From an uncultured Sphingomonadaceae bacterium (GTDB taxonomy: Bacteria > Pseudomonadota > Alphaproteobacteria > Sphingomonadales > Sphingomonadaceae), in the NCBI GenBank assembly GCA_947497315.1, contig CANMFX010000001.1, forward strand, positions 930,001-994,000: a stretch of 64,000 nucleotides of DNA. The letters run 5' to 3'. A program made the translations under genes and the position numbers. This document shows, piece after piece, positions 1 to 64,000 of the stretch (position 1 is the first letter of the stretch; each line of letters begins with the position of its first letter). A model generated the notes under the pieces. It was not told the origin of the DNA, searched no databases, and worked only from the letters and a program-made list of their open reading frames with translations.

Positions 1-1
1 C

Positions 2-1414
2 AAAGAAGATAGCTATTTCAACCCGCGTTATGCATTTATGACCTGTATGTCGGCCGGTATCGCGATATTGGGCCTGCTGCTGTCTTCTCCAGCGGTTGTT
101 ATCGGCGCAATGCTGCTATCCCCGCTTATGGGACCGATTATGGGCGCGGGGTTCGCGCTCGCCATTGGTGATTATGCCTGGCTGAAGGGGAGCGCAAAGG
201 CACTGATTCTCGGCACTTTGGTGGCAGTGTTATTTGCCGCCTTGGTGGTCGCGCTATCGCCGTTGCAGACGGTGACTACCGAAATCGCGTCTCGCACGCG
301 GCCTAACTTGTTTGATCTTGCGGTTGCGCTGTTTTCTGCACTGGCTGGTGCCTATGCGATGATCCGTGGGCGCATGGGCACGATTGTGGGTGTGGCGATC
401 GCAACCGCGTTAATGCCGCCTTTGGCCGTGGTTGGTTTTGGTTTGGCGACGCTCAACATGTCGGTATTCGGTGGTTCGCTATTGCTGTTTTTCACCAACT
501 TGATGACGATAGCCCTTACTGCTGCCGGTATGGCGCGGCTCTATGGGTTCCGTTCCAGCCTGTCCGAGCGCCAGTCGCAGTTTCAGATCGGTGCTATGGT
601 GATCATATTTGTAGGGCTGGCTATTCCGCTTGGCTATTCGCTGCAACAGATTGCGTGGGAGGCGAATGTTTCGCGTCAGGCCAATGGCTACATCAAGGAT
701 CAGTTTGGCAGTCGTGCAAGGGTTTCACAGATTGATATTGATTGGGATGCCGAACCGATTCTGGTGAGCGCGTCTGTTTTTACGCCAAAAATTGTCGGTG
801 ATGCCGAACAGCAAAGCTCCCGTGTTTTAAGCCGTACCTTCAATCGTCCGATTGATGTGGCGATTGAGCAATATCGGGTGGAAACCGGAAGCGATGCCGT
901 GACGGCCGAGCTCACTGCTGCACGTGCCCAACAACAGGCACAGGAGGCCGAAATTCGGGTGGTGAAACTGCGCGAAAATCTGGCGTTGGTCGCAGGAGTA
1001 TCGGCCGATGACGTGACAATTGACACGACAAAGCGCCGCGCCATCGTATCGGCGAAACCGCTGCAAGGGGCCACGCTTGATACCTATTACGCTTTGGAAA
1101 AGCGGATCGCAGATCAGGCCAAGGACTGGGCAATCGAGATCAAGCCTCCGGCAGTGACGCTACCATCTCTGCAGGTGACAGACGGCGCAATTACCGAAAA
1201 ATCAATTGCGCAGCTTCCCCTGATTGGTTGGGCCGCCGCACGTGTCCAGTTGCCAATGGGAGCCTATGGATCATCCAATGATATCGAGGTCGCGCGAAAA
1301 ACACTCTTTGATGCACATGCAACGACCATCAGTGCCGCCGGACCAGGCGATGCGGCTGGAACCGTGCGTCTTCGCTGGTTGTCGCCTGAAGAGACGGCAC
1401 AAGGCTCAGAGTAG
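2..1414 (+). CDS. DUF389 family membrane protein, 5' end truncated by window start
   Basis: Frame stays open upstream of ORF 38..1414 to the window edge (KEDSYFNPRYAFM...); multi-TM N-terminus with SSPAVVIGAMLLSPLMGPIMGAGFALAIGD typical of DUF389. Confidence 0.85.
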   Translation, partial: KEDSYFNPRYAFMTCMSAGIAILGLLLSSPAVVIGAMLLSPLMGPIMGAGFALAIGDYAWLKGSAKALILGTLVAVLFAALVVALSPLQTVTTEIASRTRPNLFDLAVALFSALAGAYAMIRGRMGTIVGVAIATALMPPLAVVGFGLATLNMSVFGGSLLLFFTNLMTIALTAAGMARLYGFRSSLSERQSQFQIGAMVIIFVGLAIPLGYSLQQIAWEANVSRQANGYIKDQFGSRARVSQIDIDWDAEPILVSASVFTPKIVGDAEQQSSRVLSRTFNRPIDVAIEQYRVETGSDAVTAELTAARAQQQAQEAEIRVVKLRENLALVAGVSADDVTIDTTKRRAIVSAKPLQGATLDTYYALEKRIADQAKDWAIEIKPPAVTLPSLQVTDGAITEKSIAQLPLIGWAAARVQLPMGAYGSSNDIEVARKTLFDAHATTISAAGPGDAAGTVRLRWLSPEETAQGSE

Positions 1415-1481
1415 CGTCAAGCCTGCGGTTTCAGGCTGGAACATCTCGAGCCGGCCTTCGGTGTGACGGTGCGGTGCGTGA

Positions 1482-1925
1482 TTATCCTGGCTGTACAATG
1501 GCCGGAGATGTGCTGGCGTCGGTAACGTTAAAATAGGGGATCGCAATTGCGTACCCACCAAGTCCGAGCATGACAAGCAAGGTCAGGATTGTACCGACCG
1601 TCCGGCCTTTGCCAAGCTTGCCGCCATCCATACCAAGGCCGTGAGCAACGCGCCCAAGCATATATAATCCGCCGACAATCCAGAGCCAGGTAGGAGAACC
1701 GCTAGCCAGCTCTATGATAGCGATGAGGATCAATACAATGGGCAGGCTTTCTCCATAGTTGGCGTGCGCACGCATGCGGCGGATGACCTTTTCATTGCCG
1801 CCGTCACCAACGCTGACTTTTTCTGACGTGCGGACCTGTCCGACCCGAATCATCAACCAGATGTTGACCAGCGCAGCCGCGCCGGCAATCGTGAGAGTTA
1901 TTGGCAAAATCATGGTTTCCCCCAA
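1482..1925 (-). CDS. MAPEG family membrane protein
   Basis: 147 aa, 3-4 TM, motif VIRRMRAHANYGESLPIVLILIAIIELASG...HGLGM typical of MAPEG. Confidence 0.85.
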   Translation of the reverse strand: MGETMILPITLTIAGAAALVNIWLMIRVGQVRTSEKVSVGDGGNEKVIRRMRAHANYGESLPIVLILIAIIELASGSPTWLWIVGGLYMLGRVAHGLGMDGGKLGKGRTVGTILTLLVMLGLGGYAIAIPYFNVTDASTSPAIVQPG

Positions 1926-2130
1926 GAGCTTTTTGAATTTATCCGCTGCCTATAGAAGCACAATGCTTGCAACGCACAGGAAAATCGTTATAGCCGCCCC
2001 TTCGCGTGCAATTGGCTATCGCATGAGTCGGGTGATTCTCTTTGTTTTGCAGAGGTTCGCTTGCTCAAAACGGGCATTTGGCTTATTGTACACATATAAG
2101 AAATTTGAAATTTAACGAACAGGCTTAGCA

Positions 2131-2310
2131 ATGGCTGTCCCTAAACGAAAAACTACGCCGTCCAAGCGCGGAATGCGCCGTTCTCATGATGCTTTGAAGG
2201 TCGAAGCCTATCAGGAATGTTCCAATTGCGGCGAATTGAAGCGCCCTCACCATATGTGTGGGGCTTGCGGTCATTATAATGGCCGTGAAGTAATGGCTGT
2301 CGATCTATAG
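2131..2310 (+). CDS. rpmF: 50S ribosomal protein L32
   Basis: Translation [59 protein letters not shown]; zinc-ribbon L32; just upstream of plsX; absent from ORF track because 59 aa. Confidence 0.97.
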
Positions 2311-2371
2311 TCTTTTGAACTGTAGTCGACTAACTTCACGCCATCACACAGCTAATCAAGGGGAATAACCG

Positions 2372-3421
2372 GTGGGGATGAGGCCGCGAATCGCAATTGA
2401 CGCGATGGGCGGTGATATCGGCGCACGTGTTATGGTTGCCGGCGCAGCTCTGGCCCGGCACCGGCATGAAGGCTTTCAATTCCTGTTTGTTGGTGATGAA
2501 GCACAAATCAAAGAAGCGCTGAAAAGCCACCCCAATCTTAGTGCCGCTTCCGAAATATTGCACGCCGAAGATATTGTTTCCGGCGATGCAAAACCCAGCC
2601 AGGCGTTGCGTGGTTCCAAGAAAACATCAATGGGCATGGCCGTCGGTGCCGTAAAATCTGGTGAAGTAAGTGCAGCCGTCAGCGCCGGCAATACTGGCGC
2701 GCTAATGGCGATCTCGAAACTGGCGCTGCGAACTATGTCCGGCATTGATCGACCCGCTTTAGCGGCTTTGCTGCCGACTATGAAGGACAGCGATGTTGTG
2801 ATGCTGGACCTCGGCGCCAATGCCGAATGCGATAGCCGCAATCTGGTGCAATTCTCCGTAATGGGCGCGGCCTATAGCCGGATCATGCACGGTTTTGAAA
2901 AACCTACTGTGAAGCTGCTCAATATCGGTACCGAAGACGGTAAGGGTACCGGAACCCTGCAAAATGCCGCAGATGCGCTGAAAAATGCTGATGGGCTGGC
3001 AATGAATTTTCAAGGCTTTACCGAGGCGGATAAAATATCGACCGGCGATGTCGATGTGATTGTTACGGACGGATTCTCTGGCAATATCGCCCTGAAGGCT
3101 CTGGAAGGGACTGCACGTTTTGTGACGGATCTTTTGAAGCGCAGCTTTTTAAGTTCCTTACGATCCAAAATCGGATTTCTGATCTCCCGACCAGCGACAG
3201 AATTGTTGAGAGAGCATCTCGACCCCAATAATCACAACGGTGCGGTTTTTCTGGGTCTGAACGGTGTGGTCGTAAAAAGCCATGGCAGTGCCGATGAAAA
3301 AGGCGTAGCCAATGCTGTGGAAGTCGCTGCCCGGCTCGTAGAGGATAGTATCTTGGAACGCATTAGCGAAGACTTGGAAAAAATCAGCACATCAGCCCCG
3401 CTGGAGGCAACAGCGAAATGA
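2372..3421 (+). CDS. plsX: phosphate acyltransferase PlsX
   Basis: [15 protein letters not shown] start, [21 protein letters not shown] motif; rpmF-plsX-fabH order; GTG start. Confidence 0.97.
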
Positions 3422-4389
3422 GTGTTGCGACCGCCCGCCGCGCGGTCATCAAAGGGACTGGTTCCGCCTTGCCGCGGACCAGAGTGTCGAACGCTGAGCT
3501 TGCAAAGAAAGTGGACACAACCGACGAATGGATCGTTGAGCGGACAGGTATAAAATTTCGTCATATTGCAGAGGATGATGAAACGACATCCAGTCTGGCG
3601 ACGGAGGCCGCGAAAAAGGCCCTCGGCGCCTCCGGACTATCGGCACAGGATATTGATCTTATCGTGTTGGCAACAGCGACGCCGGATCAAACCTTTCCTG
3701 CAACGGCAACTATTGTACAGCATGAACTGGGGTGCAATGGATGTGTCGCTTTTGATGTCGCGGCGGTCTGTTCCGGCTTTCTATATGCCCTGTCAGTAGC
3801 GGAAAGCATGATTCGCGCCGGCAGCGCGCAAAATGCCATCGTAATCGGCGCAGAGACGTTCAGCCGCATATTGGATTGGGAAGACCGGGCAACATGTGTC
3901 CTTTTCGGTGACGGCGCCGGGGCGATCATCCTGTCCGGGGAAGAAACCGAAAAAGGGATTCTGGCCACTCGATTGCATGCTGACGGAGAGCATAACCAGC
4001 TGCTTTATGTTGATGGTGGCGCCGGTACCACGGGCACGGTTGGCAAGCTGCGGATGAAGGGGCGTGAAGTCTTTCGCCATGCGGTCGTCAACCTGTCATC
4101 CGTCTTGAATGAAGCTTTGGATGAAGCGGGCGAAAAAATTGAGAATATAGATTGGGTGGTACCGCATCAGGCCAATGCCCGGATATTAGACGCAACAGCG
4201 AAGAAGCTGAGTCTGGCTCCTGAAAAAGTGATCAAGACGGTCGACCAGCATGCCAATACATCGGCGGCCTCAGTGCCTCTGGCGCTTGACACGGCGGTCC
4301 GGGATGGCCGGATTAAAGTCGGTGACCTGTTGGTCCTCGAAGCAATGGGCGGTGGTTTTACCTGGGGGGCAAGCGTCATCCGCTTTTGA
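3418..4389 (+). CDS. fabH: 3-oxoacyl-ACP synthase III
   Basis: [27 protein letters not shown] active-site Cys, VPHQANARI; overlaps plsX by 4 bp. Confidence 0.97.
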
Positions 4390-4459
4390 AACCGTTCAAT
4401 AGGGCTTATCTGAAAGCACCTGTTTTGCTGCATAACCGCATAGGCGATACTGAGCATCA

Positions 4460-5728
4460 ATGACATGTTCGTCGCCAATTTTACGTCTTCGTCGAAAGTA
4501 CGTTGAGCTTCCGAATACTGTAGTCCTAGCTAACTTGATGGGGCGCTTGAATATAGATGATACCAGTGTTTCGTCACAACTGCTGTTTCAGGTCTTTCGT
4601 AGCTGCCAGGAACTGGGCGCTAGAAAGCCGGTGCTTCTGTCCGCTCTTGATTTGACTGATGCTCAATTACGCGACCCGCGGGCGAGGTTTTCTGCGCGGG
4701 CAATTACAACCCTTTCTGAGACAGCCGCGCAGGAGCTTGGACGAGACGATATCTTCGCGGATATTGGCCGAGCTATGACGCCGACCGGTTTTTCGGATGT
4801 TTGCTACACAGCCATGTTTGAAGAAACAGTAGGGGATGTATTGCAAGCTGCTGCGGCAGCGATGTTAGCTGGTACCGACAAGCCGCTGCTGAGATGGGAG
4901 CAATCGGAATCGGTCTGCCGGCTGATAGCCGATTCAAACTCCTGTGTGACTAATGAATTGATTTTCATTATTTTTTCGGCCCTTTCGTACATCGGTCAAA
5001 TCGTGACCGATGGCAGTGTTCAACTAGTCAAATCAGCCAGTTTCACGTACAGAACATCCTTTGACCGCAACGCTTCAATGACACTGGTGAAGGACGATGA
5101 CCGCCCGGTTCCGTGTCTCTTTAATCAGCCGGACACATATCTGGAACTCCATAAGCAAGTTCTCGACCTTCCCAATCCGTTTGCGAATCGCAATCTGGTG
5201 AATATGGGCCAACAGCAGTTGAACCGGTTTCAGGTCAACGGAGCGAAATCCGTCACTCTGGCTAGTCTTAGCTACAATTACCTATTTTATCTGCTCGATA
5301 AATCAGGGTTAAGCCTTGATGCTGCTGCGGAAACCTTTGGTATAGCAGAACGAACCCTGCGGCGGAAACTGGCGGCGGAAGGAGCATCTTTTCGCCAGAT
5401 ACTGGAGCAGGTACGCCGAGACACTTGCCAGCTATATTTTCTGGAGGGCACGCGGTCCCTGTCCGACATTGCTACAAAATTGGGTTATAGTGAATTGAGC
5501 GCTTTTACCCGCGCATACACGGCTTGGCATGGCCGCTCGCCCAGCCGCGATATGGCCGCTCAAATCGCGGTCAATTCTTCACAAAAACCAAAGTTTTCTG
5601 GAAAAATGGTGGGCGTAGAGAGAGTTGAACTCCCGACCCCTTCGATGTCAACGAAGTGCTCTACCACTGAGCTATACGCCCACGCTGCAGGCCGTCTAGC
5701 CAGCCACTTGGCGGGGTGCAAGACTTAA
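4460..5728 (+). CDS. AraC family transcriptional regulator (arabinose-binding-like N-domain + HTH); C-terminus reads antisense through a tRNA gene
   Basis: C-terminal HTH: LDAAAETFGIAERTLRRKLAAEG...LSDIATKLGYSELSAFTRAYTAWHGRSP; last ~45 aa (MVGVERVELPTPSMSTKCSTTELYA) are antisense of tRNA-Val. True start may be a downstream ATG near 4538. Confidence 0.8.
   Translation: MTCSSPILRLRRKYVELPNTVVLANLMGRLNIDDTSVSSQLLFQVFRSCQELGARKPVLLSALDLTDAQLRDPRARFSARAITTLSETAAQELGRDDIFADIGRAMTPTGFSDVCYTAMFEETVGDVLQAAAAAMLAGTDKPLLRWEQSESVCRLIADSNSCVTNELIFIIFSALSYIGQIVTDGSVQLVKSASFTYRTSFDRNASMTLVKDDDRPVPCLFNQPDTYLELHKQVLDLPNPFANRNLVNMGQQQLNRFQVNGAKSVTLASLSYNYLFYLLDKSGLSLDAAAETFGIAERTLRRKLAAEGASFRQILEQVRRDTCQLYFLEGTRSLSDIATKLGYSELSAFTRAYTAWHGRSPSRDMAAQIAVNSSQKPKFSGKMVGVERVELPTPSMSTKCSTTELYAHAAGRLASHLAGCKT
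5607..5681 (-). tRNA. tRNA-Val (anticodon GAC), CCA encoded
   Basis: Reverse complement GGGCGTATAGCTCAGTGGTAGAGCACTTCGTTGACATCGAAGGGGTCGGGAGTTCAACTCTCTCTACGCCCACCA folds as a cloverleaf; anticodon loop TTGACAT flanked by CTTCG/CGAAG stem. Confidence 0.96.
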
Positions 5729-6102
5729 TTGAGTTCGCCGATACTATCGGGTTCAAATAGCCGTTGCACTTCCAGAACGAGATCCTTCAGGTGGAAAGGT
5801 TTAGACAGAATCTTGGCCTTTGGAACGGACTCCCCGGCACGCAGGGTAACGCCGGAAAAACCGGTAATAAACATCACCTGCGTGTCAGGCGATACCTTGG
5901 CGCAGTGTTGCGCAAGCTCGATCCCGTCCATTTCCGGCATGACGATATCGGTCAACAGAAGATCAAATTTTTCCGATTCAAGATGGGGAAGTGCCGCGGT
6001 CCCGCGGTCCACTGCAACAACCTCATAGTTTGATTTCTGCAGCGCACGCGTAAGGTGATCACGCATTGCCTGTTCATCTTCCGCAAGGAGAATTTTAATC
6101 AT
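5725..6102 (-). CDS. cpdR: single-domain response regulator, CpdR-like
   Basis: MIKILLAEDEQAMRDHLTRAL...VDRGTAALPHLESEKFDLLLTDIVMPEMDGIELA resembles CpdR; adjacent N-formylglutamate amidohydrolase is the usual neighbour. Confidence 0.85.
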   Translation of the reverse strand: MIKILLAEDEQAMRDHLTRALQKSNYEVVAVDRGTAALPHLESEKFDLLLTDIVMPEMDGIELAQHCAKVSPDTQVMFITGFSGVTLRAGESVPKAKILSKPFHLKDLVLEVQRLFEPDSIGELN

Positions 6103-6243
6103 GTGCCGGGTTATTCCCTGTATATATCGTCCAAATATAATGCGGCTTATATGCCGGGATTCGATTATAGGCGCAAATCCCTTAACATTTTGGTTCTGTT
6201 GACCCTATTTATGGGATATTCGATATGGAACGAATGGAATCCT

Positions 6244-7143
6244 ATGACAGATGGCATCGCTGAAAGTTTGACAGACCCGCGCCTCCATGAGTTCCATGAG
6301 GAGCCTTTTTCATCATATAATGTTGATGATATACAATTTCCGCTGCTGATCAGCGTTCCACATGCCGGGCGTGTCTACCCAAAGGAAATATTGGATAATC
6401 TGGCGGTTCCCGCCTCCCATTTGCTGCGTCTGGAAGACCGTTACGTGGATCGTCTTGCCAGCGCGGCAATAACTCGTGGATTTGCAGCCATTATCGCTCA
6501 CAAACCACGAGCATGGGTTGATTTGAACCGAGGACGGTCGGAAATTGATGCGGATATTGTCGACGGCCTGTCACGCTCTCAATTGCCTATGCCGAGTCGA
6601 AAGGTGCGCGGTGGACTGGGCGTCGTCCCGAGTCGCTTGCATGGGATTGGTAGCTTGTGGCGGCGAAAATGGCAGTGGGATGACATTAATGGCCGGATGG
6701 ACAGCTACCACGAGCCGTATCATCGCAGCATTACCGAGATATTGGACCGTATGCGTTTAAAATTTGGTGGAGCCATCTTGCTGGATTTGCACAGTATGCC
6801 GCCGTTGGATGAAGAACAGGGCCGTGTTGATGTGGTCATTGGCGACCTTTTCGGTCGCAGTGCGGGCTCTCGCTACTCAGAGCTGTCCATGTCTTTCTTG
6901 CAACAATCAGGTATTAACGCTCGGCTTAACCACCCATATTCAGGCGGATATATCCTGGATCGGCACAGTGAGGTCGAAAGGGATGTTCATGCTCTTCAAC
7001 TGGAAGTTGATCGTCAATGTTACCTGGATGAAGCTCTGCGGGAACCCGGCTCACAATTGCCGATGCTGAGCGAACATGTCGCGAATCTGGCTGCAAAGCT
7101 GGCTGACCAGATAGGGAACCAGTTTTTGCTCGCTGCTGAGTAG
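6244..7143 (+). CDS. N-formylglutamate amidohydrolase family protein
   Basis: FPLLISVPHAGRVYP, DRYVDRLA, PRAWVDLNRGRSEID, ILLDLHSMPP; likely start at ATG 6244 rather than ORF start 6055. Confidence 0.88.
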   Translation: MTDGIAESLTDPRLHEFHEEPFSSYNVDDIQFPLLISVPHAGRVYPKEILDNLAVPASHLLRLEDRYVDRLASAAITRGFAAIIAHKPRAWVDLNRGRSEIDADIVDGLSRSQLPMPSRKVRGGLGVVPSRLHGIGSLWRRKWQWDDINGRMDSYHEPYHRSITEILDRMRLKFGGAILLDLHSMPPLDEEQGRVDVVIGDLFGRSAGSRYSELSMSFLQQSGINARLNHPYSGGYILDRHSEVERDVHALQLEVDRQCYLDEALREPGSQLPMLSEHVANLAAKLADQIGNQFLLAAE

Positions 7144-7158
7144 GTAGTAGGTTTTTCG

Positions 7159-7192
7159 AAAAAAAAACCACCTCGCCGTTATGGCGAGGTGG
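7159..7192 (-). terminator. Rho-independent terminator (minus strand)
   Basis: 10-bp perfect stem CCACCTCGCC/GGCGAGGTGG (7168-7177/7183-7192), 5-nt loop, followed on minus strand by T9. Confidence 0.92.
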
Positions 7193-7270
7193 CCAAGGTT
7201 CAGGGAGGTGGCATTCAAAGAATGCCTGTGCTGATCCAATCGGGGGATGTGGATCTGCACTACTGTCAAT
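7159..7270 (-). ncRNA. candidate trans-acting sRNA with anti-Shine-Dalgarno motif (suhB/alpha-r14-like appearance, unconfirmed)
   Basis: Minus strand: hairpin GGCATTC-TTT-GAATGCC, single-stranded ACCTCCCTGAACC, terminator hairpin CCACCTCGCC-ATAAC-GGCGAGGTGG then T9; no upstream minus-strand CDS that would need this terminator. 5' end approximate. Confidence 0.6.
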
Positions 7271-7554
7271 GTGGTCTCTTGTGTAACGAGTTGCAAGCCC
7301 CAATCGCGAAATTATTGATCCGATTCTGATCTATTGACAGACTGGGGCCTCAAGAATGCTTGTTGGTGCCCGGCCGGGCAACATCCGTAAGAAAACCAAA
7401 TTGGTCAAAAAAATCAGGTGTTGGAAGGGGGCCAAGTAAAATGCGACCGGACCGATATCCGCAATCATTAGGTCCCGATGGCCCAGTGAAGCAATATTTC
7501 TGCGTTGATATAGCTTCACTGGGCCATGATGTCTGATGTTATTTGATTGATAAT

Positions 7555-8334
7555 TTATACAGTGGGAGCCTCTGTCACCTGAGGTACTTTGCCGGCTTCT
7601 ACTTGTTTTGCGAATACTTCCCGCATGATTTGCAACGAAAATAGATGCGCATATATAAGTGGTAGCATACCATTTTGGTTGATTTTTCTTAATTCATCGC
7701 CACGCAATTCGCGCAATTTTTCTTCGTTGACCATCTGGAAACCACGATAAACAAACGGCTTTTCGACGCCTGTTTGTTGAATGGCAACTTCGCCGTCCAT
7801 CAGTAAGTCCATTTTTTTGAGTTCGTCTACAAACTGGCCCGTGCGTTGACCAGCCTGTTCAAACTGCTCGCAAAATTCCAAAATATTTTTGGTTTTTTCC
7901 GTTGGTTGGTCTTTCTCAAATAGTGGGTCGCCCTCTTTATAATCACCGATCGCGCCAGTTGTGGGATCGAAGCAGAGCGAGAGTTCATCAGCATCTGGTT
8001 GCAGTTTTGCAAGCATGAATGGGTAGCGTCTTACGTAAGCGGGAACATAAGTTGGCTGATTGAACTTACCATCCTCGCCCATGAAGGTGTTCACTCCTTC
8101 GTTAAGACCCATCAGGATCAGCGGAACGGCATTGTCGCCCACCGAGAAAACAATTGGATAATTGCGGCCTGCATTGGGAAATTCATCAACCGTCAGCGGA
8201 ATCGCATGCTGTTCTTGCATGAATGAAGCATCGTCCAGACCTTTGACTTTCCAGTTGGCATGTTCTTTGGAATTTAGCGGGACAAGGTCCTTGTAAAACA
8301 TGGGAAGAGCTTGAGCTTGAGGCGCACTGGCCAT
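7555..8334 (-). CDS. SapC family protein
   Basis: MASAPQAQALPMFYKDLVPLNSKEHANWKVKGLDDASF... EFPNAGRNYPIVFS typical SapC; start placed at ATG 8334. Confidence 0.88.
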   Translation of the reverse strand: MASAPQAQALPMFYKDLVPLNSKEHANWKVKGLDDASFMQEQHAIPLTVDEFPNAGRNYPIVFSVGDNAVPLILMGLNEGVNTFMGEDGKFNQPTYVPAYVRRYPFMLAKLQPDADELSLCFDPTTGAIGDYKEGDPLFEKDQPTEKTKNILEFCEQFEQAGQRTGQFVDELKKMDLLMDGEVAIQQTGVEKPFVYRGFQMVNEEKLRELRGDELRKINQNGMLPLIYAHLFSLQIMREVFAKQVEAGKVPQVTEAPTV

Positions 8335-8386
8335 AGAGAATTCTCCGAAATAATAATTTTCTAAATAATAGTTTGCTGCGACGGCT

Positions 8387-9910
8387 TTAAGAGGCTGATG
8401 TGCCGGAAGCAAGAGGAACTAGCTTGCCCGGATTCATTATGTTTTTGGGATCAATCGCGCTTTTAATAGCTCGCAGCACCAATATGCGGGCATCGCTGGA
8501 CAATCGCTCAAGCTCATCGCGTTTGGTCTGGCCAATACCATGCTCAGCAGAAATTGAACCGCCCTCAGCCACAACAAGGTCATGTACCATCCGTGATATC
8601 GTTTGAGAGGACCGTTCCATCCATTGTGACCCATCCTGTCCTGCTTTGATTTCGGTTGGCGCTTTGACATGAAAATGCACGTTGCCGTCGCCCATATGGC
8701 CAAAGGCAGCTACTTCCGTGCCAGTAAAGGCATTTTCAATCTGCGCGCCCGCTGTGGTGATGAAATCCGCCATCCGTGCGACAGGAACGCTGATATCATG
8801 CTGCAGAGCCGGACCGCTGGCGCGTTCCGCTTCGGAAATCGAATCGCGGATCTTCCAAAAGGCCTCGGCTTGGCTTTCGTTTGAGGCAATGGCTGCATCC
8901 TGGATCAGGTCTTGTTCCAAGGCTTCACCCAGAAGTTTCTCCAACAGTTCGCGCGGATCGGCCGCCAGTTCCTGATCGCGGACAAATTCTATAAGCACAT
9001 TCCATGATGCACTATCATTTAGTGGTGCGCGAGTATCCGGTATATGTTCAAGGACTGCGTCCAGGCAGGTTTTCGGGACGATTTCAAATCCTTCCAGCGA
9101 CTGACCTTCTCGATTGTTGAGAAATTTGAACAATGCATAGGCGGCTTGGGGAGAGGCAACGCCGGCCCACGCGACACAGCGATCGATCAGGGCTGGCACG
9201 GTTTTGAGGGTTGCAGCTGTTACAATACCAAGTGTTCCTTCTCCGCCAATCAGGAGCTGTTTCAGATCATAGCCACGATTGTCCTTTTTCAGGGGCGACA
9301 AGCCGTTATAAATACTGCCATCGGGGAGCACCGCTTCCAAACCAGCCACCAGCGAACGCATCGCGCCATGACGCAAAACCTGAGTACCACCGGCATTGGT
9401 TGAAACCAGGCCGCCGATGGTCGCCGATCCCTTTCCGCCGAGTGTCAACGGGAAGCGTTGACCATGTTCATTCAAGGCTTCGTGTAAATTTTCCAGTATC
9501 ACACCGGCGTCACAGACTGTCAGTTGACCACCAGCATCAATGTCACGGATCTTGTTCATCCGGCGTAGTGAAAGCAATATGGACTGTCCTGTCGTATCCG
9601 GTGTTGCACCGCCCACCATTCCACTATTGCCCCCCTGCGGAACAAGAGCAATCGCATGAGCATTGGCGATTTTGGCGATCGCGGAAACTTCTTCGGTTGA
9701 GGCCGGGGAGATCAATGCCAACGCCTTGCCGGTATAGCGTCCTCGCCAATCGGTTAGCCAAGGCTCCATATCATCGGAAGCACTCGTAAAACCCTTTGAC
9801 CCGACAATTTCGGCCATACTATTTAACCAATCGGGTATTTCCGACATGATGCGCTCCAAGATGATGAGAAGGGACTGTTCAGCTATAGATGCTTTGCACT
9901 CAAACACCAA
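8387..9910 (-). CDS. FAD-binding oxidoreductase (D-lactate / D-2-hydroxyglutarate dehydrogenase type)
   Basis: LVPQGGNSGMVGGATPD, TLGGKGSATIGGLVSTNAGGTQVLRHG, GHMGDGNVHFHV, SAEHGIGQTKRDEL, DPKNIMNPGKL. Confidence 0.9.
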   Translation of the reverse strand: MVFECKASIAEQSLLIILERIMSEIPDWLNSMAEIVGSKGFTSASDDMEPWLTDWRGRYTGKALALISPASTEEVSAIAKIANAHAIALVPQGGNSGMVGGATPDTTGQSILLSLRRMNKIRDIDAGGQLTVCDAGVILENLHEALNEHGQRFPLTLGGKGSATIGGLVSTNAGGTQVLRHGAMRSLVAGLEAVLPDGSIYNGLSPLKKDNRGYDLKQLLIGGEGTLGIVTAATLKTVPALIDRCVAWAGVASPQAAYALFKFLNNREGQSLEGFEIVPKTCLDAVLEHIPDTRAPLNDSASWNVLIEFVRDQELAADPRELLEKLLGEALEQDLIQDAAIASNESQAEAFWKIRDSISEAERASGPALQHDISVPVARMADFITTAGAQIENAFTGTEVAAFGHMGDGNVHFHVKAPTEIKAGQDGSQWMERSSQTISRMVHDLVVAEGGSISAEHGIGQTKRDELERLSSDARILVLRAIKSAIDPKNIMNPGKLVPLASGTSAS

Positions 9911-9989
9911 TATGGCAGTAGAAAAGACAGTTCATCAATTGTTCAATCGCCGTTGTTATAGCCATGGTGATGATAACTAGGGGTTTCGG

Positions 9990-10484
9990 GTGAGTCTTTC
10001 ACTTTTTGCATCACTGCTGCTGGCGACGCCGACCGCTTCAGAGCTGCCGATTACCGATACTCCGGGGACAGCCGAGGGCGTTTTTATTGGCCCGGCCGAA
10101 TACAAATTGGCGCAGGTCCGTATCGAAAAGCGGGTGATCATCCGGGTACCGCGACGGCGTGCACGTAGGTCTAACCCAGTGGCAGATTTTTCGCGAAGAT
10201 CTGCCCCCGTGACCTATAAGGAGCAGAAAATCGGGAAATGTCTGCCGATGGACAATATCCTCGGAGTTCAGCGGTTTGGTGAGCGTTATCTGGATCTGGT
10301 GACAAAGGATCGTCAGCAGATACGGGCCCGGCTAAAGAAAAAATGCCAGGCACGCAGTTTTTACTCGGGTTTCTACATGGAAAAATCCGGTGACGGGAAA
10401 ATCTGTGTTGACCGTGACATTTTGCATTCGCGAACCGGCACGAAATGCGAGATTGATAAGTTTCGATTGCTTGTACGCGAATGA
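9990..10484 (+). CDS. hypothetical protein
   Basis: 164 aa ORF with codon-like composition, hydrophobic N-terminus, four Cys in C-terminal half; no family recognised. Confidence 0.6.
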   Translation: MSLSLFASLLLATPTASELPITDTPGTAEGVFIGPAEYKLAQVRIEKRVIIRVPRRRARRSNPVADFSRRSAPVTYKEQKIGKCLPMDNILGVQRFGERYLDLVTKDRQQIRARLKKKCQARSFYSGFYMEKSGDGKICVDRDILHSRTGTKCEIDKFRLLVRE

Positions 10485-10622
10485 TCGCCATTGCTGAGCA
10501 TCGTCTGACTAATTGAAAACGCTAGACAGCTTGACAAAAGCAGCGTTTCGCACCATCCCCCCGAACAGCTTTGACAGGCTTGTTGATCGTGCGTCTATGC
10601 ACTGTAATTTTCCGGAAACACT

Positions 10623-11978
10623 ATGAAATTTGCCGACCTCGGTCTCTCTGATGAATTGTTAAAAGCTGTAGCTGATGCAGGCTATGATGAGCCGACGCCC
10701 ATTCAGGCACAGGCCATTCCGCCCGTCCTGATGATGAAGGACATTATCGGGATTGCACAGACCGGTACCGGTAAAACAGCAAGTTTCGTGCTTCCGATGA
10801 TCGATATCTTGGCCCACGGTCGTTCACGGGCGCGAATGCCGAGGTCGCTGATCCTCGAGCCAACCCGGGAATTGGCGGCGCAGGTTGCAGAGAATTTTGA
10901 GAAATATGGCAAGAACCACAATCTCAGCATGGCGCTGCTCATCGGCGGAGTCTCGATGGGTGATCAGGTCAAGGCTTTGGAAAAGGGTGTCGATGTCCTG
11001 ATCGCCACGCCGGGCCGGTTGATGGATTTGTTTGAACGCGGACGGATTTTGATGTCCGGTTGCGAATTGCTGGTAATTGATGAAGCGGACCGCATGCTCG
11101 ACATGGGTTTCATTCCGGATATCGAACAAATTTGTTCGAAACTGCCATCCACACGGCAGACAATGCTCTTTTCTGCCACAATGCCGCCACCGATCAAGAA
11201 ATTGTCCGATCAGTTTCTCAATAATCCCAAGTCTGTTGAAGTGTCACGGCCTGCAACAGCCAACACATCGATTGATCAATCGATTATCAATGTGGCACCA
11301 AAGGCAAAGCGCAAGCTGCTCTATGGTATATTGGACAATGAAGGTGTCGATACTGCGATAATCTTTTGTAATCGCAAAACCGAAGTTCGTGATCTTTGTC
11401 AGCAGATGCGCAAAGACGGCTTTGATGCCGGTCAGATACACGGCGACATGGATCAGAGTTCGCGCCTTGCCGAACTGGAACGCTTTAAGTCCGGCGAAAT
11501 CAACATATTATGTGCGTCCGACGTTGCCGCTCGCGGCTTGGATATAAAGGGTGTCAGCCATGTGGTAAACTACGACATCCCTTGGCATCCCGATGATTAT
11601 ATTCACCGGATCGGCCGAACTGGACGAGCTGGAGCCACAGGCGTCGCAATCACATTTGTTACCAAGCGCGACGATGAGCATGTCGATAGCATAGAAAAGC
11701 TGACTGGTATTAAAATACCCGTACGTGACGGTAAATCGATCAAGCCGGAAAAAAAGCAGGGCAGCAAGACATCATCGCCGGATAAACCAAAAGGCGGCAA
11801 GCCCAAAAAACAGGATGCGGATGATCACGCCGGAGAAGCCAAAAAGCCTCCGTCCAAATCTTCCGAAAAGTCAGGGAAACCGGCAAAACAGGAGCCAAAG
11901 CCCGAGGCGGTCGATGAGGAAGAAGATGGCTGGAACGGACCGGTTCCAGGGTTTCTGGACGCTAAGCTGAATCGTTAA
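10623..11978 (+). CDS. DEAD/DEAH-box RNA helicase (RhlE-like)
   Basis: Q-motif YDEPTPIQAQAIP, AQTGTGKTASFVLP, VIDEADRMLDMGF, SATMP, HRIGRTGRAG; Lys-rich C-tail. Confidence 0.95.
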   Translation: MKFADLGLSDELLKAVADAGYDEPTPIQAQAIPPVLMMKDIIGIAQTGTGKTASFVLPMIDILAHGRSRARMPRSLILEPTRELAAQVAENFEKYGKNHNLSMALLIGGVSMGDQVKALEKGVDVLIATPGRLMDLFERGRILMSGCELLVIDEADRMLDMGFIPDIEQICSKLPSTRQTMLFSATMPPPIKKLSDQFLNNPKSVEVSRPATANTSIDQSIINVAPKAKRKLLYGILDNEGVDTAIIFCNRKTEVRDLCQQMRKDGFDAGQIHGDMDQSSRLAELERFKSGEINILCASDVAARGLDIKGVSHVVNYDIPWHPDDYIHRIGRTGRAGATGVAITFVTKRDDEHVDSIEKLTGIKIPVRDGKSIKPEKKQGSKTSSPDKPKGGKPKKQDADDHAGEAKKPPSKSSEKSGKPAKQEPKPEAVDEEEDGWNGPVPGFLDAKLNR

Positions 11979-12023
11979 ACCAGCCTAACCGGCCTTTGAA
12001 AAATTCGACTGGTTATATGTCCG

Positions 12024-12629
12024 CTATTGCAGCGCCAGGCTGTCCAATATCTGTGCGGCGAGTGGATCAAGAGTTTCGGCACTATCAACCGGATAGCTGA
12101 CGGCAGCTTGGATCATGGTACCATCGGGTTTGCGCAGGATACGCTGAGCCGTTTTGCTGCCTTCCTCGATAATGCCGGATGCGCGATATTCATTTTCATT
12201 GACATAGTCACCGGTCACGCTTTCACCAGCGTCTTCCAACACCTTAACGGCGGCGGCCAAATCGGCATCTTCGCGATTTTCTATCCAGCGGGCGGTCAAC
12301 GTCGCTTCGGATGGGCTGTCCAAAAACACTTGCCCATTGTCGTCACTGGCTTCTTCATCAATAGTCCAGTTTTTCGGAACCATGATGGAAAAACCGCGCA
12401 GCGCATTGGAATAGCTTGTCATTTCAGCACTATCTACAACAGGAGCAGTGCCACCTGCATTGGCAGCAGCCTCTTCATCGCGAATGGCTTTGCTAGCCGC
12501 ATCAGCCTGCTGTGCCAGTTCTTCACTGGAGGGCACGTCACCGACGGCCTCCTGTTTTCCGCAAGAGGACAGAAGCAAGGCCGCTGATATGGCGGCACTG
12601 ATCGGAGCTAAGATTCGGTCATTTGTCAT
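12024..12629 (-). CDS. putative lipoprotein of unknown function
   Basis: Signal peptide with lipobox-like LLLSSC; 201 aa. Confidence 0.65.
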   Translation of the reverse strand: MTNDRILAPISAAISAALLLSSCGKQEAVGDVPSSEELAQQADAASKAIRDEEAAANAGGTAPVVDSAEMTSYSNALRGFSIMVPKNWTIDEEASDDNGQVFLDSPSEATLTARWIENREDADLAAAVKVLEDAGESVTGDYVNENEYRASGIIEEGSKTAQRILRKPDGTMIQAAVSYPVDSAETLDPLAAQILDSLALQ

Positions 12630-12701
12630 GTTCGCTAGACTTAGGGAGTGCAGCGTTAAACATCAACTGGGAAGATCAAGTGGTTGGATCAAACCGTCAG
12701 A

Positions 12702-14159
12702 TCAGGCCGCGTTGTCGATTCCCAGGTCCGCCAGTTTGCGGTAGAGGGTAGAGCGGCCAATGCCGAGACGGCGCGCGACCTCGGTCATGCGCCCACGATA
12801 GTGACCGATAGCCAGGCGAATGACATCGGCTTCGATTTCTTCCAGCGGTCGTAAATTGCCGTCTTCAGAATATAATGTAACGCCAATGCCTTCCGGGCTG
12901 CTCGGCATAGGTGGATGTGCATCGCCGGAATCGGCAACAAAAGATGCAATCTGCGGAAACTCGTCGCAGGTAAGCGCATCACGATCACACATTACGGCGG
13001 CCCGAAACAAAACACTTTGCAATTGGCGAACATTGCCCGGCCATTGATAGCTGCGCAGCAAATTCAATGCTTCGTCGGTAATGCCGAGGCTGCGAAGCCC
13101 GGGCTGTAACGCCAATCGCGTCAGGAAATGCCGTGCAAGAGCCGGGATATCCCCGGTCCGGTCCCGCAAGGGCGGGATGGTAAGTTGCACAACATTCAGA
13201 CGGTAATAGAGGTCCTCGCGGAAGCGCTCTTTCTTAACTTCCTGATCCAGCGAACGATTGGTTGCCGCGATGACACGAACATCAATCTGGAAACTGTTCG
13301 GGCTGCCCAAGGGCTGAATCTCGGAAGATTTGAGAAAGCGCAGAAGGCGGACCTGCGTTTCGGGAGGCAGCCGGTCAACCTCATCAAGGAAGATCGTGCC
13401 GCCTTCTGCCTGTTGCAGAAGGCCGATTTTGCGGTCAAAGGCCCCGGTAAACGCACCTTTTTCATGGCCGAACAGAATCGAATCGAGCAGATTGCCTATG
13501 ATTGCACCACAATTGACTTTCAAAAATGGTTGCTTGGAGCGCGGGCTTGCCGCGTGAATGGCGTCGGCAATGACTTCCTTGCCTACGCCGCCTTCGCCTT
13601 CGATCAGCACCGGTACCCGGGCACGGGCCGCTTTTGCCGCTATCGCAAGGGCCGCGCGGAAGGCTGGTGCCGCACCGACAATTTCTTCAAATTCCAGCGG
13701 TGCCGTGATTTTTTCGCTAAGCGGCTGAAGCTCGCCTGCTTCCTTTGAGGTTTCCACTGCGGTGGTCAAAGCCTGCAACATCTGTTCCGGAGCAACCGGC
13801 TTGATCAGATAGTCGGTCGCGCCAGCCCGAACGGCGTCAACCGCTTCTGTCACCGAGCCAACAGCGGTCAGCATCAAAATAGGCAGTGCAGGGCGGCGCG
13901 ATTTCAGTTCGGTAATCAGCTCGGTAGCCTCTGATCCCGGTGCCCAATGGTCCAGGATAATGGCGTCCAGCATCATGCCATCTTGTGTACCCAGTGTAGC
14001 AATGGCGGTTTCGGCGTCGCGCGCAAAGATAGTGCGATAACCCGCGCGCGATGCAAGAGCCGAAATTAGCCGACATTGCGCCGGTTCATCATCGATTAGC
14101 ATCAGCAATTTTGTGCCGTTTTGAGCCATTTTTACCCTATATGTGCCAGAATGAACCAT
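12702..14159 (-). CDS. sigma-54-dependent response regulator (NtrC/FlbD type)
   Basis: Receiver domain, AAA+ GEGGVGKEVIADAIH, GAFTGA motif, C-terminal Fis-type HTH MTEVARRLGIGRSTLYRKL. Confidence 0.93.
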   Translation of the reverse strand: MVHSGTYRVKMAQNGTKLLMLIDDEPAQCRLISALASRAGYRTIFARDAETAIATLGTQDGMMLDAIILDHWAPGSEATELITELKSRRPALPILMLTAVGSVTEAVDAVRAGATDYLIKPVAPEQMLQALTTAVETSKEAGELQPLSEKITAPLEFEEIVGAAPAFRAALAIAAKAARARVPVLIEGEGGVGKEVIADAIHAASPRSKQPFLKVNCGAIIGNLLDSILFGHEKGAFTGAFDRKIGLLQQAEGGTIFLDEVDRLPPETQVRLLRFLKSSEIQPLGSPNSFQIDVRVIAATNRSLDQEVKKERFREDLYYRLNVVQLTIPPLRDRTGDIPALARHFLTRLALQPGLRSLGITDEALNLLRSYQWPGNVRQLQSVLFRAAVMCDRDALTCDEFPQIASFVADSGDAHPPMPSSPEGIGVTLYSEDGNLRPLEEIEADVIRLAIGHYRGRMTEVARRLGIGRSTLYRKLADLGIDNAA

Positions 14160-14308
14160 TTCTGTAGCAACGAGGGGTAAAGACCGGATTAAGACCTGCT
14201 GATATTTTCTATCACTCTTATTAGGGTAAATCGGCTTACGAGGCCTTGAGCCATGCGATATATATGGTTAGAGCAGCGACAATCTTTATTCGAATATTTG
14301 GAGGAACC

Positions 14309-14434
14309 ATGGCTTCTGATAACAATATGAAATCGGCGGAAGAGACGTATGGCCGCTTTCTCTCATGGCTAAAGATCGGAACGATCATCACGGCTCTCGT
14401 GACGATACTGGTCATCATTCTTCTTGTTACCTGA
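14309..14434 (+). CDS. aa3-type cytochrome c oxidase subunit IV-like small membrane protein
   Basis: MASDNNMKSAEETYGRFLSWLKIGTIITALVTILVIILLVT: 41 aa single-TM; RBS GGAGGA upstream. Confidence 0.75.
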   Translation: MASDNNMKSAEETYGRFLSWLKIGTIITALVTILVIILLVT

Positions 14435-14446
14435 TTGGAATAACCC

Positions 14447-15574
14447 TTGAAAATAGCGGTATTGAAAGAACTCGCCGACGGTGAGCGGCGGGTTAGTGCT
14501 TCCCCGGAAACGGTTAAGAAGTTCACGGCACTAGGCGCCACCATGGCGGTGGAAAAAGGGGCTGGCTTGTCGGCTTCTATTGCGGATTCGGACTATGAGG
14601 CTGCAGGAGCCAGCATGGCCACGCGCGCTGCGGTTTTGAAAGATGCCGACATCGTTCTGGGTGTTCAGGGCCCCGACCCCAAGTCGCTAAATGGCATGAA
14701 AAAGGGTGCTTGGCTGGTTGCCAGCCTCAATCCTTTTGGCGAACGGGCACGGGTTGATGAATATGCGGGGCTTGGCATTGATGCATTGGCGATGGAATTC
14801 ATGCCGCGCATTACTCGTGCGCAGTCGATGGATATTTTGTCGTCCCAGTCCAACCTGTCCGGCTATAAGGCCGTGCTCGAAGCGGGTTCCCATTATGGCC
14901 GCGCTTTTCCGATGATGATGACGGCTGCAGGTACGGTTTCTGCCGCAAAATGTTTTGTCATGGGCGTCGGCGTTGCCGGTTTGCAGGCGATTGCGACAGC
15001 CCGGCGTCTCGGCGCACAAGTATCGGCAACCGATGTAAGGGCCGCGACCAAGGAACAGATTCAATCGCTCGGCGCAAAGCCCATTTTTGTTGAAGATGTC
15101 GCGGGAATCGAGGGCGAAGGTACCGGCGGTTACGCGACCGAAATGAGCGAGGAATATCAAAAAGCGCAAGCCGAACTGGTATCCAAGCATATCGCCAAGC
15201 AGGATATCGTGATTACTACCGCGCTTATCCCCGGACGTCCGGCACCGCGTCTAATCAGTGACGCCCAGATCGCGACGATGCGCACGGGCAGCGTGATTGT
15301 TGATCTGGCTGCCGAGCAAGGCGGCAATGTCGAAGGCGCAGAGCCTGGCAAGGTTGTCGAAAAGCACGGCGTTAAAATCTATGGTGCACAGAATATGCCA
15401 TCGACCATGGCGGCGGATAGCTCCGCATTATTTGCCCGTAACCTCTATAATTTCCTCAGCGCCTATTGGGATGAAGAGGCCAAACGGCCAGTGCTGCCCG
15501 ATGATGATGAAGTGACGCTGGGCATCCGTCTGACCAAAGACGGTAAAGTTGTGAATGAGAGGTTGTTGGGATGA
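14447..15574 (+). CDS. pntAA: NAD(P) transhydrogenase subunit alpha part 1
   Basis: MKIAVLKELADGERRVSASPETVKKFTALGA; AlaDH/PNT domains; followed by PntAB/PntB. Confidence 0.95.
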   Translation: MKIAVLKELADGERRVSASPETVKKFTALGATMAVEKGAGLSASIADSDYEAAGASMATRAAVLKDADIVLGVQGPDPKSLNGMKKGAWLVASLNPFGERARVDEYAGLGIDALAMEFMPRITRAQSMDILSSQSNLSGYKAVLEAGSHYGRAFPMMMTAAGTVSAAKCFVMGVGVAGLQAIATARRLGAQVSATDVRAATKEQIQSLGAKPIFVEDVAGIEGEGTGGYATEMSEEYQKAQAELVSKHIAKQDIVITTALIPGRPAPRLISDAQIATMRTGSVIVDLAAEQGGNVEGAEPGKVVEKHGVKIYGAQNMPSTMAADSSALFARNLYNFLSAYWDEEAKRPVLPDDDEVTLGIRLTKDGKVVNERLLG

Positions 15575-16323
15575 AGAATCGTATTTTCATCTTATCGATT
15601 GGCTTAATGTGGCATTCGGCTTCCATAGCTAATCCACTAAGTTCGGTCTGGTATGTTCAGCCGATTGAGGATTTTTCAACAGAGCGGTCGTGGTTTAGCG
15701 GTGGAGAATTCGTGTTAAAGCAACGTTTAACTCCCAATGGCGCTGTGGAACTTATTGAAGATGCTCCAAAGAAACTAAAAGCCAAACTGGTTGTTGGCGA
15801 TCATTTGGTTCTAGCAACTGCTGGGTCGTTAAAGGCTTTTTGTGAGCATAACGTGCATCCTGAAAAATTATTCAGCCGAAAAGCGCAGACTTGTCTGGTC
15901 GATCAAAATAATGACGGAAAGTTCGAATCCTATTTTCGTCGATTCAATCAGACAAAAAAAGGCATGCTGGTGCTTGGAGGCAAGTGGCCCAAAAAACTGA
16001 AACCTATCACTCCAATCGGTTACAAGGAAATTACTCCAGATGAATTTAATGGGAACTACTTTGTTGCCATTGAGCGTCGGAATTTTTTCAATATTTACGG
16101 AAAAGAAAATTTCCAAATTGCCTTTGGTTCGGAAGCATCTGTGGACCGGATAACCTCTTCCATCTCAATTTCGTCAAATGAACTTCCCAAAGAGGTGACA
16201 ATTCTTGGGGCAAGTCTGACAGCACATGAAGAAAAAGATGGGAAAATGTCTATTTCTGTTCAGCGTGCAATGCCGCGACAACCTTTCGGGGTGTCAGTCA
16301 CAACTTCATACCGATTTTACTAG
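15571..16323 (+). CDS. putative secreted protein of unknown function inserted between pntAA and pntAB
   Basis: Signal peptide MKNRIFILSIGLMWHSASIANPL; 250 aa; overlaps pntAA stop by 4 bp; no recognised domain. Confidence 0.75.
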   Translation: MKNRIFILSIGLMWHSASIANPLSSVWYVQPIEDFSTERSWFSGGEFVLKQRLTPNGAVELIEDAPKKLKAKLVVGDHLVLATAGSLKAFCEHNVHPEKLFSRKAQTCLVDQNNDGKFESYFRRFNQTKKGMLVLGGKWPKKLKPITPIGYKEITPDEFNGNYFVAIERRNFFNIYGKENFQIAFGSEASVDRITSSISISSNELPKEVTILGASLTAHEEKDGKMSISVQRAMPRQPFGVSVTTSYRFY

Positions 16324-16338
16324 GTAAAGGCCCCTCTC

Positions 16339-16635
16339 ATGGACTTCATTTCAATTCTCTCAATTTTCGTATTGGCCTGTTTTGTGGGCTATTATGTCGT
16401 CTGGTCGGTGACGCCGGCGCTGCATACGCCGCTGATGGCGGTGACCAATGCGATTAGCTCGGTGATCATTGTCGGCGCCCTGATTGCGGCAGCGGCGGGC
16501 TCGCAGGCTGATGGTGGTCAGACCGCGAAATGGCTGGGGCTGGTGGGCGTTGTTCTGGCCAGCGTGAACATATTTGGCGGCTTTGCCGTGACCGAGCGGA
16601 TGCTCGCAATGTACAAGAAAAAGGAGCGCAAATAA
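16339..16635 (+). CDS. pntAB: NAD(P) transhydrogenase subunit alpha part 2
   Basis: 98 aa, ISILSIFVLACFVGYYVVWSVTPALHTPLMAVTNAISSVIIVGAL. Confidence 0.94.
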   Translation: MDFISILSIFVLACFVGYYVVWSVTPALHTPLMAVTNAISSVIIVGALIAAAAGSQADGGQTAKWLGLVGVVLASVNIFGGFAVTERMLAMYKKKERK

Positions 16636-18206
16636 TGCGCCGTGATCAATCTGCTGTTGCCGTCATCCCAGCGAACGCTGGGATCTCCTCAAATATAGCG
16701 CCAAGCGTCAGGCAGATCCCAGCTTTCGCTGGGATGACGAAAGTCTTGATGGCCGTGCTTATGTTTTGTTTTGCCACGCCGGCAATGGCGGCATCCGGCG
16801 AAGCAGTTAATCCTTGGGTGGCGGTGGCTTATCTGGTCTCCGGTGTCCTGTTCATTCTGGCTCTGCGTGGGCTCTCATCGCCAGAATCCAGTCGGCGCGG
16901 CAATCGTTTCGGCATGATCGGTATGCTGATCGCCGTGATCACGACTTTGGTCACTCATGATATAGCCAGCCTGCCGGAAATCGGCGTTGCCATTGCCATT
17001 GGTGGCGCGATTGGTTTTGTGATCGCGCGGCGCATCCCGATGACCGATATGCCGCAGCTTGTTGCCGCATTTCACAGTCTTGTCGGTATGGCGGCGGTGC
17101 TGGTCGGTATCGCAGCCTATCTCAATCCGGGGGCTTTTGACATTGTCGACGCAGCCGGTGAGATACTGGTCGTCAGCCGGGTTGAGCTCGGTCTGGGCGT
17201 CGCCATTGGTGCGATTACCTTCTCCGGTTCGGTCATCGCGTTCCTAAAACTCAACGGCAATATGTCCGGTGCGCCGATCATGCTGCCGGGACGTCATGTG
17301 ATCAATCTCGGTGTGCTAGCGGGTATCATTGGTCTGACTGCCTATTTCGCGGTCCTGCCCACCGTTGAAACAGCGATGGTCTTCTGGACGATTGTGGCGC
17401 TAGCCTTTGTTATCGGCTTCCTGCTGATCATCCCCATTGGCGGCGCGGATATGCCAGTGGTGGTGTCGATGCTGAACAGCTATTCCGGTTGGGCAGCCGC
17501 CGCGATGGGCTTTACGCTCGGCAACACTGCGATGATCATTACCGGCGCGCTGGTCGGCTCGTCCGGTGCGATCCTGTCCTACATCATGTGCAAGGCCATG
17601 AACCGCAGCTTCATCAGCGTGATCGCCGGCGGCTTTGGTGCGGACAGCGGACCATCGGAAGGGGCCGAGAAGATCGACCGGCCATGGAAACGCGGAAGCG
17701 CCGAAGACGCGGCTTACATGATGAAGCAGGCGGAAAGTGTCATCATCGTGCCCGGCTATGGTATGGCTGTGGCACAGGCCCAGCATGCTTTGCGTGAAAT
17801 GGGCGATATGCTCAAAGAAGAAGGCGTCAGCGTCAAATATGCCATTCACCCGGTCGCAGGCCGGATGCCCGGGCATATGAACGTGCTGCTTGCGGAAGCC
17901 AATGTGCCTTATGATGAGGTGTTTGAGCTGGAAGATATCAACAGTGAATTTGCGCAGGCTGATGTTGCCTTTGTCATTGGTGCCAATGACGTGGTCAACC
18001 CGGCGGCCAAGACCGACAAGGGTTCGCCCATTTACGGCATGCCGGTATTCGATGTGGACAAGGCCAAGACGATCTTCTTCATCAAGCGCTCCATGGGCGG
18101 GGTCGGCTATGCTGGCGTGGACAATGAGGTATTTTACATGGATCAAACCATGATGCTGTTGTCCGATGCCAAGAAAATGTGCGAAGATATCGTCAAATCG
18201 CTTTAG
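16635..18206 (+). CDS. pntB: NAD(P) transhydrogenase subunit beta
   Basis: GYGMAVAQAQHAL, HPVAGRMPGHMNVLLAEA, VIGANDVVNPAA; start overlaps pntAB stop (TAATG) at 16635, alternative ATG at 16734. Confidence 0.95.
   Translation: MRRDQSAVAVIPANAGISSNIAPSVRQIPAFAGMTKVLMAVLMFCFATPAMAASGEAVNPWVAVAYLVSGVLFILALRGLSSPESSRRGNRFGMIGMLIAVITTLVTHDIASLPEIGVAIAIGGAIGFVIARRIPMTDMPQLVAAFHSLVGMAAVLVGIAAYLNPGAFDIVDAAGEILVVSRVELGLGVAIGAITFSGSVIAFLKLNGNMSGAPIMLPGRHVINLGVLAGIIGLTAYFAVLPTVETAMVFWTIVALAFVIGFLLIIPIGGADMPVVVSMLNSYSGWAAAAMGFTLGNTAMIITGALVGSSGAILSYIMCKAMNRSFISVIAGGFGADSGPSEGAEKIDRPWKRGSAEDAAYMMKQAESVIIVPGYGMAVAQAQHALREMGDMLKEEGVSVKYAIHPVAGRMPGHMNVLLAEANVPYDEVFELEDINSEFAQADVAFVIGANDVVNPAAKTDKGSPIYGMPVFDVDKAKTIFFIKRSMGGVGYAGVDNEVFYMDQTMMLLSDAKKMCEDIVKSL
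16662..16738. repeat. REP-like palindromic pair embedded in the pntB 5' coding region
   Basis: GTCATCCCAGCGAACGCTGGGATCT ... AGATCCCAGCTTTCGCTGGGATGAC: two hairpins that together form one inverted repeat; translated as VIPANAGI...QIPAFAGMT. Confidence 0.92.
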
Positions 18207-18254
18207 CAGGATCTGATTCCGGCAAAGCGGACAACTTTGTCAGGGAAGATATTG

Positions 18255-18950
18255 ATGCGTAAAATTGGTCTGATCGGCGGTATGTCCTGGGTTTCGACCG
18301 AGAGCTATTATCGCCGAATCAACAGCGAAGTGCAGCGCAAGCTGGGCGGCTTTGCCAGTGCGCACCTGCTAATTGAGAGCGTGAACTTTAATGACTATGC
18401 ACGCCTTCAGTCGGATGATGACTGGGATGCGGCCGCCGGTCTGATGACGCGCTCCGCCAAGCGGCTGGAGCAATCAGGAGCGACCGCCATCCTGATCTGT
18501 TCCAACGCCATGCACAAGATATACGAACAGGTTGCGCCAGAAGTGGGCGTGCCAATCCTGCATATCGCCGATTGCGTCGGTGACCAGATGGTTGCGGATG
18601 GGGTGAAGACCGCCACCCTGCTCGGCACCCGCAACGTGATGACCGAGGGTTTTTACCGCAAGCGATTGGTCGGAAAGGGCATTACCCTGACCCCTCCGAA
18701 CGAAGACCGCGTCGAGGAAATTGAGCGAATCATTTACGAGGAACTGATGTTCAGCAAGGTTAAGCGCGATTCCGAACGGACATTGAAAACCTTCATCACC
18801 AATATCGCCAAACAGGAAGTAGAAGCGATTGTAATCGGCTGTACTGAACTGGACCTGATCATCGATACCAAGGCGAATATCCTACCGATTTACGACAGCA
18901 CGGAAATCCATGCGGATGCCGCAGTCGACTGGATTTTAGCGGAGCAATAG
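18255..18950 (+). CDS. aspartate/glutamate racemase family protein
   Basis: MRKIGLIGGMSWVSTESYYRRINSEV, ICSNAMHKI, IVIGCTELDLII. Confidence 0.92.
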   Translation: MRKIGLIGGMSWVSTESYYRRINSEVQRKLGGFASAHLLIESVNFNDYARLQSDDDWDAAAGLMTRSAKRLEQSGATAILICSNAMHKIYEQVAPEVGVPILHIADCVGDQMVADGVKTATLLGTRNVMTEGFYRKRLVGKGITLTPPNEDRVEEIERIIYEELMFSKVKRDSERTLKTFITNIAKQEVEAIVIGCTELDLIIDTKANILPIYDSTEIHADAAVDWILAEQ

Positions 18951-18975
18951 TGGTCCGATATTGAAAGAGAAACTC

Positions 18976-19542
18976 ATGTCATTAACGAAGCTCCTCGTCC
19001 CGACCTATATGCAAATGCTAAAATCGCTCTCGGGCTGGTTGACGACAGCGCAGGCACAAATGCCGGAGGCTGATGCGGAGGCTTTGCTGTCCGCGCGTCT
19101 GGCACCTGACATGTTTCCGCTTTCGACTCAGGTTCGTTTTGTCTGCGTGCAGGCGCAGGAAGGAATATACCGGCTTCAGGGAAAGACCTTTCCGAACTCT
19201 CTCGATGACCTTGTCAATGAGGGCCGGAATGGCGGAGAACATCCCGGCTCACTTTCGGATGCGCAGGCCCGGATTGATGAAACGCTTGCCTTGCTGGACG
19301 GCCTTTCTTCTGACGCGCTGGATGGAGACCTGGGCAGACCCGTCGCTCATGAATTGCCCAACGGCATGATCTTTGACTTGACTGCAGAGCAATATGCCCG
19401 CGATTGGGCGCTGGTTCAGTTTTATTTCCACCTGATGACCGCTTATGCCATATTGCGCAGCGAGAAAGTCGAACTCGGCAAGGCGGATTACATACCGCAT
19501 ATGTTTGCTTATCTGCGTCCCGGGACGATGCCTGAAGGTTGA
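18976..19542 (+). CDS. DUF1993 family protein
   Basis: MSLTKLLVPTYMQMLKSLSGWLTTAQAQ ... FYFHLMTAYAILRSEKVELGKADYI. Confidence 0.85.
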   Translation: MSLTKLLVPTYMQMLKSLSGWLTTAQAQMPEADAEALLSARLAPDMFPLSTQVRFVCVQAQEGIYRLQGKTFPNSLDDLVNEGRNGGEHPGSLSDAQARIDETLALLDGLSSDALDGDLGRPVAHELPNGMIFDLTAEQYARDWALVQFYFHLMTAYAILRSEKVELGKADYIPHMFAYLRPGTMPEG

Positions 19543-19653
19543 TCGTTCGGCAGCTAGAGAAAAGAAAACGGCTTAGAACGGACGAGCTCTATTACTAACA
19601 GTCTTGTCAATGCTATTGGCAAGGGAACAAAATTGCGTCATTATCCCCCGTAA

Positions 19654-20859
19654 ATGGGAGAGAAAATGATGATCCGGACGTTACTAGCCGCCACAGCTTT
19701 GTGCTGCACCATGCCAGCACTGGCCAAAACCATTCCCGTCGAGGCGGGCGCCGATGCGCAGGAACGGCTTCAGGAGGCGCTGATTCTCGCAGAGCCAGGT
19801 GATGTGGTTGAGCTCGGCGTGGGGACGTTTGAACTGACCGATGGCCTATCGCTCGATGTCGACAAAGTCACTGTTCGCGGTGCTGGAATGGACAAGAGTA
19901 TTCTCAGTTTCGCAGGGCAGCTTGGGGCGGGAGAAGGCCTGTTGGTGACATCCGACGATGTCGTGCTGCGCGATTTTGCAGTTGAGGACAGCAAGGGCGA
20001 TGGCATCAAATCCAAAGGTGCAGACCGGATCGTCTATCATGCGATCCGCGTGGAATGGACCGGCGGTCCGAAAGCCAGCAACGGTGCTTATGGTATCTAT
20101 CCGGTCGAGGCGAGCGATATCCTCGTGCAGGACAGTATTGTACGCGGTGCCTCTGATGCCGGCATCTATGTCGGCCAGTCGAAAAATATCATTGTCCGTC
20201 GCAACACCGCCATTGAAAATGTCGCGGGGATTGAGATTGAGAATAGCTTTGATGCCGAAGTCACCGAAAATCTGGTAACCGAAAATACCGGCGGCATATT
20301 GGTGTTTGACTTGCCGAATCTGCCGCAAATGGGCGGGCATAATGTGCTGGTCGCGCGCAATGCAATCATCAACAATAATACGGACAATTTCGCGCCCGAA
20401 GGTAATATCGTTGCCAGTGTTCCGGCCGGTACCGGCGTGATGGTAATGGCTAATCGAAATGTGCAAGTTGTTGAAAATGCCATGATCAATAATGGTACCA
20501 GCAACGTGATGGTCGTGGCCTACACGCAGAGCTTTGATGACCCCAATTATGATCCTACCCCGCGGGATGTCTATATCGCGGATAATGTCTACGGCCGGGC
20601 GGGGTTTGCGCCTGACTTCGATGGCGGTCAGCAGCTGGCAGCGGCCTTTGGCGGTGCACTGCCCGCGATTATATATGATGGGCTCGGAAAAGGGCTTGTT
20701 GTCAATGATGCTGTGCCGGTGCTTGATCTTGGCCTGACGAAAGTGGGGCAGGCACCCACGGAAGCCAAGCCATCGCTTCGCAAACAGGAAGGCGCTGGTG
20801 AAGCCGTGGCCCTGTCACCAATCGTCTTGCCAGCCTCGATGGAGGCGGCACTCAAATAA
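19654..20859 (+). CDS. parallel beta-helix repeat protein (partner of SO2930-family cytochrome)
   Basis: Signal peptide then right-handed beta-helix with repeated N-x-V/I-x-N; adjacent SO2930-type cytochrome gene. Confidence 0.85.
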   Translation: MGEKMMIRTLLAATALCCTMPALAKTIPVEAGADAQERLQEALILAEPGDVVELGVGTFELTDGLSLDVDKVTVRGAGMDKSILSFAGQLGAGEGLLVTSDDVVLRDFAVEDSKGDGIKSKGADRIVYHAIRVEWTGGPKASNGAYGIYPVEASDILVQDSIVRGASDAGIYVGQSKNIIVRRNTAIENVAGIEIENSFDAEVTENLVTENTGGILVFDLPNLPQMGGHNVLVARNAIINNNTDNFAPEGNIVASVPAGTGVMVMANRNVQVVENAMINNGTSNVMVVAYTQSFDDPNYDPTPRDVYIADNVYGRAGFAPDFDGGQQLAAAFGGALPAIIYDGLGKGLVVNDAVPVLDLGLTKVGQAPTEAKPSLRKQEGAGEAVALSPIVLPASMEAALK

Positions 20860-21881
20860 TGCGCACTTTTCTCGCCGCCACTGCTCTTTGTGTTGCCGGT
20901 TTCGCGGTTAGCGCCGCGCCGACTGCACCTGTCGCGCTGGTTGACGATGCGGTAATCACGGCAAAAGGCATGCCCAAAAAACTGTCGGACTTTGGCTTTT
21001 TCAAGGACCAGGCGGGATGGCAGCCGAACAACGGTGTTGAGCTTTATCAGCTCAACAGCCCCTTGTTCACCGATTATGCCGAGAAATACCGCTATATCTA
21101 TATCCCTGCAGGGAAGAAGGCGGTGGCTGGCGGCGATGGTGTAGTCCAATTTCCGGTTGGCTCCGCGCTGATCAAAAGCTTTGGCTATGAAATAGACGGG
21201 CAAGACCGGTTGCTCGAAACCCGGGTGCTCTTGCACCGTGCTGATGGCTGGATTGCTTTGCCCTATGTCTGGAATGCAGAGCAGACTGAGGCTACGCTGA
21301 AAGTGGCGGGCAAACGAATACCGGTAAGCTTCGCGGACCCTTCCGGGAATAAGCGCGACATCAGCTATGCCGTGCCCAACAAGAACCAGTGCAAGGAATG
21401 CCATTCTTTGTCTGGCGCGGTAGTGCCGATCGGGCCGAAGATGCGTAACTTGCCGCATGATACGTTGGACATGTTGTTCAGTAATGCGATGCTCGAACAA
21501 ACCGATCGCGATCATCCCCCCATACCGGATTTTGCCGATGCAGCCATGCCGCTTGAGAGCCGCGCGCGCGCCTATCTCGATATCAATTGTGCGCATTGCC
21601 ACAACCGTGAGGGATCGGCGAGCAATTCGGGTCTGTTCCTGACCTATGAAGAGGAAGCACCGGTTCATATCGGTGTCGGAAAACGTCCGGTCGCGGCTGG
21701 GCGCGGTAGCGGTGGATTTGAATTCGCGATTGCACCGGGCGAGCCGGATCAGAGCATATTGATGCACCGGCTGAAAAGCCTGGAGCCTGGCGTTGCTATG
21801 CCGGAAGTGGGTCGGTCACTAGTGCATGAAGAAGGCGCGGCGCTGTTGACCGAATGGATCGCTGCGATGGAGAAGGAGTGA
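20859..21881 (+). CDS. SO2930-family diheme c-type cytochrome-like protein
   Basis: Two CxxCH motifs: NQCKECHSLSG and INCAHCHNREG; ATG overlaps preceding stop. Confidence 0.88.
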   Translation: MRTFLAATALCVAGFAVSAAPTAPVALVDDAVITAKGMPKKLSDFGFFKDQAGWQPNNGVELYQLNSPLFTDYAEKYRYIYIPAGKKAVAGGDGVVQFPVGSALIKSFGYEIDGQDRLLETRVLLHRADGWIALPYVWNAEQTEATLKVAGKRIPVSFADPSGNKRDISYAVPNKNQCKECHSLSGAVVPIGPKMRNLPHDTLDMLFSNAMLEQTDRDHPPIPDFADAAMPLESRARAYLDINCAHCHNREGSASNSGLFLTYEEEAPVHIGVGKRPVAAGRGSGGFEFAIAPGEPDQSILMHRLKSLEPGVAMPEVGRSLVHEEGAALLTEWIAAMEKE

Positions 21882-21891
21882 TTGTCCCCCG

Positions 21892-22320
21892 CTATTTCTC
21901 GCGGGTCCAGTTCTGTCCCTGGCAGAAAAAGGCAATACAGCCCTTCACTTTCAGCTTTGACGGCGACCGCAGGCTCACTTCGGAGCGATAGCTTTTCCCG
22001 GTTTTGGGATCATAAATCCGCCCACGCCAGACTTTGCCGTCCAGTTTGAAACCGGATAGCACCGCTATACCCAGCAATTTGCGGCTGCGCAGTTTCTTAT
22101 TCGGATTGTTGATATCTTTCTGGTCCACGCCATTGGGTGGTGTGACGAGATATTTATGTAACCGTCCACAGACCGTGTTACCGCATTTACCGATTTTGAC
22201 GATTGCATCGCCGTCTTGCGTTACCCAATTGCCATTTATCGAGCCAGAGGCCAGTGCTGGTGTTGTCATCAACAGTCCACCAATCAACATAGCGGCCTTT
22301 ACACTCTGAGACTGTTTCAT
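21892..22320 (-). CDS. DUF2147 domain-containing secreted protein
   Basis: NGNWVTQDGDAIVKIGKCGNTVCGRL... GKVWRGRIYDPKTGKSYRSEVSL. Confidence 0.9.
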   Translation of the reverse strand: MKQSQSVKAAMLIGGLLMTTPALASGSINGNWVTQDGDAIVKIGKCGNTVCGRLHKYLVTPPNGVDQKDINNPNKKLRSRKLLGIAVLSGFKLDGKVWRGRIYDPKTGKSYRSEVSLRSPSKLKVKGCIAFFCQGQNWTREK

Positions 22321-22350
22321 GTGGTCCTGCCCTATATATTTCTAAGATAT

Positions 22351-23631
22351 CTATTCTTTCGGCGATAGTGGCTCTTTGGTTACAACTGTCTGAACACGCC
22401 GGAATAACCGGCCTTTTTCTGCCCATAGGACAAACAAAAATGAAGCGCAGCCGCAAAGGAAAAATCCGATGACCAAGGGTAAGGTCGAACCGTCAAATTG
22501 AAGTCCAATGGCCGCACCAATTGCGGCTGATATCAGGGACCGTGTGAAATTCTGGAAGGACGACGCCACGCCAGCACTTCTGCCGAAGGGTTGCATCGCA
22601 ATGGCACTGAAATTCGCGCCGGTAAAGCCAACCATACCCATAGAAGCGGCCAACAGAACAACGAACAGCGGAAGGGTGAGCCATCCCGACAGCGTGACAG
22701 CCAAATGGATGATCGCCACGAAGATGAAGAACAGAAGCGCCGCTTGCGATACGCGGCGCGCGCCAAATCGCATCACGATCCGGCTATTTATGAAATTGCC
22801 GAAAGCCATGGCAATGGCGTTGATGGCAAAGATGAAAACGAAAATATCGGCTGCATCAAATGTATCGGAAAATATCTGCTGGGCTGATGCGATAAAGGCG
22901 AATAGCGGAGCCATCATAAGGCCGCTGGCCAAAACGTGACCAACAGCGTTGCGATGCAGGATCACGCTCTTCCAGGCGCTTGTTACCGACGCCATGTTGA
23001 TCAGCGTTTTGTCCTCAGGCCTAAGCGTTTCTGGCAAACGGATCAGCACCCATATCAATGCCAATGCGCCAAAGGACGACAGGACAATGAAAATCACCTG
23101 CCAGGGCGCGAAAACCAGCACGAGCTGGCCCAGCATGGGCGCCATGACCGGTACCACCATGAATACCATCATGATGGTCGACATGGTTCGGGCCATTGCG
23201 TCGCCCTCATAACGGTCGCGAATGATGCTGTTGGCGAGAACCCCCATGGCAGAGGCGGCCAGACCCTGCACAAAGCGCGCACCAAGCAAGAGGTTATAGT
23301 TCTCACTGAATGCACAAAGAACACCAAAGCCGACATAGATGGTGATAGTCCCCAAAAGTACCGGTTTTCGCCCGTAGCGATCAGCCAGTGAGCCGTAGAG
23401 GATCGATCCGATCGCCATGCCATAAATATAGGATGTGACAATCCATTGCCGGTCATTCGCGCCGGTCAGGCCAAAATCGTCCGAAATCAGGCCGAGTGCC
23501 GGCAGCATGATGTCGATAGCCAAGGCATTGAGCGACATCAGGCTGGCCATCATGATGACCAGCTCAAGGCGCCCCATTGGAAAAGGAAGAGATTTGTTAC
23601 TCACTGGCGGGCTATGGCAACTAATATTCAT
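22351..23631 (-). CDS. MFS transporter, Bcr/CflA-type multidrug efflux
   Basis: ALAIDIMLPALGLISDDFG, GSLADRYGRKPVLLGTI, 12-TM pattern; start uncertain (longer ORF to 23799 overlaps the divergent gene). Confidence 0.85.
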   Translation of the reverse strand: MNISCHSPPVSNKSLPFPMGRLELVIMMASLMSLNALAIDIMLPALGLISDDFGLTGANDRQWIVTSYIYGMAIGSILYGSLADRYGRKPVLLGTITIYVGFGVLCAFSENYNLLLGARFVQGLAASAMGVLANSIIRDRYEGDAMARTMSTIMMVFMVVPVMAPMLGQLVLVFAPWQVIFIVLSSFGALALIWVLIRLPETLRPEDKTLINMASVTSAWKSVILHRNAVGHVLASGLMMAPLFAFIASAQQIFSDTFDAADIFVFIFAINAIAMAFGNFINSRIVMRFGARRVSQAALLFFIFVAIIHLAVTLSGWLTLPLFVVLLAASMGMVGFTGANFSAIAMQPFGRSAGVASSFQNFTRSLISAAIGAAIGLQFDGSTLPLVIGFFLCGCASFLFVLWAEKGRLFRRVQTVVTKEPLSPKE

Positions 23632-23694
23632 CGTGGCTATAGGTGAAAATGCTATGGTCATTGGCCGACATGCAAACAGGGAGTTTTCGGGATC

Positions 23695-25278
23695 GTGAAA
23701 AACGGAAAGTTGTGGTTTTGGGGCGCGATTTTGGCGCTGCCGTTCATGGCAAGCCCGGCCGCCGCACAATTGCCAACGCCGCCGATTCCCGGCTGCCAAT
23801 ATGCCTATGGCAATATCTATGGCACCGCCGATGGCGCGGCCGCAGGCGAAGCGATGAAAACCTATAAAGGCGCGACAATCACTTCGCCGGAGCAGCTCGC
23901 TGGCTACTCCAAGGCCGCAGGCGACAAGACCATACTGATCGAAGGCGGTAATTTTTCTGGCTGGGATTTCACAGGCGTTGAATTGTCCAATATCTGTTTT
24001 GTGGAGAGTGACCTGCGCCGCACGGACTGGACCGGGGTGAAGGCGCCCGGCGTTGGTTTCATCAAATCAAATTTGGACGCCGCCGGAATGATCGGCGCAA
24101 ATATGCAGGATATCCTGATCCGCAGCAGTATTTTTTCTCGGGTCGATGCCAAAGCGGTTGATTGGAGCAGCGGCAAACTGGATGGCGGTTGGGACGGTGA
24201 TGTCGAAGGGCTCAATCTGGACGGCGCGAACCTGACCGGTTTCAAATTTGATTGCGGGATTACGGTTAGCGATGGTTGCCCGATAGGACGCAATGGCATT
24301 AGCGCGCAGGTCACAAATCTCGCCTTTGCCGATTGGAGCAGCTTTGGCTTTTACGATGCCAATCTGACCGGCGTGGTGTTGAACCAGACCATCATCAGCC
24401 CCCGCCAATTGACCCAATTTCAGGATGCCCGCCTGATGGGGCCGGTTTTTATATCTGGCGGCGATGAGAAAGTCATGGTGTTGCCCGAAACCTGGGCGGT
24501 GCTAATGGCTTCGGCATTGGCAGCACAGGAAAATGACGCGCCGTCCTTCGATTGCGGTAGGGCAAGGACCGATGTCGAGAAGGAAATCTGCGGCGAATAT
24601 AACAGCGCCATGCGCTTCTATGACCGGCAAGTTGCTGCGCTTTACAAAGAGGTGCTCAAACGGGATCGCAGCGTGAAGGCCAGCCAGAAAGCGTGGCTGA
24701 AACGGCGGGATGCTTGCGGACTGGAACAATATCCAACCGATTGTCTGCGCCGCACCTATGATCAGCGTGTCGGCCATTTGATCGGGCTTGTGGGAGAGCA
24801 GGATTGGCTCAGGCCCGGTGAAGAAGCCTTGTTTTTGGAAGATGTTCTCCCGCTGACCGATGACATAAAACAGTCGCCAAGCTACATGCAACTGACGCCG
24901 ATATTGGCCGGCGAAGCACGTGCGAGCCTGTTGGTTAAACGCAGCATGGACGGCAGTCTGGAAGCCTATGGCGATGCCATTGGTGCCAATGCCCATATTT
25001 GTGGACTCAGAGCAAAGGGTCTGCGCTTTGATCCGGCGACCGGCTGGTACAGCATAAAGCAGGAAAATGACGGAGTGACCCGCAATTTTCCGGTAATGCG
25101 CTATCATGACGGGCGCGTGGAAATCTATAAAAGCGGACAGTTGCGCGGTGATGGGGATGGTCCGATGATGGACTATGTCAGCTGCGGCGCGCGGGCGAGT
25201 TTTCCGCCGATGGTCAGGATGGCAGTTCCTGCGGCGGTTATGGAGCGATACCGCGAGGCCGCCGAAACCGAACGATGA
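23695..25278 (+). CDS. pentapeptide-repeat protein fused to LprI-like (DUF1311) domain
   Basis: Signal peptide; A(N/D)LxG-type repeats (NLDAAGMIGANMQDILIRSS, LNLDGANLTGFKF, DANLTGVVL); then FDCGRARTDVEKEICGEYNSAMRFYDRQVAALYKEVLKR...QKAWLKRRDACG. Confidence 0.82.
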   Translation: MKNGKLWFWGAILALPFMASPAAAQLPTPPIPGCQYAYGNIYGTADGAAAGEAMKTYKGATITSPEQLAGYSKAAGDKTILIEGGNFSGWDFTGVELSNICFVESDLRRTDWTGVKAPGVGFIKSNLDAAGMIGANMQDILIRSSIFSRVDAKAVDWSSGKLDGGWDGDVEGLNLDGANLTGFKFDCGITVSDGCPIGRNGISAQVTNLAFADWSSFGFYDANLTGVVLNQTIISPRQLTQFQDARLMGPVFISGGDEKVMVLPETWAVLMASALAAQENDAPSFDCGRARTDVEKEICGEYNSAMRFYDRQVAALYKEVLKRDRSVKASQKAWLKRRDACGLEQYPTDCLRRTYDQRVGHLIGLVGEQDWLRPGEEALFLEDVLPLTDDIKQSPSYMQLTPILAGEARASLLVKRSMDGSLEAYGDAIGANAHICGLRAKGLRFDPATGWYSIKQENDGVTRNFPVMRYHDGRVEIYKSGQLRGDGDGPMMDYVSCGARASFPPMVRMAVPAAVMERYREAAETER

Positions 25279-26375
25279 CGGAACAGATCGGCATCCGGAA
25301 AATCATCCACATCGATATGGATGCGTTTTTTGCCAGCGTCGAACAGCGCGATCACCCTGAACTGCGAGGCAAGCCGGTTGCGGTTGGCGGATCGGCGGCA
25401 CGCGGCGTTGTTGCGGCGGCAAGCTATGAAGCACGGCAATTTGGTGTGCGCTCTGCCATGCCATCTGTCACCGCGAAACGGCGCTGTCCGGATCTGATTT
25501 TCGTCAAGCATCGCTTTGATGTTTACCGCGAAGTGTCGCAGCAGATCCGTGCGATATTCCGCAGCCATAGCGATCTGGTCGAACCGCTATCGCTGGACGA
25601 AGCCTATATCGATGTGACGCAAGACAAGATGGGGATTGGCAACGCCACCCGCATCGCCGAGATGATTCGCGCCGAGATCAAGAAGCAGACGCAACTGACC
25701 GCCAGCGCCGGCGTGAGTTACAACAAATTCATCGCCAAGATCGCGTCTGACCAGAACAAGCCCGATGGCATATGTGTCATCAAGCCACATCAGGGTGCGG
25801 ATTTTGTCGCGCAGTTGCCTGTGCGGCGGTTCTTCGGGGTCGGTCCAAAGACTGCCGAGCGTATGGCCAAGCTTGATATCCATACGGGCACCGATTTGCG
25901 CGCCCAGTCGGAGGACTTTCTGCGCCAACATTTTGGCAAGTCGGCCGGTTATCTGTTTCGCGCCTCTCGCGGCGTAGACCACCGCGAGGTTAAACCCAAC
26001 CGCATCCGTAAATCGGTTGGCGGCGAGCGCACCTACGGCAGTGACCTGGTCAATGATGCGGATTTGGAAGAAGCGATTGAGAAGATTATCGACATTGTCT
26101 GGAACAGTATCGAGAAAACGGGCGCGCGGGGGCGGACGGTGACGCTGAAAGCCAAATATGCCGATTTTAGACAGATCACCCGGTCCAAGTCTCTCGAACG
26201 CAATGTTGAAGGCAAGGCCGAGTTTGCCGATATTGGCCGCGAATTGCTCGCCAGCATCATGCCGGTGGAAAATGGTGTTAGGTTGCTGGGCCTGACGCTC
26301 GCGAATCTTGAGGGGGTTGATGAGGCCGAAGGTGAACCCGCCGAGGAAGAGGGGCAGGCAGTTTTTGAGTTTTAG
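25275..26375 (+). CDS. dinB: DNA polymerase IV
   Basis: RKIIHIDMDAFFASVEQRDHPELRGKPVAVGG, SLDEAYIDVT, ASAGVSYNKFIAKIASDQNKPDG. Confidence 0.96.
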   Translation: MTEQIGIRKIIHIDMDAFFASVEQRDHPELRGKPVAVGGSAARGVVAAASYEARQFGVRSAMPSVTAKRRCPDLIFVKHRFDVYREVSQQIRAIFRSHSDLVEPLSLDEAYIDVTQDKMGIGNATRIAEMIRAEIKKQTQLTASAGVSYNKFIAKIASDQNKPDGICVIKPHQGADFVAQLPVRRFFGVGPKTAERMAKLDIHTGTDLRAQSEDFLRQHFGKSAGYLFRASRGVDHREVKPNRIRKSVGGERTYGSDLVNDADLEEAIEKIIDIVWNSIEKTGARGRTVTLKAKYADFRQITRSKSLERNVEGKAEFADIGRELLASIMPVENGVRLLGLTLANLEGVDEAEGEPAEEEGQAVFEF

Positions 26376-26452
26376 AGAAGAGCCGGTAGCCCCACGCCCG
26401 TCATCCTGGCCGGTTCTGTCCAGCCAAGATGATGAAGCAATTGGAAACTTGT

Positions 26453-28729
26453 TTAGAACTTCGTGCCTATCTCAATACCATAGATACGCGGCTGATTTAC
26501 AAACGTGGTTAGATTGTTGAAATCGATGCCGCCCACAGCTGACTCATCACCGGTTATGTTCCGTACAAAGCCGGCAATATCTATCTTGCCGTTTCCTGTG
26601 CGATAACCGACGCGCAACCCTCCTTCGAGCAGACTGTCGTCGCTAAACTCAACGGATTCGTACAGGAAGAAGTTGATCTTTGAACGGTAATACCAATCAG
26701 TAAAGGCATAAAGCTCGCCGCTGCCAAGCGGGATATTATAACCAGCGGTCCAGTTAACCGTCCAGCGAGGCGATTGCGGCAAAGTGTTACCATCTATCAA
26801 GAAATTATTGACGCTTCCGGCAACGGTAGGGTCCAGAACGGTGCATGGTGCACTGCAACCCTGAACCGCCAGATCATCGTCCTTGATCTCATTTTCGTTA
26901 TAGCCAACACCAACGGTGAAAGTCAGATTTTCCACCGGGCGCGCTTCCAACTCTGCTTCAAAGCCATAGCCTTCGACATCATCAGCGTTCAGCAGAGTTG
27001 TAAAGTTTGAACCACCACCAACAGCCGTTAGCTGCAGATCTTCGGTATTGTAATAGTAGCCGGTCAGGTTGAACCGGGCGCGGCCATCCAGGAAGGTGGT
27101 TTTGATGCCCGCTTCGTAAGACATGGTGCGCTCATCCGTGGCGGTCGAAAGTGTACGACCAAAAGCCAGACGGCCTTGGATTGCAGGTGCACGATAGCCG
27201 CGGGCCGCACGGGCAAAAATATTGATGTCCGGGCTGACTTCATAAAGTGCGCTCAAGTCCCAGGTCAGCAAGTTAGCATCCACGCTGGTGCGCTGGAACG
27301 GAACGGGTCCGCCAAAATTAAGGAATCCGGGACGCGTGTCGACTGTCCGTCCAGCGACAAAATCGCGCTGATCATCATTATAACGCAGGCCGCCTTGCAG
27401 TTTCAGACCATTGTCGAATGCGTAAAATACCGATCCGAAGATACCGAAGGCTTCGCTGACCTGTCGCTGGCGGGCAATCGCTGCGGGGGTAACGTCCTGA
27501 GGGGCTCCGAAATCGAGCGTCGTAATGTCGAGGCGCTCGTTGAAATAAAAGCCACCAAACTGATAACCAAGACCTTCATCGTTGTTCGATGCAACGCGAA
27601 TTTCTTGTGTATATTGGTTGAGGCTGGGGACATCATCCTGCGTCTGGGCTGAGAAGGGTATGGAACCTGGGCCGCCTGGCGGGGTGAATGGTAAATCGTT
27701 GCTAAAGCCGCCATCAATATCGCCGCGGCTCTGTAAATCGCCTTCCCAATAGGATGTAACAGAGGTCAGCGTAACCGGCCCGAAATCATATTCGACTGTC
27801 AGCCCGAGATTATAATTATTCAGTTTTTGAAAGTTTATACCGTCCGAGCGGGTCAAATCGCGCTCAAATTCTGTTCCGGGTCCGCCAAGGCCGACAAGAT
27901 CGTTGCTGCCGGTGGCAACGCTGTTGGCTCGGAAAACAATCGCGGAACCGTCCATTGTGCGGACTTGCCCAACCAGCCTTGCGGTCAGTGGGCCATCTTC
28001 ATACTGCAGCTGCAGACGGGCCGCGACGTCGTCATATCCGCCCAGATCATTGCCAGGGCCATTGTCGATATTGTCGATCCAGTCATCGCGATGCTGATAA
28101 AGCGCTGATAGCCGGACGGAGAAGCCATTGTCATCAGCAACACCGGCTGCGCCCTCGACCTGATATGTTCCCAAACGCGCTATACTGACCTTAGCATAGC
28201 CACCAGTTTCGCCGGGTTTCACCGTATCGAATTTCACAATACCAGCGGGCGTATTACGACCGAATAATGTGCCTTGCGGACCACGCAATACTTCAATCCG
28301 GTCCAGATCGAATACCGGGAAACCTTTGAGGATCGGGTTTTCCAGCACAACGTCATCATAGACGAGGCTAACCGGCTGTGATGCGTTGAGATCAAAGTCG
28401 GTATTGCCGAGGCCGCGAATGAAAAAACGCGGGAAGGTCCGGCCGAAAGAGCTTTCGATGTTAAGGTTTGGAACGCGGCCAGCCAGGCTGCGAATATCAT
28501 TGCCGCCAGATTGAACGGCGTTAAGGGCATCGTTGCTCAATGTAGAAACAGACAGCGGTACATCCTGAATATTCTCTTCGCGCCGCTGTGCGGTCACGAC
28601 AATCGTGCCGAGCTGATCATCATCCACGCCGGTCTCATCCTGTGCGAGGACGGGTTGTGATAGACCGCCCGCGAGCAAAGCTCCAGCAAGGGCGAAACGA
28701 GAAATGGCAGATACAGATATGCGGCGCAT
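26453..28729 (-). CDS. TonB-dependent receptor
   Basis: TIVVTAQRREENIQDVPLSVS, plug IEVLRGPQGTLFGRNTPAGIVKF; start at MRRISVSAISRF. Confidence 0.94.
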   Translation of the reverse strand: MRRISVSAISRFALAGALLAGGLSQPVLAQDETGVDDDQLGTIVVTAQRREENIQDVPLSVSTLSNDALNAVQSGGNDIRSLAGRVPNLNIESSFGRTFPRFFIRGLGNTDFDLNASQPVSLVYDDVVLENPILKGFPVFDLDRIEVLRGPQGTLFGRNTPAGIVKFDTVKPGETGGYAKVSIARLGTYQVEGAAGVADDNGFSVRLSALYQHRDDWIDNIDNGPGNDLGGYDDVAARLQLQYEDGPLTARLVGQVRTMDGSAIVFRANSVATGSNDLVGLGGPGTEFERDLTRSDGINFQKLNNYNLGLTVEYDFGPVTLTSVTSYWEGDLQSRGDIDGGFSNDLPFTPPGGPGSIPFSAQTQDDVPSLNQYTQEIRVASNNDEGLGYQFGGFYFNERLDITTLDFGAPQDVTPAAIARQRQVSEAFGIFGSVFYAFDNGLKLQGGLRYNDDQRDFVAGRTVDTRPGFLNFGGPVPFQRTSVDANLLTWDLSALYEVSPDINIFARAARGYRAPAIQGRLAFGRTLSTATDERTMSYEAGIKTTFLDGRARFNLTGYYYNTEDLQLTAVGGGSNFTTLLNADDVEGYGFEAELEARPVENLTFTVGVGYNENEIKDDDLAVQGCSAPCTVLDPTVAGSVNNFLIDGNTLPQSPRWTVNWTAGYNIPLGSGELYAFTDWYYRSKINFFLYESVEFSDDSLLEGGLRVGYRTGNGKIDIAGFVRNITGDESAVGGIDFNNLTTFVNQPRIYGIEIGTKF

Positions 28730-28930
28730 GGATGATCTCCGGCAATGACATTGATATTGGACTCGGAGAGTTTCCCTGTTCCCCGTGCGGCAACCCCTGA
28801 CCGTCATGACCGCAATGGTCAAGTTTACGGCGGTGCTAAGGGACGGGATCGTGCGGAATCCCTCGCAACTGTTGCAATTGCGTTACAAAATGATCAGATT
28901 ATTATGTCCAGCCCTCATTTATACCTAAAT

Positions 28931-29560
28931 CTATTGCTGAGCCTTTTTCCATAGCTGCATGGCTGATAGTCGTTCCTTTGTGGGCAGGCCTAGGATATCT
29001 GCTTCAGAATATTCTTCATCTTCCAACCGTTCAAAGTTCCACTCTTGAAAGTCATCATATTTATATAGGACTTTAGTGGGGCTAACGGGATGTGCACCTG
29101 CCTCGTTTACGAGCCAGTGCCGGACTTCGGTGACGGCTTTTTGATAATCTCCATCGTGGGTGCTGATGTCGCATCCAGAGAGGTCGGACAAGGAAATACG
29201 ATATCGGTAACTCTCTTCTTCAAGAACAAGGATTTTTTTGTCCTGTCTGCCATCCTTGCAAAATTTCTTGCAAGCATAATCAATGCCCAGCTCAAAAGGC
29301 ATATTGAGGCGGTAGTATTCGCCCTTTTGGGACGCCTGCGACCGGCTAAGATCATGGATGGAGTATTTCGAACTCTCAATTAGCTCTTGAATCTTATCTA
29401 ACCGGTTCTCAGTTGAATCCGTTCGCTCATTTGCGATTCTTGGATAAAAACCAAAATATATCACGCAAAAAGCAATTGCTTCCAGTATTGGTTCATAATC
29501 TTCATCAAATGGGCAATTTATGAAGACAGATTTTTCAAATTCAGGTTCTGCCAAAATCAA
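28931..29560 (-). CDS. TIR-like nucleotide-binding-fold protein of unknown function
   Basis: EKSVFINCPFDEDYEPILEAIAFCVIYFGFYPRIANE...KIQELIESSKYSIHDLSRSQ...LNMPFELGIDYA pattern of TIR/Rossmann-like hypothetical proteins. Confidence 0.6.
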   Translation of the reverse strand: MILAEPEFEKSVFINCPFDEDYEPILEAIAFCVIYFGFYPRIANERTDSTENRLDKIQELIESSKYSIHDLSRSQASQKGEYYRLNMPFELGIDYACKKFCKDGRQDKKILVLEEESYRYRISLSDLSGCDISTHDGDYQKAVTEVRHWLVNEAGAHPVSPTKVLYKYDDFQEWNFERLEDEEYSEADILGLPTKERLSAMQLWKKAQQ

Positions 29561-29799
29561 CCCTTTGGTGGGTGAGGGTCATTACCGTATGAATCTCTAT
29601 CTCTTATCCGGCCGTCACGGCCATGAATGTATAATTCAGTTTTCTGCTTTTTCGCTATTTCCCTAGCTTTTCGAATAGCTTCTTTTTGTGTTTCAAACAC
29701 ACCACTGGCCTTAGAAGCACCTGCTCTTCTAACGCTCCATTTTTTGCCTTTTGGTACGACATGTTGTCCATCCACAGCCATGGCATAAAACTCCTTCAA
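29557..29799 (-). CDS. DUF2188 domain-containing protein
   Basis: HVVPKGKKWSVRRAGASKASGVFETQKEAIRKAREIAKKQKTELYIHGRDGRIRDRDSYGNDPHPPKG. Confidence 0.88.
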   Translation of the reverse strand: MKEFYAMAVDGQHVVPKGKKWSVRRAGASKASGVFETQKEAIRKAREIAKKQKTELYIHGRDGRIRDRDSYGNDPHPPKG

Positions 29800-29869
29800 A
29801 CTCTCATGGTAGCTACTAATATAGTAAAGAATCTCAAATATTCTACCGGTTTGATTGACACATCCGGTC

Positions 29870-31246
29870 TCAAAAACTCATTTCGTCATAAATGTGCGAT
29901 AAATCGCCATTCCACTCGCCATGATAGCGTTCCAGCAGCTGTGCCGCCGGGGATTTGCCCTTGGCGACCACGTCGCGCAGCGGATCGAGAAAGCCGCTTT
30001 CATTATCGCCGCTGGTGTTAAGGCGGCCGCGGGCAGTCAGGCCAGCAGAGGCGATATCGAGAATTTCGCTCGCCAGATCGAGCAGCTTGCCACCGTTCGG
30101 AAGCGGCGCGCTTAGGCCTTCTTTTGGCACAGCGTCGCGCAGGGCTTCACGCTCTTCCATGCTCCAACCCTTGACCCGGTCCCATGCGGCGTCGAGCGCG
30201 GTCTGGTCATAGAGCAAGCCAACCCAGAACGCAGGCAGGGCGCAGATCCGGTTCCACGGCCCGCCATCGGCGCCGCGCATTTCGAGGAAGCTTTTCAGGC
30301 GCACTTCGGGGAAGGCAGTCGAAAGGTGATCATTCCAGTCGGCCATGGTCGGCTTTTCACCGGGTAAGACGGACAATTCGCCTTTCAGGAAATCGCGGAA
30401 GCTCAGCCCCGCTGCATTGATATATTTGCCCTCGCGAAAGACGAAATACATCGGAACGTCGAGCATATATTCCGCATAGCGTTCATAACCAAAGCCCTCT
30501 TCAAACACGAAAGGCAGCATGCCGGTGCGATGCGGATCGGTGTCGGACCAGATATGGCTGCGGAAGCTTTCAAAGCCATTGGGCTGATTTTCAGTGAATG
30601 GCGAATTGGCGAACAGCGCGGTGGCGAGGGGTTGCAGGGCCAGACCGACACGGAATTTCTGCGCCATGTCGGCTTCGCTGGCATAGTCGAGATTGACCTG
30701 GATCGTGCAGGTGCGCAGCATCATGTCGAGGCCGAGATTGCCGACAGTCGGCATATGGTTCAGCATGATGCCGTAACGCCCCTTGGGCATGATCGGCAGC
30801 TCGGCGCGGGTCTTGTCCGGCCACATGCCCATGCCAAGGAAACCCTTGCCGGTTTTTTCGCCTATCGCTTTGACTTGCTGCAAATGGCGCCCGGTTTCGT
30901 TGCAGGTCTCGTGCAGATTTTCGAGCGGCGCACCGGATAGCTCTAACTGTCCGGCCGGTTCCAGGCTGACCGTGCCGTCATCCCCGGCCATGGCGATGAC
31001 TTTGCCGTTTTCTTCTACCGGCTTCCAGCCGAATTCCTGAAGCGCCAGCAGCAGGTCCTTGATCCCGCCAGGCTCGTCATAGCTCGGGGCATGATGGTCG
31101 GTGGTACAATAGACAAATTTCTCATGCTCGGTGCCGATGCGCCACTGCTCTTTTGGCTTCTCGCCGCCTTGCATCGGTTCGATAAGCTGGTTGACATCCT
31201 CGATCACAGGATCGTTGCTATTTGAAACTTGTCTCGTGCTCATCAT
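29870..31246 (-). CDS. gshA: glutamate-cysteine ligase (plant/alphaproteobacterial type)
   Basis: WRIGTEHEKFVY, GDDGTVSLEPAGQLELSGAPLENLHETCNE, PKGRYGIMLNHMPTVG. Confidence 0.93.
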   Translation of the reverse strand: MMSTRQVSNSNDPVIEDVNQLIEPMQGGEKPKEQWRIGTEHEKFVYCTTDHHAPSYDEPGGIKDLLLALQEFGWKPVEENGKVIAMAGDDGTVSLEPAGQLELSGAPLENLHETCNETGRHLQQVKAIGEKTGKGFLGMGMWPDKTRAELPIMPKGRYGIMLNHMPTVGNLGLDMMLRTCTIQVNLDYASEADMAQKFRVGLALQPLATALFANSPFTENQPNGFESFRSHIWSDTDPHRTGMLPFVFEEGFGYERYAEYMLDVPMYFVFREGKYINAAGLSFRDFLKGELSVLPGEKPTMADWNDHLSTAFPEVRLKSFLEMRGADGGPWNRICALPAFWVGLLYDQTALDAAWDRVKGWSMEEREALRDAVPKEGLSAPLPNGGKLLDLASEILDIASAGLTARGRLNTSGDNESGFLDPLRDVVAKGKSPAAQLLERYHGEWNGDLSHIYDEMSF

Positions 31247-31333
31247 TTGCGTTTAAGCAAGTGTCCGAAATATCGCTAGAAATATTTTGTTCGGGCGGGA
31301 GAAGAAATTGCGTGGGGGTGGAGTTTTTATTTT

Positions 31334-31443
31334 ACCTCAAGGATGGCACCAGACCGATGCGAAGCGGAGGCAAGGCCGACTGGCCGCCGCGCCTTATTGG
31401 CGCGTAGCCAAGGCGACGGATGTCGCCGCCCGGCGCTTGAGGT
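31334..31443. repeat. GC-rich modular inverted-repeat element, copy A (half unit)
   Basis: CCTCAAGG...GGCGACGGATGTCGCCGCCCGGCGCTTGAGG; shared with copies B-E. Confidence 0.9.
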
Positions 31444-31458
31444 CAAACAAATAAATCC

Positions 31459-32040
31459 TCAAACCAACCACTTAACCGCAACAAAGCCGCCAACGAACAA
31501 TATCCCGCCGAGTGTGGTCGCCAGCGCAAAATTCTTGTCGATCCATTCTTTCATCGGTGCGCCGAACTGGGCAAGCAGAACAGCAACAAGGAAGAAGCGA
31601 GCGGATCGCGCTATAATGGCTGCAAAGATCAGGATGTAGAGCGGCATGGAGGTGCTGCCCGCAGCTATAGTGATCACCTTGAACGGCAATGGCGTAAACC
31701 CGGCGAGCAGGACGACAATCCAGCCCTGCTCGTTAAAATTCTGGGCAAATAGGTCGAATTTGTCAGTCACGCCGTAAAATTCAAGGATCGCTATGCCGAC
31801 GGTTTCGAACAGGAAAAAGCCGATGGCATAGCCGAGCAAAGCCCCCAACACTGACGAAACGGTGCAGACAAAGGCGTACCAATAGGCGCGTTCCGGCTTG
31901 GCCAAACACATCGGCGCCAGCATGACATCGGGCGGAATGGGAAAGAAGCTCGACTCTGCAAAGCTGATCCCTGCAAGCCACTTGGTCGCTTGCGGATGAC
32001 CGGCCTTGTCGAGCATCCATTCGTAAAGGCGTTTGAGCAT
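31459..32040 (-). CDS. YqaA/DedA-family membrane protein
   Basis: ATKWLAGISFAESSFFPIPPDVMLAPMCLAKP...LLAGFTPLPFKVITIAAG. Confidence 0.88.
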   Translation of the reverse strand: MLKRLYEWMLDKAGHPQATKWLAGISFAESSFFPIPPDVMLAPMCLAKPERAYWYAFVCTVSSVLGALLGYAIGFFLFETVGIAILEFYGVTDKFDLFAQNFNEQGWIVVLLAGFTPLPFKVITIAAGSTSMPLYILIFAAIIARSARFFLVAVLLAQFGAPMKEWIDKNFALATTLGGILFVGGFVAVKWLV

Positions 32041-32050
32041 TATTTATAAG

Positions 32051-32280
32051 ACCTCAGGCGCCGGGCGGGCACATCCGTGCCCTTGGCTACGCGCCATAAG
32101 GCGCGGCGGCCGGTCGGCCTTGCCTCGCTGCGCTCGGACGATGCTCTCGAGGTTCGCGCCAGACAGATAAACTCTAGGTTGCCACCAATCCGACGCGAAG
32201 CGGAGGCAAGCGCGACTGCGCGCCCGAGCTTATGCGAGGAAAGCCAAGCGGGCGGATGCCCGCGCCCGGCGCTTGAGGGT
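32051..32280. repeat. GC-rich modular inverted-repeat element, copy B
   Basis: CCTCAGGCGCCGGGCGGGCACATCCGTGCCC ... GCGGGCGGATGCCCGCGCCCGGCGCTTGAGG. Confidence 0.92.
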
Positions 32281-32287
32281 AAAAAAA

Positions 32288-33859
32288 TCAATGCCCTGCT
32301 GCCCCCGACACTTCCTCTTGCAGTTCTTTCGGCGTTTCCCGGCCGTGGTCGGTGCCCGCTGTCCGGTTGCCCTTGGCGAGGGCAAAGACCACGCCGGACA
32401 AGGCAAGCAGGGCTACAATATTCGGCAGCGTCATAACGGCGTTCGAAATATCGCCCAGGCGCCAGACCAGTTGCAAGGGTGCGAAGGAACCGAAGAAGAT
32501 CACCACGCACCACAGGACGCGCCAGATAAAGTGCAGTTTTTTCTCGCCGCTCAGGCTCGCACCGGGGAGCAGGTCGTAAAGATAGGTAATCGCGCGCTCG
32601 CCATAATAGCTCCAGGTAAGCAGGGTCGTGAACACGAACAGGATCAGCGCGACCGAGACAATCAACGTGCCAATCGGAATACTGAACACTTCAAACGGGA
32701 AGGCTGCACCATAAGCGCCCGATGTCATGGCAAAACCATTGAGGTCAGATTGCCAGGCGTGTTCGACCACGGTTTTGACGCCATTGGCATCAGTCACGGT
32801 AAAGTCGCCAGCGACCGTCAGCATGACCAAGGCGGTCATGGTGCAGATCACGATGGTATCGATAAACGTGCCCATCATCGCAAAACGGCCCTGTGCTGCT
32901 GGATCATTGGTCTGTGCCACCGCGTGCGCAATCGGGGTGGAACCCTGACCTGCTTCGTTAGAAAACAGCCCGCGCGCCACACCGGCGCGAATGGCAATCA
33001 TGATCATCGCGCCAAGGAAACCACCGGCTGCGGCGTCATAGCCAAATGCGCCTGCAAAGATGCGGGAGAAGGTTTCCGGCAGATAAGGCAGGTTGATCAT
33101 CAAGGCGATAAAAGCCATCACAAGATAAGCCGCGGCCATCCACGGAACGATTGTTTCAGCGACTTTACCGATGGATTTGATGCCGCCGATAATGACTGCA
33201 AATACTGCGACCGCAGCAACCGCACCGCCAATCCATTCTTCGACCCCGAACAGCTCATTGGCGCTGTCGCCCAGACTATTGGCCTGAATACCGTTGCCGG
33301 TAACCAGCGCTGAAAACAGGGCGCCGATACAGAAAAGCACCGCCAGCCAGGTCCATTTCGGGCCGAGGCCAAGGGTAATATAAGTCATCGGTCCACCGCG
33401 ATAGGTGCCGTCTTCGGCCTGTTCGCGGAAACGGATGGCGAGCGACCCCTCGGCAAAGGCGAGCGCCATGCCGAACAGAGCGGTGATCCACATCCAGAAA
33501 ATCGCACCCGGACCGCCCAGCGTAATAGCCGTCGCAACGCCCGCGAGATTGCCGGTTCCCACTTGCCCGGAAAGGGCTGTCGAAAGGGCGGCGAAGGGAG
33601 AAATCTCACCCGCGCCCTTACTGTCGGATTTCTTGAACAGACCAGCAAGAGCAGGGAACAGGCGGCGCAGCGGATAGCCGCGCAAACCGATCATGAAATA
33701 GATGCCAGCGCCAAGCAAGATGATGACCATCGGCGGAATTGGCTGGCCAGCAATTGCTATAACCGCTTCGCCATTCCAGGTCCCGCCCCAGATAAAGTCC
33801 GATACATTGGTGACCGGCTGAATAGCCGCTTCAAACCCCGAAACTGGCGCTGTACTCAC
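32288..33859 (-). CDS. alanine/glycine:cation symporter (AGCS family)
   Basis: PFAALSTALSGQVGTGNLAGVATAITLGGPGAIFWMWITALFGMA; FSNEAGQGSTPIAHA. Confidence 0.95.
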   Translation of the reverse strand: MSTAPVSGFEAAIQPVTNVSDFIWGGTWNGEAVIAIAGQPIPPMVIILLGAGIYFMIGLRGYPLRRLFPALAGLFKKSDSKGAGEISPFAALSTALSGQVGTGNLAGVATAITLGGPGAIFWMWITALFGMALAFAEGSLAIRFREQAEDGTYRGGPMTYITLGLGPKWTWLAVLFCIGALFSALVTGNGIQANSLGDSANELFGVEEWIGGAVAAVAVFAVIIGGIKSIGKVAETIVPWMAAAYLVMAFIALMINLPYLPETFSRIFAGAFGYDAAAGGFLGAMIMIAIRAGVARGLFSNEAGQGSTPIAHAVAQTNDPAAQGRFAMMGTFIDTIVICTMTALVMLTVAGDFTVTDANGVKTVVEHAWQSDLNGFAMTSGAYGAAFPFEVFSIPIGTLIVSVALILFVFTTLLTWSYYGERAITYLYDLLPGASLSGEKKLHFIWRVLWCVVIFFGSFAPLQLVWRLGDISNAVMTLPNIVALLALSGVVFALAKGNRTAGTDHGRETPKELQEEVSGAAGH

Positions 33860-34054
33860 TCATATTCTCCCCGTATCGCGCATTTGGCGCTGAAAACTCC
33901 ACCCCGTTCGGGCTGTAATTTAATTACAATCGCAACAGGATTAGCAGCCACGCCGTTTTTGGCAAATGCTTTTGCCAATCGCGTGTGAAAGCCTATGATA
34001 AAGTTAGAAAATCAAAACCAATATCATGATTCTTTGACAGATGGAGCAGCGCAA

Positions 34055-35134
34055 ATGAGCGACCAGACAAGCAGCCTATGGGTTAAAAAGGCCGATCTTC
34101 CACAAAGCGAGTGGCACGCCGGACCTCCGCCGGAGCTTGGCGAAGGTCAGGTTTTGCTGGAGATCGAGAAATATGCGCTGACGGCCAACAACATCACTTA
34201 TGCTGCGGTGGGTGACGGCTTTGGCTATTGGAATTTCTTCCCGACCGGGGATGCGGACTGGGGTATTGTGCCGGTCTGGGGCTTTGCCAAAGTGGTGGCT
34301 TCGCAAAATGCCGATATCGCGATTGGCGAGCGGGTTTACGGCTATCTGCCAATGGCCAGCCACTTGGTTGTATCCCCGGGCAATGTTACCGAGGCGGGAT
34401 TTGTCGATCATGCCGAACATCGTCAAGGGCTGGCGATCATCTATAATCAATATCACCGTCTCGGCACCGATGAAGGGCAGATGGAAGAGGAACGCGCGCT
34501 CTATCAACCGCTGTTCACGACCAGCTTTTTGATTGAAGATATGATGCGCAAAGCCGCCTGGCATGGCGCGGAGGCGGTGCTGCTAACCAGTGCTTCGTCC
34601 AAAACGGCGCTGGGTCTGGCGGTGGTTGCCAAGAATCTCAGCCCCGATATCAAACGCATCGGTCTGACTTCAGCTGGCAACAAGGCGTTTGTGGAAGGAA
34701 CCGGGCTTTATGATGAGGTGCTGACCTATGATGATCTGTCCAGCGCGGATGCATCGCAGAATATCGTATCGGTCGACTTTGCCGGCAACAGTGCGCTGCT
34801 TACCGCGATCCACGCGCATTGGGATGTCAATCTGAAGTTCAGCTCCATGGTGGGGGCCACTCATTTTGAGGAACGCAAGGGTACAGGCGACCTGAAGGGC
34901 CCTGCGCCGGTGCTGTTTTTCGCGCCAACAGTGGCTGAAACGCTGATGAAAGAAGTCGGCCCAGCGACGTTCCGCGCGATGGTGGATGAACAATTTGCCG
35001 CTTTTGTTGCGAGTGTGGCGAACCACCTTTCGGTTGAGCATCTCTCTGGGCAGGATGCCTTGCGAAGCGCCTATCTCGAGATGCTGGCCAACAAGGTTGC
35101 ACCCAATCGCGGTTTGATCTGCGCGCTGGGCTGA
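34055..35134 (+). CDS. DUF2855 family protein
   Basis: LTANNITYAAVGDGFGYWNFFP...WGIVPVWGFAKV typical of DUF2855. Confidence 0.88.
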   Translation: MSDQTSSLWVKKADLPQSEWHAGPPPELGEGQVLLEIEKYALTANNITYAAVGDGFGYWNFFPTGDADWGIVPVWGFAKVVASQNADIAIGERVYGYLPMASHLVVSPGNVTEAGFVDHAEHRQGLAIIYNQYHRLGTDEGQMEEERALYQPLFTTSFLIEDMMRKAAWHGAEAVLLTSASSKTALGLAVVAKNLSPDIKRIGLTSAGNKAFVEGTGLYDEVLTYDDLSSADASQNIVSVDFAGNSALLTAIHAHWDVNLKFSSMVGATHFEERKGTGDLKGPAPVLFFAPTVAETLMKEVGPATFRAMVDEQFAAFVASVANHLSVEHLSGQDALRSAYLEMLANKVAPNRGLICALG

Positions 35135-35207
35135 GGTCGAAAAAGCGTTGCTTATCAACACAGAAGGGCAGATAACAGCCTGAACGGGGTCGCGCCTAGG
35201 GGACGAC

Positions 35208-36995
35208 ATGACTGAAACACCGGTTTCCGGCCCAAATTTGGCCCGCCATGCGCTATTTGATGGCGTGTCGGAGGCGGCGCTCGATGCACTGGAATCGGTG
35301 TCCACGCTGAAGCGCGTATCAGGCGGCGAAAATCTCGTCGTGCAGGGCGATGACGCCGACGCGCTCTATTTTGTCGAATCCGGGCGGTTCCGCGTGGTGG
35401 TCAACAAGGTTCATACTGTCGCACATATCGAGGCCGGAGAAGCGGTTGGCGAACTGGCCTTTTTCGCAGGCGGCAAGCGCACCGCCGATGTGATTGCGAC
35501 GCGCGATTCGGTTGTGCTGGAAGTATCGCGCAAGGCGTTTGACAATATCGCCCTTGATCATCCGGAACTGACCCAGGCAATGCTGAAACTGGTATCGGAG
35601 CGGCTTGTCGTCGCCACAGCGCGCACGGCATCGGTATCAACCGGAACACCGCGCGTAATTGCCTTGCTACCCGCCGGAACCAGTCAATTGCCTGACGGTT
35701 TACTGTCGCGGTTGGCCGCCGCCTTTGAAGCGGTGTTGAAAGACGACACTCCAATCATCGCAGTCGATCAAGGGACAAATGAAGCCTCTGACGGTGCGGC
35801 CTATCAGGCTTGGCTGGCGGAGCAGGAAGCCAAGGGTGCATATGTTCTCATTGACGGTAGCGGGTCGGAAGAATGGGGCGGTCAGGTCTGCCGCAATGCC
35901 GATGCGCTGGTCATGGTCGGCTGTCCGGGGCGGGCCGAACCCGAACCCAATGCTATGGAACAGACGGCAATGCGCTGGATTGCTCCGCCGCAGCGGTCCC
36001 TGTTGCTGGTGCGGGAGAAGGCCGACAAAACGATTACCAAGAGCGCGATCTGGATCGATCCGCGCGAACCGAAACTACACCATCATGTTGCTCTTGATAG
36101 CGATGCCGATTTCGCCAAGGTCGCTCGCTTCCTCACGGGTCGTGCGGTCGGCTTGGTACTTGCTGGCGGCGGCGCGCTGGGCTGCGCGCATCTGGGTGTC
36201 GTGCAAGCGTTGAGACAGGCCGATATCCCCATCGACTTTATCGGCGGGGCCAGCGCAGGGGCGGCGATGGGCGGCGCAATTGCGCGAGGGATGACGGTTG
36301 AAGAGACCCTCGACCAGATGGAAGCGATGTTCATCAAGGCCAAGGCGATGCGGCGGCTGACCCTGCCGCTCTATTCATTGCTTGATCCCACGGTGTTCGA
36401 TGCTGAGCTGCGTCAGCGATACGGGACCAAGGATATTGCCGATCAGCCGATAAATTTCTTTGGCGTTTCGACCAACCTGTCAACCAACGGCCTGCACGTC
36501 CATCGGCGCGGGCCGCTATGGGAATGTGTTCGCGCATCAGGATCGCTGCCAACGATATTGCCGCCCTTTATCGATAGCGATGGCAATATTCTGGTTGATG
36601 GCGGTGTGCTCGACAATGTGCCGGTCAAGGTCATGCACGGCCTGAAAACTGGCCCCAATATCGTGGTGTCACTGGGTGATCCGGACGAGATCTGGCGCAC
36701 CGATGTCGAATATGAAGATATCCGCGGGCGCTGGACATTGATGAAGGACGTGCTGCTGCGCAAAAAACGTGAGGCGGAGTTCCCCTCGATAGTCGAGATC
36801 ATGTCCCGGTCGATGGTGGTGGCAAGCCGGATGGCATCGAAAGAAATGCTCGGCGATCAGGACCTGCTGGTGAACCCCCCAATCATCCCCGACATGCAGA
36901 TTCTCGATTGGCATCTGGGGCGTGAGCTGGCCGAGATGGCAGAAGAATATATCACCAGCCAGGTGATCGAAAGCGCAGGCCTGAAACATTTGTAA
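35208..36995 (+). CDS. cyclic-nucleotide-binding/patatin-like phospholipase (NTE family)
   Basis: cNMP-binding domain VVQGDDADALYFVESGRFRV...GEAVGELAFFAGGKRTADV; patatin GLVLAGGGALGCAHLGVVQAL, GASAGA, DGGVLDNVPV. Confidence 0.93.
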   Translation: MTETPVSGPNLARHALFDGVSEAALDALESVSTLKRVSGGENLVVQGDDADALYFVESGRFRVVVNKVHTVAHIEAGEAVGELAFFAGGKRTADVIATRDSVVLEVSRKAFDNIALDHPELTQAMLKLVSERLVVATARTASVSTGTPRVIALLPAGTSQLPDGLLSRLAAAFEAVLKDDTPIIAVDQGTNEASDGAAYQAWLAEQEAKGAYVLIDGSGSEEWGGQVCRNADALVMVGCPGRAEPEPNAMEQTAMRWIAPPQRSLLLVREKADKTITKSAIWIDPREPKLHHHVALDSDADFAKVARFLTGRAVGLVLAGGGALGCAHLGVVQALRQADIPIDFIGGASAGAAMGGAIARGMTVEETLDQMEAMFIKAKAMRRLTLPLYSLLDPTVFDAELRQRYGTKDIADQPINFFGVSTNLSTNGLHVHRRGPLWECVRASGSLPTILPPFIDSDGNILVDGGVLDNVPVKVMHGLKTGPNIVVSLGDPDEIWRTDVEYEDIRGRWTLMKDVLLRKKREAEFPSIVEIMSRSMVVASRMASKEMLGDQDLLVNPPIIPDMQILDWHLGRELAEMAEEYITSQVIESAGLKHL

Positions 36996-36997
36996 TT

Positions 36998-37017
36998 GCT
37001 TGCCGCGCGCGGCAAGC
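36998..37017. repeat. 20-bp perfect palindrome GCTTGCCGCGCGCGGCAAGC
   Basis: Directly visible immediately after the patatin-like CDS stop. Confidence 0.9.
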
Positions 37018-37121
37018 TTGGTACGGGCAATCGAATACACGCATCAAGTACCTGCAAAAAAGGGGAGGATTTTGCGCGGCGTCTGCATTAAACAGCGATT
37101 CCCCCGATATCAGGATGACTT

Positions 37122-37778
37122 ATGACTCCCACCACCAATCCCCCACAAACTCTTGAGTTTCAATGTGAATGCGGCGCCATTCACGGTGTTGTGCGCGAAT
37201 CCTTTCCGCCAACCGGCCGCCGTCTGGTTTGCCATTGCAACGATTGTCAGGCCTTTGCCCATTATCTGGGCAGGGAAAAACAGATGTTGGACGACCATGC
37301 CGGGACGCATGTCTATCAGATGGATTCATCGAAATTCACCATCAGCAAAGGAAAGGACAAGCTCGCCTGTGTCACCGTTACCGGCGGACCGCTGCTGCGC
37401 TGGTATTGCGCGACCTGTAAAACACCGATTGCCAATACGCTCAGCTCCACGCGCTTTCCGTTTCTTTCGTTGATCCTGTCGGCCTTTGATCAGGGAAAAA
37501 CCGATGCGGTGCTGGGATCGGGCGTTGAGCATGTCGCGATACCATCTGGCGCAGGCGATCCCGGCAAGGTCAAGACCGCAGGAATGGCGGGCATGTTGTG
37601 GCAGCTGCTGGTCCGCGCGATCAAGGCGCGGTTCAACCCGGAGCTAAAAAAAACACCGCTGTTTGATGATGATACCGGCAAACCTCTCGCTGTGCCGATC
37701 AAGCTGGAGCGTTCAGAACGGCTGGCGATTGACGAAAAGGCCGATATTTACCGCGAGGTTTTGGCAGAGGCGCAGTAG
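37122..37778 (+). CDS. GFA-like / DUF6151 family protein
   Basis: LEFQCECGAIHGVV...RLVCHCNDCQAFAHYLGR...WYCATCKTPIANT zinc-binding Cys pattern. Confidence 0.8.
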   Translation: MTPTTNPPQTLEFQCECGAIHGVVRESFPPTGRRLVCHCNDCQAFAHYLGREKQMLDDHAGTHVYQMDSSKFTISKGKDKLACVTVTGGPLLRWYCATCKTPIANTLSSTRFPFLSLILSAFDQGKTDAVLGSGVEHVAIPSGAGDPGKVKTAGMAGMLWQLLVRAIKARFNPELKKTPLFDDDTGKPLAVPIKLERSERLAIDEKADIYREVLAEAQ

Positions 37779-37905
37779 GCGATTGTACCGGTTCACGGAG
37801 CCTAAGGACGGGAGCAAACCGTTTGTGGCTCTTTCGTCCCATTCAGATTAATCTAACCCAGCTTTCGTATCCGCTATGGGCGCAAAAGCGGACATAGGCA
37901 CCATC

Positions 37906-38472
37906 CTAATTCAGATAGAATATTCTAACACCAATCGGGCCCGGCCCCACAATGGCTTGATGGAATTTCAGATTGTCATAAGCGCTTTTCGCTAGTGATG
38001 TTCCATAGCCTTCCGCTGGATAGTCCCCTTGCATATCAAATTGCTGATTGCCATTCTCATCGTGGAAAACGGAAACTGCATATGCCTTGTCTGCTAGGTC
38101 AGGAAACTTTGTAGTTATCCGTCTTGTAGATGCGGGGAGTTCTGCAAAGCCGACCGCCTGCTGGTAGTCATAGCTTGCGTAAGCGGCGGCATTGTCGAAC
38201 ACCATAATGTAGATCTTTCCCTTCGAGTTGCGAACGCCGTTAATGGAAACAGTTAGGTATGGATTATTGGTCTGCTCGGCGGAAACCGAAGTCTCAAGCT
38301 TTGAATCTTGAGTATTTTCAGTTTTCGGCACCGGTTTCGACACAGCAATGCCATCAGCCACTGCTTTTCCATTTGTTTGACCGAGCTTGGCCAGGCTAGC
38401 TGTCCACGCGCCGCTCATCACAAGGGCGGCAGTTGTCAGCACAGCGGCAACTCTCTGTTTGTTGGTCGGCAT
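37906..38472 (-). CDS. DUF2141 domain-containing secreted protein
   Basis: LTVSINGVRNSKGKIYIMVFDNAAAYASYDYQQAV...AYAVSVFHDENGNQQFD. Confidence 0.88.
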   Translation of the reverse strand: MPTNKQRVAAVLTTAALVMSGAWTASLAKLGQTNGKAVADGIAVSKPVPKTENTQDSKLETSVSAEQTNNPYLTVSINGVRNSKGKIYIMVFDNAAAYASYDYQQAVGFAELPASTRRITTKFPDLADKAYAVSVFHDENGNQQFDMQGDYPAEGYGTSLAKSAYDNLKFHQAIVGPGPIGVRIFYLN

Positions 38473-38485
38473 AAATTATCCAGTG

Positions 38486-39394
38486 CTAGTTTTTAGATTT
38501 GGCGGACAGTTCGACCGGTATTGACGCTGGTTCAAACTCCGGAGGGCCAAAGAAATAGCCGGCTTTGTTGCGCCAGCCCCTGGCTGTAATCACGTTCTTT
38601 CCAACACGATATATTCCATGGAAGAAGGCGATTAAGGGGTTGTTGCTGTTGATTGGTTTGACCAGGCCATAGACAACAGGTGCCTTTTCTTCGGCGAATG
38701 TTCCGAAGATCCGGTCCCAGATGATGAAGATCCCGCCATAGTTGGTGTCGAGATATTCAGGATTTGAACCATGATGCACGCGGTGATGTGATGGCGTGTT
38801 CAAAATCAACTCAATCGGCCGGGGGAATTTTTTGATCGTCTCGGTATGCAGCGCTGTTTGATATAGCTGCACAAAAATCTCTGCGAAGGCGACCACAATG
38901 GGATTGAAGCCAAGCAAAACCATTATCACCGTACCGAACATCGGCCACAATCCGTCCATGGGACCAAAGCGATAAGCGACCGAAATGTTGAAATGCGGAG
39001 AACTATGATGGACGCTATGTGTTGCCCATGCAAAGTTGAATCGGTGCATGCAGCGATGTTCCCAATAATAGAGCAAGTCGGCGATCACGATACATATCAG
39101 AATGGTTGCCAGATTGGTTTCAATCTCGAACAGGGCGAATGAATAAGCGCCGTACACTGCAAAAACATAGAGCCCACCAAGGAGTAGAAAATTTACACCG
39201 ACAAACATGGCGAGCGTGATGTAGTTGGTGATTGTATCGCCAACCAGGTTCCAGCTGATCCGACCCCTCATGGCATAGCGAACAAATTCAAGCGCCAGAA
39301 ATATCAATGCGCCAATGAAGAACCAGTTGTTGAGCGTAGCATCCCAATATTCAACAAGGCTTGGACTGATATTGTCCAAAAGTGCATTCACCAT
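38486..39394 (-). CDS. sterol desaturase / fatty acid hydroxylase family protein
   Basis: His motifs YYWEHRCMHR, HSVHHSSPHF, HHRVHHGSN. Confidence 0.92.
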   Translation of the reverse strand: MVNALLDNISPSLVEYWDATLNNWFFIGALIFLALEFVRYAMRGRISWNLVGDTITNYITLAMFVGVNFLLLGGLYVFAVYGAYSFALFEIETNLATILICIVIADLLYYWEHRCMHRFNFAWATHSVHHSSPHFNISVAYRFGPMDGLWPMFGTVIMVLLGFNPIVVAFAEIFVQLYQTALHTETIKKFPRPIELILNTPSHHRVHHGSNPEYLDTNYGGIFIIWDRIFGTFAEEKAPVVYGLVKPINSNNPLIAFFHGIYRVGKNVITARGWRNKAGYFFGPPEFEPASIPVELSAKSKN

Positions 39395-39422
39395 ATTGCT
39401 CCAACCTGCGAATCGAGTTTAA

Positions 39423-39481
39423 ATTATCAGACTTGATAATCTTTAAATATGCTTCTATTATAAATTGTCAACGGTGATAAT
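39423..39481. promoter_or_regulatory. two operator-like palindromes in divergent sterol-desaturase/TetR promoter region
   Basis: ATTATCA-GACT-TGATAAT (39423-39440) and ATTGTCA-ACGG-TGATAAT (39464-39481), start-to-start 41 bp. Confidence 0.65.
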
Positions 39482-39494
39482 CTATGGAGTGTGC

Positions 39495-40082
39495 ATGCCG
39501 CGTCCTGATATGAAAGAACAGCGCAAGGCAGAAATTCTGGAAGCTTTTGAAAACTGCGTCGCTCGCTATGGCGTGGAAGGTGCGACGCTTGAGCGGATCG
39601 CTGATGAAGCGGGTTTGGCAAGAGCATTGATCCGTCACAATGTTGGCAATCGCGAAGATTTGCTGGCGGCTCTCATCAAGCGATTTTTTGATAGATCGAC
39701 TGAAAGTACGAAGCAAATGGTTGCTGCATTACCATCGCAAAACCCTTCCCGGACATTGGTCGATTGGCTGTTCGATCCCGCCTACTCCGATCCCAAGCAG
39801 GTTCTGATAACCGAAGCATTGATTGCATCAGCAGCCAATGACAAAGCGCTGGCAAAACGTCTGCGGAACTGGACCGATGGTTTTGTTGGGTCGATAGAAA
39901 ATGTGCTGAGTGCAGAGTTTCCGAAAGCATCAAAGGAAGCGACTGCCGCTGTGGGAGCGGGTATCACGGGGGTCTATTTTAACATTGACAGCTTTGCGCT
40001 TCTCGGCCCGATGAAAAAACTGCGCGCCGCATCGAAAGCTGCGGCCTTGCGTTTGATAGATAGCCTGGAGAACGAGAGATGA
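39495..40082 (+). CDS. TetR family transcriptional regulator
   Basis: KAEILEAFENCVARYGVEGATLERIADEAGLARALIRHNVGNREDLLAALI N-terminal HTH. Confidence 0.92.
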   Translation: MPRPDMKEQRKAEILEAFENCVARYGVEGATLERIADEAGLARALIRHNVGNREDLLAALIKRFFDRSTESTKQMVAALPSQNPSRTLVDWLFDPAYSDPKQVLITEALIASAANDKALAKRLRNWTDGFVGSIENVLSAEFPKASKEATAAVGAGITGVYFNIDSFALLGPMKKLRAASKAAALRLIDSLENER

Positions 40083-41218
40083 ACCGTATCCCGCGCGAAG
40101 CCTATGTTGATCAGGACTGGTTTGATCAGGAACAGTCCGCACTATTTGCCAACAGTTGGGCGTTTGTCGGGGTGAGGTCCGATTTTGCAGATGCCGGGGA
40201 TTATCATGCAGTCCAGCAAGGACGTTTTCCTATTGTGGTCATTCGCCTGACCGATGGTTCTCTGGCGGCATATCACAATATTTGCCGACACCGCGGCACA
40301 GTTCTGCTTGAGGGCACTGGCAATACGGGAAAAGCCATCATTTGCCCTTATCATCGCTGGACATACGATATTGGCGGTAAGTTTCGCTGTGCCCCCAATA
40401 TGTCGAGCTGCTTCTCCGATCTGGACCGCAGCGCAATGGCGTTAAAGTCGGCATCTGTCGGCATCTTCAACAATTTGATTTTCGTCAATTCTGATCCAGA
40501 GGCAGATTTTCAGAATTGGATAGCGCCCATCACCGATAAGGCATGGCCGCATGACCTGAATGCAGAGGATGTAAAGGAAGCAGCGCCGCTTCTTTATGAT
40601 ATGAAGTGTGGTTGGAAGGTCTTTGTCGAAAACGCGATTGACGGCTACCATCTGTCATACTTGCATGAGAACACTTTGGGTGGCCCAAAACCGGATGAAA
40701 ATATCTGGGAGCGTCACGGAGATCAGCTGATCTGGTACGCGCTTGATGAAGCCGGATTGCGGCACTCTATGCCAGCCAAATCGCGCAAAGAATTTTCGGA
40801 TTATTGGACGAAACAAATAGCGGCGACTAAGGACAAGGAATTTGGCGGTGTCTATTATCTGTTTCCAAACATATTGATTACAGCGACGCCTTACACATTC
40901 AGCATTTCATGGCTTGAACCGGTTAGCACTGGATGCTGTCACTTGCATGTTCGTCACTGGACCGGTCCAGGACAAAATCGTAATGATCGCAAGCATATTC
41001 CAGGATTTGATCCAAAAACCGGAATCATATCTTCTGGCAACTGGACTAAGCCGGCATTGGAATCAGGCGACTTCCAAACTGAAGATGTCTGGATTTGTGA
41101 AAAAAATCAAAGAGGGTTGGAGTCACCTGCTTATGACCATGGCCCACTTGCGGAAGGGCCTGGTGCGGAGGACCCCATCCTTTGGTTTCATGATGCGTTG
41201 GTCAAAGCCATGGCATAG
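40079..41218 (+). CDS. aromatic ring-hydroxylating dioxygenase alpha subunit (Rieske oxygenase)
   Basis: Rieske motif CRHRGTVL...CPYHRWTYDIGGKF; catalytic region VFVENAIDGYHLSYLHENTLG. Confidence 0.93.
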   Translation: MNRIPREAYVDQDWFDQEQSALFANSWAFVGVRSDFADAGDYHAVQQGRFPIVVIRLTDGSLAAYHNICRHRGTVLLEGTGNTGKAIICPYHRWTYDIGGKFRCAPNMSSCFSDLDRSAMALKSASVGIFNNLIFVNSDPEADFQNWIAPITDKAWPHDLNAEDVKEAAPLLYDMKCGWKVFVENAIDGYHLSYLHENTLGGPKPDENIWERHGDQLIWYALDEAGLRHSMPAKSRKEFSDYWTKQIAATKDKEFGGVYYLFPNILITATPYTFSISWLEPVSTGCCHLHVRHWTGPGQNRNDRKHIPGFDPKTGIISSGNWTKPALESGDFQTEDVWICEKNQRGLESPAYDHGPLAEGPGAEDPILWFHDALVKAMA

Positions 41219-41303
41219 AAATGCAACCTCCGCTTTCGGGATAAAGCAACCGCTGGTTCCCCGACCTTCAAATTTTTTCTATAACCAAATAGGCACAAAA
41301 TAC

Positions 41304-41332
41304 TTGACATCGTCACGCTGTTTAGGTACAAA
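41304..41332 (+). promoter_or_regulatory. sigma70-type promoter
   Basis: TTGACA (41304-41309), 17-nt spacer, TACAAA (41327-41332). Confidence 0.7.
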
Positions 41333-41338
41333 TCAGGA

Positions 41339-41435
41339 ACATCGAGAAATTGTGATTCGGGCCGGGCGGCTCTGAACCGCCGGTTTGGCCTCACCACAGG
41401 GCTGGCCCGGGGTTTTCAGCGTGCCGGCCCTTTTT
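41339..41435 (+). ncRNA. candidate structured leader/sRNA upstream of GTA cluster
   Basis: Downstream of consensus promoter; hairpin GGCGGCTCTGAACCGCC and terminal hairpin GGGCTGGC...GCCGGCCC followed by T5; no credible ORF. Confidence 0.5.
41399..41435 (+). terminator. Rho-independent terminator-like hairpin before GTA g1
   Basis: GGGCTGGC (41399-41406) pairs with GCCGGCCC (41423-41430), TTTTT 41431-41435. Confidence 0.65.
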
Positions 41436-41475
41436 AATGCCCGCGATCCCACGTGATCCGGGCGTGAGGATAGAT

Positions 41476-42042
41476 ATGGCTGAAACACATGAAGACTCCC
41501 GGCCCGGTGACGTTGCTCCGGAGCCCGGAACTGATCTGCGCGCGGATCACAAGGCAACCCGGCAGCGTACCTTTCTGGAGCATCTGGCGATCACGTCGAG
41601 CATTAAGGAGTCCGCTGCGGTTGCCGGGATCGCCAACAGCACGCTCTATTTATGGAGAGACACCGACCCTGATTTTGCCGCTGCGTGGCTGAAGGCGCTG
41701 GCGGAGGGCTATGCGCTGCTGGAAATGGAAATGCTGGAGCGCGCCCGTCACGGGGTCGAGCGCAAGATCTATCACCACGGCAAGCATGTCGGAACGGTGC
41801 GCGATTATGACCACAAAACCGCGCTGCAACTGCTGCGCATGCACAAGGAAACCGTGGCTCTGGTCCGTGCCGCGCAGGCGGAGCAGACGGCGAAAGAGGA
41901 ACCGGCAGAGGATAGGCTGGAGGACAAGCTGAAAAAGATCAACGTGCGTTTGCGGGCCTTTCGGGCAGAGCAGCGGCGAAGAAAGGCAGCGGAACAAGAT
42001 CCTGATCACCGCGAAAGGAACGGTGCGGTGCATGGAAGGTGA
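41476..42042 (+). CDS. small terminase-like protein (GTA g1 position)
   Basis: HTH-like LEHLAITSSIKESAAVAGIANSTLYLWRDTDPDFAAAW; immediately upstream of TerL. Confidence 0.75.
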   Translation: MAETHEDSRPGDVAPEPGTDLRADHKATRQRTFLEHLAITSSIKESAAVAGIANSTLYLWRDTDPDFAAAWLKALAEGYALLEMEMLERARHGVERKIYHHGKHVGTVRDYDHKTALQLLRMHKETVALVRAAQAEQTAKEEPAEDRLEDKLKKINVRLRAFRAEQRRRKAAEQDPDHRERNGAVHGR

Positions 42043-43372
42043 TGTGAGAACGGCGGCCGAGATTGGCGCGCTGAAAGACGATGAGCTGGCGTTTGTTCTG
42101 GGCGAGATGGATCGCAAGACCCGCTTGCAATATGAAGCCAGCTGGCACCACTGGGCGCGAGACGAACAATTGGCACCCGCCGGTGACTGGACCACATGGT
42201 TGATCATGGCTGGGCGCGGTTTTGGCAAGACCCGGGCTGGGGCTGAATGGGTTCGCGAAATTGCCGAGGCCGATGGCAGCGCGCGCCTTGCTCTGGTCGG
42301 TGCGAATTTTGCCGAGACCCGGATGGTGATGGTGGAGGGAGAAAGCGGGCTTTTGTCGATCGCTCCGCCAAACAACCGCCCGCTGTGGGAGCCGTCGTTA
42401 AAGCGTCTGCGCTGGTCAAATGGCGCCGAGGCTTATCTCTATTCGGCCGCGGAACCAGAAGGTTTGCGTGGGCCCCAGCATAGTCATTCATGGTGCGACG
42501 AGATTGCCAAATGGGCGAACAATGCCGGACAGGCGCTGGCTACCTGGGACAATCTGAAAATGGGTTTGCGGCTGGGCCGCGCGCCCAAAATCGCGGCGAC
42601 GACAACGCCAAGGCCGGTGCCGCTGGTACGGGCGCTGGTCAAGGATAGTGGGGTCAAAGATAGCGGCACGGTGATTACGCGGGGCGGTACCGAAGACAAT
42701 GTTGCAAACCTGCCCGCGGCTTTCATTCAGGTGATGAAGGCCGACTATGACGGCACGCGGCTGGGGCGTCAGGAGTTGAACGGCGAGCTGATCGAGGAAC
42801 TGGAAGGCGCGCTCTGGACACGTGCGATGCTGGAGGAGTGCCGGGTCGTTTGCGACGAAGCCAGCCAAGTGGTTCGCATAGTCGTCGGTGTTGACCCGCC
42901 CGCCTCGCAAACCGGAGATGCCTGCGGGATCATTGTCGCTGCTTTGTGTGCGGACAATAAAGCCGTGATTTTCGCGGACAACAGCGTCGAGAAGCCCAGC
43001 CCTGAAACATGGGCAAGAGCGGTCGCGGATGCGGCCGGGATCTGGGGCGCCGACCGTGTGATTGCGGAGGCCAATCAGGGCGGAGCGATGGTGAAGTCGG
43101 TGCTGCAGGCGGCAGACATTTCGCTGCCGGTGCGGCTGGTCCACGCCTCCCGCGGCAAGGTGGCCCGGGCCGAACCGGTGGCGGCGCTTTATGAAGCAGG
43201 GCGGGTGCTCCATGCCGGTACGTTCCCGCGTCTGGAGGATGAGCTGTGCGGGCTGCTGATTGGCGGCAGTTATGAAGGGCCCGGGCGATCACCGGATCGC
43301 GCGGATGCGCTCGTCTATGCGCTGACGGAACTGATGTTGGGGCGGCGTAGAGAGCCAAGGGTACGGGTTTAG
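42032..43372 (+). CDS. large terminase / DNA-packaging protein (GTA g2)
   Basis: WLIMAGRGFGKTRAGAEWVREIAE (Walker A), RGPQHSHSWCDEIAKW (Walker B region). Confidence 0.95.
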   Translation: MEGDVRTAAEIGALKDDELAFVLGEMDRKTRLQYEASWHHWARDEQLAPAGDWTTWLIMAGRGFGKTRAGAEWVREIAEADGSARLALVGANFAETRMVMVEGESGLLSIAPPNNRPLWEPSLKRLRWSNGAEAYLYSAAEPEGLRGPQHSHSWCDEIAKWANNAGQALATWDNLKMGLRLGRAPKIAATTTPRPVPLVRALVKDSGVKDSGTVITRGGTEDNVANLPAAFIQVMKADYDGTRLGRQELNGELIEELEGALWTRAMLEECRVVCDEASQVVRIVVGVDPPASQTGDACGIIVAALCADNKAVIFADNSVEKPSPETWARAVADAAGIWGADRVIAEANQGGAMVKSVLQAADISLPVRLVHASRGKVARAEPVAALYEAGRVLHAGTFPRLEDELCGLLIGGSYEGPGRSPDRADALVYALTELMLGRRREPRVRV

Positions 43373-43435
43373 AGATTGGATGGAGTTTTGTGCTCCGCAC
43401 TCGATGCGGAGCGCGGGTGAGGATTCTTTATTAAT

Positions 43436-43674
43436 CCCTCAGGCGCCGGGCGCGGGCATCCGCCCGCTTGGCTTTCCTCGCATAAGCTCGGGCGCGCAGT
43501 CGCGCTTGCCTCGCTGCGCTCGGAAATATCCTCTGTAACTGGCACCGGACCGACGCGAAGCGGAGGCAAGGCCGACCGGCCGCCGCGCCTTGTGGCGCGA
43601 TAGCCAAGGCGACGGATGTCGCCGCCCGGCGCCTGAGGTCCAATAAAAAACTCTCGCGCCCGGCGCTTGAGGTC
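43436..43674. repeat. GC-rich modular inverted-repeat element, copy C (plus partial third unit)
   Basis: CCTCAGGCGCCGGGCGCGGGCATCCGCCCGCTTGGCT...GGCGACGGATGTCGCCGCCCGGCGCCTGAGG + CGCGCCCGGCGCTTGAGG. Confidence 0.93.
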
Positions 43675-43695
43675 AAATAAAAAAGGACAACAAAC

Positions 43696-44847
43696 ATGAA
43701 ATTCTGGGAAAACATCTTGCTCGCTTTAAAGAGCGGTGGGCAGCAAGCAAAACCGCCTTTGGGGCGCAGCTATATCGGCACCTATGGAGGTGCCGTTTTT
43801 TCGGGAGAAGCGCCCTTTTCTTATGAGGGTCGTGTGCGCGAAGCCTATGTCGACAATGCCATCGCGCAGCGCGCGGTGCGGATTGTTGCTGAAGGCGTTG
43901 GCGGTGCGCCGCTTGCGCCGATGGAGGAAAAGCTTGCGGCGCTCGTGAACGCAACCAGTGCGGGGCAGTCGCTCCTTGAAACCATCGCTGCGCATCTGTT
44001 GCTACATGGTAATGCATATGTGCAGATAATGTACGCGCCTGATGCCAAAGGTGTCGAGAGACCGGCTGAACTGTTTGCCCTGCGACCCGACCGGATAACG
44101 ATTGAGCCGGATGAAAAGGGCTGGCCGGTCGCTTATGTCTATCGCGCGGGCGAGCATCAGACCCGTTTTGCCGCACAAGATGAAATGGGACGGCCTGCAA
44201 TTATTCACATCAAGGCTTTTCATCCGACCGATGACCATTATGGCCTTGGCTGTCTCGGCGCTGCAGCCAAGGCAGTGGCGGTGCACAATGCTGCGGCTCA
44301 GTGGAACAGGGCTTTGCTCGATAATGCCGCGCGGCCATCAGGCGCGTTGGTCTTTGATCCCGGGCCGGATGGGTCGGCCCTGTCGTCGGACCAGTTTGAC
44401 CGGCTCAAGGCCGAGATGGATGCGAGCTTTGCCGGGGCTGGCAATGCTGGGCGGCCGATGCTGCTCGAAGGCGGCCTGAAATGGCAGAGCATGAGCATGA
44501 CCCCGGCAGACATGGATTTTGTGGCTTTGAAAGCAGCCGCGGCGAGAGAAATTGCACTGGCGTTCGGAGTGCCGCCGATGCTGCTCGGGCTGCCCGGGGA
44601 CAATAGCTATGCCAATTACCGCGAAGCCAATCGGGCATTGTGGCGGCTGACAATCCTGCCTCTGGCCGGGAAGATCTTGGACGGGCTGTCTGTCGCGCTG
44701 GGAGCCTGGTGGCCGGAGGCGAAGCTGGCGATCGACCGCGACCAGATACCCGCACTGTCGGAGGATCGGGAACGGTTGTGGCAACAGGTGAGCGAAGCGG
44801 ATTTTCTGTCGCCGGAAGAGAAGCGCAGCCGTCTTGGAATAGATTAG
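43696..44847 (+). CDS. phage portal protein, HK97 type (GTA g3)
   Basis: LLLHGNAYVQIMY...LRPDRI; MSMTPADMDFVALKAAAAREIALAFGVPPMLLGLPGDNSYANYREANRALWR. Confidence 0.95.
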   Translation: MKFWENILLALKSGGQQAKPPLGRSYIGTYGGAVFSGEAPFSYEGRVREAYVDNAIAQRAVRIVAEGVGGAPLAPMEEKLAALVNATSAGQSLLETIAAHLLLHGNAYVQIMYAPDAKGVERPAELFALRPDRITIEPDEKGWPVAYVYRAGEHQTRFAAQDEMGRPAIIHIKAFHPTDDHYGLGCLGAAAKAVAVHNAAAQWNRALLDNAARPSGALVFDPGPDGSALSSDQFDRLKAEMDASFAGAGNAGRPMLLEGGLKWQSMSMTPADMDFVALKAAAAREIALAFGVPPMLLGLPGDNSYANYREANRALWRLTILPLAGKILDGLSVALGAWWPEAKLAIDRDQIPALSEDRERLWQQVSEADFLSPEEKRSRLGID

Positions 44848-44870
44848 AGGTTGGAAGTTTATTTATTTTG

Positions 44871-45096
44871 CCTCAAGCGCCGGGCGCGGGCATCCGCCCG
44901 CTTGGCTACGCGCCAATAAGGCGCGACGGACGCCATTTGATTTTGGCGCCCTTGCCTCGCTACGCTCGGACGATGCTCTTGAAAGTTGCGCAGGAGGTCG
45001 CACTGATCCGACGCACCGCGTCGGCAAGCGCGCCCGCGCGCCCGAGCTTATGCGAGGTAAGCCAAGCGGGCGAATGCCCGCGCCCGGCGCCTGAGG
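44871..45096. repeat. GC-rich modular inverted-repeat element, copy D
   Basis: CCTCAAGCGCCGGGCGCGGGCATCCGCCCGCTTGGCT...AGCCAAGCGGGCGAATGCCCGCGCCCGGCGCCTGAGG. Confidence 0.93.
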
Positions 45097-45122
45097 GAAT
45101 AAAAAAAGGAGTCATCAAAAAA

Positions 45123-45431
45123 ATGCAAAACGAAGAAATGCTCGCTCGCCTGGTAGCGCAGGCGGAAGGCGATGGAGCTGATCTTGTGACGCTCCGCGCG
45201 ATAGTGGAGGAAGCGACCGATAGCGGTGCGGAGCGCGTACTCGACCGGCTGGGTCTTGCCGATCACAAGGCGCCTGACGATCTCGACGAGCTGCGCGAAC
45301 TGCTCCGTGCCTGGCGCGATGCCAAGGCGAGCGCCTGGAAAGCGGCGATCACCTGGGTTATTCGCGGTGCGCTGGCGCTGCTTCTGATCGGGATCGCCAT
45401 GCGCTTCGGGTTCGGGAATCTTGTCACGTGA
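45123..45431 (+). CDS. DUF6127-like small membrane protein in GTA cluster
   Basis: MQNEEMLARLVAQAEGDGADLVTLRAIVEEATDSGAERVLDRLGL...; one TM; start downstream of repeat D. Confidence 0.8.
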   Translation: MQNEEMLARLVAQAEGDGADLVTLRAIVEEATDSGAERVLDRLGLADHKAPDDLDELRELLRAWRDAKASAWKAAITWVIRGALALLLIGIAMRFGFGNLVT

Positions 45432-45853
45432 GCGCCATCCGCTTTGCCGGTTACGCCGCCATCTTCAATCGTATCGACCGAGGTGGCGATATCATTCGGC
45501 CGGGTGCTTTTGGCATGCTGGCCGAGGGGCTATCGCTGCCCCTGCTCTGGCAGCACCGACCGGAAAACCGCATCGGTAGTATAAGCTACGCTCGTGAAGA
45601 CCAGCGCGGCTTGCGCGTTATCGGAACCCTGTCGACCGCCAGTCGGGCCGGGCGAGAAGCGGCGATGATGCTGGCAGGAAATACCGTAAAAGGCCTGAGT
45701 TTTGGTTATCGTGTCAAGCAGGCGACGGGCCATGGGCCACGCATCATTGGTGATCTTGATGTCGCGGAAATATCGCTGGTCACCGCTCCGATGCAGCCAC
45801 TGGCACAGGTCCATTCATGGCAGAGCAGAACTAGCGGGGCGGTAGCGGTTTGA
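45428..45853 (+). CDS. HK97 family prohead protease (GTA g4)
   Basis: FAGYAAIFNRIDRGGDIIRPGAF...LPLLWQHRPENRIGSI...GLSFGYRVKQA...EISLVTAPMQPLAQV. Confidence 0.94.
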   Translation: MSAIRFAGYAAIFNRIDRGGDIIRPGAFGMLAEGLSLPLLWQHRPENRIGSISYAREDQRGLRVIGTLSTASRAGREAAMMLAGNTVKGLSFGYRVKQATGHGPRIIGDLDVAEISLVTAPMQPLAQVHSWQSRTSGAVAV

Positions 45854-46949
45854 CTCCGTCGGAAGCAGGCACGCCATTGGCCATATTGGTATCCATCGCA
45901 GCGATCACCGCGTCGCTGCACCCGAATGTCTTCAGCTCGGCGGCAATACGCGGATCGCTCTGGGTCGGTGAAATGACCTGCGGGAAGTAAAGTTCAACCG
46001 GCTTTTCCTGCTGGCACATATTGCGCCGCGCCAGGCTGTTGAAAGTTTTCAATTCGGCCAGCACGCCATCATGATCCTCGCGCCCGGCCAGAATATAGAT
46101 TTTCAGGATGCGGACCGGATAATAGACAAGATCCTGGTGACGGCTATGGCGCTCGGTCTTTTTTAGGAACAGGTCGATCACATCCAGCGCGCGATCTTCA
46201 TCCTTGGCGATGACCGCATCATAGGCAATCAGTTCGGCATGCTCGACATTGGATATCATGTCGATCGGCTGGCTGTCCGCCAAAGCGACCGCCGTGTTAA
46301 AATTTGCCAGCGCGTCATCGCGGCGGCCCAGTTCAAGGAGATATTCGCTTTTGTTTTTGTAGAGATAACCCCGGCGCGTGGCACCACCGCGCATCAGACT
46401 GCGCGCCTGCACCGCAATCAGGTCGTCATAGGCCGTCAGGGCAGCATCATGATCGCCAAATTGTTTAAGCAGCGCAATGAGCGAGCGATAGGAGCCTTGC
46501 GCGATCTCGTCCTGCATTGGCCAGCGGCCCCCGCCATGTTGTTTTGCCGACTTCATCGCCAGCGTCAGCGCGCGGTTTTTTAAACCTTCTGCATTGGGGG
46601 CGTTCCTCTTTTGCGCGGACATTGCCGCCTTGCTGGCCTGCTGCAAGCGGATCAGATCCTGATAGGCTTGCAGGACCGGCCAGCAGGTTTTTGCGACAAA
46701 GTCGAGAGACGGCTTATCCCGGTCACCGCAGGTGGACAGGTCGCCGCGTTTCTCTGGCGCTATGGTCATTTTGAGGATCGGGTCAATCTGTCGCGGCGGT
46801 GAAACAATCGGGATCGGCTTTTTCTCTGCGGCGACCGGCGTAGCGGTCCCAGATGCAGCGATCCCCGGTGCAGAAGTCGAAGATTGTGCTGCGAGCGGGA
46901 AGGCCATGAACAGGGCGGTCAAAGCGCCCAAGCCAGAAATCATATGCAT
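45831..46949 (-). CDS. secreted TPR-like protein of unknown function, antisense within GTA cluster
   Basis: Signal peptide MHMISGLGALTALFMAFPLAAQ; TPR-like helices (YKNKSEYLLELGRRDDALANFNTAVALA); 372 aa. Confidence 0.78.
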   Translation of the reverse strand: MHMISGLGALTALFMAFPLAAQSSTSAPGIAASGTATPVAAEKKPIPIVSPPRQIDPILKMTIAPEKRGDLSTCGDRDKPSLDFVAKTCWPVLQAYQDLIRLQQASKAAMSAQKRNAPNAEGLKNRALTLAMKSAKQHGGGRWPMQDEIAQGSYRSLIALLKQFGDHDAALTAYDDLIAVQARSLMRGGATRRGYLYKNKSEYLLELGRRDDALANFNTAVALADSQPIDMISNVEHAELIAYDAVIAKDEDRALDVIDLFLKKTERHSRHQDLVYYPVRILKIYILAGREDHDGVLAELKTFNSLARRNMCQQEKPVELYFPQVISPTQSDPRIAAELKTFGCSDAVIAAMDTNMANGVPASDGVKPLPPR

Positions 46950-47058
46950 GTACAGAGGGATAATAGGTCCCCTGCTGCTTGTCGATCAAAGAATTACCTC
47001 AACGATTTACGCCGTCCGACATCGGGCGATTTTTCATTACCCAAAAGAAAGGAACATC

Positions 47059-48249
47059 ATGGAAATTTCCAATACCCCTCTCGAAACGAAAGCCGACCCG
47101 TTAGAAGAGTCGTTTGACGTGGTCCTGCAGGCAGAAGAAACCGAACGACACGGTCAGGCGATTGCCGATCTGCGTACCGACGTTGATAGCTTGCAAAGCC
47201 AGATGAACGATATCTCGAAAGCCTCTGCGCGGCCTGTTTTGGCCGGGAATGAGCACGGCACGAAAGGTATGATGTCTTCTATCGCCGCACGCGATTTTAC
47301 GGCAAAATATCTCCGCCGCGGCGACCATGCGGGGGTTGAGCTGAAAAGCTTTTCCGGCGCATCCGGTCCCGAAGGCGGCTTTGCGGTGCCGCAGGAAATC
47401 GATGCCTTGATCGGACGGACGCTCAAGGACATCTCGCCGATCCGTTCGATTGCGACCGTCGTACAAACCGGCAGCGCGGGGTATCGCAAGCTCGTCACTG
47501 ACGGTGGCACGCCATCCGGCTGGGTCAGCGAAACTGCCGGAAGGCCGGAAACCGACACGCCCAATTTCAACGAGATCGCCCCGCCAACTGGAGAGCTATA
47601 TGCCAATCCCGCGGCGTCTCAGGCGATGCTGGATGACGCAGCATTTGATGTGGAGGCCTGGCTGGCGGATGAAATTTCCCGCGAATTTGCGCAGGCCGAG
47701 GGTGCGGCTTTTGTCGGCGGCTCTGGCGTCAATCAACCGCGCGGTTTTCTGAATGCACCGGTGACGGACGAGCCGGACGATGTTCGTGCTTTCGGGTCAC
47801 TGCAATATATTCCGTCTGGCGCGGCAGGTGCTTTTGCCGGGGCCGATGGGGAGGATGCGCTCGTTGATCTGGTTCATGCGCTGAAACCGGCCTATCGGCA
47901 GGGCGCAAGTTTTGTGATGAACAGCGCAACGCTGGCGCAGATCCGCAAGTTCAAGACCGCCGATGGCGCGTTTCTGTGGCAGGCGTCTTTGGCGTCGGGT
48001 CAGCCTGATATGTTGCTCGGTTATCCGGTGGTTGAGGCAGAGGACATGCCGGATGTGACGGCGGATAGCCTGTCGATCGCCTTCGGCAACTTCCGCGCGG
48101 GTTATCTGATTGCGGAGCGCAGTGCTACCAGCATCCTGCGTGATCCTTTTACCAACAAGCCGTTTGTCCATTTCTACGCGACCAAGCGCGTCGGTGGGCA
48201 GGTGATGAACAGTGAAGCAATCAAGTTGATGCAGTTTAGCGCGAGCTAG
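47059..48249 (+). CDS. phage major capsid protein, HK97 family (GTA g5)
   Basis: GGFAVPQEIDALIGRTLKDISPIRSIATVVQTGSAGYRKLV...YRQGASFVMNSATLAQIRKFKTADGAFLWQ. Confidence 0.96.
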   Translation: MEISNTPLETKADPLEESFDVVLQAEETERHGQAIADLRTDVDSLQSQMNDISKASARPVLAGNEHGTKGMMSSIAARDFTAKYLRRGDHAGVELKSFSGASGPEGGFAVPQEIDALIGRTLKDISPIRSIATVVQTGSAGYRKLVTDGGTPSGWVSETAGRPETDTPNFNEIAPPTGELYANPAASQAMLDDAAFDVEAWLADEISREFAQAEGAAFVGGSGVNQPRGFLNAPVTDEPDDVRAFGSLQYIPSGAAGAFAGADGEDALVDLVHALKPAYRQGASFVMNSATLAQIRKFKTADGAFLWQASLASGQPDMLLGYPVVEAEDMPDVTADSLSIAFGNFRAGYLIAERSATSILRDPFTNKPFVHFYATKRVGGQVMNSEAIKLMQFSAS

Positions 48250-48352
48250 CTTCTCCCCACCGTCGTGCCCTGGCGCGACGACACGCGCCCGTGCCGGCCA
48301 GTCCCCCCGGCACGGGCGCACCCTTAATCCTGTTAGAAAGGACACTACCCAA

Positions 48353-48898
48353 GTGAGTTATCCTCCTGATGACGTGCCTCCTGTGCCGATAGAATTAATC
48401 GAAGAGGTCAAGGGTTTTCTACGCCTCAATCATGACGAAGATGATGTGGCTATCGCCCAGCTGCTGGGCAGCGCCGCGCGCCTATGTGAAAATTTCATCG
48501 GCCAGGTGCTGATTGCGCGGTCGGTGCGTGACCGGATGCCGGTGCGCGCAAAATGGCAAAAACTGAAAAAACATCCTGTGCAGGCGATTACGCTGGTCGA
48601 AGCTGTCGCACCTGACGGCATGCTCACCCCTGTGCCATCAATGGACTATGCCATTGATATAGATAGTGATGGTATCGGTTGGGTCAAACTGCATCCGGTT
48701 ACCAGCATTACACGCATCGCGGTTACTTATGATGTTGGTCTGGCGGCAGACTGGACGAATGTGCCCACGACATTGCGGCAGGGCGTGGTGCGGCTTGCTG
48801 GTCACCTCTATTCACACCGTGATGGTGTGGATGTCGGTGGTCCGCCAAGTGCGGTGACAGCCCTTTGGCGGCCCCATCGCCGGATGAGGGTAGCATGA
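48353..48898 (+). CDS. head-tail connector protein (GTA g6)
   Basis: IEEVKGFLRLNHDEDDVAIAQLLGSAARLCENFIGQVLI...LRQGVVRLAGHLYSHRD. Confidence 0.9.
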   Translation: MSYPPDDVPPVPIELIEEVKGFLRLNHDEDDVAIAQLLGSAARLCENFIGQVLIARSVRDRMPVRAKWQKLKKHPVQAITLVEAVAPDGMLTPVPSMDYAIDIDSDGIGWVKLHPVTSITRIAVTYDVGLAADWTNVPTTLRQGVVRLAGHLYSHRDGVDVGGPPSAVTALWRPHRRMRVA

Positions 48899-49242
48899 GC
48901 GGCCCGGAAACCGGCTCGCTGGAATTTAGCGGCTTGCTGCGTGAGCTGATCCACATCGAACGCCAATCTTCGCAGCGTGACGCCGCTGGATCAGCAATGG
49001 ACCAAAACGAACCCGTTGGCGATTTTCGCGCGGCGGCAGCGCCACTGGGCACCGGTGACGCATCAGTGGCAGACAGCCGCTCCGCGTTGCCGCGCTGGCG
49101 CTTCACTCTGCGCCAAACCAATGCCGTTCGGCCCGGTGACATACTGACCTGGGCTGGTCGCGAGATGGTTGTCCAGTCAGTCGCCGCGGATCACCGATTC
49201 ATTCCGAGAACCTACCTGCAAGCAGAGGAGAAACGGGCGTGA
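48895..49242 (+). CDS. phage head closure/head-tail adaptor (GTA g7)
   Basis: Position after g6; ALPRWRFTLRQTNAVRPGDILTWAGREMVVQSVAADHR; 4-bp overlap with g6. Confidence 0.8.
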   Translation: MSGPETGSLEFSGLLRELIHIERQSSQRDAAGSAMDQNEPVGDFRAAAAPLGTGDASVADSRSALPRWRFTLRQTNAVRPGDILTWAGREMVVQSVAADHRFIPRTYLQAEEKRA

Positions 49243-49457
49243 ACAAATTGAAGCAAAAGGCCGAGAATATGGCTGATGCAGCAATCCAAAAGGCGAGGGA
49301 AGATGTCAGAACCGCGCTTGCCGAAGAATTGTCAGGCGATTTGACGATAGAAGAAACCGACGATGGCGTCGTTATTTCCGGCCCCGACCTGGGCGCGAAA
49401 CTTGTAACCGGCAGCAGTCTGCGCGACGTCGCTTTTCTGATGCGCGGTGTCCGGTGA
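49239..49457 (+). CDS. hypothetical GTA-cluster protein
   Basis: 72 aa, 4-bp overlap with preceding CDS and 1-bp overlap with the following CDS. Confidence 0.7.
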   Translation: MNKLKQKAENMADAAIQKAREDVRTALAEELSGDLTIEETDDGVVISGPDLGAKLVTGSSLRDVAFLMRGVR

Positions 49458-49852
49458 TGGGCGCTGTCGAAGCGGTGCAGCAAAGCCTGATCGCGGCGTT
49501 GAACGCGCATCTGCCATTGATGGACGAAATTGATGCTGTTTATGACGGTCCGCCGCCGCTTGCGCCTTTCCCCTATATTGCGCTCGCAACCGGTGCTGCG
49601 CTGGACTGGAGCTTTAAGGGCGGGGTCGGGCGTGAGCTTGGTCTGGCGCTGACCATCCATGATGATGGGCAGAGCGCGGTGCGGGTCCACAGGATAATGG
49701 CGCAGGTGGAAGAGGCGCTGAAAGCTGGTCTGGCGGATCCGGAAGGCTGGCAGATAGTGACATTCAATTTCCGCCGCACGCGGGTCCTGCGCAATGCAAT
49801 AAGTCCGTGGAGCGGCGTGATCGAATATCGCGCACGGGTTTTGAAGGTTTAG
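49457..49852 (+). CDS. DUF3168 tail completion protein (GTA g8)
   Basis: VQQSLIAALNAHLPLMDEIDAVYDGPPPLAPFPYIALATG...VEEALKAG. Confidence 0.9.
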   Translation: MGAVEAVQQSLIAALNAHLPLMDEIDAVYDGPPPLAPFPYIALATGAALDWSFKGGVGRELGLALTIHDDGQSAVRVHRIMAQVEEALKAGLADPEGWQIVTFNFRRTRVLRNAISPWSGVIEYRARVLKV

Positions 49853-49872
49853 AATTAGATAAGTTTTTTTGG

Positions 49873-50124
49873 ACCTCAAGCGCCGGGCGCGGGCATCCGC
49901 CCGCTTGGCTTTCCTCGCATAAGCTCGGGCGCGCAATCGCGCTTGCCGACGCGGTGCGTCGGATCAGCGCGACCTCCTGGACAACGCCCAAGAGCATCGT
50001 CCGAGCGTAGCAAGGCAAGGCCGACTGGCCGCCGCGCCTTATTGGCGCTTAGCCAAGGCGACGGATGTCGCCGCCCGGCGCCTGAGGGAATCAACAAAGA
50101 CTCCTCCCGCCCGGCGCTTGAGGT
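49873..50124. repeat. GC-rich modular inverted-repeat element, copy E (plus partial third unit)
   Basis: CCTCAAGCGCCGGGCGCGGGCATCCGCCCGCTTGGCT...GGCGACGGATGTCGCCGCCCGGCGCCTGAGG + CCCGCCCGGCGCTTGAGG. Confidence 0.93.
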
Positions 50125-50165
50125 CCAAAAAGAATCCACCAACAAAAACAAAAAGGAACCAAATC

Positions 50166-50573
50166 ATGGCAGCAGAAAAAGGCAGCGCCTTCCTCCTGAG
50201 AATAGGCGATGGCGAAGTCCCGGTGGGCTATTCCACCATCGCGGGTCTGCGGACAACGCAAATGTCGGTCAATGGCGAACCGGTGGCGATTACCAACAAG
50301 GACAGCGGCGGCTGGCGCGAGCTTTTATCCGGCGCAGGCGTGCGGTCCGTATCGGTATCAGGCGCCGGTGTGTTTACTGGCTCGGATGCAGAAATGCGGA
50401 TCAAAAATCATGCGCTGGAGGGCGTCATCGACTCCTATGAACTCAGCTTCGAAGGCGGCGATAGCATGCGCGGGAACTTCCTCGTCACGCGGCTGGACTA
50501 TAGCGGTGATTATAATGGTGAACGCAGTTACACGCTGAGCCTCGAAAGCTCAGGCGAAGTAACCCATGTCTGA
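50166..50573 (+). CDS. phage major tail protein, TP901-1 family (GTA g9)
   Basis: KGSAFLLRIGDG...TIAGLRTTQMSVNGEPVAITNKDSGGWRELL. Confidence 0.93.
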   Translation: MAAEKGSAFLLRIGDGEVPVGYSTIAGLRTTQMSVNGEPVAITNKDSGGWRELLSGAGVRSVSVSGAGVFTGSDAEMRIKNHALEGVIDSYELSFEGGDSMRGNFLVTRLDYSGDYNGERSYTLSLESSGEVTHV

Positions 50574-50880
50574 TCGCGCCAATGCGCTTCGCGGAGAAGC
50601 GGAATTGATGGTCAATGGCCAGCGGCTGGTTCTGCGTCCTAGCTTCACGGCGCTGGTCGCGGCGGAAAAGGAACTCGGCTCGCTATTTGATCTGGTCGAA
50701 CGGGCTGCAAATGGAAGGTTGATGCTGTCGGAAATTGCCGGGTTGTTCTGGCACATGATCAAGGATCAACCGAAGGATCTGACCCGTGAACGTTTCAGTG
50801 AAGCGATGATGGCGCAAGGGCTGACAGGTGTCACACCTCCACTGAAGATATTGCTCAAACAGATATTGCAGGGGCGATGA
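50566..50880 (+). CDS. GTA gp10-family protein
   Basis: NALRGEAELMVNGQRLVLRPSFTALVAAEKELGSLFDLVERAANGRLMLSEIAGLFWH. Confidence 0.9.
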   Translation: MSDRANALRGEAELMVNGQRLVLRPSFTALVAAEKELGSLFDLVERAANGRLMLSEIAGLFWHMIKDQPKDLTRERFSEAMMAQGLTGVTPPLKILLKQILQGR

Positions 50881-50887
50881 TTGTCGC

Positions 50888-51100
50888 ATGACGAATGATT
50901 TCCGCACCTCGGCATCCCGCCTGGCCGGTATCATTCCCGCAAGGTTCAGCTGGACACCGGATCAGTTCTGGGACGCTACCCCGGCCGAATTGACTGCGAT
51001 CCTGAACGCTCCTTTGGTTGCTTCGGTCGACAATCAGTCTCCCGAACCGCTCACCAAAACTCAACTCGATACACTGAAAGAAACTCTAGATCATGGATGA
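50888..51100 (+). CDS. phage tail assembly chaperone (GTA g10.1)
   Basis: AGIIPARFSWTPDQFWDATPAELTAIL; between g10 and tape measure. Confidence 0.87.
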   Translation: MTNDFRTSASRLAGIIPARFSWTPDQFWDATPAELTAILNAPLVASVDNQSPEPLTKTQLDTLKETLDHG

Positions 51101-51683
51101 AGAAATCGAACGTCTGATCATAGCTGTACGCGCCGACACAGTAGGATTTGCGAAAGATGTGGCCGATATGAAGGGGCAGCTGGACGGTCCGCTGGCCAGC
51201 GGCATCGAACGCGCTGGGTCCGCCCTTGAAACAAGCCTCAGCCGGGCGATCCGTAGCGGATCACTGGGTTTTGAAGGCCTGAAAGGCGTCGCGCTGTCCG
51301 TTTTGGCGGATATTGCCAATGCCGCCGTGAATAGCGGCATTGGAAACCTGCTCGGCGGCGGTTCCAGTATGGGTTCCGGCGGGGGTTTGCTGGGTATCGG
51401 GACGTCGATCCTCGGCGCTGCGCTTGGTGCACCTGGACGGGCAACCGGTGGACCCGTGACCGGCGGCCGTGCTTACGTGGTCGGGGAACAGGGGCCGGAG
51501 CTTTTTGTGCCGACCGCCGCTGGCCGGATAGAGCGCAGTGGTGGACTGGCCGCTACGCCGAATGTTCAGCTCACGATCAATATTTCAGACAACGGGCAGG
51601 GTAGCGCGCCTGACCAGATACGCCGCTCCAGCCGTCAGGTCGCGCGCTCTGTGCGTAATGCATTAGCCTATCGGGAGGGATGA
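51093..51683 (+). CDS. short tail tape measure protein (GTA g11)
   Basis: 196 aa; MDEEIERLIIAVRADTVGFAKDVADMKGQL...GGPVTGGRAYVVGEQGPELFVPTAAGRI. Confidence 0.88.
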   Translation: MDEEIERLIIAVRADTVGFAKDVADMKGQLDGPLASGIERAGSALETSLSRAIRSGSLGFEGLKGVALSVLADIANAAVNSGIGNLLGGGSSMGSGGGLLGIGTSILGAALGAPGRATGGPVTGGRAYVVGEQGPELFVPTAAGRIERSGGLAATPNVQLTINISDNGQGSAPDQIRRSSRQVARSVRNALAYREG

Positions 51684-51686
51684 ACC

Positions 51687-54038
51687 ATGGGTTTTTGGCT
51701 AGCGAAAGAGCGCACCGCGCAACAGACCAATTTTATCCAGCGTTTTGATCCGCGCTTCTGGACGGTCAATTTTCCACGTCCGATGATGGCATCGGTCGTG
51801 ACGACCGCGCCGGACGCACTTCGGGTCGATGCGGTTTTCTATAATTCGGATGATCTTGCGGGACTGATCTGGGAGAGCGAAGACACGCTCGACCATCCGT
51901 TACTGGCTTATGAAACAAGCCGTGATTATGCGCGGTTCAGCCTGCGCTTTCACTGGCGCTCGTCGGGGATCATGCCGCTGGATCAGGTTAATGGACCGAC
52001 ACTGACAATCGAGGGCCGTGATGCGCTGGGCAATCCAAAGGCCTGGTACGTGCGGCTGTGGAACTATGCCACTGGCACACCGACTGACGCCGATATCAGT
52101 CTGGAATTTTCCAGTCTTGATGGCGGGTTCCTGCTGCCCGGGGAAGCGGACCCCGTATATCCGAAGGATATTGACCGGTTGTTCATATCGATCATTCCGC
52201 CAGACTATGATGGTACAGGCACCCTATACCCCACACCGCAGATTGGTTGGGTCGAGATCAGCGCGATCACGGCCGATGGCGGCGGTGCAGTCCTCGAAAT
52301 CGGAGATGTCATGGTGCCGGAAAACGGGCTTTCAATGGCGACCGGCTATGACGACAGTTTCAACCAGACACCCGAACGCCTGCTGCGATCTATCCGCGCG
52401 CTCGGTTATCGCGGAACCATCAATCATTATGTCGGGATGAGTCACTATTTCCGGCTCGAAGCCAATGGACCGGGGCTATATGCCAGCCTGTCTGTGCCGC
52501 AACCGGGGGAAGAATTTTCCGCCATCAACCAACCCTGTGCAGTCTGGCATCGTGATTTTGTGACGCGCGCAGAGGCAATGGAATTCACCGTCATATTTTC
52601 GCTGTCTTACGAACTGTTCGATGCCCATTGCTGGAACAATTGGAAACAGCGCGCCGAAAATGGTGATCCGGCGCTGACCGGCTGGGTGCCGCCTTCGACT
52701 TTGTTATCGCCCGCTGAGCCAGCGGCCATGGGATATTTGCAAGCTGTCGCCCAGGCGTTCATCGCAATTGCGCGGGATGCCGGTGCGGCCATGAAGTTTC
52801 AGGTCGGCGAGCCATGGTGGTGGGTGATGCCGGATGACGGTCGGATATGTCTTTATGATGCGGCGGCGCAAGCGGCATTTGGCGATACGCTGGTTAGCAT
52901 CCCGGATATTCGGGGTCCCAAAACACTGGCACAAACCGCGATGCTGGACGAGGCCGGGGCGATGCTGGCACAGTCCACGGCGGATCTGATCGCTGCGGTT
53001 AAAGCTGAAGCTTTGGGCGCGCCGGTCGAGACGCTTTTGCTCGCCTATCTGCCGACGATACTCGACGAGGCCGCACCTGAAGCAAAGCGTGCCAACCTGC
53101 CGGTCGGTTGGGCCAGCCCTGCTTTCGATATATTGCAGCTGGAAGATTATGACTGGGTGATCGCGGGCGACCAGTCCGCGACGCGGAGCGGTATTAATCT
53201 GGCGACAGATCGGCTCGGCTATCCGATGGAGCAACAGCATTATTTCTCTGGGTTTGTGCTGACTGCCGAGGCCAGTTTCATCTGGGCCAACATGACCCGC
53301 GCGGTCGAGGCAGCCCGGACACGCGGCACGCCGGAGATTTTCATCTGGGCACTGCCACAGGTGGCGCGTGATGGTTTCACTTATTTTCAGGAACAGGAGG
53401 ATGATATGAACGCGTTTGACGACGTGCAATTTCCGCTCGCTATCGGACGCGGGGCGACGGTTTCGCCACGCTTTTCAACTGATGTTGTGACGACCCTCTC
53501 CGGCCACGAAAAGCGTAACAGCGACTGGGCCGATGCGCGGCTGGAATTTGATGCCGGGCCGGGTGTGCGCTCCGAAGAGGAGTTACGCGACTTGATCGCC
53601 TTTTTCCGTGCACGTCGCGGCGCGGCGAAAGCTTTTCGTTTTACCGACCCCTATGATCATAGCAGCAACGCCATGATTGATCCGCCGACGATGCTGGATC
53701 AGGTTGTTGGTATTGGTGATGGTGAAGAGACGCGTTTTCAACTGATCAAAAGCTATGGAGTGGGTGGCAGCGAGGCGCAGCAACGCTTGATTACCCGACC
53801 GGAGTCGTCATCTTTGCTCGTCGCTGTTGATGGCATGCTTGCCAGTAACTGGTCGCTCGGGACGCTAGGCGAAATAATTTTCGATGACCCGCCGGCGATA
53901 GCGAGCGAGGTCACGGCGGGCTTTTTGTTCGACGTACCGGTTCGTTTTGCCGAGGATAGACTGGACGTCAGCGCTGGCACATTTCAGGCCGGTGAGATAC
54001 CGGAAATCCGCCTTATCGAAGTGCGGGAAGGATCATGA
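51687..54038 (+). CDS. GTA g12-like fusion: large N-terminal glycoside-hydrolase/TIM-barrel-like domain + C-terminal DUF2460
   Basis: 783 aa; C-terminal MNAFDDVQFPLAIGRGATVSPRFSTDVVTTLSGHEKRNSDWADARLEFDAGPGVRSEEELRDLIAFFRARRGAAKAFRFTDPYDH is DUF2460; N-terminal ~570 aa extra. Confidence 0.85.
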   Translation: MGFWLAKERTAQQTNFIQRFDPRFWTVNFPRPMMASVVTTAPDALRVDAVFYNSDDLAGLIWESEDTLDHPLLAYETSRDYARFSLRFHWRSSGIMPLDQVNGPTLTIEGRDALGNPKAWYVRLWNYATGTPTDADISLEFSSLDGGFLLPGEADPVYPKDIDRLFISIIPPDYDGTGTLYPTPQIGWVEISAITADGGGAVLEIGDVMVPENGLSMATGYDDSFNQTPERLLRSIRALGYRGTINHYVGMSHYFRLEANGPGLYASLSVPQPGEEFSAINQPCAVWHRDFVTRAEAMEFTVIFSLSYELFDAHCWNNWKQRAENGDPALTGWVPPSTLLSPAEPAAMGYLQAVAQAFIAIARDAGAAMKFQVGEPWWWVMPDDGRICLYDAAAQAAFGDTLVSIPDIRGPKTLAQTAMLDEAGAMLAQSTADLIAAVKAEALGAPVETLLLAYLPTILDEAAPEAKRANLPVGWASPAFDILQLEDYDWVIAGDQSATRSGINLATDRLGYPMEQQHYFSGFVLTAEASFIWANMTRAVEAARTRGTPEIFIWALPQVARDGFTYFQEQEDDMNAFDDVQFPLAIGRGATVSPRFSTDVVTTLSGHEKRNSDWADARLEFDAGPGVRSEEELRDLIAFFRARRGAAKAFRFTDPYDHSSNAMIDPPTMLDQVVGIGDGEETRFQLIKSYGVGGSEAQQRLITRPESSSLLVAVDGMLASNWSLGTLGEIIFDDPPAIASEVTAGFLFDVPVRFAEDRLDVSAGTFQAGEIPEIRLIEVREGS

Positions 54039-54853
54039 GCCTCGCCTGGCTGGACCTGCCGCTGACCACGAGCTGCTATGCATGGCGGCTGGAGCGGGCA
54101 GATGGCGTCACGATCGGATTTGTGTCGCATGACCGTGATCTGGTGATCGACAATTTACGATACCGTGCCGCCCCTGGAATGGTGCCATCCACCATCGCGC
54201 TGTCCGACAGTCTTGAGATGGACAGCGTCGATATCGAAGGCGCGATGACCAGTACGGCGATTGCCGAAGCAGACCTGATCGCGGGTCGCTGGGACGGAGC
54301 GCAGCTACATATATCTCTGGTCAACTGGGAAAGCCCGGAAGACGAACCGCTCCACCTCATCAGCGGTGAATTCGGTGAGATTACGCGATCTGGTGACGCT
54401 TTTCGGGTAGAGATGCTTGGCGGCACCTCTTTTCTCGATGAATCAATCGCGCCGCTGACATCACCGACCTGCCGCGCCCGGTTGGGTGATCGCGCCTGCA
54501 AGGTCAGCCTCGCTGTGCATCAGGCCGAGATGACGCTCACGCAACTATTGGAGCCGCAGCTCGAATTTACTGAACTGCAAGGGCAGGCGGCGGACTATAT
54601 CCATGGCGAATTGCGCTGGCTGAGCGGTGAAAATTGCGGGCTGCGGTTCGCAATTATCAGCGGAGAGGGTGACGCGATCCGGCTGGCTGATCAACCAGTT
54701 CGGCCTGTAACCGTCGGCGATAGAGCGCTGTTTACCGCCGGCTGCGACAAGAATTTTGTCACCTGCCGGGACCGCTTTCAAAACAGCATCAATTTTCGCG
54801 GAGAGCCCTATTTGCCCGGTAATGACCTGCTCACCCGCTACCCCGGAGCATGA
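54035..54853 (+). CDS. DUF2163 domain-containing protein (GTA g13)
   Basis: TTSCYAWRLERADGVTIGFVSHDRDLVIDNLRYRAAPGM...CRARLGDRACKVSL. Confidence 0.93.
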   Translation: MSLAWLDLPLTTSCYAWRLERADGVTIGFVSHDRDLVIDNLRYRAAPGMVPSTIALSDSLEMDSVDIEGAMTSTAIAEADLIAGRWDGAQLHISLVNWESPEDEPLHLISGEFGEITRSGDAFRVEMLGGTSFLDESIAPLTSPTCRARLGDRACKVSLAVHQAEMTLTQLLEPQLEFTELQGQAADYIHGELRWLSGENCGLRFAIISGEGDAIRLADQPVRPVTVGDRALFTAGCDKNFVTCRDRFQNSINFRGEPYLPGNDLLTRYPGA

Positions 54854-55287
54854 CCATGACATCTGACAAATCGGAAAAAGGCCGGTCGGCGATGATCGCC
54901 GAGATGGCGTTGGCGCTATGCGGCACAAACTTCAGACTTCATGGCCGGAGTGCTGAACACGGCCTTGATTGTATCGGGATGGCTGCGGAGTGTCTCAGTG
55001 CTGCGGATATGGATTGTGATGTCCCCACCGGCTATTCCATCCGGAGCGGGTCTGCCGAGCAAATTTCGGAGGTGATGACGCGCGCGGGATTCGCAATCAT
55101 GCAGCCATGCGAGCCGTTGCGGGAGGGCGATATCGCACTGGCCAGGCCCAGTCCGGTGCAATGGCATCTGATGGTCAGAACCGACGGCGGTTTCGTCCAT
55201 GCCCATGCCGGTATCGGTCAGGTGGTTTTCACACCGGATGAAGCCCCATGGCCGATCAAAACAGTTTTCAGAATTTTGGAGGATTGA
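54850..55287 (+). CDS. NlpC/P60-like phage cell-wall peptidase (GTA g14)
   Basis: FRLHGRSAEHGLDCIGMAAECL (catalytic Cys region), GFVHAHAGIGQVVF (His). Confidence 0.88.
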   Translation: MTMTSDKSEKGRSAMIAEMALALCGTNFRLHGRSAEHGLDCIGMAAECLSAADMDCDVPTGYSIRSGSAEQISEVMTRAGFAIMQPCEPLREGDIALARPSPVQWHLMVRTDGGFVHAHAGIGQVVFTPDEAPWPIKTVFRILED

Positions 55288-57486
55288 ATGGCAACCTTGG
55301 TTTTGACAGCTGTCGGTACTGCTGTCGGCGGTCCAGTAGGTGGAGCTCTTGGAGCGTTTCTGGGCCAGCAAGTTGACCAGAATATCCTGTTCAAACCCAA
55401 AGGGCGAGAAGGCCCCCGGTTGCAGGAACTGGCCGTGCAAACCTCCAGCTATGGTACGCAGATCCCGCGTATATACGGCAAGATGCGGGTGGCCGGGACG
55501 GTGATCTGGGCCACTGATCTGAAGGAAACACGCGAGTCAAATGGTGGTGGCAAAGGGCGCCCAAGTAGCACCACTTATAGTTATTCCGCTTGCTTGGCTG
55601 TGGCGCTGTCCAGCCGAGATATCAAGGATATCGGCCGTATCTGGGCCGATGGCAAAATTTTCCGGGGCAATGCCGGTGATTTCAAAACCGAAACTGGATT
55701 CCGTTTTTTTCAAGGTCATGAAGATCAGGTTGTTGATGGTCTGATTGCCAGCACCGAAGCTGCCGGCGGAACGCCAGCTTATCGCGGACTGGCGCTGGCG
55801 GTTTTTGAAGATATGGATCTCACCGAATATGGCAACCGCATTCCCTCTCTGACCTTTGAGGTTATCGCGGATGATGGCACCGTCAGCCTTGGTGCCATTA
55901 TCAATGATATTTCGGATGGCAGAGTAGCTGCTTCTTTAGATGAAAGCCTTCATGGCTTCGCAGCCGCCGGTCAGGATCGCCGAGAAGTACTGGCAGCGAT
56001 CAGCGAGAGTTTTTCGCTATCATTTCCAGCTGTTTCAGGCACTCTGTCTGCAAAGCGGCGACAGTCTGAACCGGGCGCAGAGATATTGTCGATGCGCGAC
56101 CAGATTGTATCAACCCACAATAAAGAGCCGATCGCGCGACCTGAACTACAGACGCTGGCTGAAACGAAGATAGCTCGCCAGCATGCCCTGCGTTATTATG
56201 AACCCGAGCGGGACTATCAATCCGGCATGCAGAATGCATTTCGACCGGGGAACAGCCGGGTGATCCGCGACCGGGATTTTCCTGCTGCTCTGGCATCTTC
56301 GCAAGCTAAAAACATCGCCCGGGCAAAATTATGGTCGCTCTATCAGGAGCGCAGCAGTGCGCGGTTGCATGTTTTGCGCACGGCGCTTTCCCTGAAACCG
56401 GGAACGTTTGTGAGTTGGGATGACAGCGGTGATATCTGGCTGGTGCGAAATTGGGAGTTGAACAGAGGCAGTATAGACCTCGTGCTGTCAAAAGCCGGAG
56501 ATGCATTGCCGGATACCGAAGGAACGACTGACAATGGCCGCCCGGTGAAGGAATTGGACGCATTAGCCGGGGCGACGAGATTGGCCCTGGTTGATCTGCC
56601 ATTTGCTATTGATGCACCGATGCAGGTTTCTAACGTTTCCAGACTATATGCCGCAGCTGCCGGTGATCTGGGCTGGCGCAATGCAGAGCTATTTGCGCTT
56701 GGTGCCGATGGTGTCTCCAATGAATTTGTCGACCAGATATCGAGTCCGGCGAGCATCGGTACTGCACTGGAACCGCTGGGAGCCAGCGGCCCACATGTAA
56801 TTGACAGAAAAAATAGCCTGCAGGTTCAGATGCACAACAGCAATATGCACCTGAACGATGCTGACGATGCGCAGCTGTTGGCCGGCAAAAATATCGCTGC
56901 GATTGGTAATGAAATAGTACAATTTGGTTCCGCCGCACCGATCGGGAATGACCGGTATATATTATCCTATCTGCTGAGAGGTTTGGGCGGGACCGAACTG
57001 GAAATGGACAAGCATTTGGTGGATGAAGATTTTGTTCTGCTGGATGGCATCGATCTTACGGAAATTGATGCGCACAATTATACGCCATTTCAGCCTGTCA
57101 CCATATCTGCCTTGGGCAGGGGAGACGATCTGCCCGTATCCCGTTCCTTGGGTGAAGTGGGCCGGGCACTGAAACCATGGTCACCGGTTCATCCGCGCTT
57201 TGTTTTTAAAGAAAATGGCGACCTCGAGCTTAGCTGGACGCGCCGTTCGCGCGCTGGGCTAATATGGCCTGACCATGTCGAAATTCCGCTGGCCGAAGAA
57301 ACGGAAAGATATCGTGTGTCGGTAGGGAACGAAAGCATCTCTGAACCAATGATGCCTTTCTTGATGCTCGCTGCGCCCGACGTACAAGACTATCGGGATG
57401 CAGGAGCTTCAAGTCTGTCAATCGCCGTCCGGCAGATTGGCCAGCATAATATTTCGGATCCCCTGCTTTTCACGGTCGAAATATAA
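55288..57486 (+). CDS. GTA g15-like tail tip protein
   Basis: GPRLQELAVQTSSYGTQIPRIYGKMRVAGTVIWATDLKE...RIWADGKIFRG; 732 aa. Confidence 0.92.
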   Translation: MATLVLTAVGTAVGGPVGGALGAFLGQQVDQNILFKPKGREGPRLQELAVQTSSYGTQIPRIYGKMRVAGTVIWATDLKETRESNGGGKGRPSSTTYSYSACLAVALSSRDIKDIGRIWADGKIFRGNAGDFKTETGFRFFQGHEDQVVDGLIASTEAAGGTPAYRGLALAVFEDMDLTEYGNRIPSLTFEVIADDGTVSLGAIINDISDGRVAASLDESLHGFAAAGQDRREVLAAISESFSLSFPAVSGTLSAKRRQSEPGAEILSMRDQIVSTHNKEPIARPELQTLAETKIARQHALRYYEPERDYQSGMQNAFRPGNSRVIRDRDFPAALASSQAKNIARAKLWSLYQERSSARLHVLRTALSLKPGTFVSWDDSGDIWLVRNWELNRGSIDLVLSKAGDALPDTEGTTDNGRPVKELDALAGATRLALVDLPFAIDAPMQVSNVSRLYAAAAGDLGWRNAELFALGADGVSNEFVDQISSPASIGTALEPLGASGPHVIDRKNSLQVQMHNSNMHLNDADDAQLLAGKNIAAIGNEIVQFGSAAPIGNDRYILSYLLRGLGGTELEMDKHLVDEDFVLLDGIDLTEIDAHNYTPFQPVTISALGRGDDLPVSRSLGEVGRALKPWSPVHPRFVFKENGDLELSWTRRSRAGLIWPDHVEIPLAEETERYRVSVGNESISEPMMPFLMLAAPDVQDYRDAGASSLSIAVRQIGQHNISDPLLFTVEI

Positions 57487-57531
57487 CATCGATCAATCAG
57501 TATCTGTGGGTACACACTCAAAGGAAAGAGA

Positions 57532-57984
57532 ATGACAATATTGGAAACACCGAGATTCGCATTGCCTTTATTGGCCGTCGGTCAAGCACATAAAGAGCTA
57601 TTTCATAATGAAGCGCTATCATTACTTGATTTTCTGGCTCACCCGGTTGTGCAGGCGGTGGTTGATGATCCATCACCCTTGTCGCCGGCAGAGGGTGATT
57701 GCTGGCTTGTCGGCTCTGCTGCGCTCGCCGAGTGGAGTGGAAGATCAGACCATATTGCCGGTTGGTCTGCCGGTGGATGGCGCTTCGTTAAACCGCAGGA
57801 ATCTATGAAAATTATCGTAGAAAGCGATCATAGTTCGGCCATTTATGTTGATGGAGTATGGCAATTTCTGCAACACATCAATGCACCGATTGGTGGAGCC
57901 AATATTGATTTGGAGGCGCGGACAGCGATTGATTCGATTCTTGCCCTGCTAAGAACTGTGCAAATTTTACCCCAAATCAACTAA
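57532..57984 (+). CDS. DUF2793 domain-containing protein
   Basis: PLLAVGQAHKELFHNEALSLLDFLAHPVVQAVVDDPSPLSPAEGDCWLVGSAA. Confidence 0.92.
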   Translation: MTILETPRFALPLLAVGQAHKELFHNEALSLLDFLAHPVVQAVVDDPSPLSPAEGDCWLVGSAALAEWSGRSDHIAGWSAGGWRFVKPQESMKIIVESDHSSAIYVDGVWQFLQHINAPIGGANIDLEARTAIDSILALLRTVQILPQIN

Positions 57985-58166
57985 TTTGATTGCGATTTTG
58001 GTAGCAATTCGGCTTGATTGCAGCACCTTAGAGGTGATTTTTTAAGCTAAATCACGAAAATGGCGACATTTTCGCAACAGTTCTACTATTTGTCCGCTTG
58101 CACTGTTTCTGGTGAGAGGTTACAAAGCGCCGTGAATTCAGAACCTAAATGAGAAGGGGAATATAA

Positions 58167-59273
58167 ATGCGGAAGCTTGCCATAGGATTGGCGCTTGCCT
58201 CCACGGCGCTCGCTTCACCTGCCCTGGCCCGTGATGGCCAATGGTATGTGGGCGTAGAAGGCGGCGCGATGCTGGTTGAAGATATTACATCTGATATTGG
58301 TGCGAATACTAACGCGTCAGAAGTTGACCACGACACAGGTTATGATTTCGACGGTATCGTCGGTTATGATTTTGGTGGTTTTCGCCTGGAAACAGAAGTT
58401 GCTTATAAATCAGCGGCTGCTGATCGCCTTCAGGTAGGCGCACCAGGTATACCATCTAATGCTGATGGGTCAGGCACCTTTTCGGGTACCACGCCTATCA
58501 ATGGTGAAGTCAATGCTCTAAGCTTCATGCTGAACGGTCTGCTTGACTTTGGCGATGATGACGGCATTCAAGGCTTTGTCGGCGGCGGTGTTGGTGTGGC
58601 TCGTACCGAGGTCACCAATATTTTTGCTGGTCCTTATCTTGATGATTCGGACACTGGTTTTGCTTGGCAGGCGATTGCGGGTATCCGTGCTCCGCTGAGT
58701 GATAGCTGGGACGTTGGCCTGAAATATCGTTTCTTCAACGCTGACAAGATCGACCTTGTTGACCAAGTTGGTAACGATGTAAGTACCCGTCTGCGTACGC
58801 ACTCGATTTTGGGTAGCTTGATCTACAACTTTGGCGGAGAGCCAGAGGCACCACCTCCACCTCCACCTCCACCTCCACCACCGCCTCCACCTCCACCACC
58901 GCCGCCTCCACCGGCTGCTGTGTGTGCGCCTGGACCTTACATTGTATTCTTTGACTGGGATCAGTCAGACATTACACCAGAAGCTGCTACAGTTCTGGAC
59001 AATGCGGTTACGGCATATGGTGATTGTGGAAATGCTCAGGTTATGTTGGCTGGTAACGCCGATAAATCTGGTTCCGCGAGCTACAATGTTGGCTTGTCTC
59101 AGCGTCGTAACGACTCTGTTCGGGCTTATCTCGAATCACGCGGCATTAGCGGTGGCGTGATCTCCAGCGAAGCCTTCGGTGAAACGCGTCCTCGCGTTGA
59201 AACCGCAGACGGTGTTCGTGAACCACAGAACCGGAACGTGACCATTCAATATGGTCCTGGTTCAGGTAACTAA
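58167..59273 (+). CDS. OmpA-family outer membrane protein with polyproline linker
   Basis: Signal peptide, beta-barrel N-domain, P21 tract, OmpA C-domain (FFDWDQSDITPEA...NVGLSQRRNDSVRAYLESRGI...GETRPRV...NRNVTIQYG). Confidence 0.95.
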   Translation: MRKLAIGLALASTALASPALARDGQWYVGVEGGAMLVEDITSDIGANTNASEVDHDTGYDFDGIVGYDFGGFRLETEVAYKSAAADRLQVGAPGIPSNADGSGTFSGTTPINGEVNALSFMLNGLLDFGDDDGIQGFVGGGVGVARTEVTNIFAGPYLDDSDTGFAWQAIAGIRAPLSDSWDVGLKYRFFNADKIDLVDQVGNDVSTRLRTHSILGSLIYNFGGEPEAPPPPPPPPPPPPPPPPPPPPPAAVCAPGPYIVFFDWDQSDITPEAATVLDNAVTAYGDCGNAQVMLAGNADKSGSASYNVGLSQRRNDSVRAYLESRGISGGVISSEAFGETRPRVETADGVREPQNRNVTIQYGPGSGN

Positions 59274-59296
59274 GAGCATCCAATCTTGATTTAGCG

Positions 59297-59328
59297 AAAA
59301 GGGCTGGTCTTCGGACCGGCCCTTTTTT
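59297..59328 (+). terminator. Rho-independent terminator after OmpA gene
   Basis: AAAAGGGCTGGTC-TTCG-GACCGGCCCTTTTTT. Confidence 0.93.
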
Positions 59329-59449
59329 GTTGGGACAGCCACCTGAGCAAAGATAAACTGGTTGAAACCATTGTTGAAACTCACGTATCAAAATAGCATG
59401 TTCCTTTCCGATGACGGTGCGTCCAAGATGCAGCCGACTGGAGGAGGTA

Positions 59450-59953
59450 ATGACGCGTTTTTCGATGGTAAACCGGAAAGGCGGAAGTGATCACAATCCC
59501 CATTATCAACGTCATCACCTAATACCCCTGCAAGCCGCCACGATATCCGATCTTCGTGGTCCGCTGAACGAGATGGCCAGTGGTGGTTTTGATTTTGATG
59601 ATTTCGAGAGAAATGGGGTTTTGCTACCCTCAGATGAAAAATTAGCACTTCAAACGGGACGCCCCTTACACAGAGGCCCTCATCCGCATTACAACGAACT
59701 TGTTATTGAGCGGCTATTTCTCATAAAACAACTTGGCGCCCGCATTGAAAACACCAGCAAGCGCAGGGTTTTCTTCCATCTTAGAATGAGGCTTTTGCAG
59801 GCGGCATTGCGAAGGGCGCTGGTGGGTTCCGCACTGCCTGTGTTTCGTCTTAATAAAAAGGATCCGGGCCTATCCTCTGCGGCATTTGCGGATTTGGATA
59901 GCTGTGTTGATCTTCTCTTCGTCGCGACCCAATGGCCACCTCGGCAGAAATAA
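59450..59953 (+). CDS. AHH/HNH-like nuclease domain protein
   Basis: NPHYQRHHLIPLQ...GGFDFDDFERNGVLLPSDEKLALQTGRPLHRGPHPHYNELVIERL; RBS GGAGG before ATG 59450. Confidence 0.75.
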   Translation: MTRFSMVNRKGGSDHNPHYQRHHLIPLQAATISDLRGPLNEMASGGFDFDDFERNGVLLPSDEKLALQTGRPLHRGPHPHYNELVIERLFLIKQLGARIENTSKRRVFFHLRMRLLQAALRRALVGSALPVFRLNKKDPGLSSAAFADLDSCVDLLFVATQWPPRQK

Positions 59954-59971
59954 CTCTGTCAGCAACTGCGG

Positions 59972-60628
59972 TTAAGCCAGCAGGCTTTCGAAAAGTTTAA
60001 GTCCGTCCGACCCACCGTGCCTATTATCAATGGCGCGCTCGGGATGCGGCATCATGCCGAGCACGTTACCTTTGTCATTTAGAACGCCCGCAATATTTCG
60101 CGCCGATCCGTTTACATTGGTGGCATAGCGAAAGGCTACCCTGTCATCATCTTCCAATCGGCCCAAAGTCTCATCATCCGCAAAATAATTGCCGTCATGA
60201 TGGGCAACCGGAATAGTGATGGCTTCGCTGTCTTTATATGCAGATGTGAATGCCGATCGAGACTGTCCCACGGTTAATGGCACATCCTTGCAAATAAACT
60301 CGATATTCTGGTTGCGCATCAAAACGCCCGGCAACAAGCCGATTTCGGTTAATATTTGAAAGCCATTACATACGCCCAGAATTTTGATGCCTTTATCCGC
60401 GGCGTCGATCACGGAGTCGATAATATGGGACCGCGCTGCCATCGCTCCTGAACGCAGGTAGTCTCCGTAAGAAAAACCACCTGGTATCGCGATTATATCC
60501 AGATTGTCTGGCAAGCTGTCGTCACCGTGCCAAACCATATGCGGCTTTGTACCGGTTACGGTTTCCAGCGCGACCGCCATGTCGCGATCACAATTGGAAC
60601 CTGGGAAGACGAGAACGGCAGAGTTCAT
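59972..60628 (-). CDS. purQ: phosphoribosylformylglycinamidine synthase subunit PurQ
   Basis: [55 protein letters not shown]. Confidence 0.97.
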
Positions 60629-60630
60629 GT

Positions 60631-60885
60631 TCAGGCTTCTTCTGCTGTTTGGCCGGACAGTTTCTGAATTTCAAAATTCTCGATCACTGTATTGGCGAGC
60701 AGTTTTTCGCACATTTTTTCAAGGTCGCTGTCTGTCATGTGGTCATCAACATCAAGTTCGATCAGCTTGCCAGCGCGCACGTCATTTACACCCTTGAAGT
60801 CCAGATTTTCCAGGGCGTGATGTATGGCTTTCCCCTGGGGGTCGAGGACACCGTTTTTCAGTGTCACAAAAATTCTTATCTTCAT
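60631..60885 (-). CDS. purS: phosphoribosylformylglycinamidine synthase subunit PurS
   Basis: [46 protein letters not shown]. Confidence 0.95.
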
Positions 60886-61002
60886 GAATCTCGCTTCTTG
60901 GTTGGCCGACATGCTGCGCTATTTCCTATAGCGCTGTCGTCAAAAGGAGCAAGAGATGGTTGTCATCCCATATGTCGGATCATGGCAGTAGATTGATTGA
61001 AA

Positions 61003-62442
61003 TCAGAAAAACTTCGCAAATTTGAAATTCACCCGGTGGCGGTTCATCTGGTACAGGTCATAATTGCTGTCGACGCGGGAATAATTATAGTCGATCGAGG
61101 GTGAGAAGCCGAGTACCTTGATCTGTCGGCTACCGATATAGGCTCGGGCAAAAGTCCGCCAGTCCCGGCGCTTTTCCGTTGAGTAGAAAGTGTTGACTTC
61201 ATCAAAAGTTGAACGGCTGATGCTAGCTGAAACACCCGCGTTCAGTCCGAACGGCATTTCTCCACCAACACCCAGATTCATGCCGTAGTTGAGGCTGGAA
61301 AACTGATCGGAATTGAGTAGATCGCGCCGTGCAAATATGCTGGCTGATGCGATTAATGACTTACCGATCAAGTGTTCGTAAGTCGCATTGGCGCCCAGCT
61401 GCCAACCACTAAAACTGTCACTCAGTTTCGAATCAACCCGCCGGCCGTCCAGCTCGATACCGGCTCTTTGCCCCCGGCTGAGCGCCGTTTGAAAGCCCAA
61501 GCGTGCTCCATACTCACGGGTCGCCAGACGGCCACCGAACCAGCGTTGTTGACCCACAGCCTGCACGGAAACACTCGCATAGCGCGCAATCCGGAATTCC
61601 GGACCAGCTGCAATCTGCCCGACAATGTCGTCCGCCGCTTTACCCTTATAGTTGATGACTTTGCTATCAGCGTCGAACAGGAACGCGAGCTTGTCACTGG
61701 CTTTTAAACGAATCCCGCCGGAAAATCCCGCAATCTGACCAACGCCTGATCGTTGTCTGGCATTTTCATCAAGCTGCAACTCGCCTTGGGCATCACCCAG
61801 TACAGGGAAAATGGCACCAAAATTGACATCAATCGTTTCCGCGTTTGTGGCACCATTGATGTTGGTGTCGGGCGCGAAGCCGAAATCGAAACTGAAACGC
61901 CAGACCCGCTGATCCCTTAAAATACTGCGCGTATTGCGAATCGTCCGAGCGATCTCATCCGGCAGATTCTCGTCATTTTGCGCGAGGCGAAAATGATAGT
62001 CGGCGCTGGCTTCTTTGCCGCTCATCAGATAGGTGCGCGCGAGTTCCAGCCGCACGCGCGTTTGACCTGGATCCTCATCAAGGATCGAACGAAAGGTTTT
62101 GATAGCCTTTTTTAGATCACCTGTTTCGACAGCGATGTAGCCTGCCAAAAATTGCTGCTGTATCCGAAGGTCAGGAACCTGTCCGAGAACCTCGACAAGT
62201 GGCAGTGCCCGGTCATATTGTTTGGCCTGAATGAAGGCTTCGGCCTTGGCAAGCAATTGCGCCGGGGTAACTTGAAAGCGACAGATACCAGACTCGTCGC
62301 ATTTCGGCGTCGCCGCTGTAATTGCGGTTTCTGCCGCTGCTTCATCTGCAGCGATTTCTGCCGCTGCAGGAGTGATATGCAAGGATGCTGCAAGCCCCCC
62401 TGTAATCAGGAGGGCTGTTTTGGCAGTGACCGGCATTTTCAT
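61003..62442 (-). CDS. surface lipoprotein assembly modifier (Slam)-like: TPR + DUF560 beta-barrel
   Basis: N-terminal TPR (LLAKAEAFIQAKQYDRALPLVEVLGQVPD...YIAVETGDLKKAIKTFRSILDEDPGQTRVRLELARTYLMSG), C-terminal barrel ending NRHRVNFKFAKFF. Confidence 0.87.
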   Translation of the reverse strand: MKMPVTAKTALLITGGLAASLHITPAAAEIAADEAAAETAITAATPKCDESGICRFQVTPAQLLAKAEAFIQAKQYDRALPLVEVLGQVPDLRIQQQFLAGYIAVETGDLKKAIKTFRSILDEDPGQTRVRLELARTYLMSGKEASADYHFRLAQNDENLPDEIARTIRNTRSILRDQRVWRFSFDFGFAPDTNINGATNAETIDVNFGAIFPVLGDAQGELQLDENARQRSGVGQIAGFSGGIRLKASDKLAFLFDADSKVINYKGKAADDIVGQIAAGPEFRIARYASVSVQAVGQQRWFGGRLATREYGARLGFQTALSRGQRAGIELDGRRVDSKLSDSFSGWQLGANATYEHLIGKSLIASASIFARRDLLNSDQFSSLNYGMNLGVGGEMPFGLNAGVSASISRSTFDEVNTFYSTEKRRDWRTFARAYIGSRQIKVLGFSPSIDYNYSRVDSNYDLYQMNRHRVNFKFAKFF

Positions 62443-62451
62443 GACTGGCCC

Positions 62452-63693
62452 CTAGTTTCCTCTGCCGACAAAGGTCCCCAATATGTCAATCCGTTCATCC
62501 GGCGTGCCGCCAACGATACGATAACCGCCGCCAACTTCTTCGCCGTTCGGTCCGTAGAAAGCTCCATCAACGCTGGAGCCGGCAATGTTCACGTCCAAGC
62601 GGGCGCCGCCGGGATTGACGAACCAAGCTTCGTTGAACTGACCGAGAAAGCCGCCCGCAGCAACCAGATCGATCTGACCCGCAGCATTGGCGCGGAATTG
62701 TGCGTTTTCTTGTACGCTAAAGCTCCCGCTGGTGCCGTCAAACAGTGGCGCGCTGACGGTGCCGTCCAAGGAGAGGGCAAAGGTATTTGCGCTGAAATCA
62801 ACGGTCGTGTTTGCACGGCCGGCGATCCATTGAAAATAAGTGTCGGTGTTACCCAATGTATCGGGCTGGTCATTGAAGACCATCGAGGCCAACATTGTAC
62901 CTTCGAAAGAACCCGAACCGCTCGTTGGGACCTGATTGTTTGCGCTAAGCTCGCCATAGGCCAGCGCGCCCCGTTCGAAGGTGTTTGTCTGGGTCAAGAT
63001 CGTGCTGGTGCTACCATCGGGATTGTCAATATCCGACTGCACGACACCAGCGGTGTTGCGCAGGTAACCGGCAAAGGTAACATATTGTGTTTCCGTTCCC
63101 GGGGTCTGATAGAAAAAGGTCGTTACATCGTAGCTACCAGCTTCTGCTGTGTTTATGAGGTCAAAAATAAACTCGCCGCCAGGCCTGCGAGAGACGTTGC
63201 TGGCAGATCCTGACTCGAGATAGTTAATTCCCTGCAGTCCAAAAGCGGTCGACTCAAGATCGGGTGTACCAAATTGGGGTTCAAGCGCTCCGCCAAAGTC
63301 GGTGCGGTGAAGTGGATCCTGAAAACGGCTTGTAGCACTTGTACCAGCCAGACCATTGGAAAAGCTTACGTTAAAAATTGCATCGCGTGGACTATAATCA
63401 ATGGTCAGGTTTGAATTTCTGACGGTTTTGGCGTCACCTTGGTAAAGCTGGGCACTCTGACCGGCACCGGGCGTACCGGCATCTTGTACGGAATATTGAT
63501 AGCTGTGTGTGCTGCCTACAGCGGTGTAGGATTTTGGCTCTGTCGGATTGACAAATGTATGGGTTTCTCCGCTGCCGTTGGTTCCACCGGTACCTGTGCC
63601 TCCTCCTGGTGCGGCACTGCCCGCAGACTGGGGGCCGGCTCCGCCACATGCGGCAAGCATTGTTGTACTGGCTAACAAGATCAAAAGGCGCAT
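62452..63693 (-). CDS. TbpB-like (transferrin-binding-protein-like) lipoprotein
   Basis: Lipobox LAACGGAG; C-terminal GAFYGPNGEEVGGGYRIVGGTPDERIDILGTFVG matches TbpB barrel signature; adjacent to Slam. Confidence 0.85.
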   Translation of the reverse strand: MRLLILLASTTMLAACGGAGPQSAGSAAPGGGTGTGGTNGSGETHTFVNPTEPKSYTAVGSTHSYQYSVQDAGTPGAGQSAQLYQGDAKTVRNSNLTIDYSPRDAIFNVSFSNGLAGTSATSRFQDPLHRTDFGGALEPQFGTPDLESTAFGLQGINYLESGSASNVSRRPGGEFIFDLINTAEAGSYDVTTFFYQTPGTETQYVTFAGYLRNTAGVVQSDIDNPDGSTSTILTQTNTFERGALAYGELSANNQVPTSGSGSFEGTMLASMVFNDQPDTLGNTDTYFQWIAGRANTTVDFSANTFALSLDGTVSAPLFDGTSGSFSVQENAQFRANAAGQIDLVAAGGFLGQFNEAWFVNPGGARLDVNIAGSSVDGAFYGPNGEEVGGGYRIVGGTPDERIDILGTFVGRGN

Positions 63694-63778
63694 CGGAAAA
63701 ATTCCTCACATGAGTTCCACATGAGGGCGGTGCTATCATTCTAATGGTTAAATTCGCGTAAACCATCGCGGTGTTTAG

Positions 63779-63827
63779 TTAGGTGATTTGCCCGCCCCTT
63801 GAGGGACAAATGCATCGAATCACCTAA
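63779..63827. promoter_or_regulatory. inverted repeat upstream of TbpB-like gene
   Basis: TTAGGTGATT (63779-63788) and AATCACCTAA (63818-63827), perfect 10-bp arms. Confidence 0.55.
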
Positions 63828-63848
63828 CAACAAGCCGAAAGACTATGG

Positions 63849-64000
63849 TTACTTTCCGCGCTTTTTCCGTTCACTATCCAGGTCGAGTACTTCACTTAGG
63901 CCGCCTTCTGGGAACAATCCCATACGCCGGGCAACTTCCTGATATGCCTCGGCTTCTCCCCCTAAATCACGGCGAAAACGGTCCTTGTCGAGCTTTTCAT
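63849..64000 (-). CDS. purC: phosphoribosylaminoimidazolesuccinocarboxamide synthase, C-terminal fragment (runs off window)
   Basis: Minus-strand translation [49 protein letters not shown] resembles alphaproteobacterial PurC C-terminus. Confidence 0.7.

Follow-up and report, generated by a model that had tools for sequence, protein, structure and literature searches.

The window analysed here, a 64,000-nucleotide stretch of DNA from an uncultured Sphingomonadaceae bacterium, contains from 42 kb to at least 54 kb a head-tail cluster of terminase, portal, prohead protease, capsid, connector and tail genes, which we take to be a gene transfer agent cluster, and outside it a VTT/DedA gene on the minus strand (31459-32040). 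Five elements lie in the gaps between genes of these two regions. In a first-pass annotation they had been described as a five-copy inverted-repeat family, intergenic and with no transposase close by. All five are indeed intergenic, and no transposase was found near any of them; four are complete elements, whereas the fifth consists of one arm and a stump. This truncated copy, W1 (31335-31442, minus strand), retains one arm of type I, which occupies 31356-31442 and reads inward on the minus strand, and a 7-nt stump of its left end, CCTCAAG; the loss probably came about by deletion between this heptamer in the end and its second occurrence in the centre. W1 and W2 flank the VTT/DedA gene. W2 (32052-32278) is a complete heterodimer with a type I left arm (32052-32138) and a type II right arm (32192-32278). 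W3 (43437-43638), in the gap between the terminase and portal genes, and W5 (49874-50087), 5' of the tail tube gene, each have a type II left arm and a type I right arm, while W4 (44871-45096), 3' of the portal gene, has a type I left arm with a long D hairpin and a type II right arm.

W2 to W5 are bounded by exact or one-mismatch copies of the end motif CCTCAAGCGCCGGGCG, and the complete elements measure 202-227 bp. With up to three mismatches allowed, the window has 12 copies of this motif where 1.5 are expected, and none of 100 dinucleotide shuffles of the window reached 12. The longer coordinates given earlier are explained by an additional outward copy of the end carried by W3 and W5, at 43657-43672 (minus strand), where it forms a tandem of the terminal block of about 34 bp, and at 50108-50123 (minus strand). 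Two other repeats were seen in the window: a head-to-head pair at 16661-16739 starting CGTCATCCC, which has the look of a CGTC-type REP dimer and belongs to a different family, and an array of CCACCT-like 12-bp repeats at 58837-58923. In several genomes of the genus, elements cluster near the gene transfer agent and VTT/DedA region (G000, 930-994 kb; G032, 1.79-1.82 Mb; G006, 3.06-3.12 Mb; G014 C2, 0.09-0.18 Mb).

The unit of the family is the arm, made up of a T-rich tract, CCTCARGCGCCGGGCG, hairpin B with its ATCC loop, CTTGGCT, hairpins C and D and then hairpin E; read inward, the order is 16-mer, B, CTTGGCT, C, D, TTGC[CG] and E. The hairpin variants noted previously around GGAT/ATCC, and the second hairpin, are present in the sequence as described. 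Stem variants of hairpin B include CGGGC, GCGAC, GGCGC and GGCAC, among others, and the left arms of W3 (43452-43467, plus strand) and W5 (49889-49904, plus strand) both carry this covarying core hairpin as GCGGGC-ATCC-GCCCGC. Hairpins C and D come in linked types, type I being CGCGCC-ATAA-GGCGCG with GGCCGGTCGGCC and type II CCTCGC-ATAA-GCTCGG with GCGCGGTCGCGC; a longer D hairpin is occasional. Within the genus two unlike arms stand head to head, one of type I and one of type II, and outside it single arms and direct tandem arrays are common. Several species have an alternative left arm module that begins GTCTCGCGGCAGTTCGCTGCGCGAACGCCTCCGACGGGGCGGGC and is joined at hairpin D (L215, L242, L244, L248, L250). 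Some genomes of other genera extend the unit by additional hairpins on either end (L329-L334, L359-L368), with short inverted terminal matches, CAGGGTGATCGCAT in one genome and ATACC...GGTAT in two others; in one genome with an extended unit the inverted terminal match is 9-14 bp long.

The pairing of unlike arms is strict. Among 78 well-formed elements, none had C/D segments more than 85% identical between its two arms; random pairing predicts 30% homotypic elements, with a minimum of 17% in 1000 permutations, a test that takes related elements as independent. Hairpin E was likewise never homotypic (8% expected), while hairpin B showed no significant difference. Only two elements were found with a type I hairpin C in both arms, and in these an insert of about 250 bp lies between the arms. 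When folded, synthetic homotypic elements reached -225 kcal/mol with about 72 long-range pairs, compared with -140 kcal/mol for real elements. Neighbouring arms in direct orientation are often near-identical, which holds for 0 of 7 inverted inward pairs outside the genus, although this comparison is partly weakened, as tandem duplication itself makes direct neighbours identical. A possible reason for the difference between arms is that a pair of identical ones would form a perfect palindrome, with over 70 bp on each side, and would be deleted. The preference of REP dimers for unlike partners has been said to have no obvious explanation, with SbcCD suggested as a cause (Di Nocera 2013, PMC3733652). 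We rejected clearance by SbcCD as the cause here: SbcD scored above the cut-off in only one of 33 genus genomes and was undetected in the other 32, so that the usual palindrome-removing enzyme cannot be invoked and, if the palindrome explanation is right, another process must act.

The family extends well beyond the window. The source genome (3.42 Mb in 9 contigs) holds about 12 elements, and termini occur in 32 of 33 genus genomes, with up to 38 per genome, these copy numbers coming from pattern and model searches. The covariance-model search proposed in the first-pass annotation was carried out with the 42-nt core and found matches in 28 of the 289 genomes of Alphaproteobacteria sampled, spread over 22 of 219 genera, many of the 28 with at least 22 matches, the E-values of this model being rough; a phylum-level sample gave one borderline match outside the class. 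An exact scan of public genomes with the 16-mer returned loci in genera of Sphingomonadales, of Rhodospirillales type and of Acetobacteraceae. About half of these matches show TTGGC, which was not in the query, at the expected place, and most of these also show hairpin B; the invariance of the 16-mer is partly built in, as the sequences were collected with it. A search of phages gave no match, and in a search of plasmids those of Sphingobium, Azospirillum, Niveispirillum and Nitratireductor matched in part. In Streptomyces, repeats reading CCTCAA(A/G)CGCCGG(A/G)CGGGCT (L064, L085, L099, L124) resemble the 16-mer, through kinship or convergence. As for a match to a named family, an Rfam scan of the window returned tRNA only and no structured-RNA family for the elements, and the end sequences were absent from searchable paper texts, a search of open-access literature that could miss an earlier description.

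Among repeats of Alphaproteobacteria, RIME and related rhizobial elements are intergenic mosaic palindromic repeats of about 100-200 bp. The arm repeat resembles RIME in size and mosaic palindromic layout and differs in taxonomic range, as compared by description rather than by sequence; RIME-type rhizobial elements are mentioned in PMC2573895. With the RAYT-associated GTAG REPs and BIMEs of Gammaproteobacteria (PMC2817692) it shares dispersed, intergenic, GC-rich imperfect hairpins, head-to-head pairs, a mosaic structure and a place behind gene ends. It has, however, neither a GT(A/G)G head, its conserved outer block being CCTCARGCGCCGGGCG, nor a RAYT gene, and at about 90-110 nt with three or more hairpins it is larger than the GTAG REP of 20-40 nt and one hairpin. 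The shuffling of half-units in the manner of BIMEs, reported earlier for the window, was confirmed among copies: paired hairpin units stand opposed and their modules are exchangeable. The CGTC REPs of Alphaproteobacteria (PMC3733652) come with the same class range, dimers and lack of a dedicated transposase, with the same preference for co-directional and convergent gaps, and, in several families, with a preference for heterodimers. Variants of their tag include TGTC and CCTC (PMC3733652); the arm has no CGTC as such and begins with CCTC, which may be a variant of the tag. Their stems are 8-9 bp long with AT pairs first and a CCA tail (PMC3733652), whereas hairpin B begins with G-C and is followed by CTTGGCT, and they are reported missing from Acetobacteraceae (PMC3733652), where the arm repeat occurs (Roseomonas, Roseococcus). 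Like MITEs, the arm repeat is short and non-coding, with inverted ends and near-identical copies in unrelated flanks, but no parent transposon was found for it, no clean target-site duplication was seen, and conservation of its outer ends applies to each arm separately, not to the two as a paired terminus. It is a previously unnamed, class-wide REP/BIME-like family with neither a GTAG nor a standard CGTC tag and without the transposase of the described REP families.

Its position relative to genes is also that of the REP class, being intergenic with avoidance of divergent promoters. By gene calls from our own codon-score script, 48 elements from four genus genomes fell into 37 co-directional and 11 convergent gaps and no divergent one, against 24 divergent pairs among 191 background pairs. 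Elsewhere, single arms occupied 31 co-directional, 20 convergent and 6 divergent gaps, and their orientation showed no strand bias (14 along and 17 against transcription). We rejected an intrinsic terminator, since the outward side flanking the stems is A-rich on the transcribed strand; a terminator scan flagged hairpin B in two copies, only by virtue of the following CTTGGCTTTC (12 sites, 7.7 expected). Beside the VTT/DedA gene, the outer end of W2 (32052-32057) presents CTGAGG on the minus strand, 11 nt 5' of the ATG, as a putative Shine-Dalgarno sequence. An element outer end was recognised directly 5' of this start codon in 27 of 30 genus species, and GAGG stands 7-11 nt before the ATG in all 27 loci with a recognised end while neighbouring positions vary. 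The end of the element has therefore likely been adopted as the Shine-Dalgarno of the VTT/DedA gene.

The stems stay paired as they change. Across the class, hairpin B was paired in 98% of cells among 47 arms, and 77 cells were changed on both sides, compared with 27 in shuffles; among the copies of one genome there were 44 such cells against 16, counts uncorrected for the relatedness of arms. Its covariation score across Alphaproteobacteria was 0.68 compared with 0.16 in shuffles, in agreement with the first-pass claim that the inner hairpin covaries. In 12 copies from one genome hairpins B and C were 100% paired, 8 of 13 pairs being altered on both sides, and perfect stems of at least 5 were present for C in 28 and for D in 24 of the 47 arms (3.6 and 5.7 in shuffles). 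The further step taken from this covariation, to selection on folded RNA or single-stranded DNA, was not supported. Functional RNA copies transcribed in 3' UTRs, with hairpins that stabilise or process mRNA and pairing kept by RNA selection, would fit covarying stems and a location behind stop codons away from divergent gaps, yet this now seems unlikely. G-U is commonly held to be an intermediate when stems evolve under RNA selection, and the 1617 stem pairs that we counted were 97-98% Watson-Crick, with 6 G-T and 14 A-C (about 1% together). At position 6 of the outer end, an arm has A or G regardless of which the other arm has, the single arms show no preferred orientation, the stem is followed by the A-rich side, which is not the layout of a terminator, and sister species fill the same gap with other hairpin repeats or with nothing. 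In the genus, moreover, hairpin B is frequently exchanged as a block, and copies otherwise almost identical differ in the whole of it. With stems this nearly pure in Watson-Crick pairs, no strand bias and outer ends free of covariation, we dispute RNA selection; the strand data and the independence of position 6 fit a DNA-level element better than a strand-specific RNA. Nor is there support for a selected structure in which the outer ends hold a cruciform closed, as position 6 does not covary. Template switching, reported to yield compensation at several bases with no need of selection (PMC8794818), is an adequate alternative to RNA selection for the covariation of the stems. Many fully compensated stems in one genome with almost no wobble intermediates are what is expected of this process, which would keep stems perfect as replication, switching template inside a hairpin, copies one side onto the other.

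How the elements turn over can be followed at orthologous gaps, with one genome per species compared. The VTT/DedA gap holds an element or clear remnant in about 26 of 30 genus species, and the arm beside the gene, typed by eye, belongs to type I in about 12 species and to type II in about 14, close relatives included. Two pairs of orthologous sites align best with one of them inverted (score about 0.78-0.79). In other species the portal-gene gaps contain an element, unrelated hairpin repeats, an interior-deleted remnant or nothing. The unrelated hairpin repeats of the gene transfer agent gaps around portal (L234-L255) differ from species to species, for example TGTGCTCCGCACTTGATGCGGAGC pairs and CTCTCCCTTGAGGGAGAG. 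Where a genome is well sampled, its copies often resemble one another more than they do their orthologs, and paralogs reach up to 97% identity with flanks unrelated from just outside the ends; no clean target-site duplication was seen at the empty orthologous sites compared. A DNA-level unit that copies or recombines is what the sequence comparisons point to, given copies confined to one species, orthologous sites that are empty, and copies that are almost identical despite unrelated flanks. Copying would proceed either through single-stranded hairpins that transpose in trans or through recombination and gene conversion among the copies, and gene conversion alone could explain the homogenised copies. 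As to a mover, a REP-like layout and gene context and a bulged hairpin core are what an ordinary REP family mobilised by the RAYT (Y1) transposase of these genomes would display. The search for a RAYT/Y1 gene that the first-pass annotation had suggested found no Y1_Tnp in the source genome, and most of the genus genomes rich in copies also lack one, as do 17 of 20 other carrier genomes; there is no GTAG tag, and no gene recurs beside the core across genera. A Y1/RAYT mover encoded in these genomes is thereby largely refuted for the source, the genus and the 20 other carriers searched, leaving such a family very improbable, and the mover is presumably another. Clustering of the genes beside the core (59 loci) yielded no recurring neighbour across genera except a common short-chain dehydrogenase family, and an autonomous parent element is accordingly unsupported.

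Taken together, we consider it probable that the arm repeat is a short, non-coding, non-autonomous repeat of REP/BIME-like kind, whose spread or copying within a genome takes place as a unit of DNA and which is tolerated in the gaps behind gene ends. Any role for the host would be secondary and local, as for the one gene whose ribosome-binding site seems to derive from an element end. The 16-nt sequence and ATCC...CTTGGCT are kept across several orders while the stems change freely, as might be expected of a protein-binding DNA site like the gyrase, IHF and Pol I sites of E. coli BIMEs, at which a conserved alphaproteobacterial protein would read the 16-mer and CTTGGCT in chromosome organisation or regulation. 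We regard such a site as improbable, given the patchy distribution (28 of 289 genomes), positions that differ between sister species, a 16-mer whose constancy owes something to its use in collecting sequences, and a protein that is a candidate only, with none known. A bolder version of the copied DNA unit, which we put forward tentatively, has the arm as the recognition unit of a conserved alphaproteobacterial trans-acting factor with no relation to Y1 transposases. Such a factor would bind the 16-mer and the ATCC hairpin and copy or move arms as single-stranded hairpins, with stems renewed by template switching and inverted dimers surviving only where the arms are unlike.

For the wider study of such repeats, the arm repeat offers a clean case in which to ask whether covariation in short perfect hairpins proves selection. 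It also offers one in which to ask why REP dimers so often join unlike partners, the rule being strict here even though SbcD goes undetected in nearly all of the genus genomes. If the reading with a trans-acting factor is true, the family would represent a class of non-autonomous mobile element with a mover of its own.
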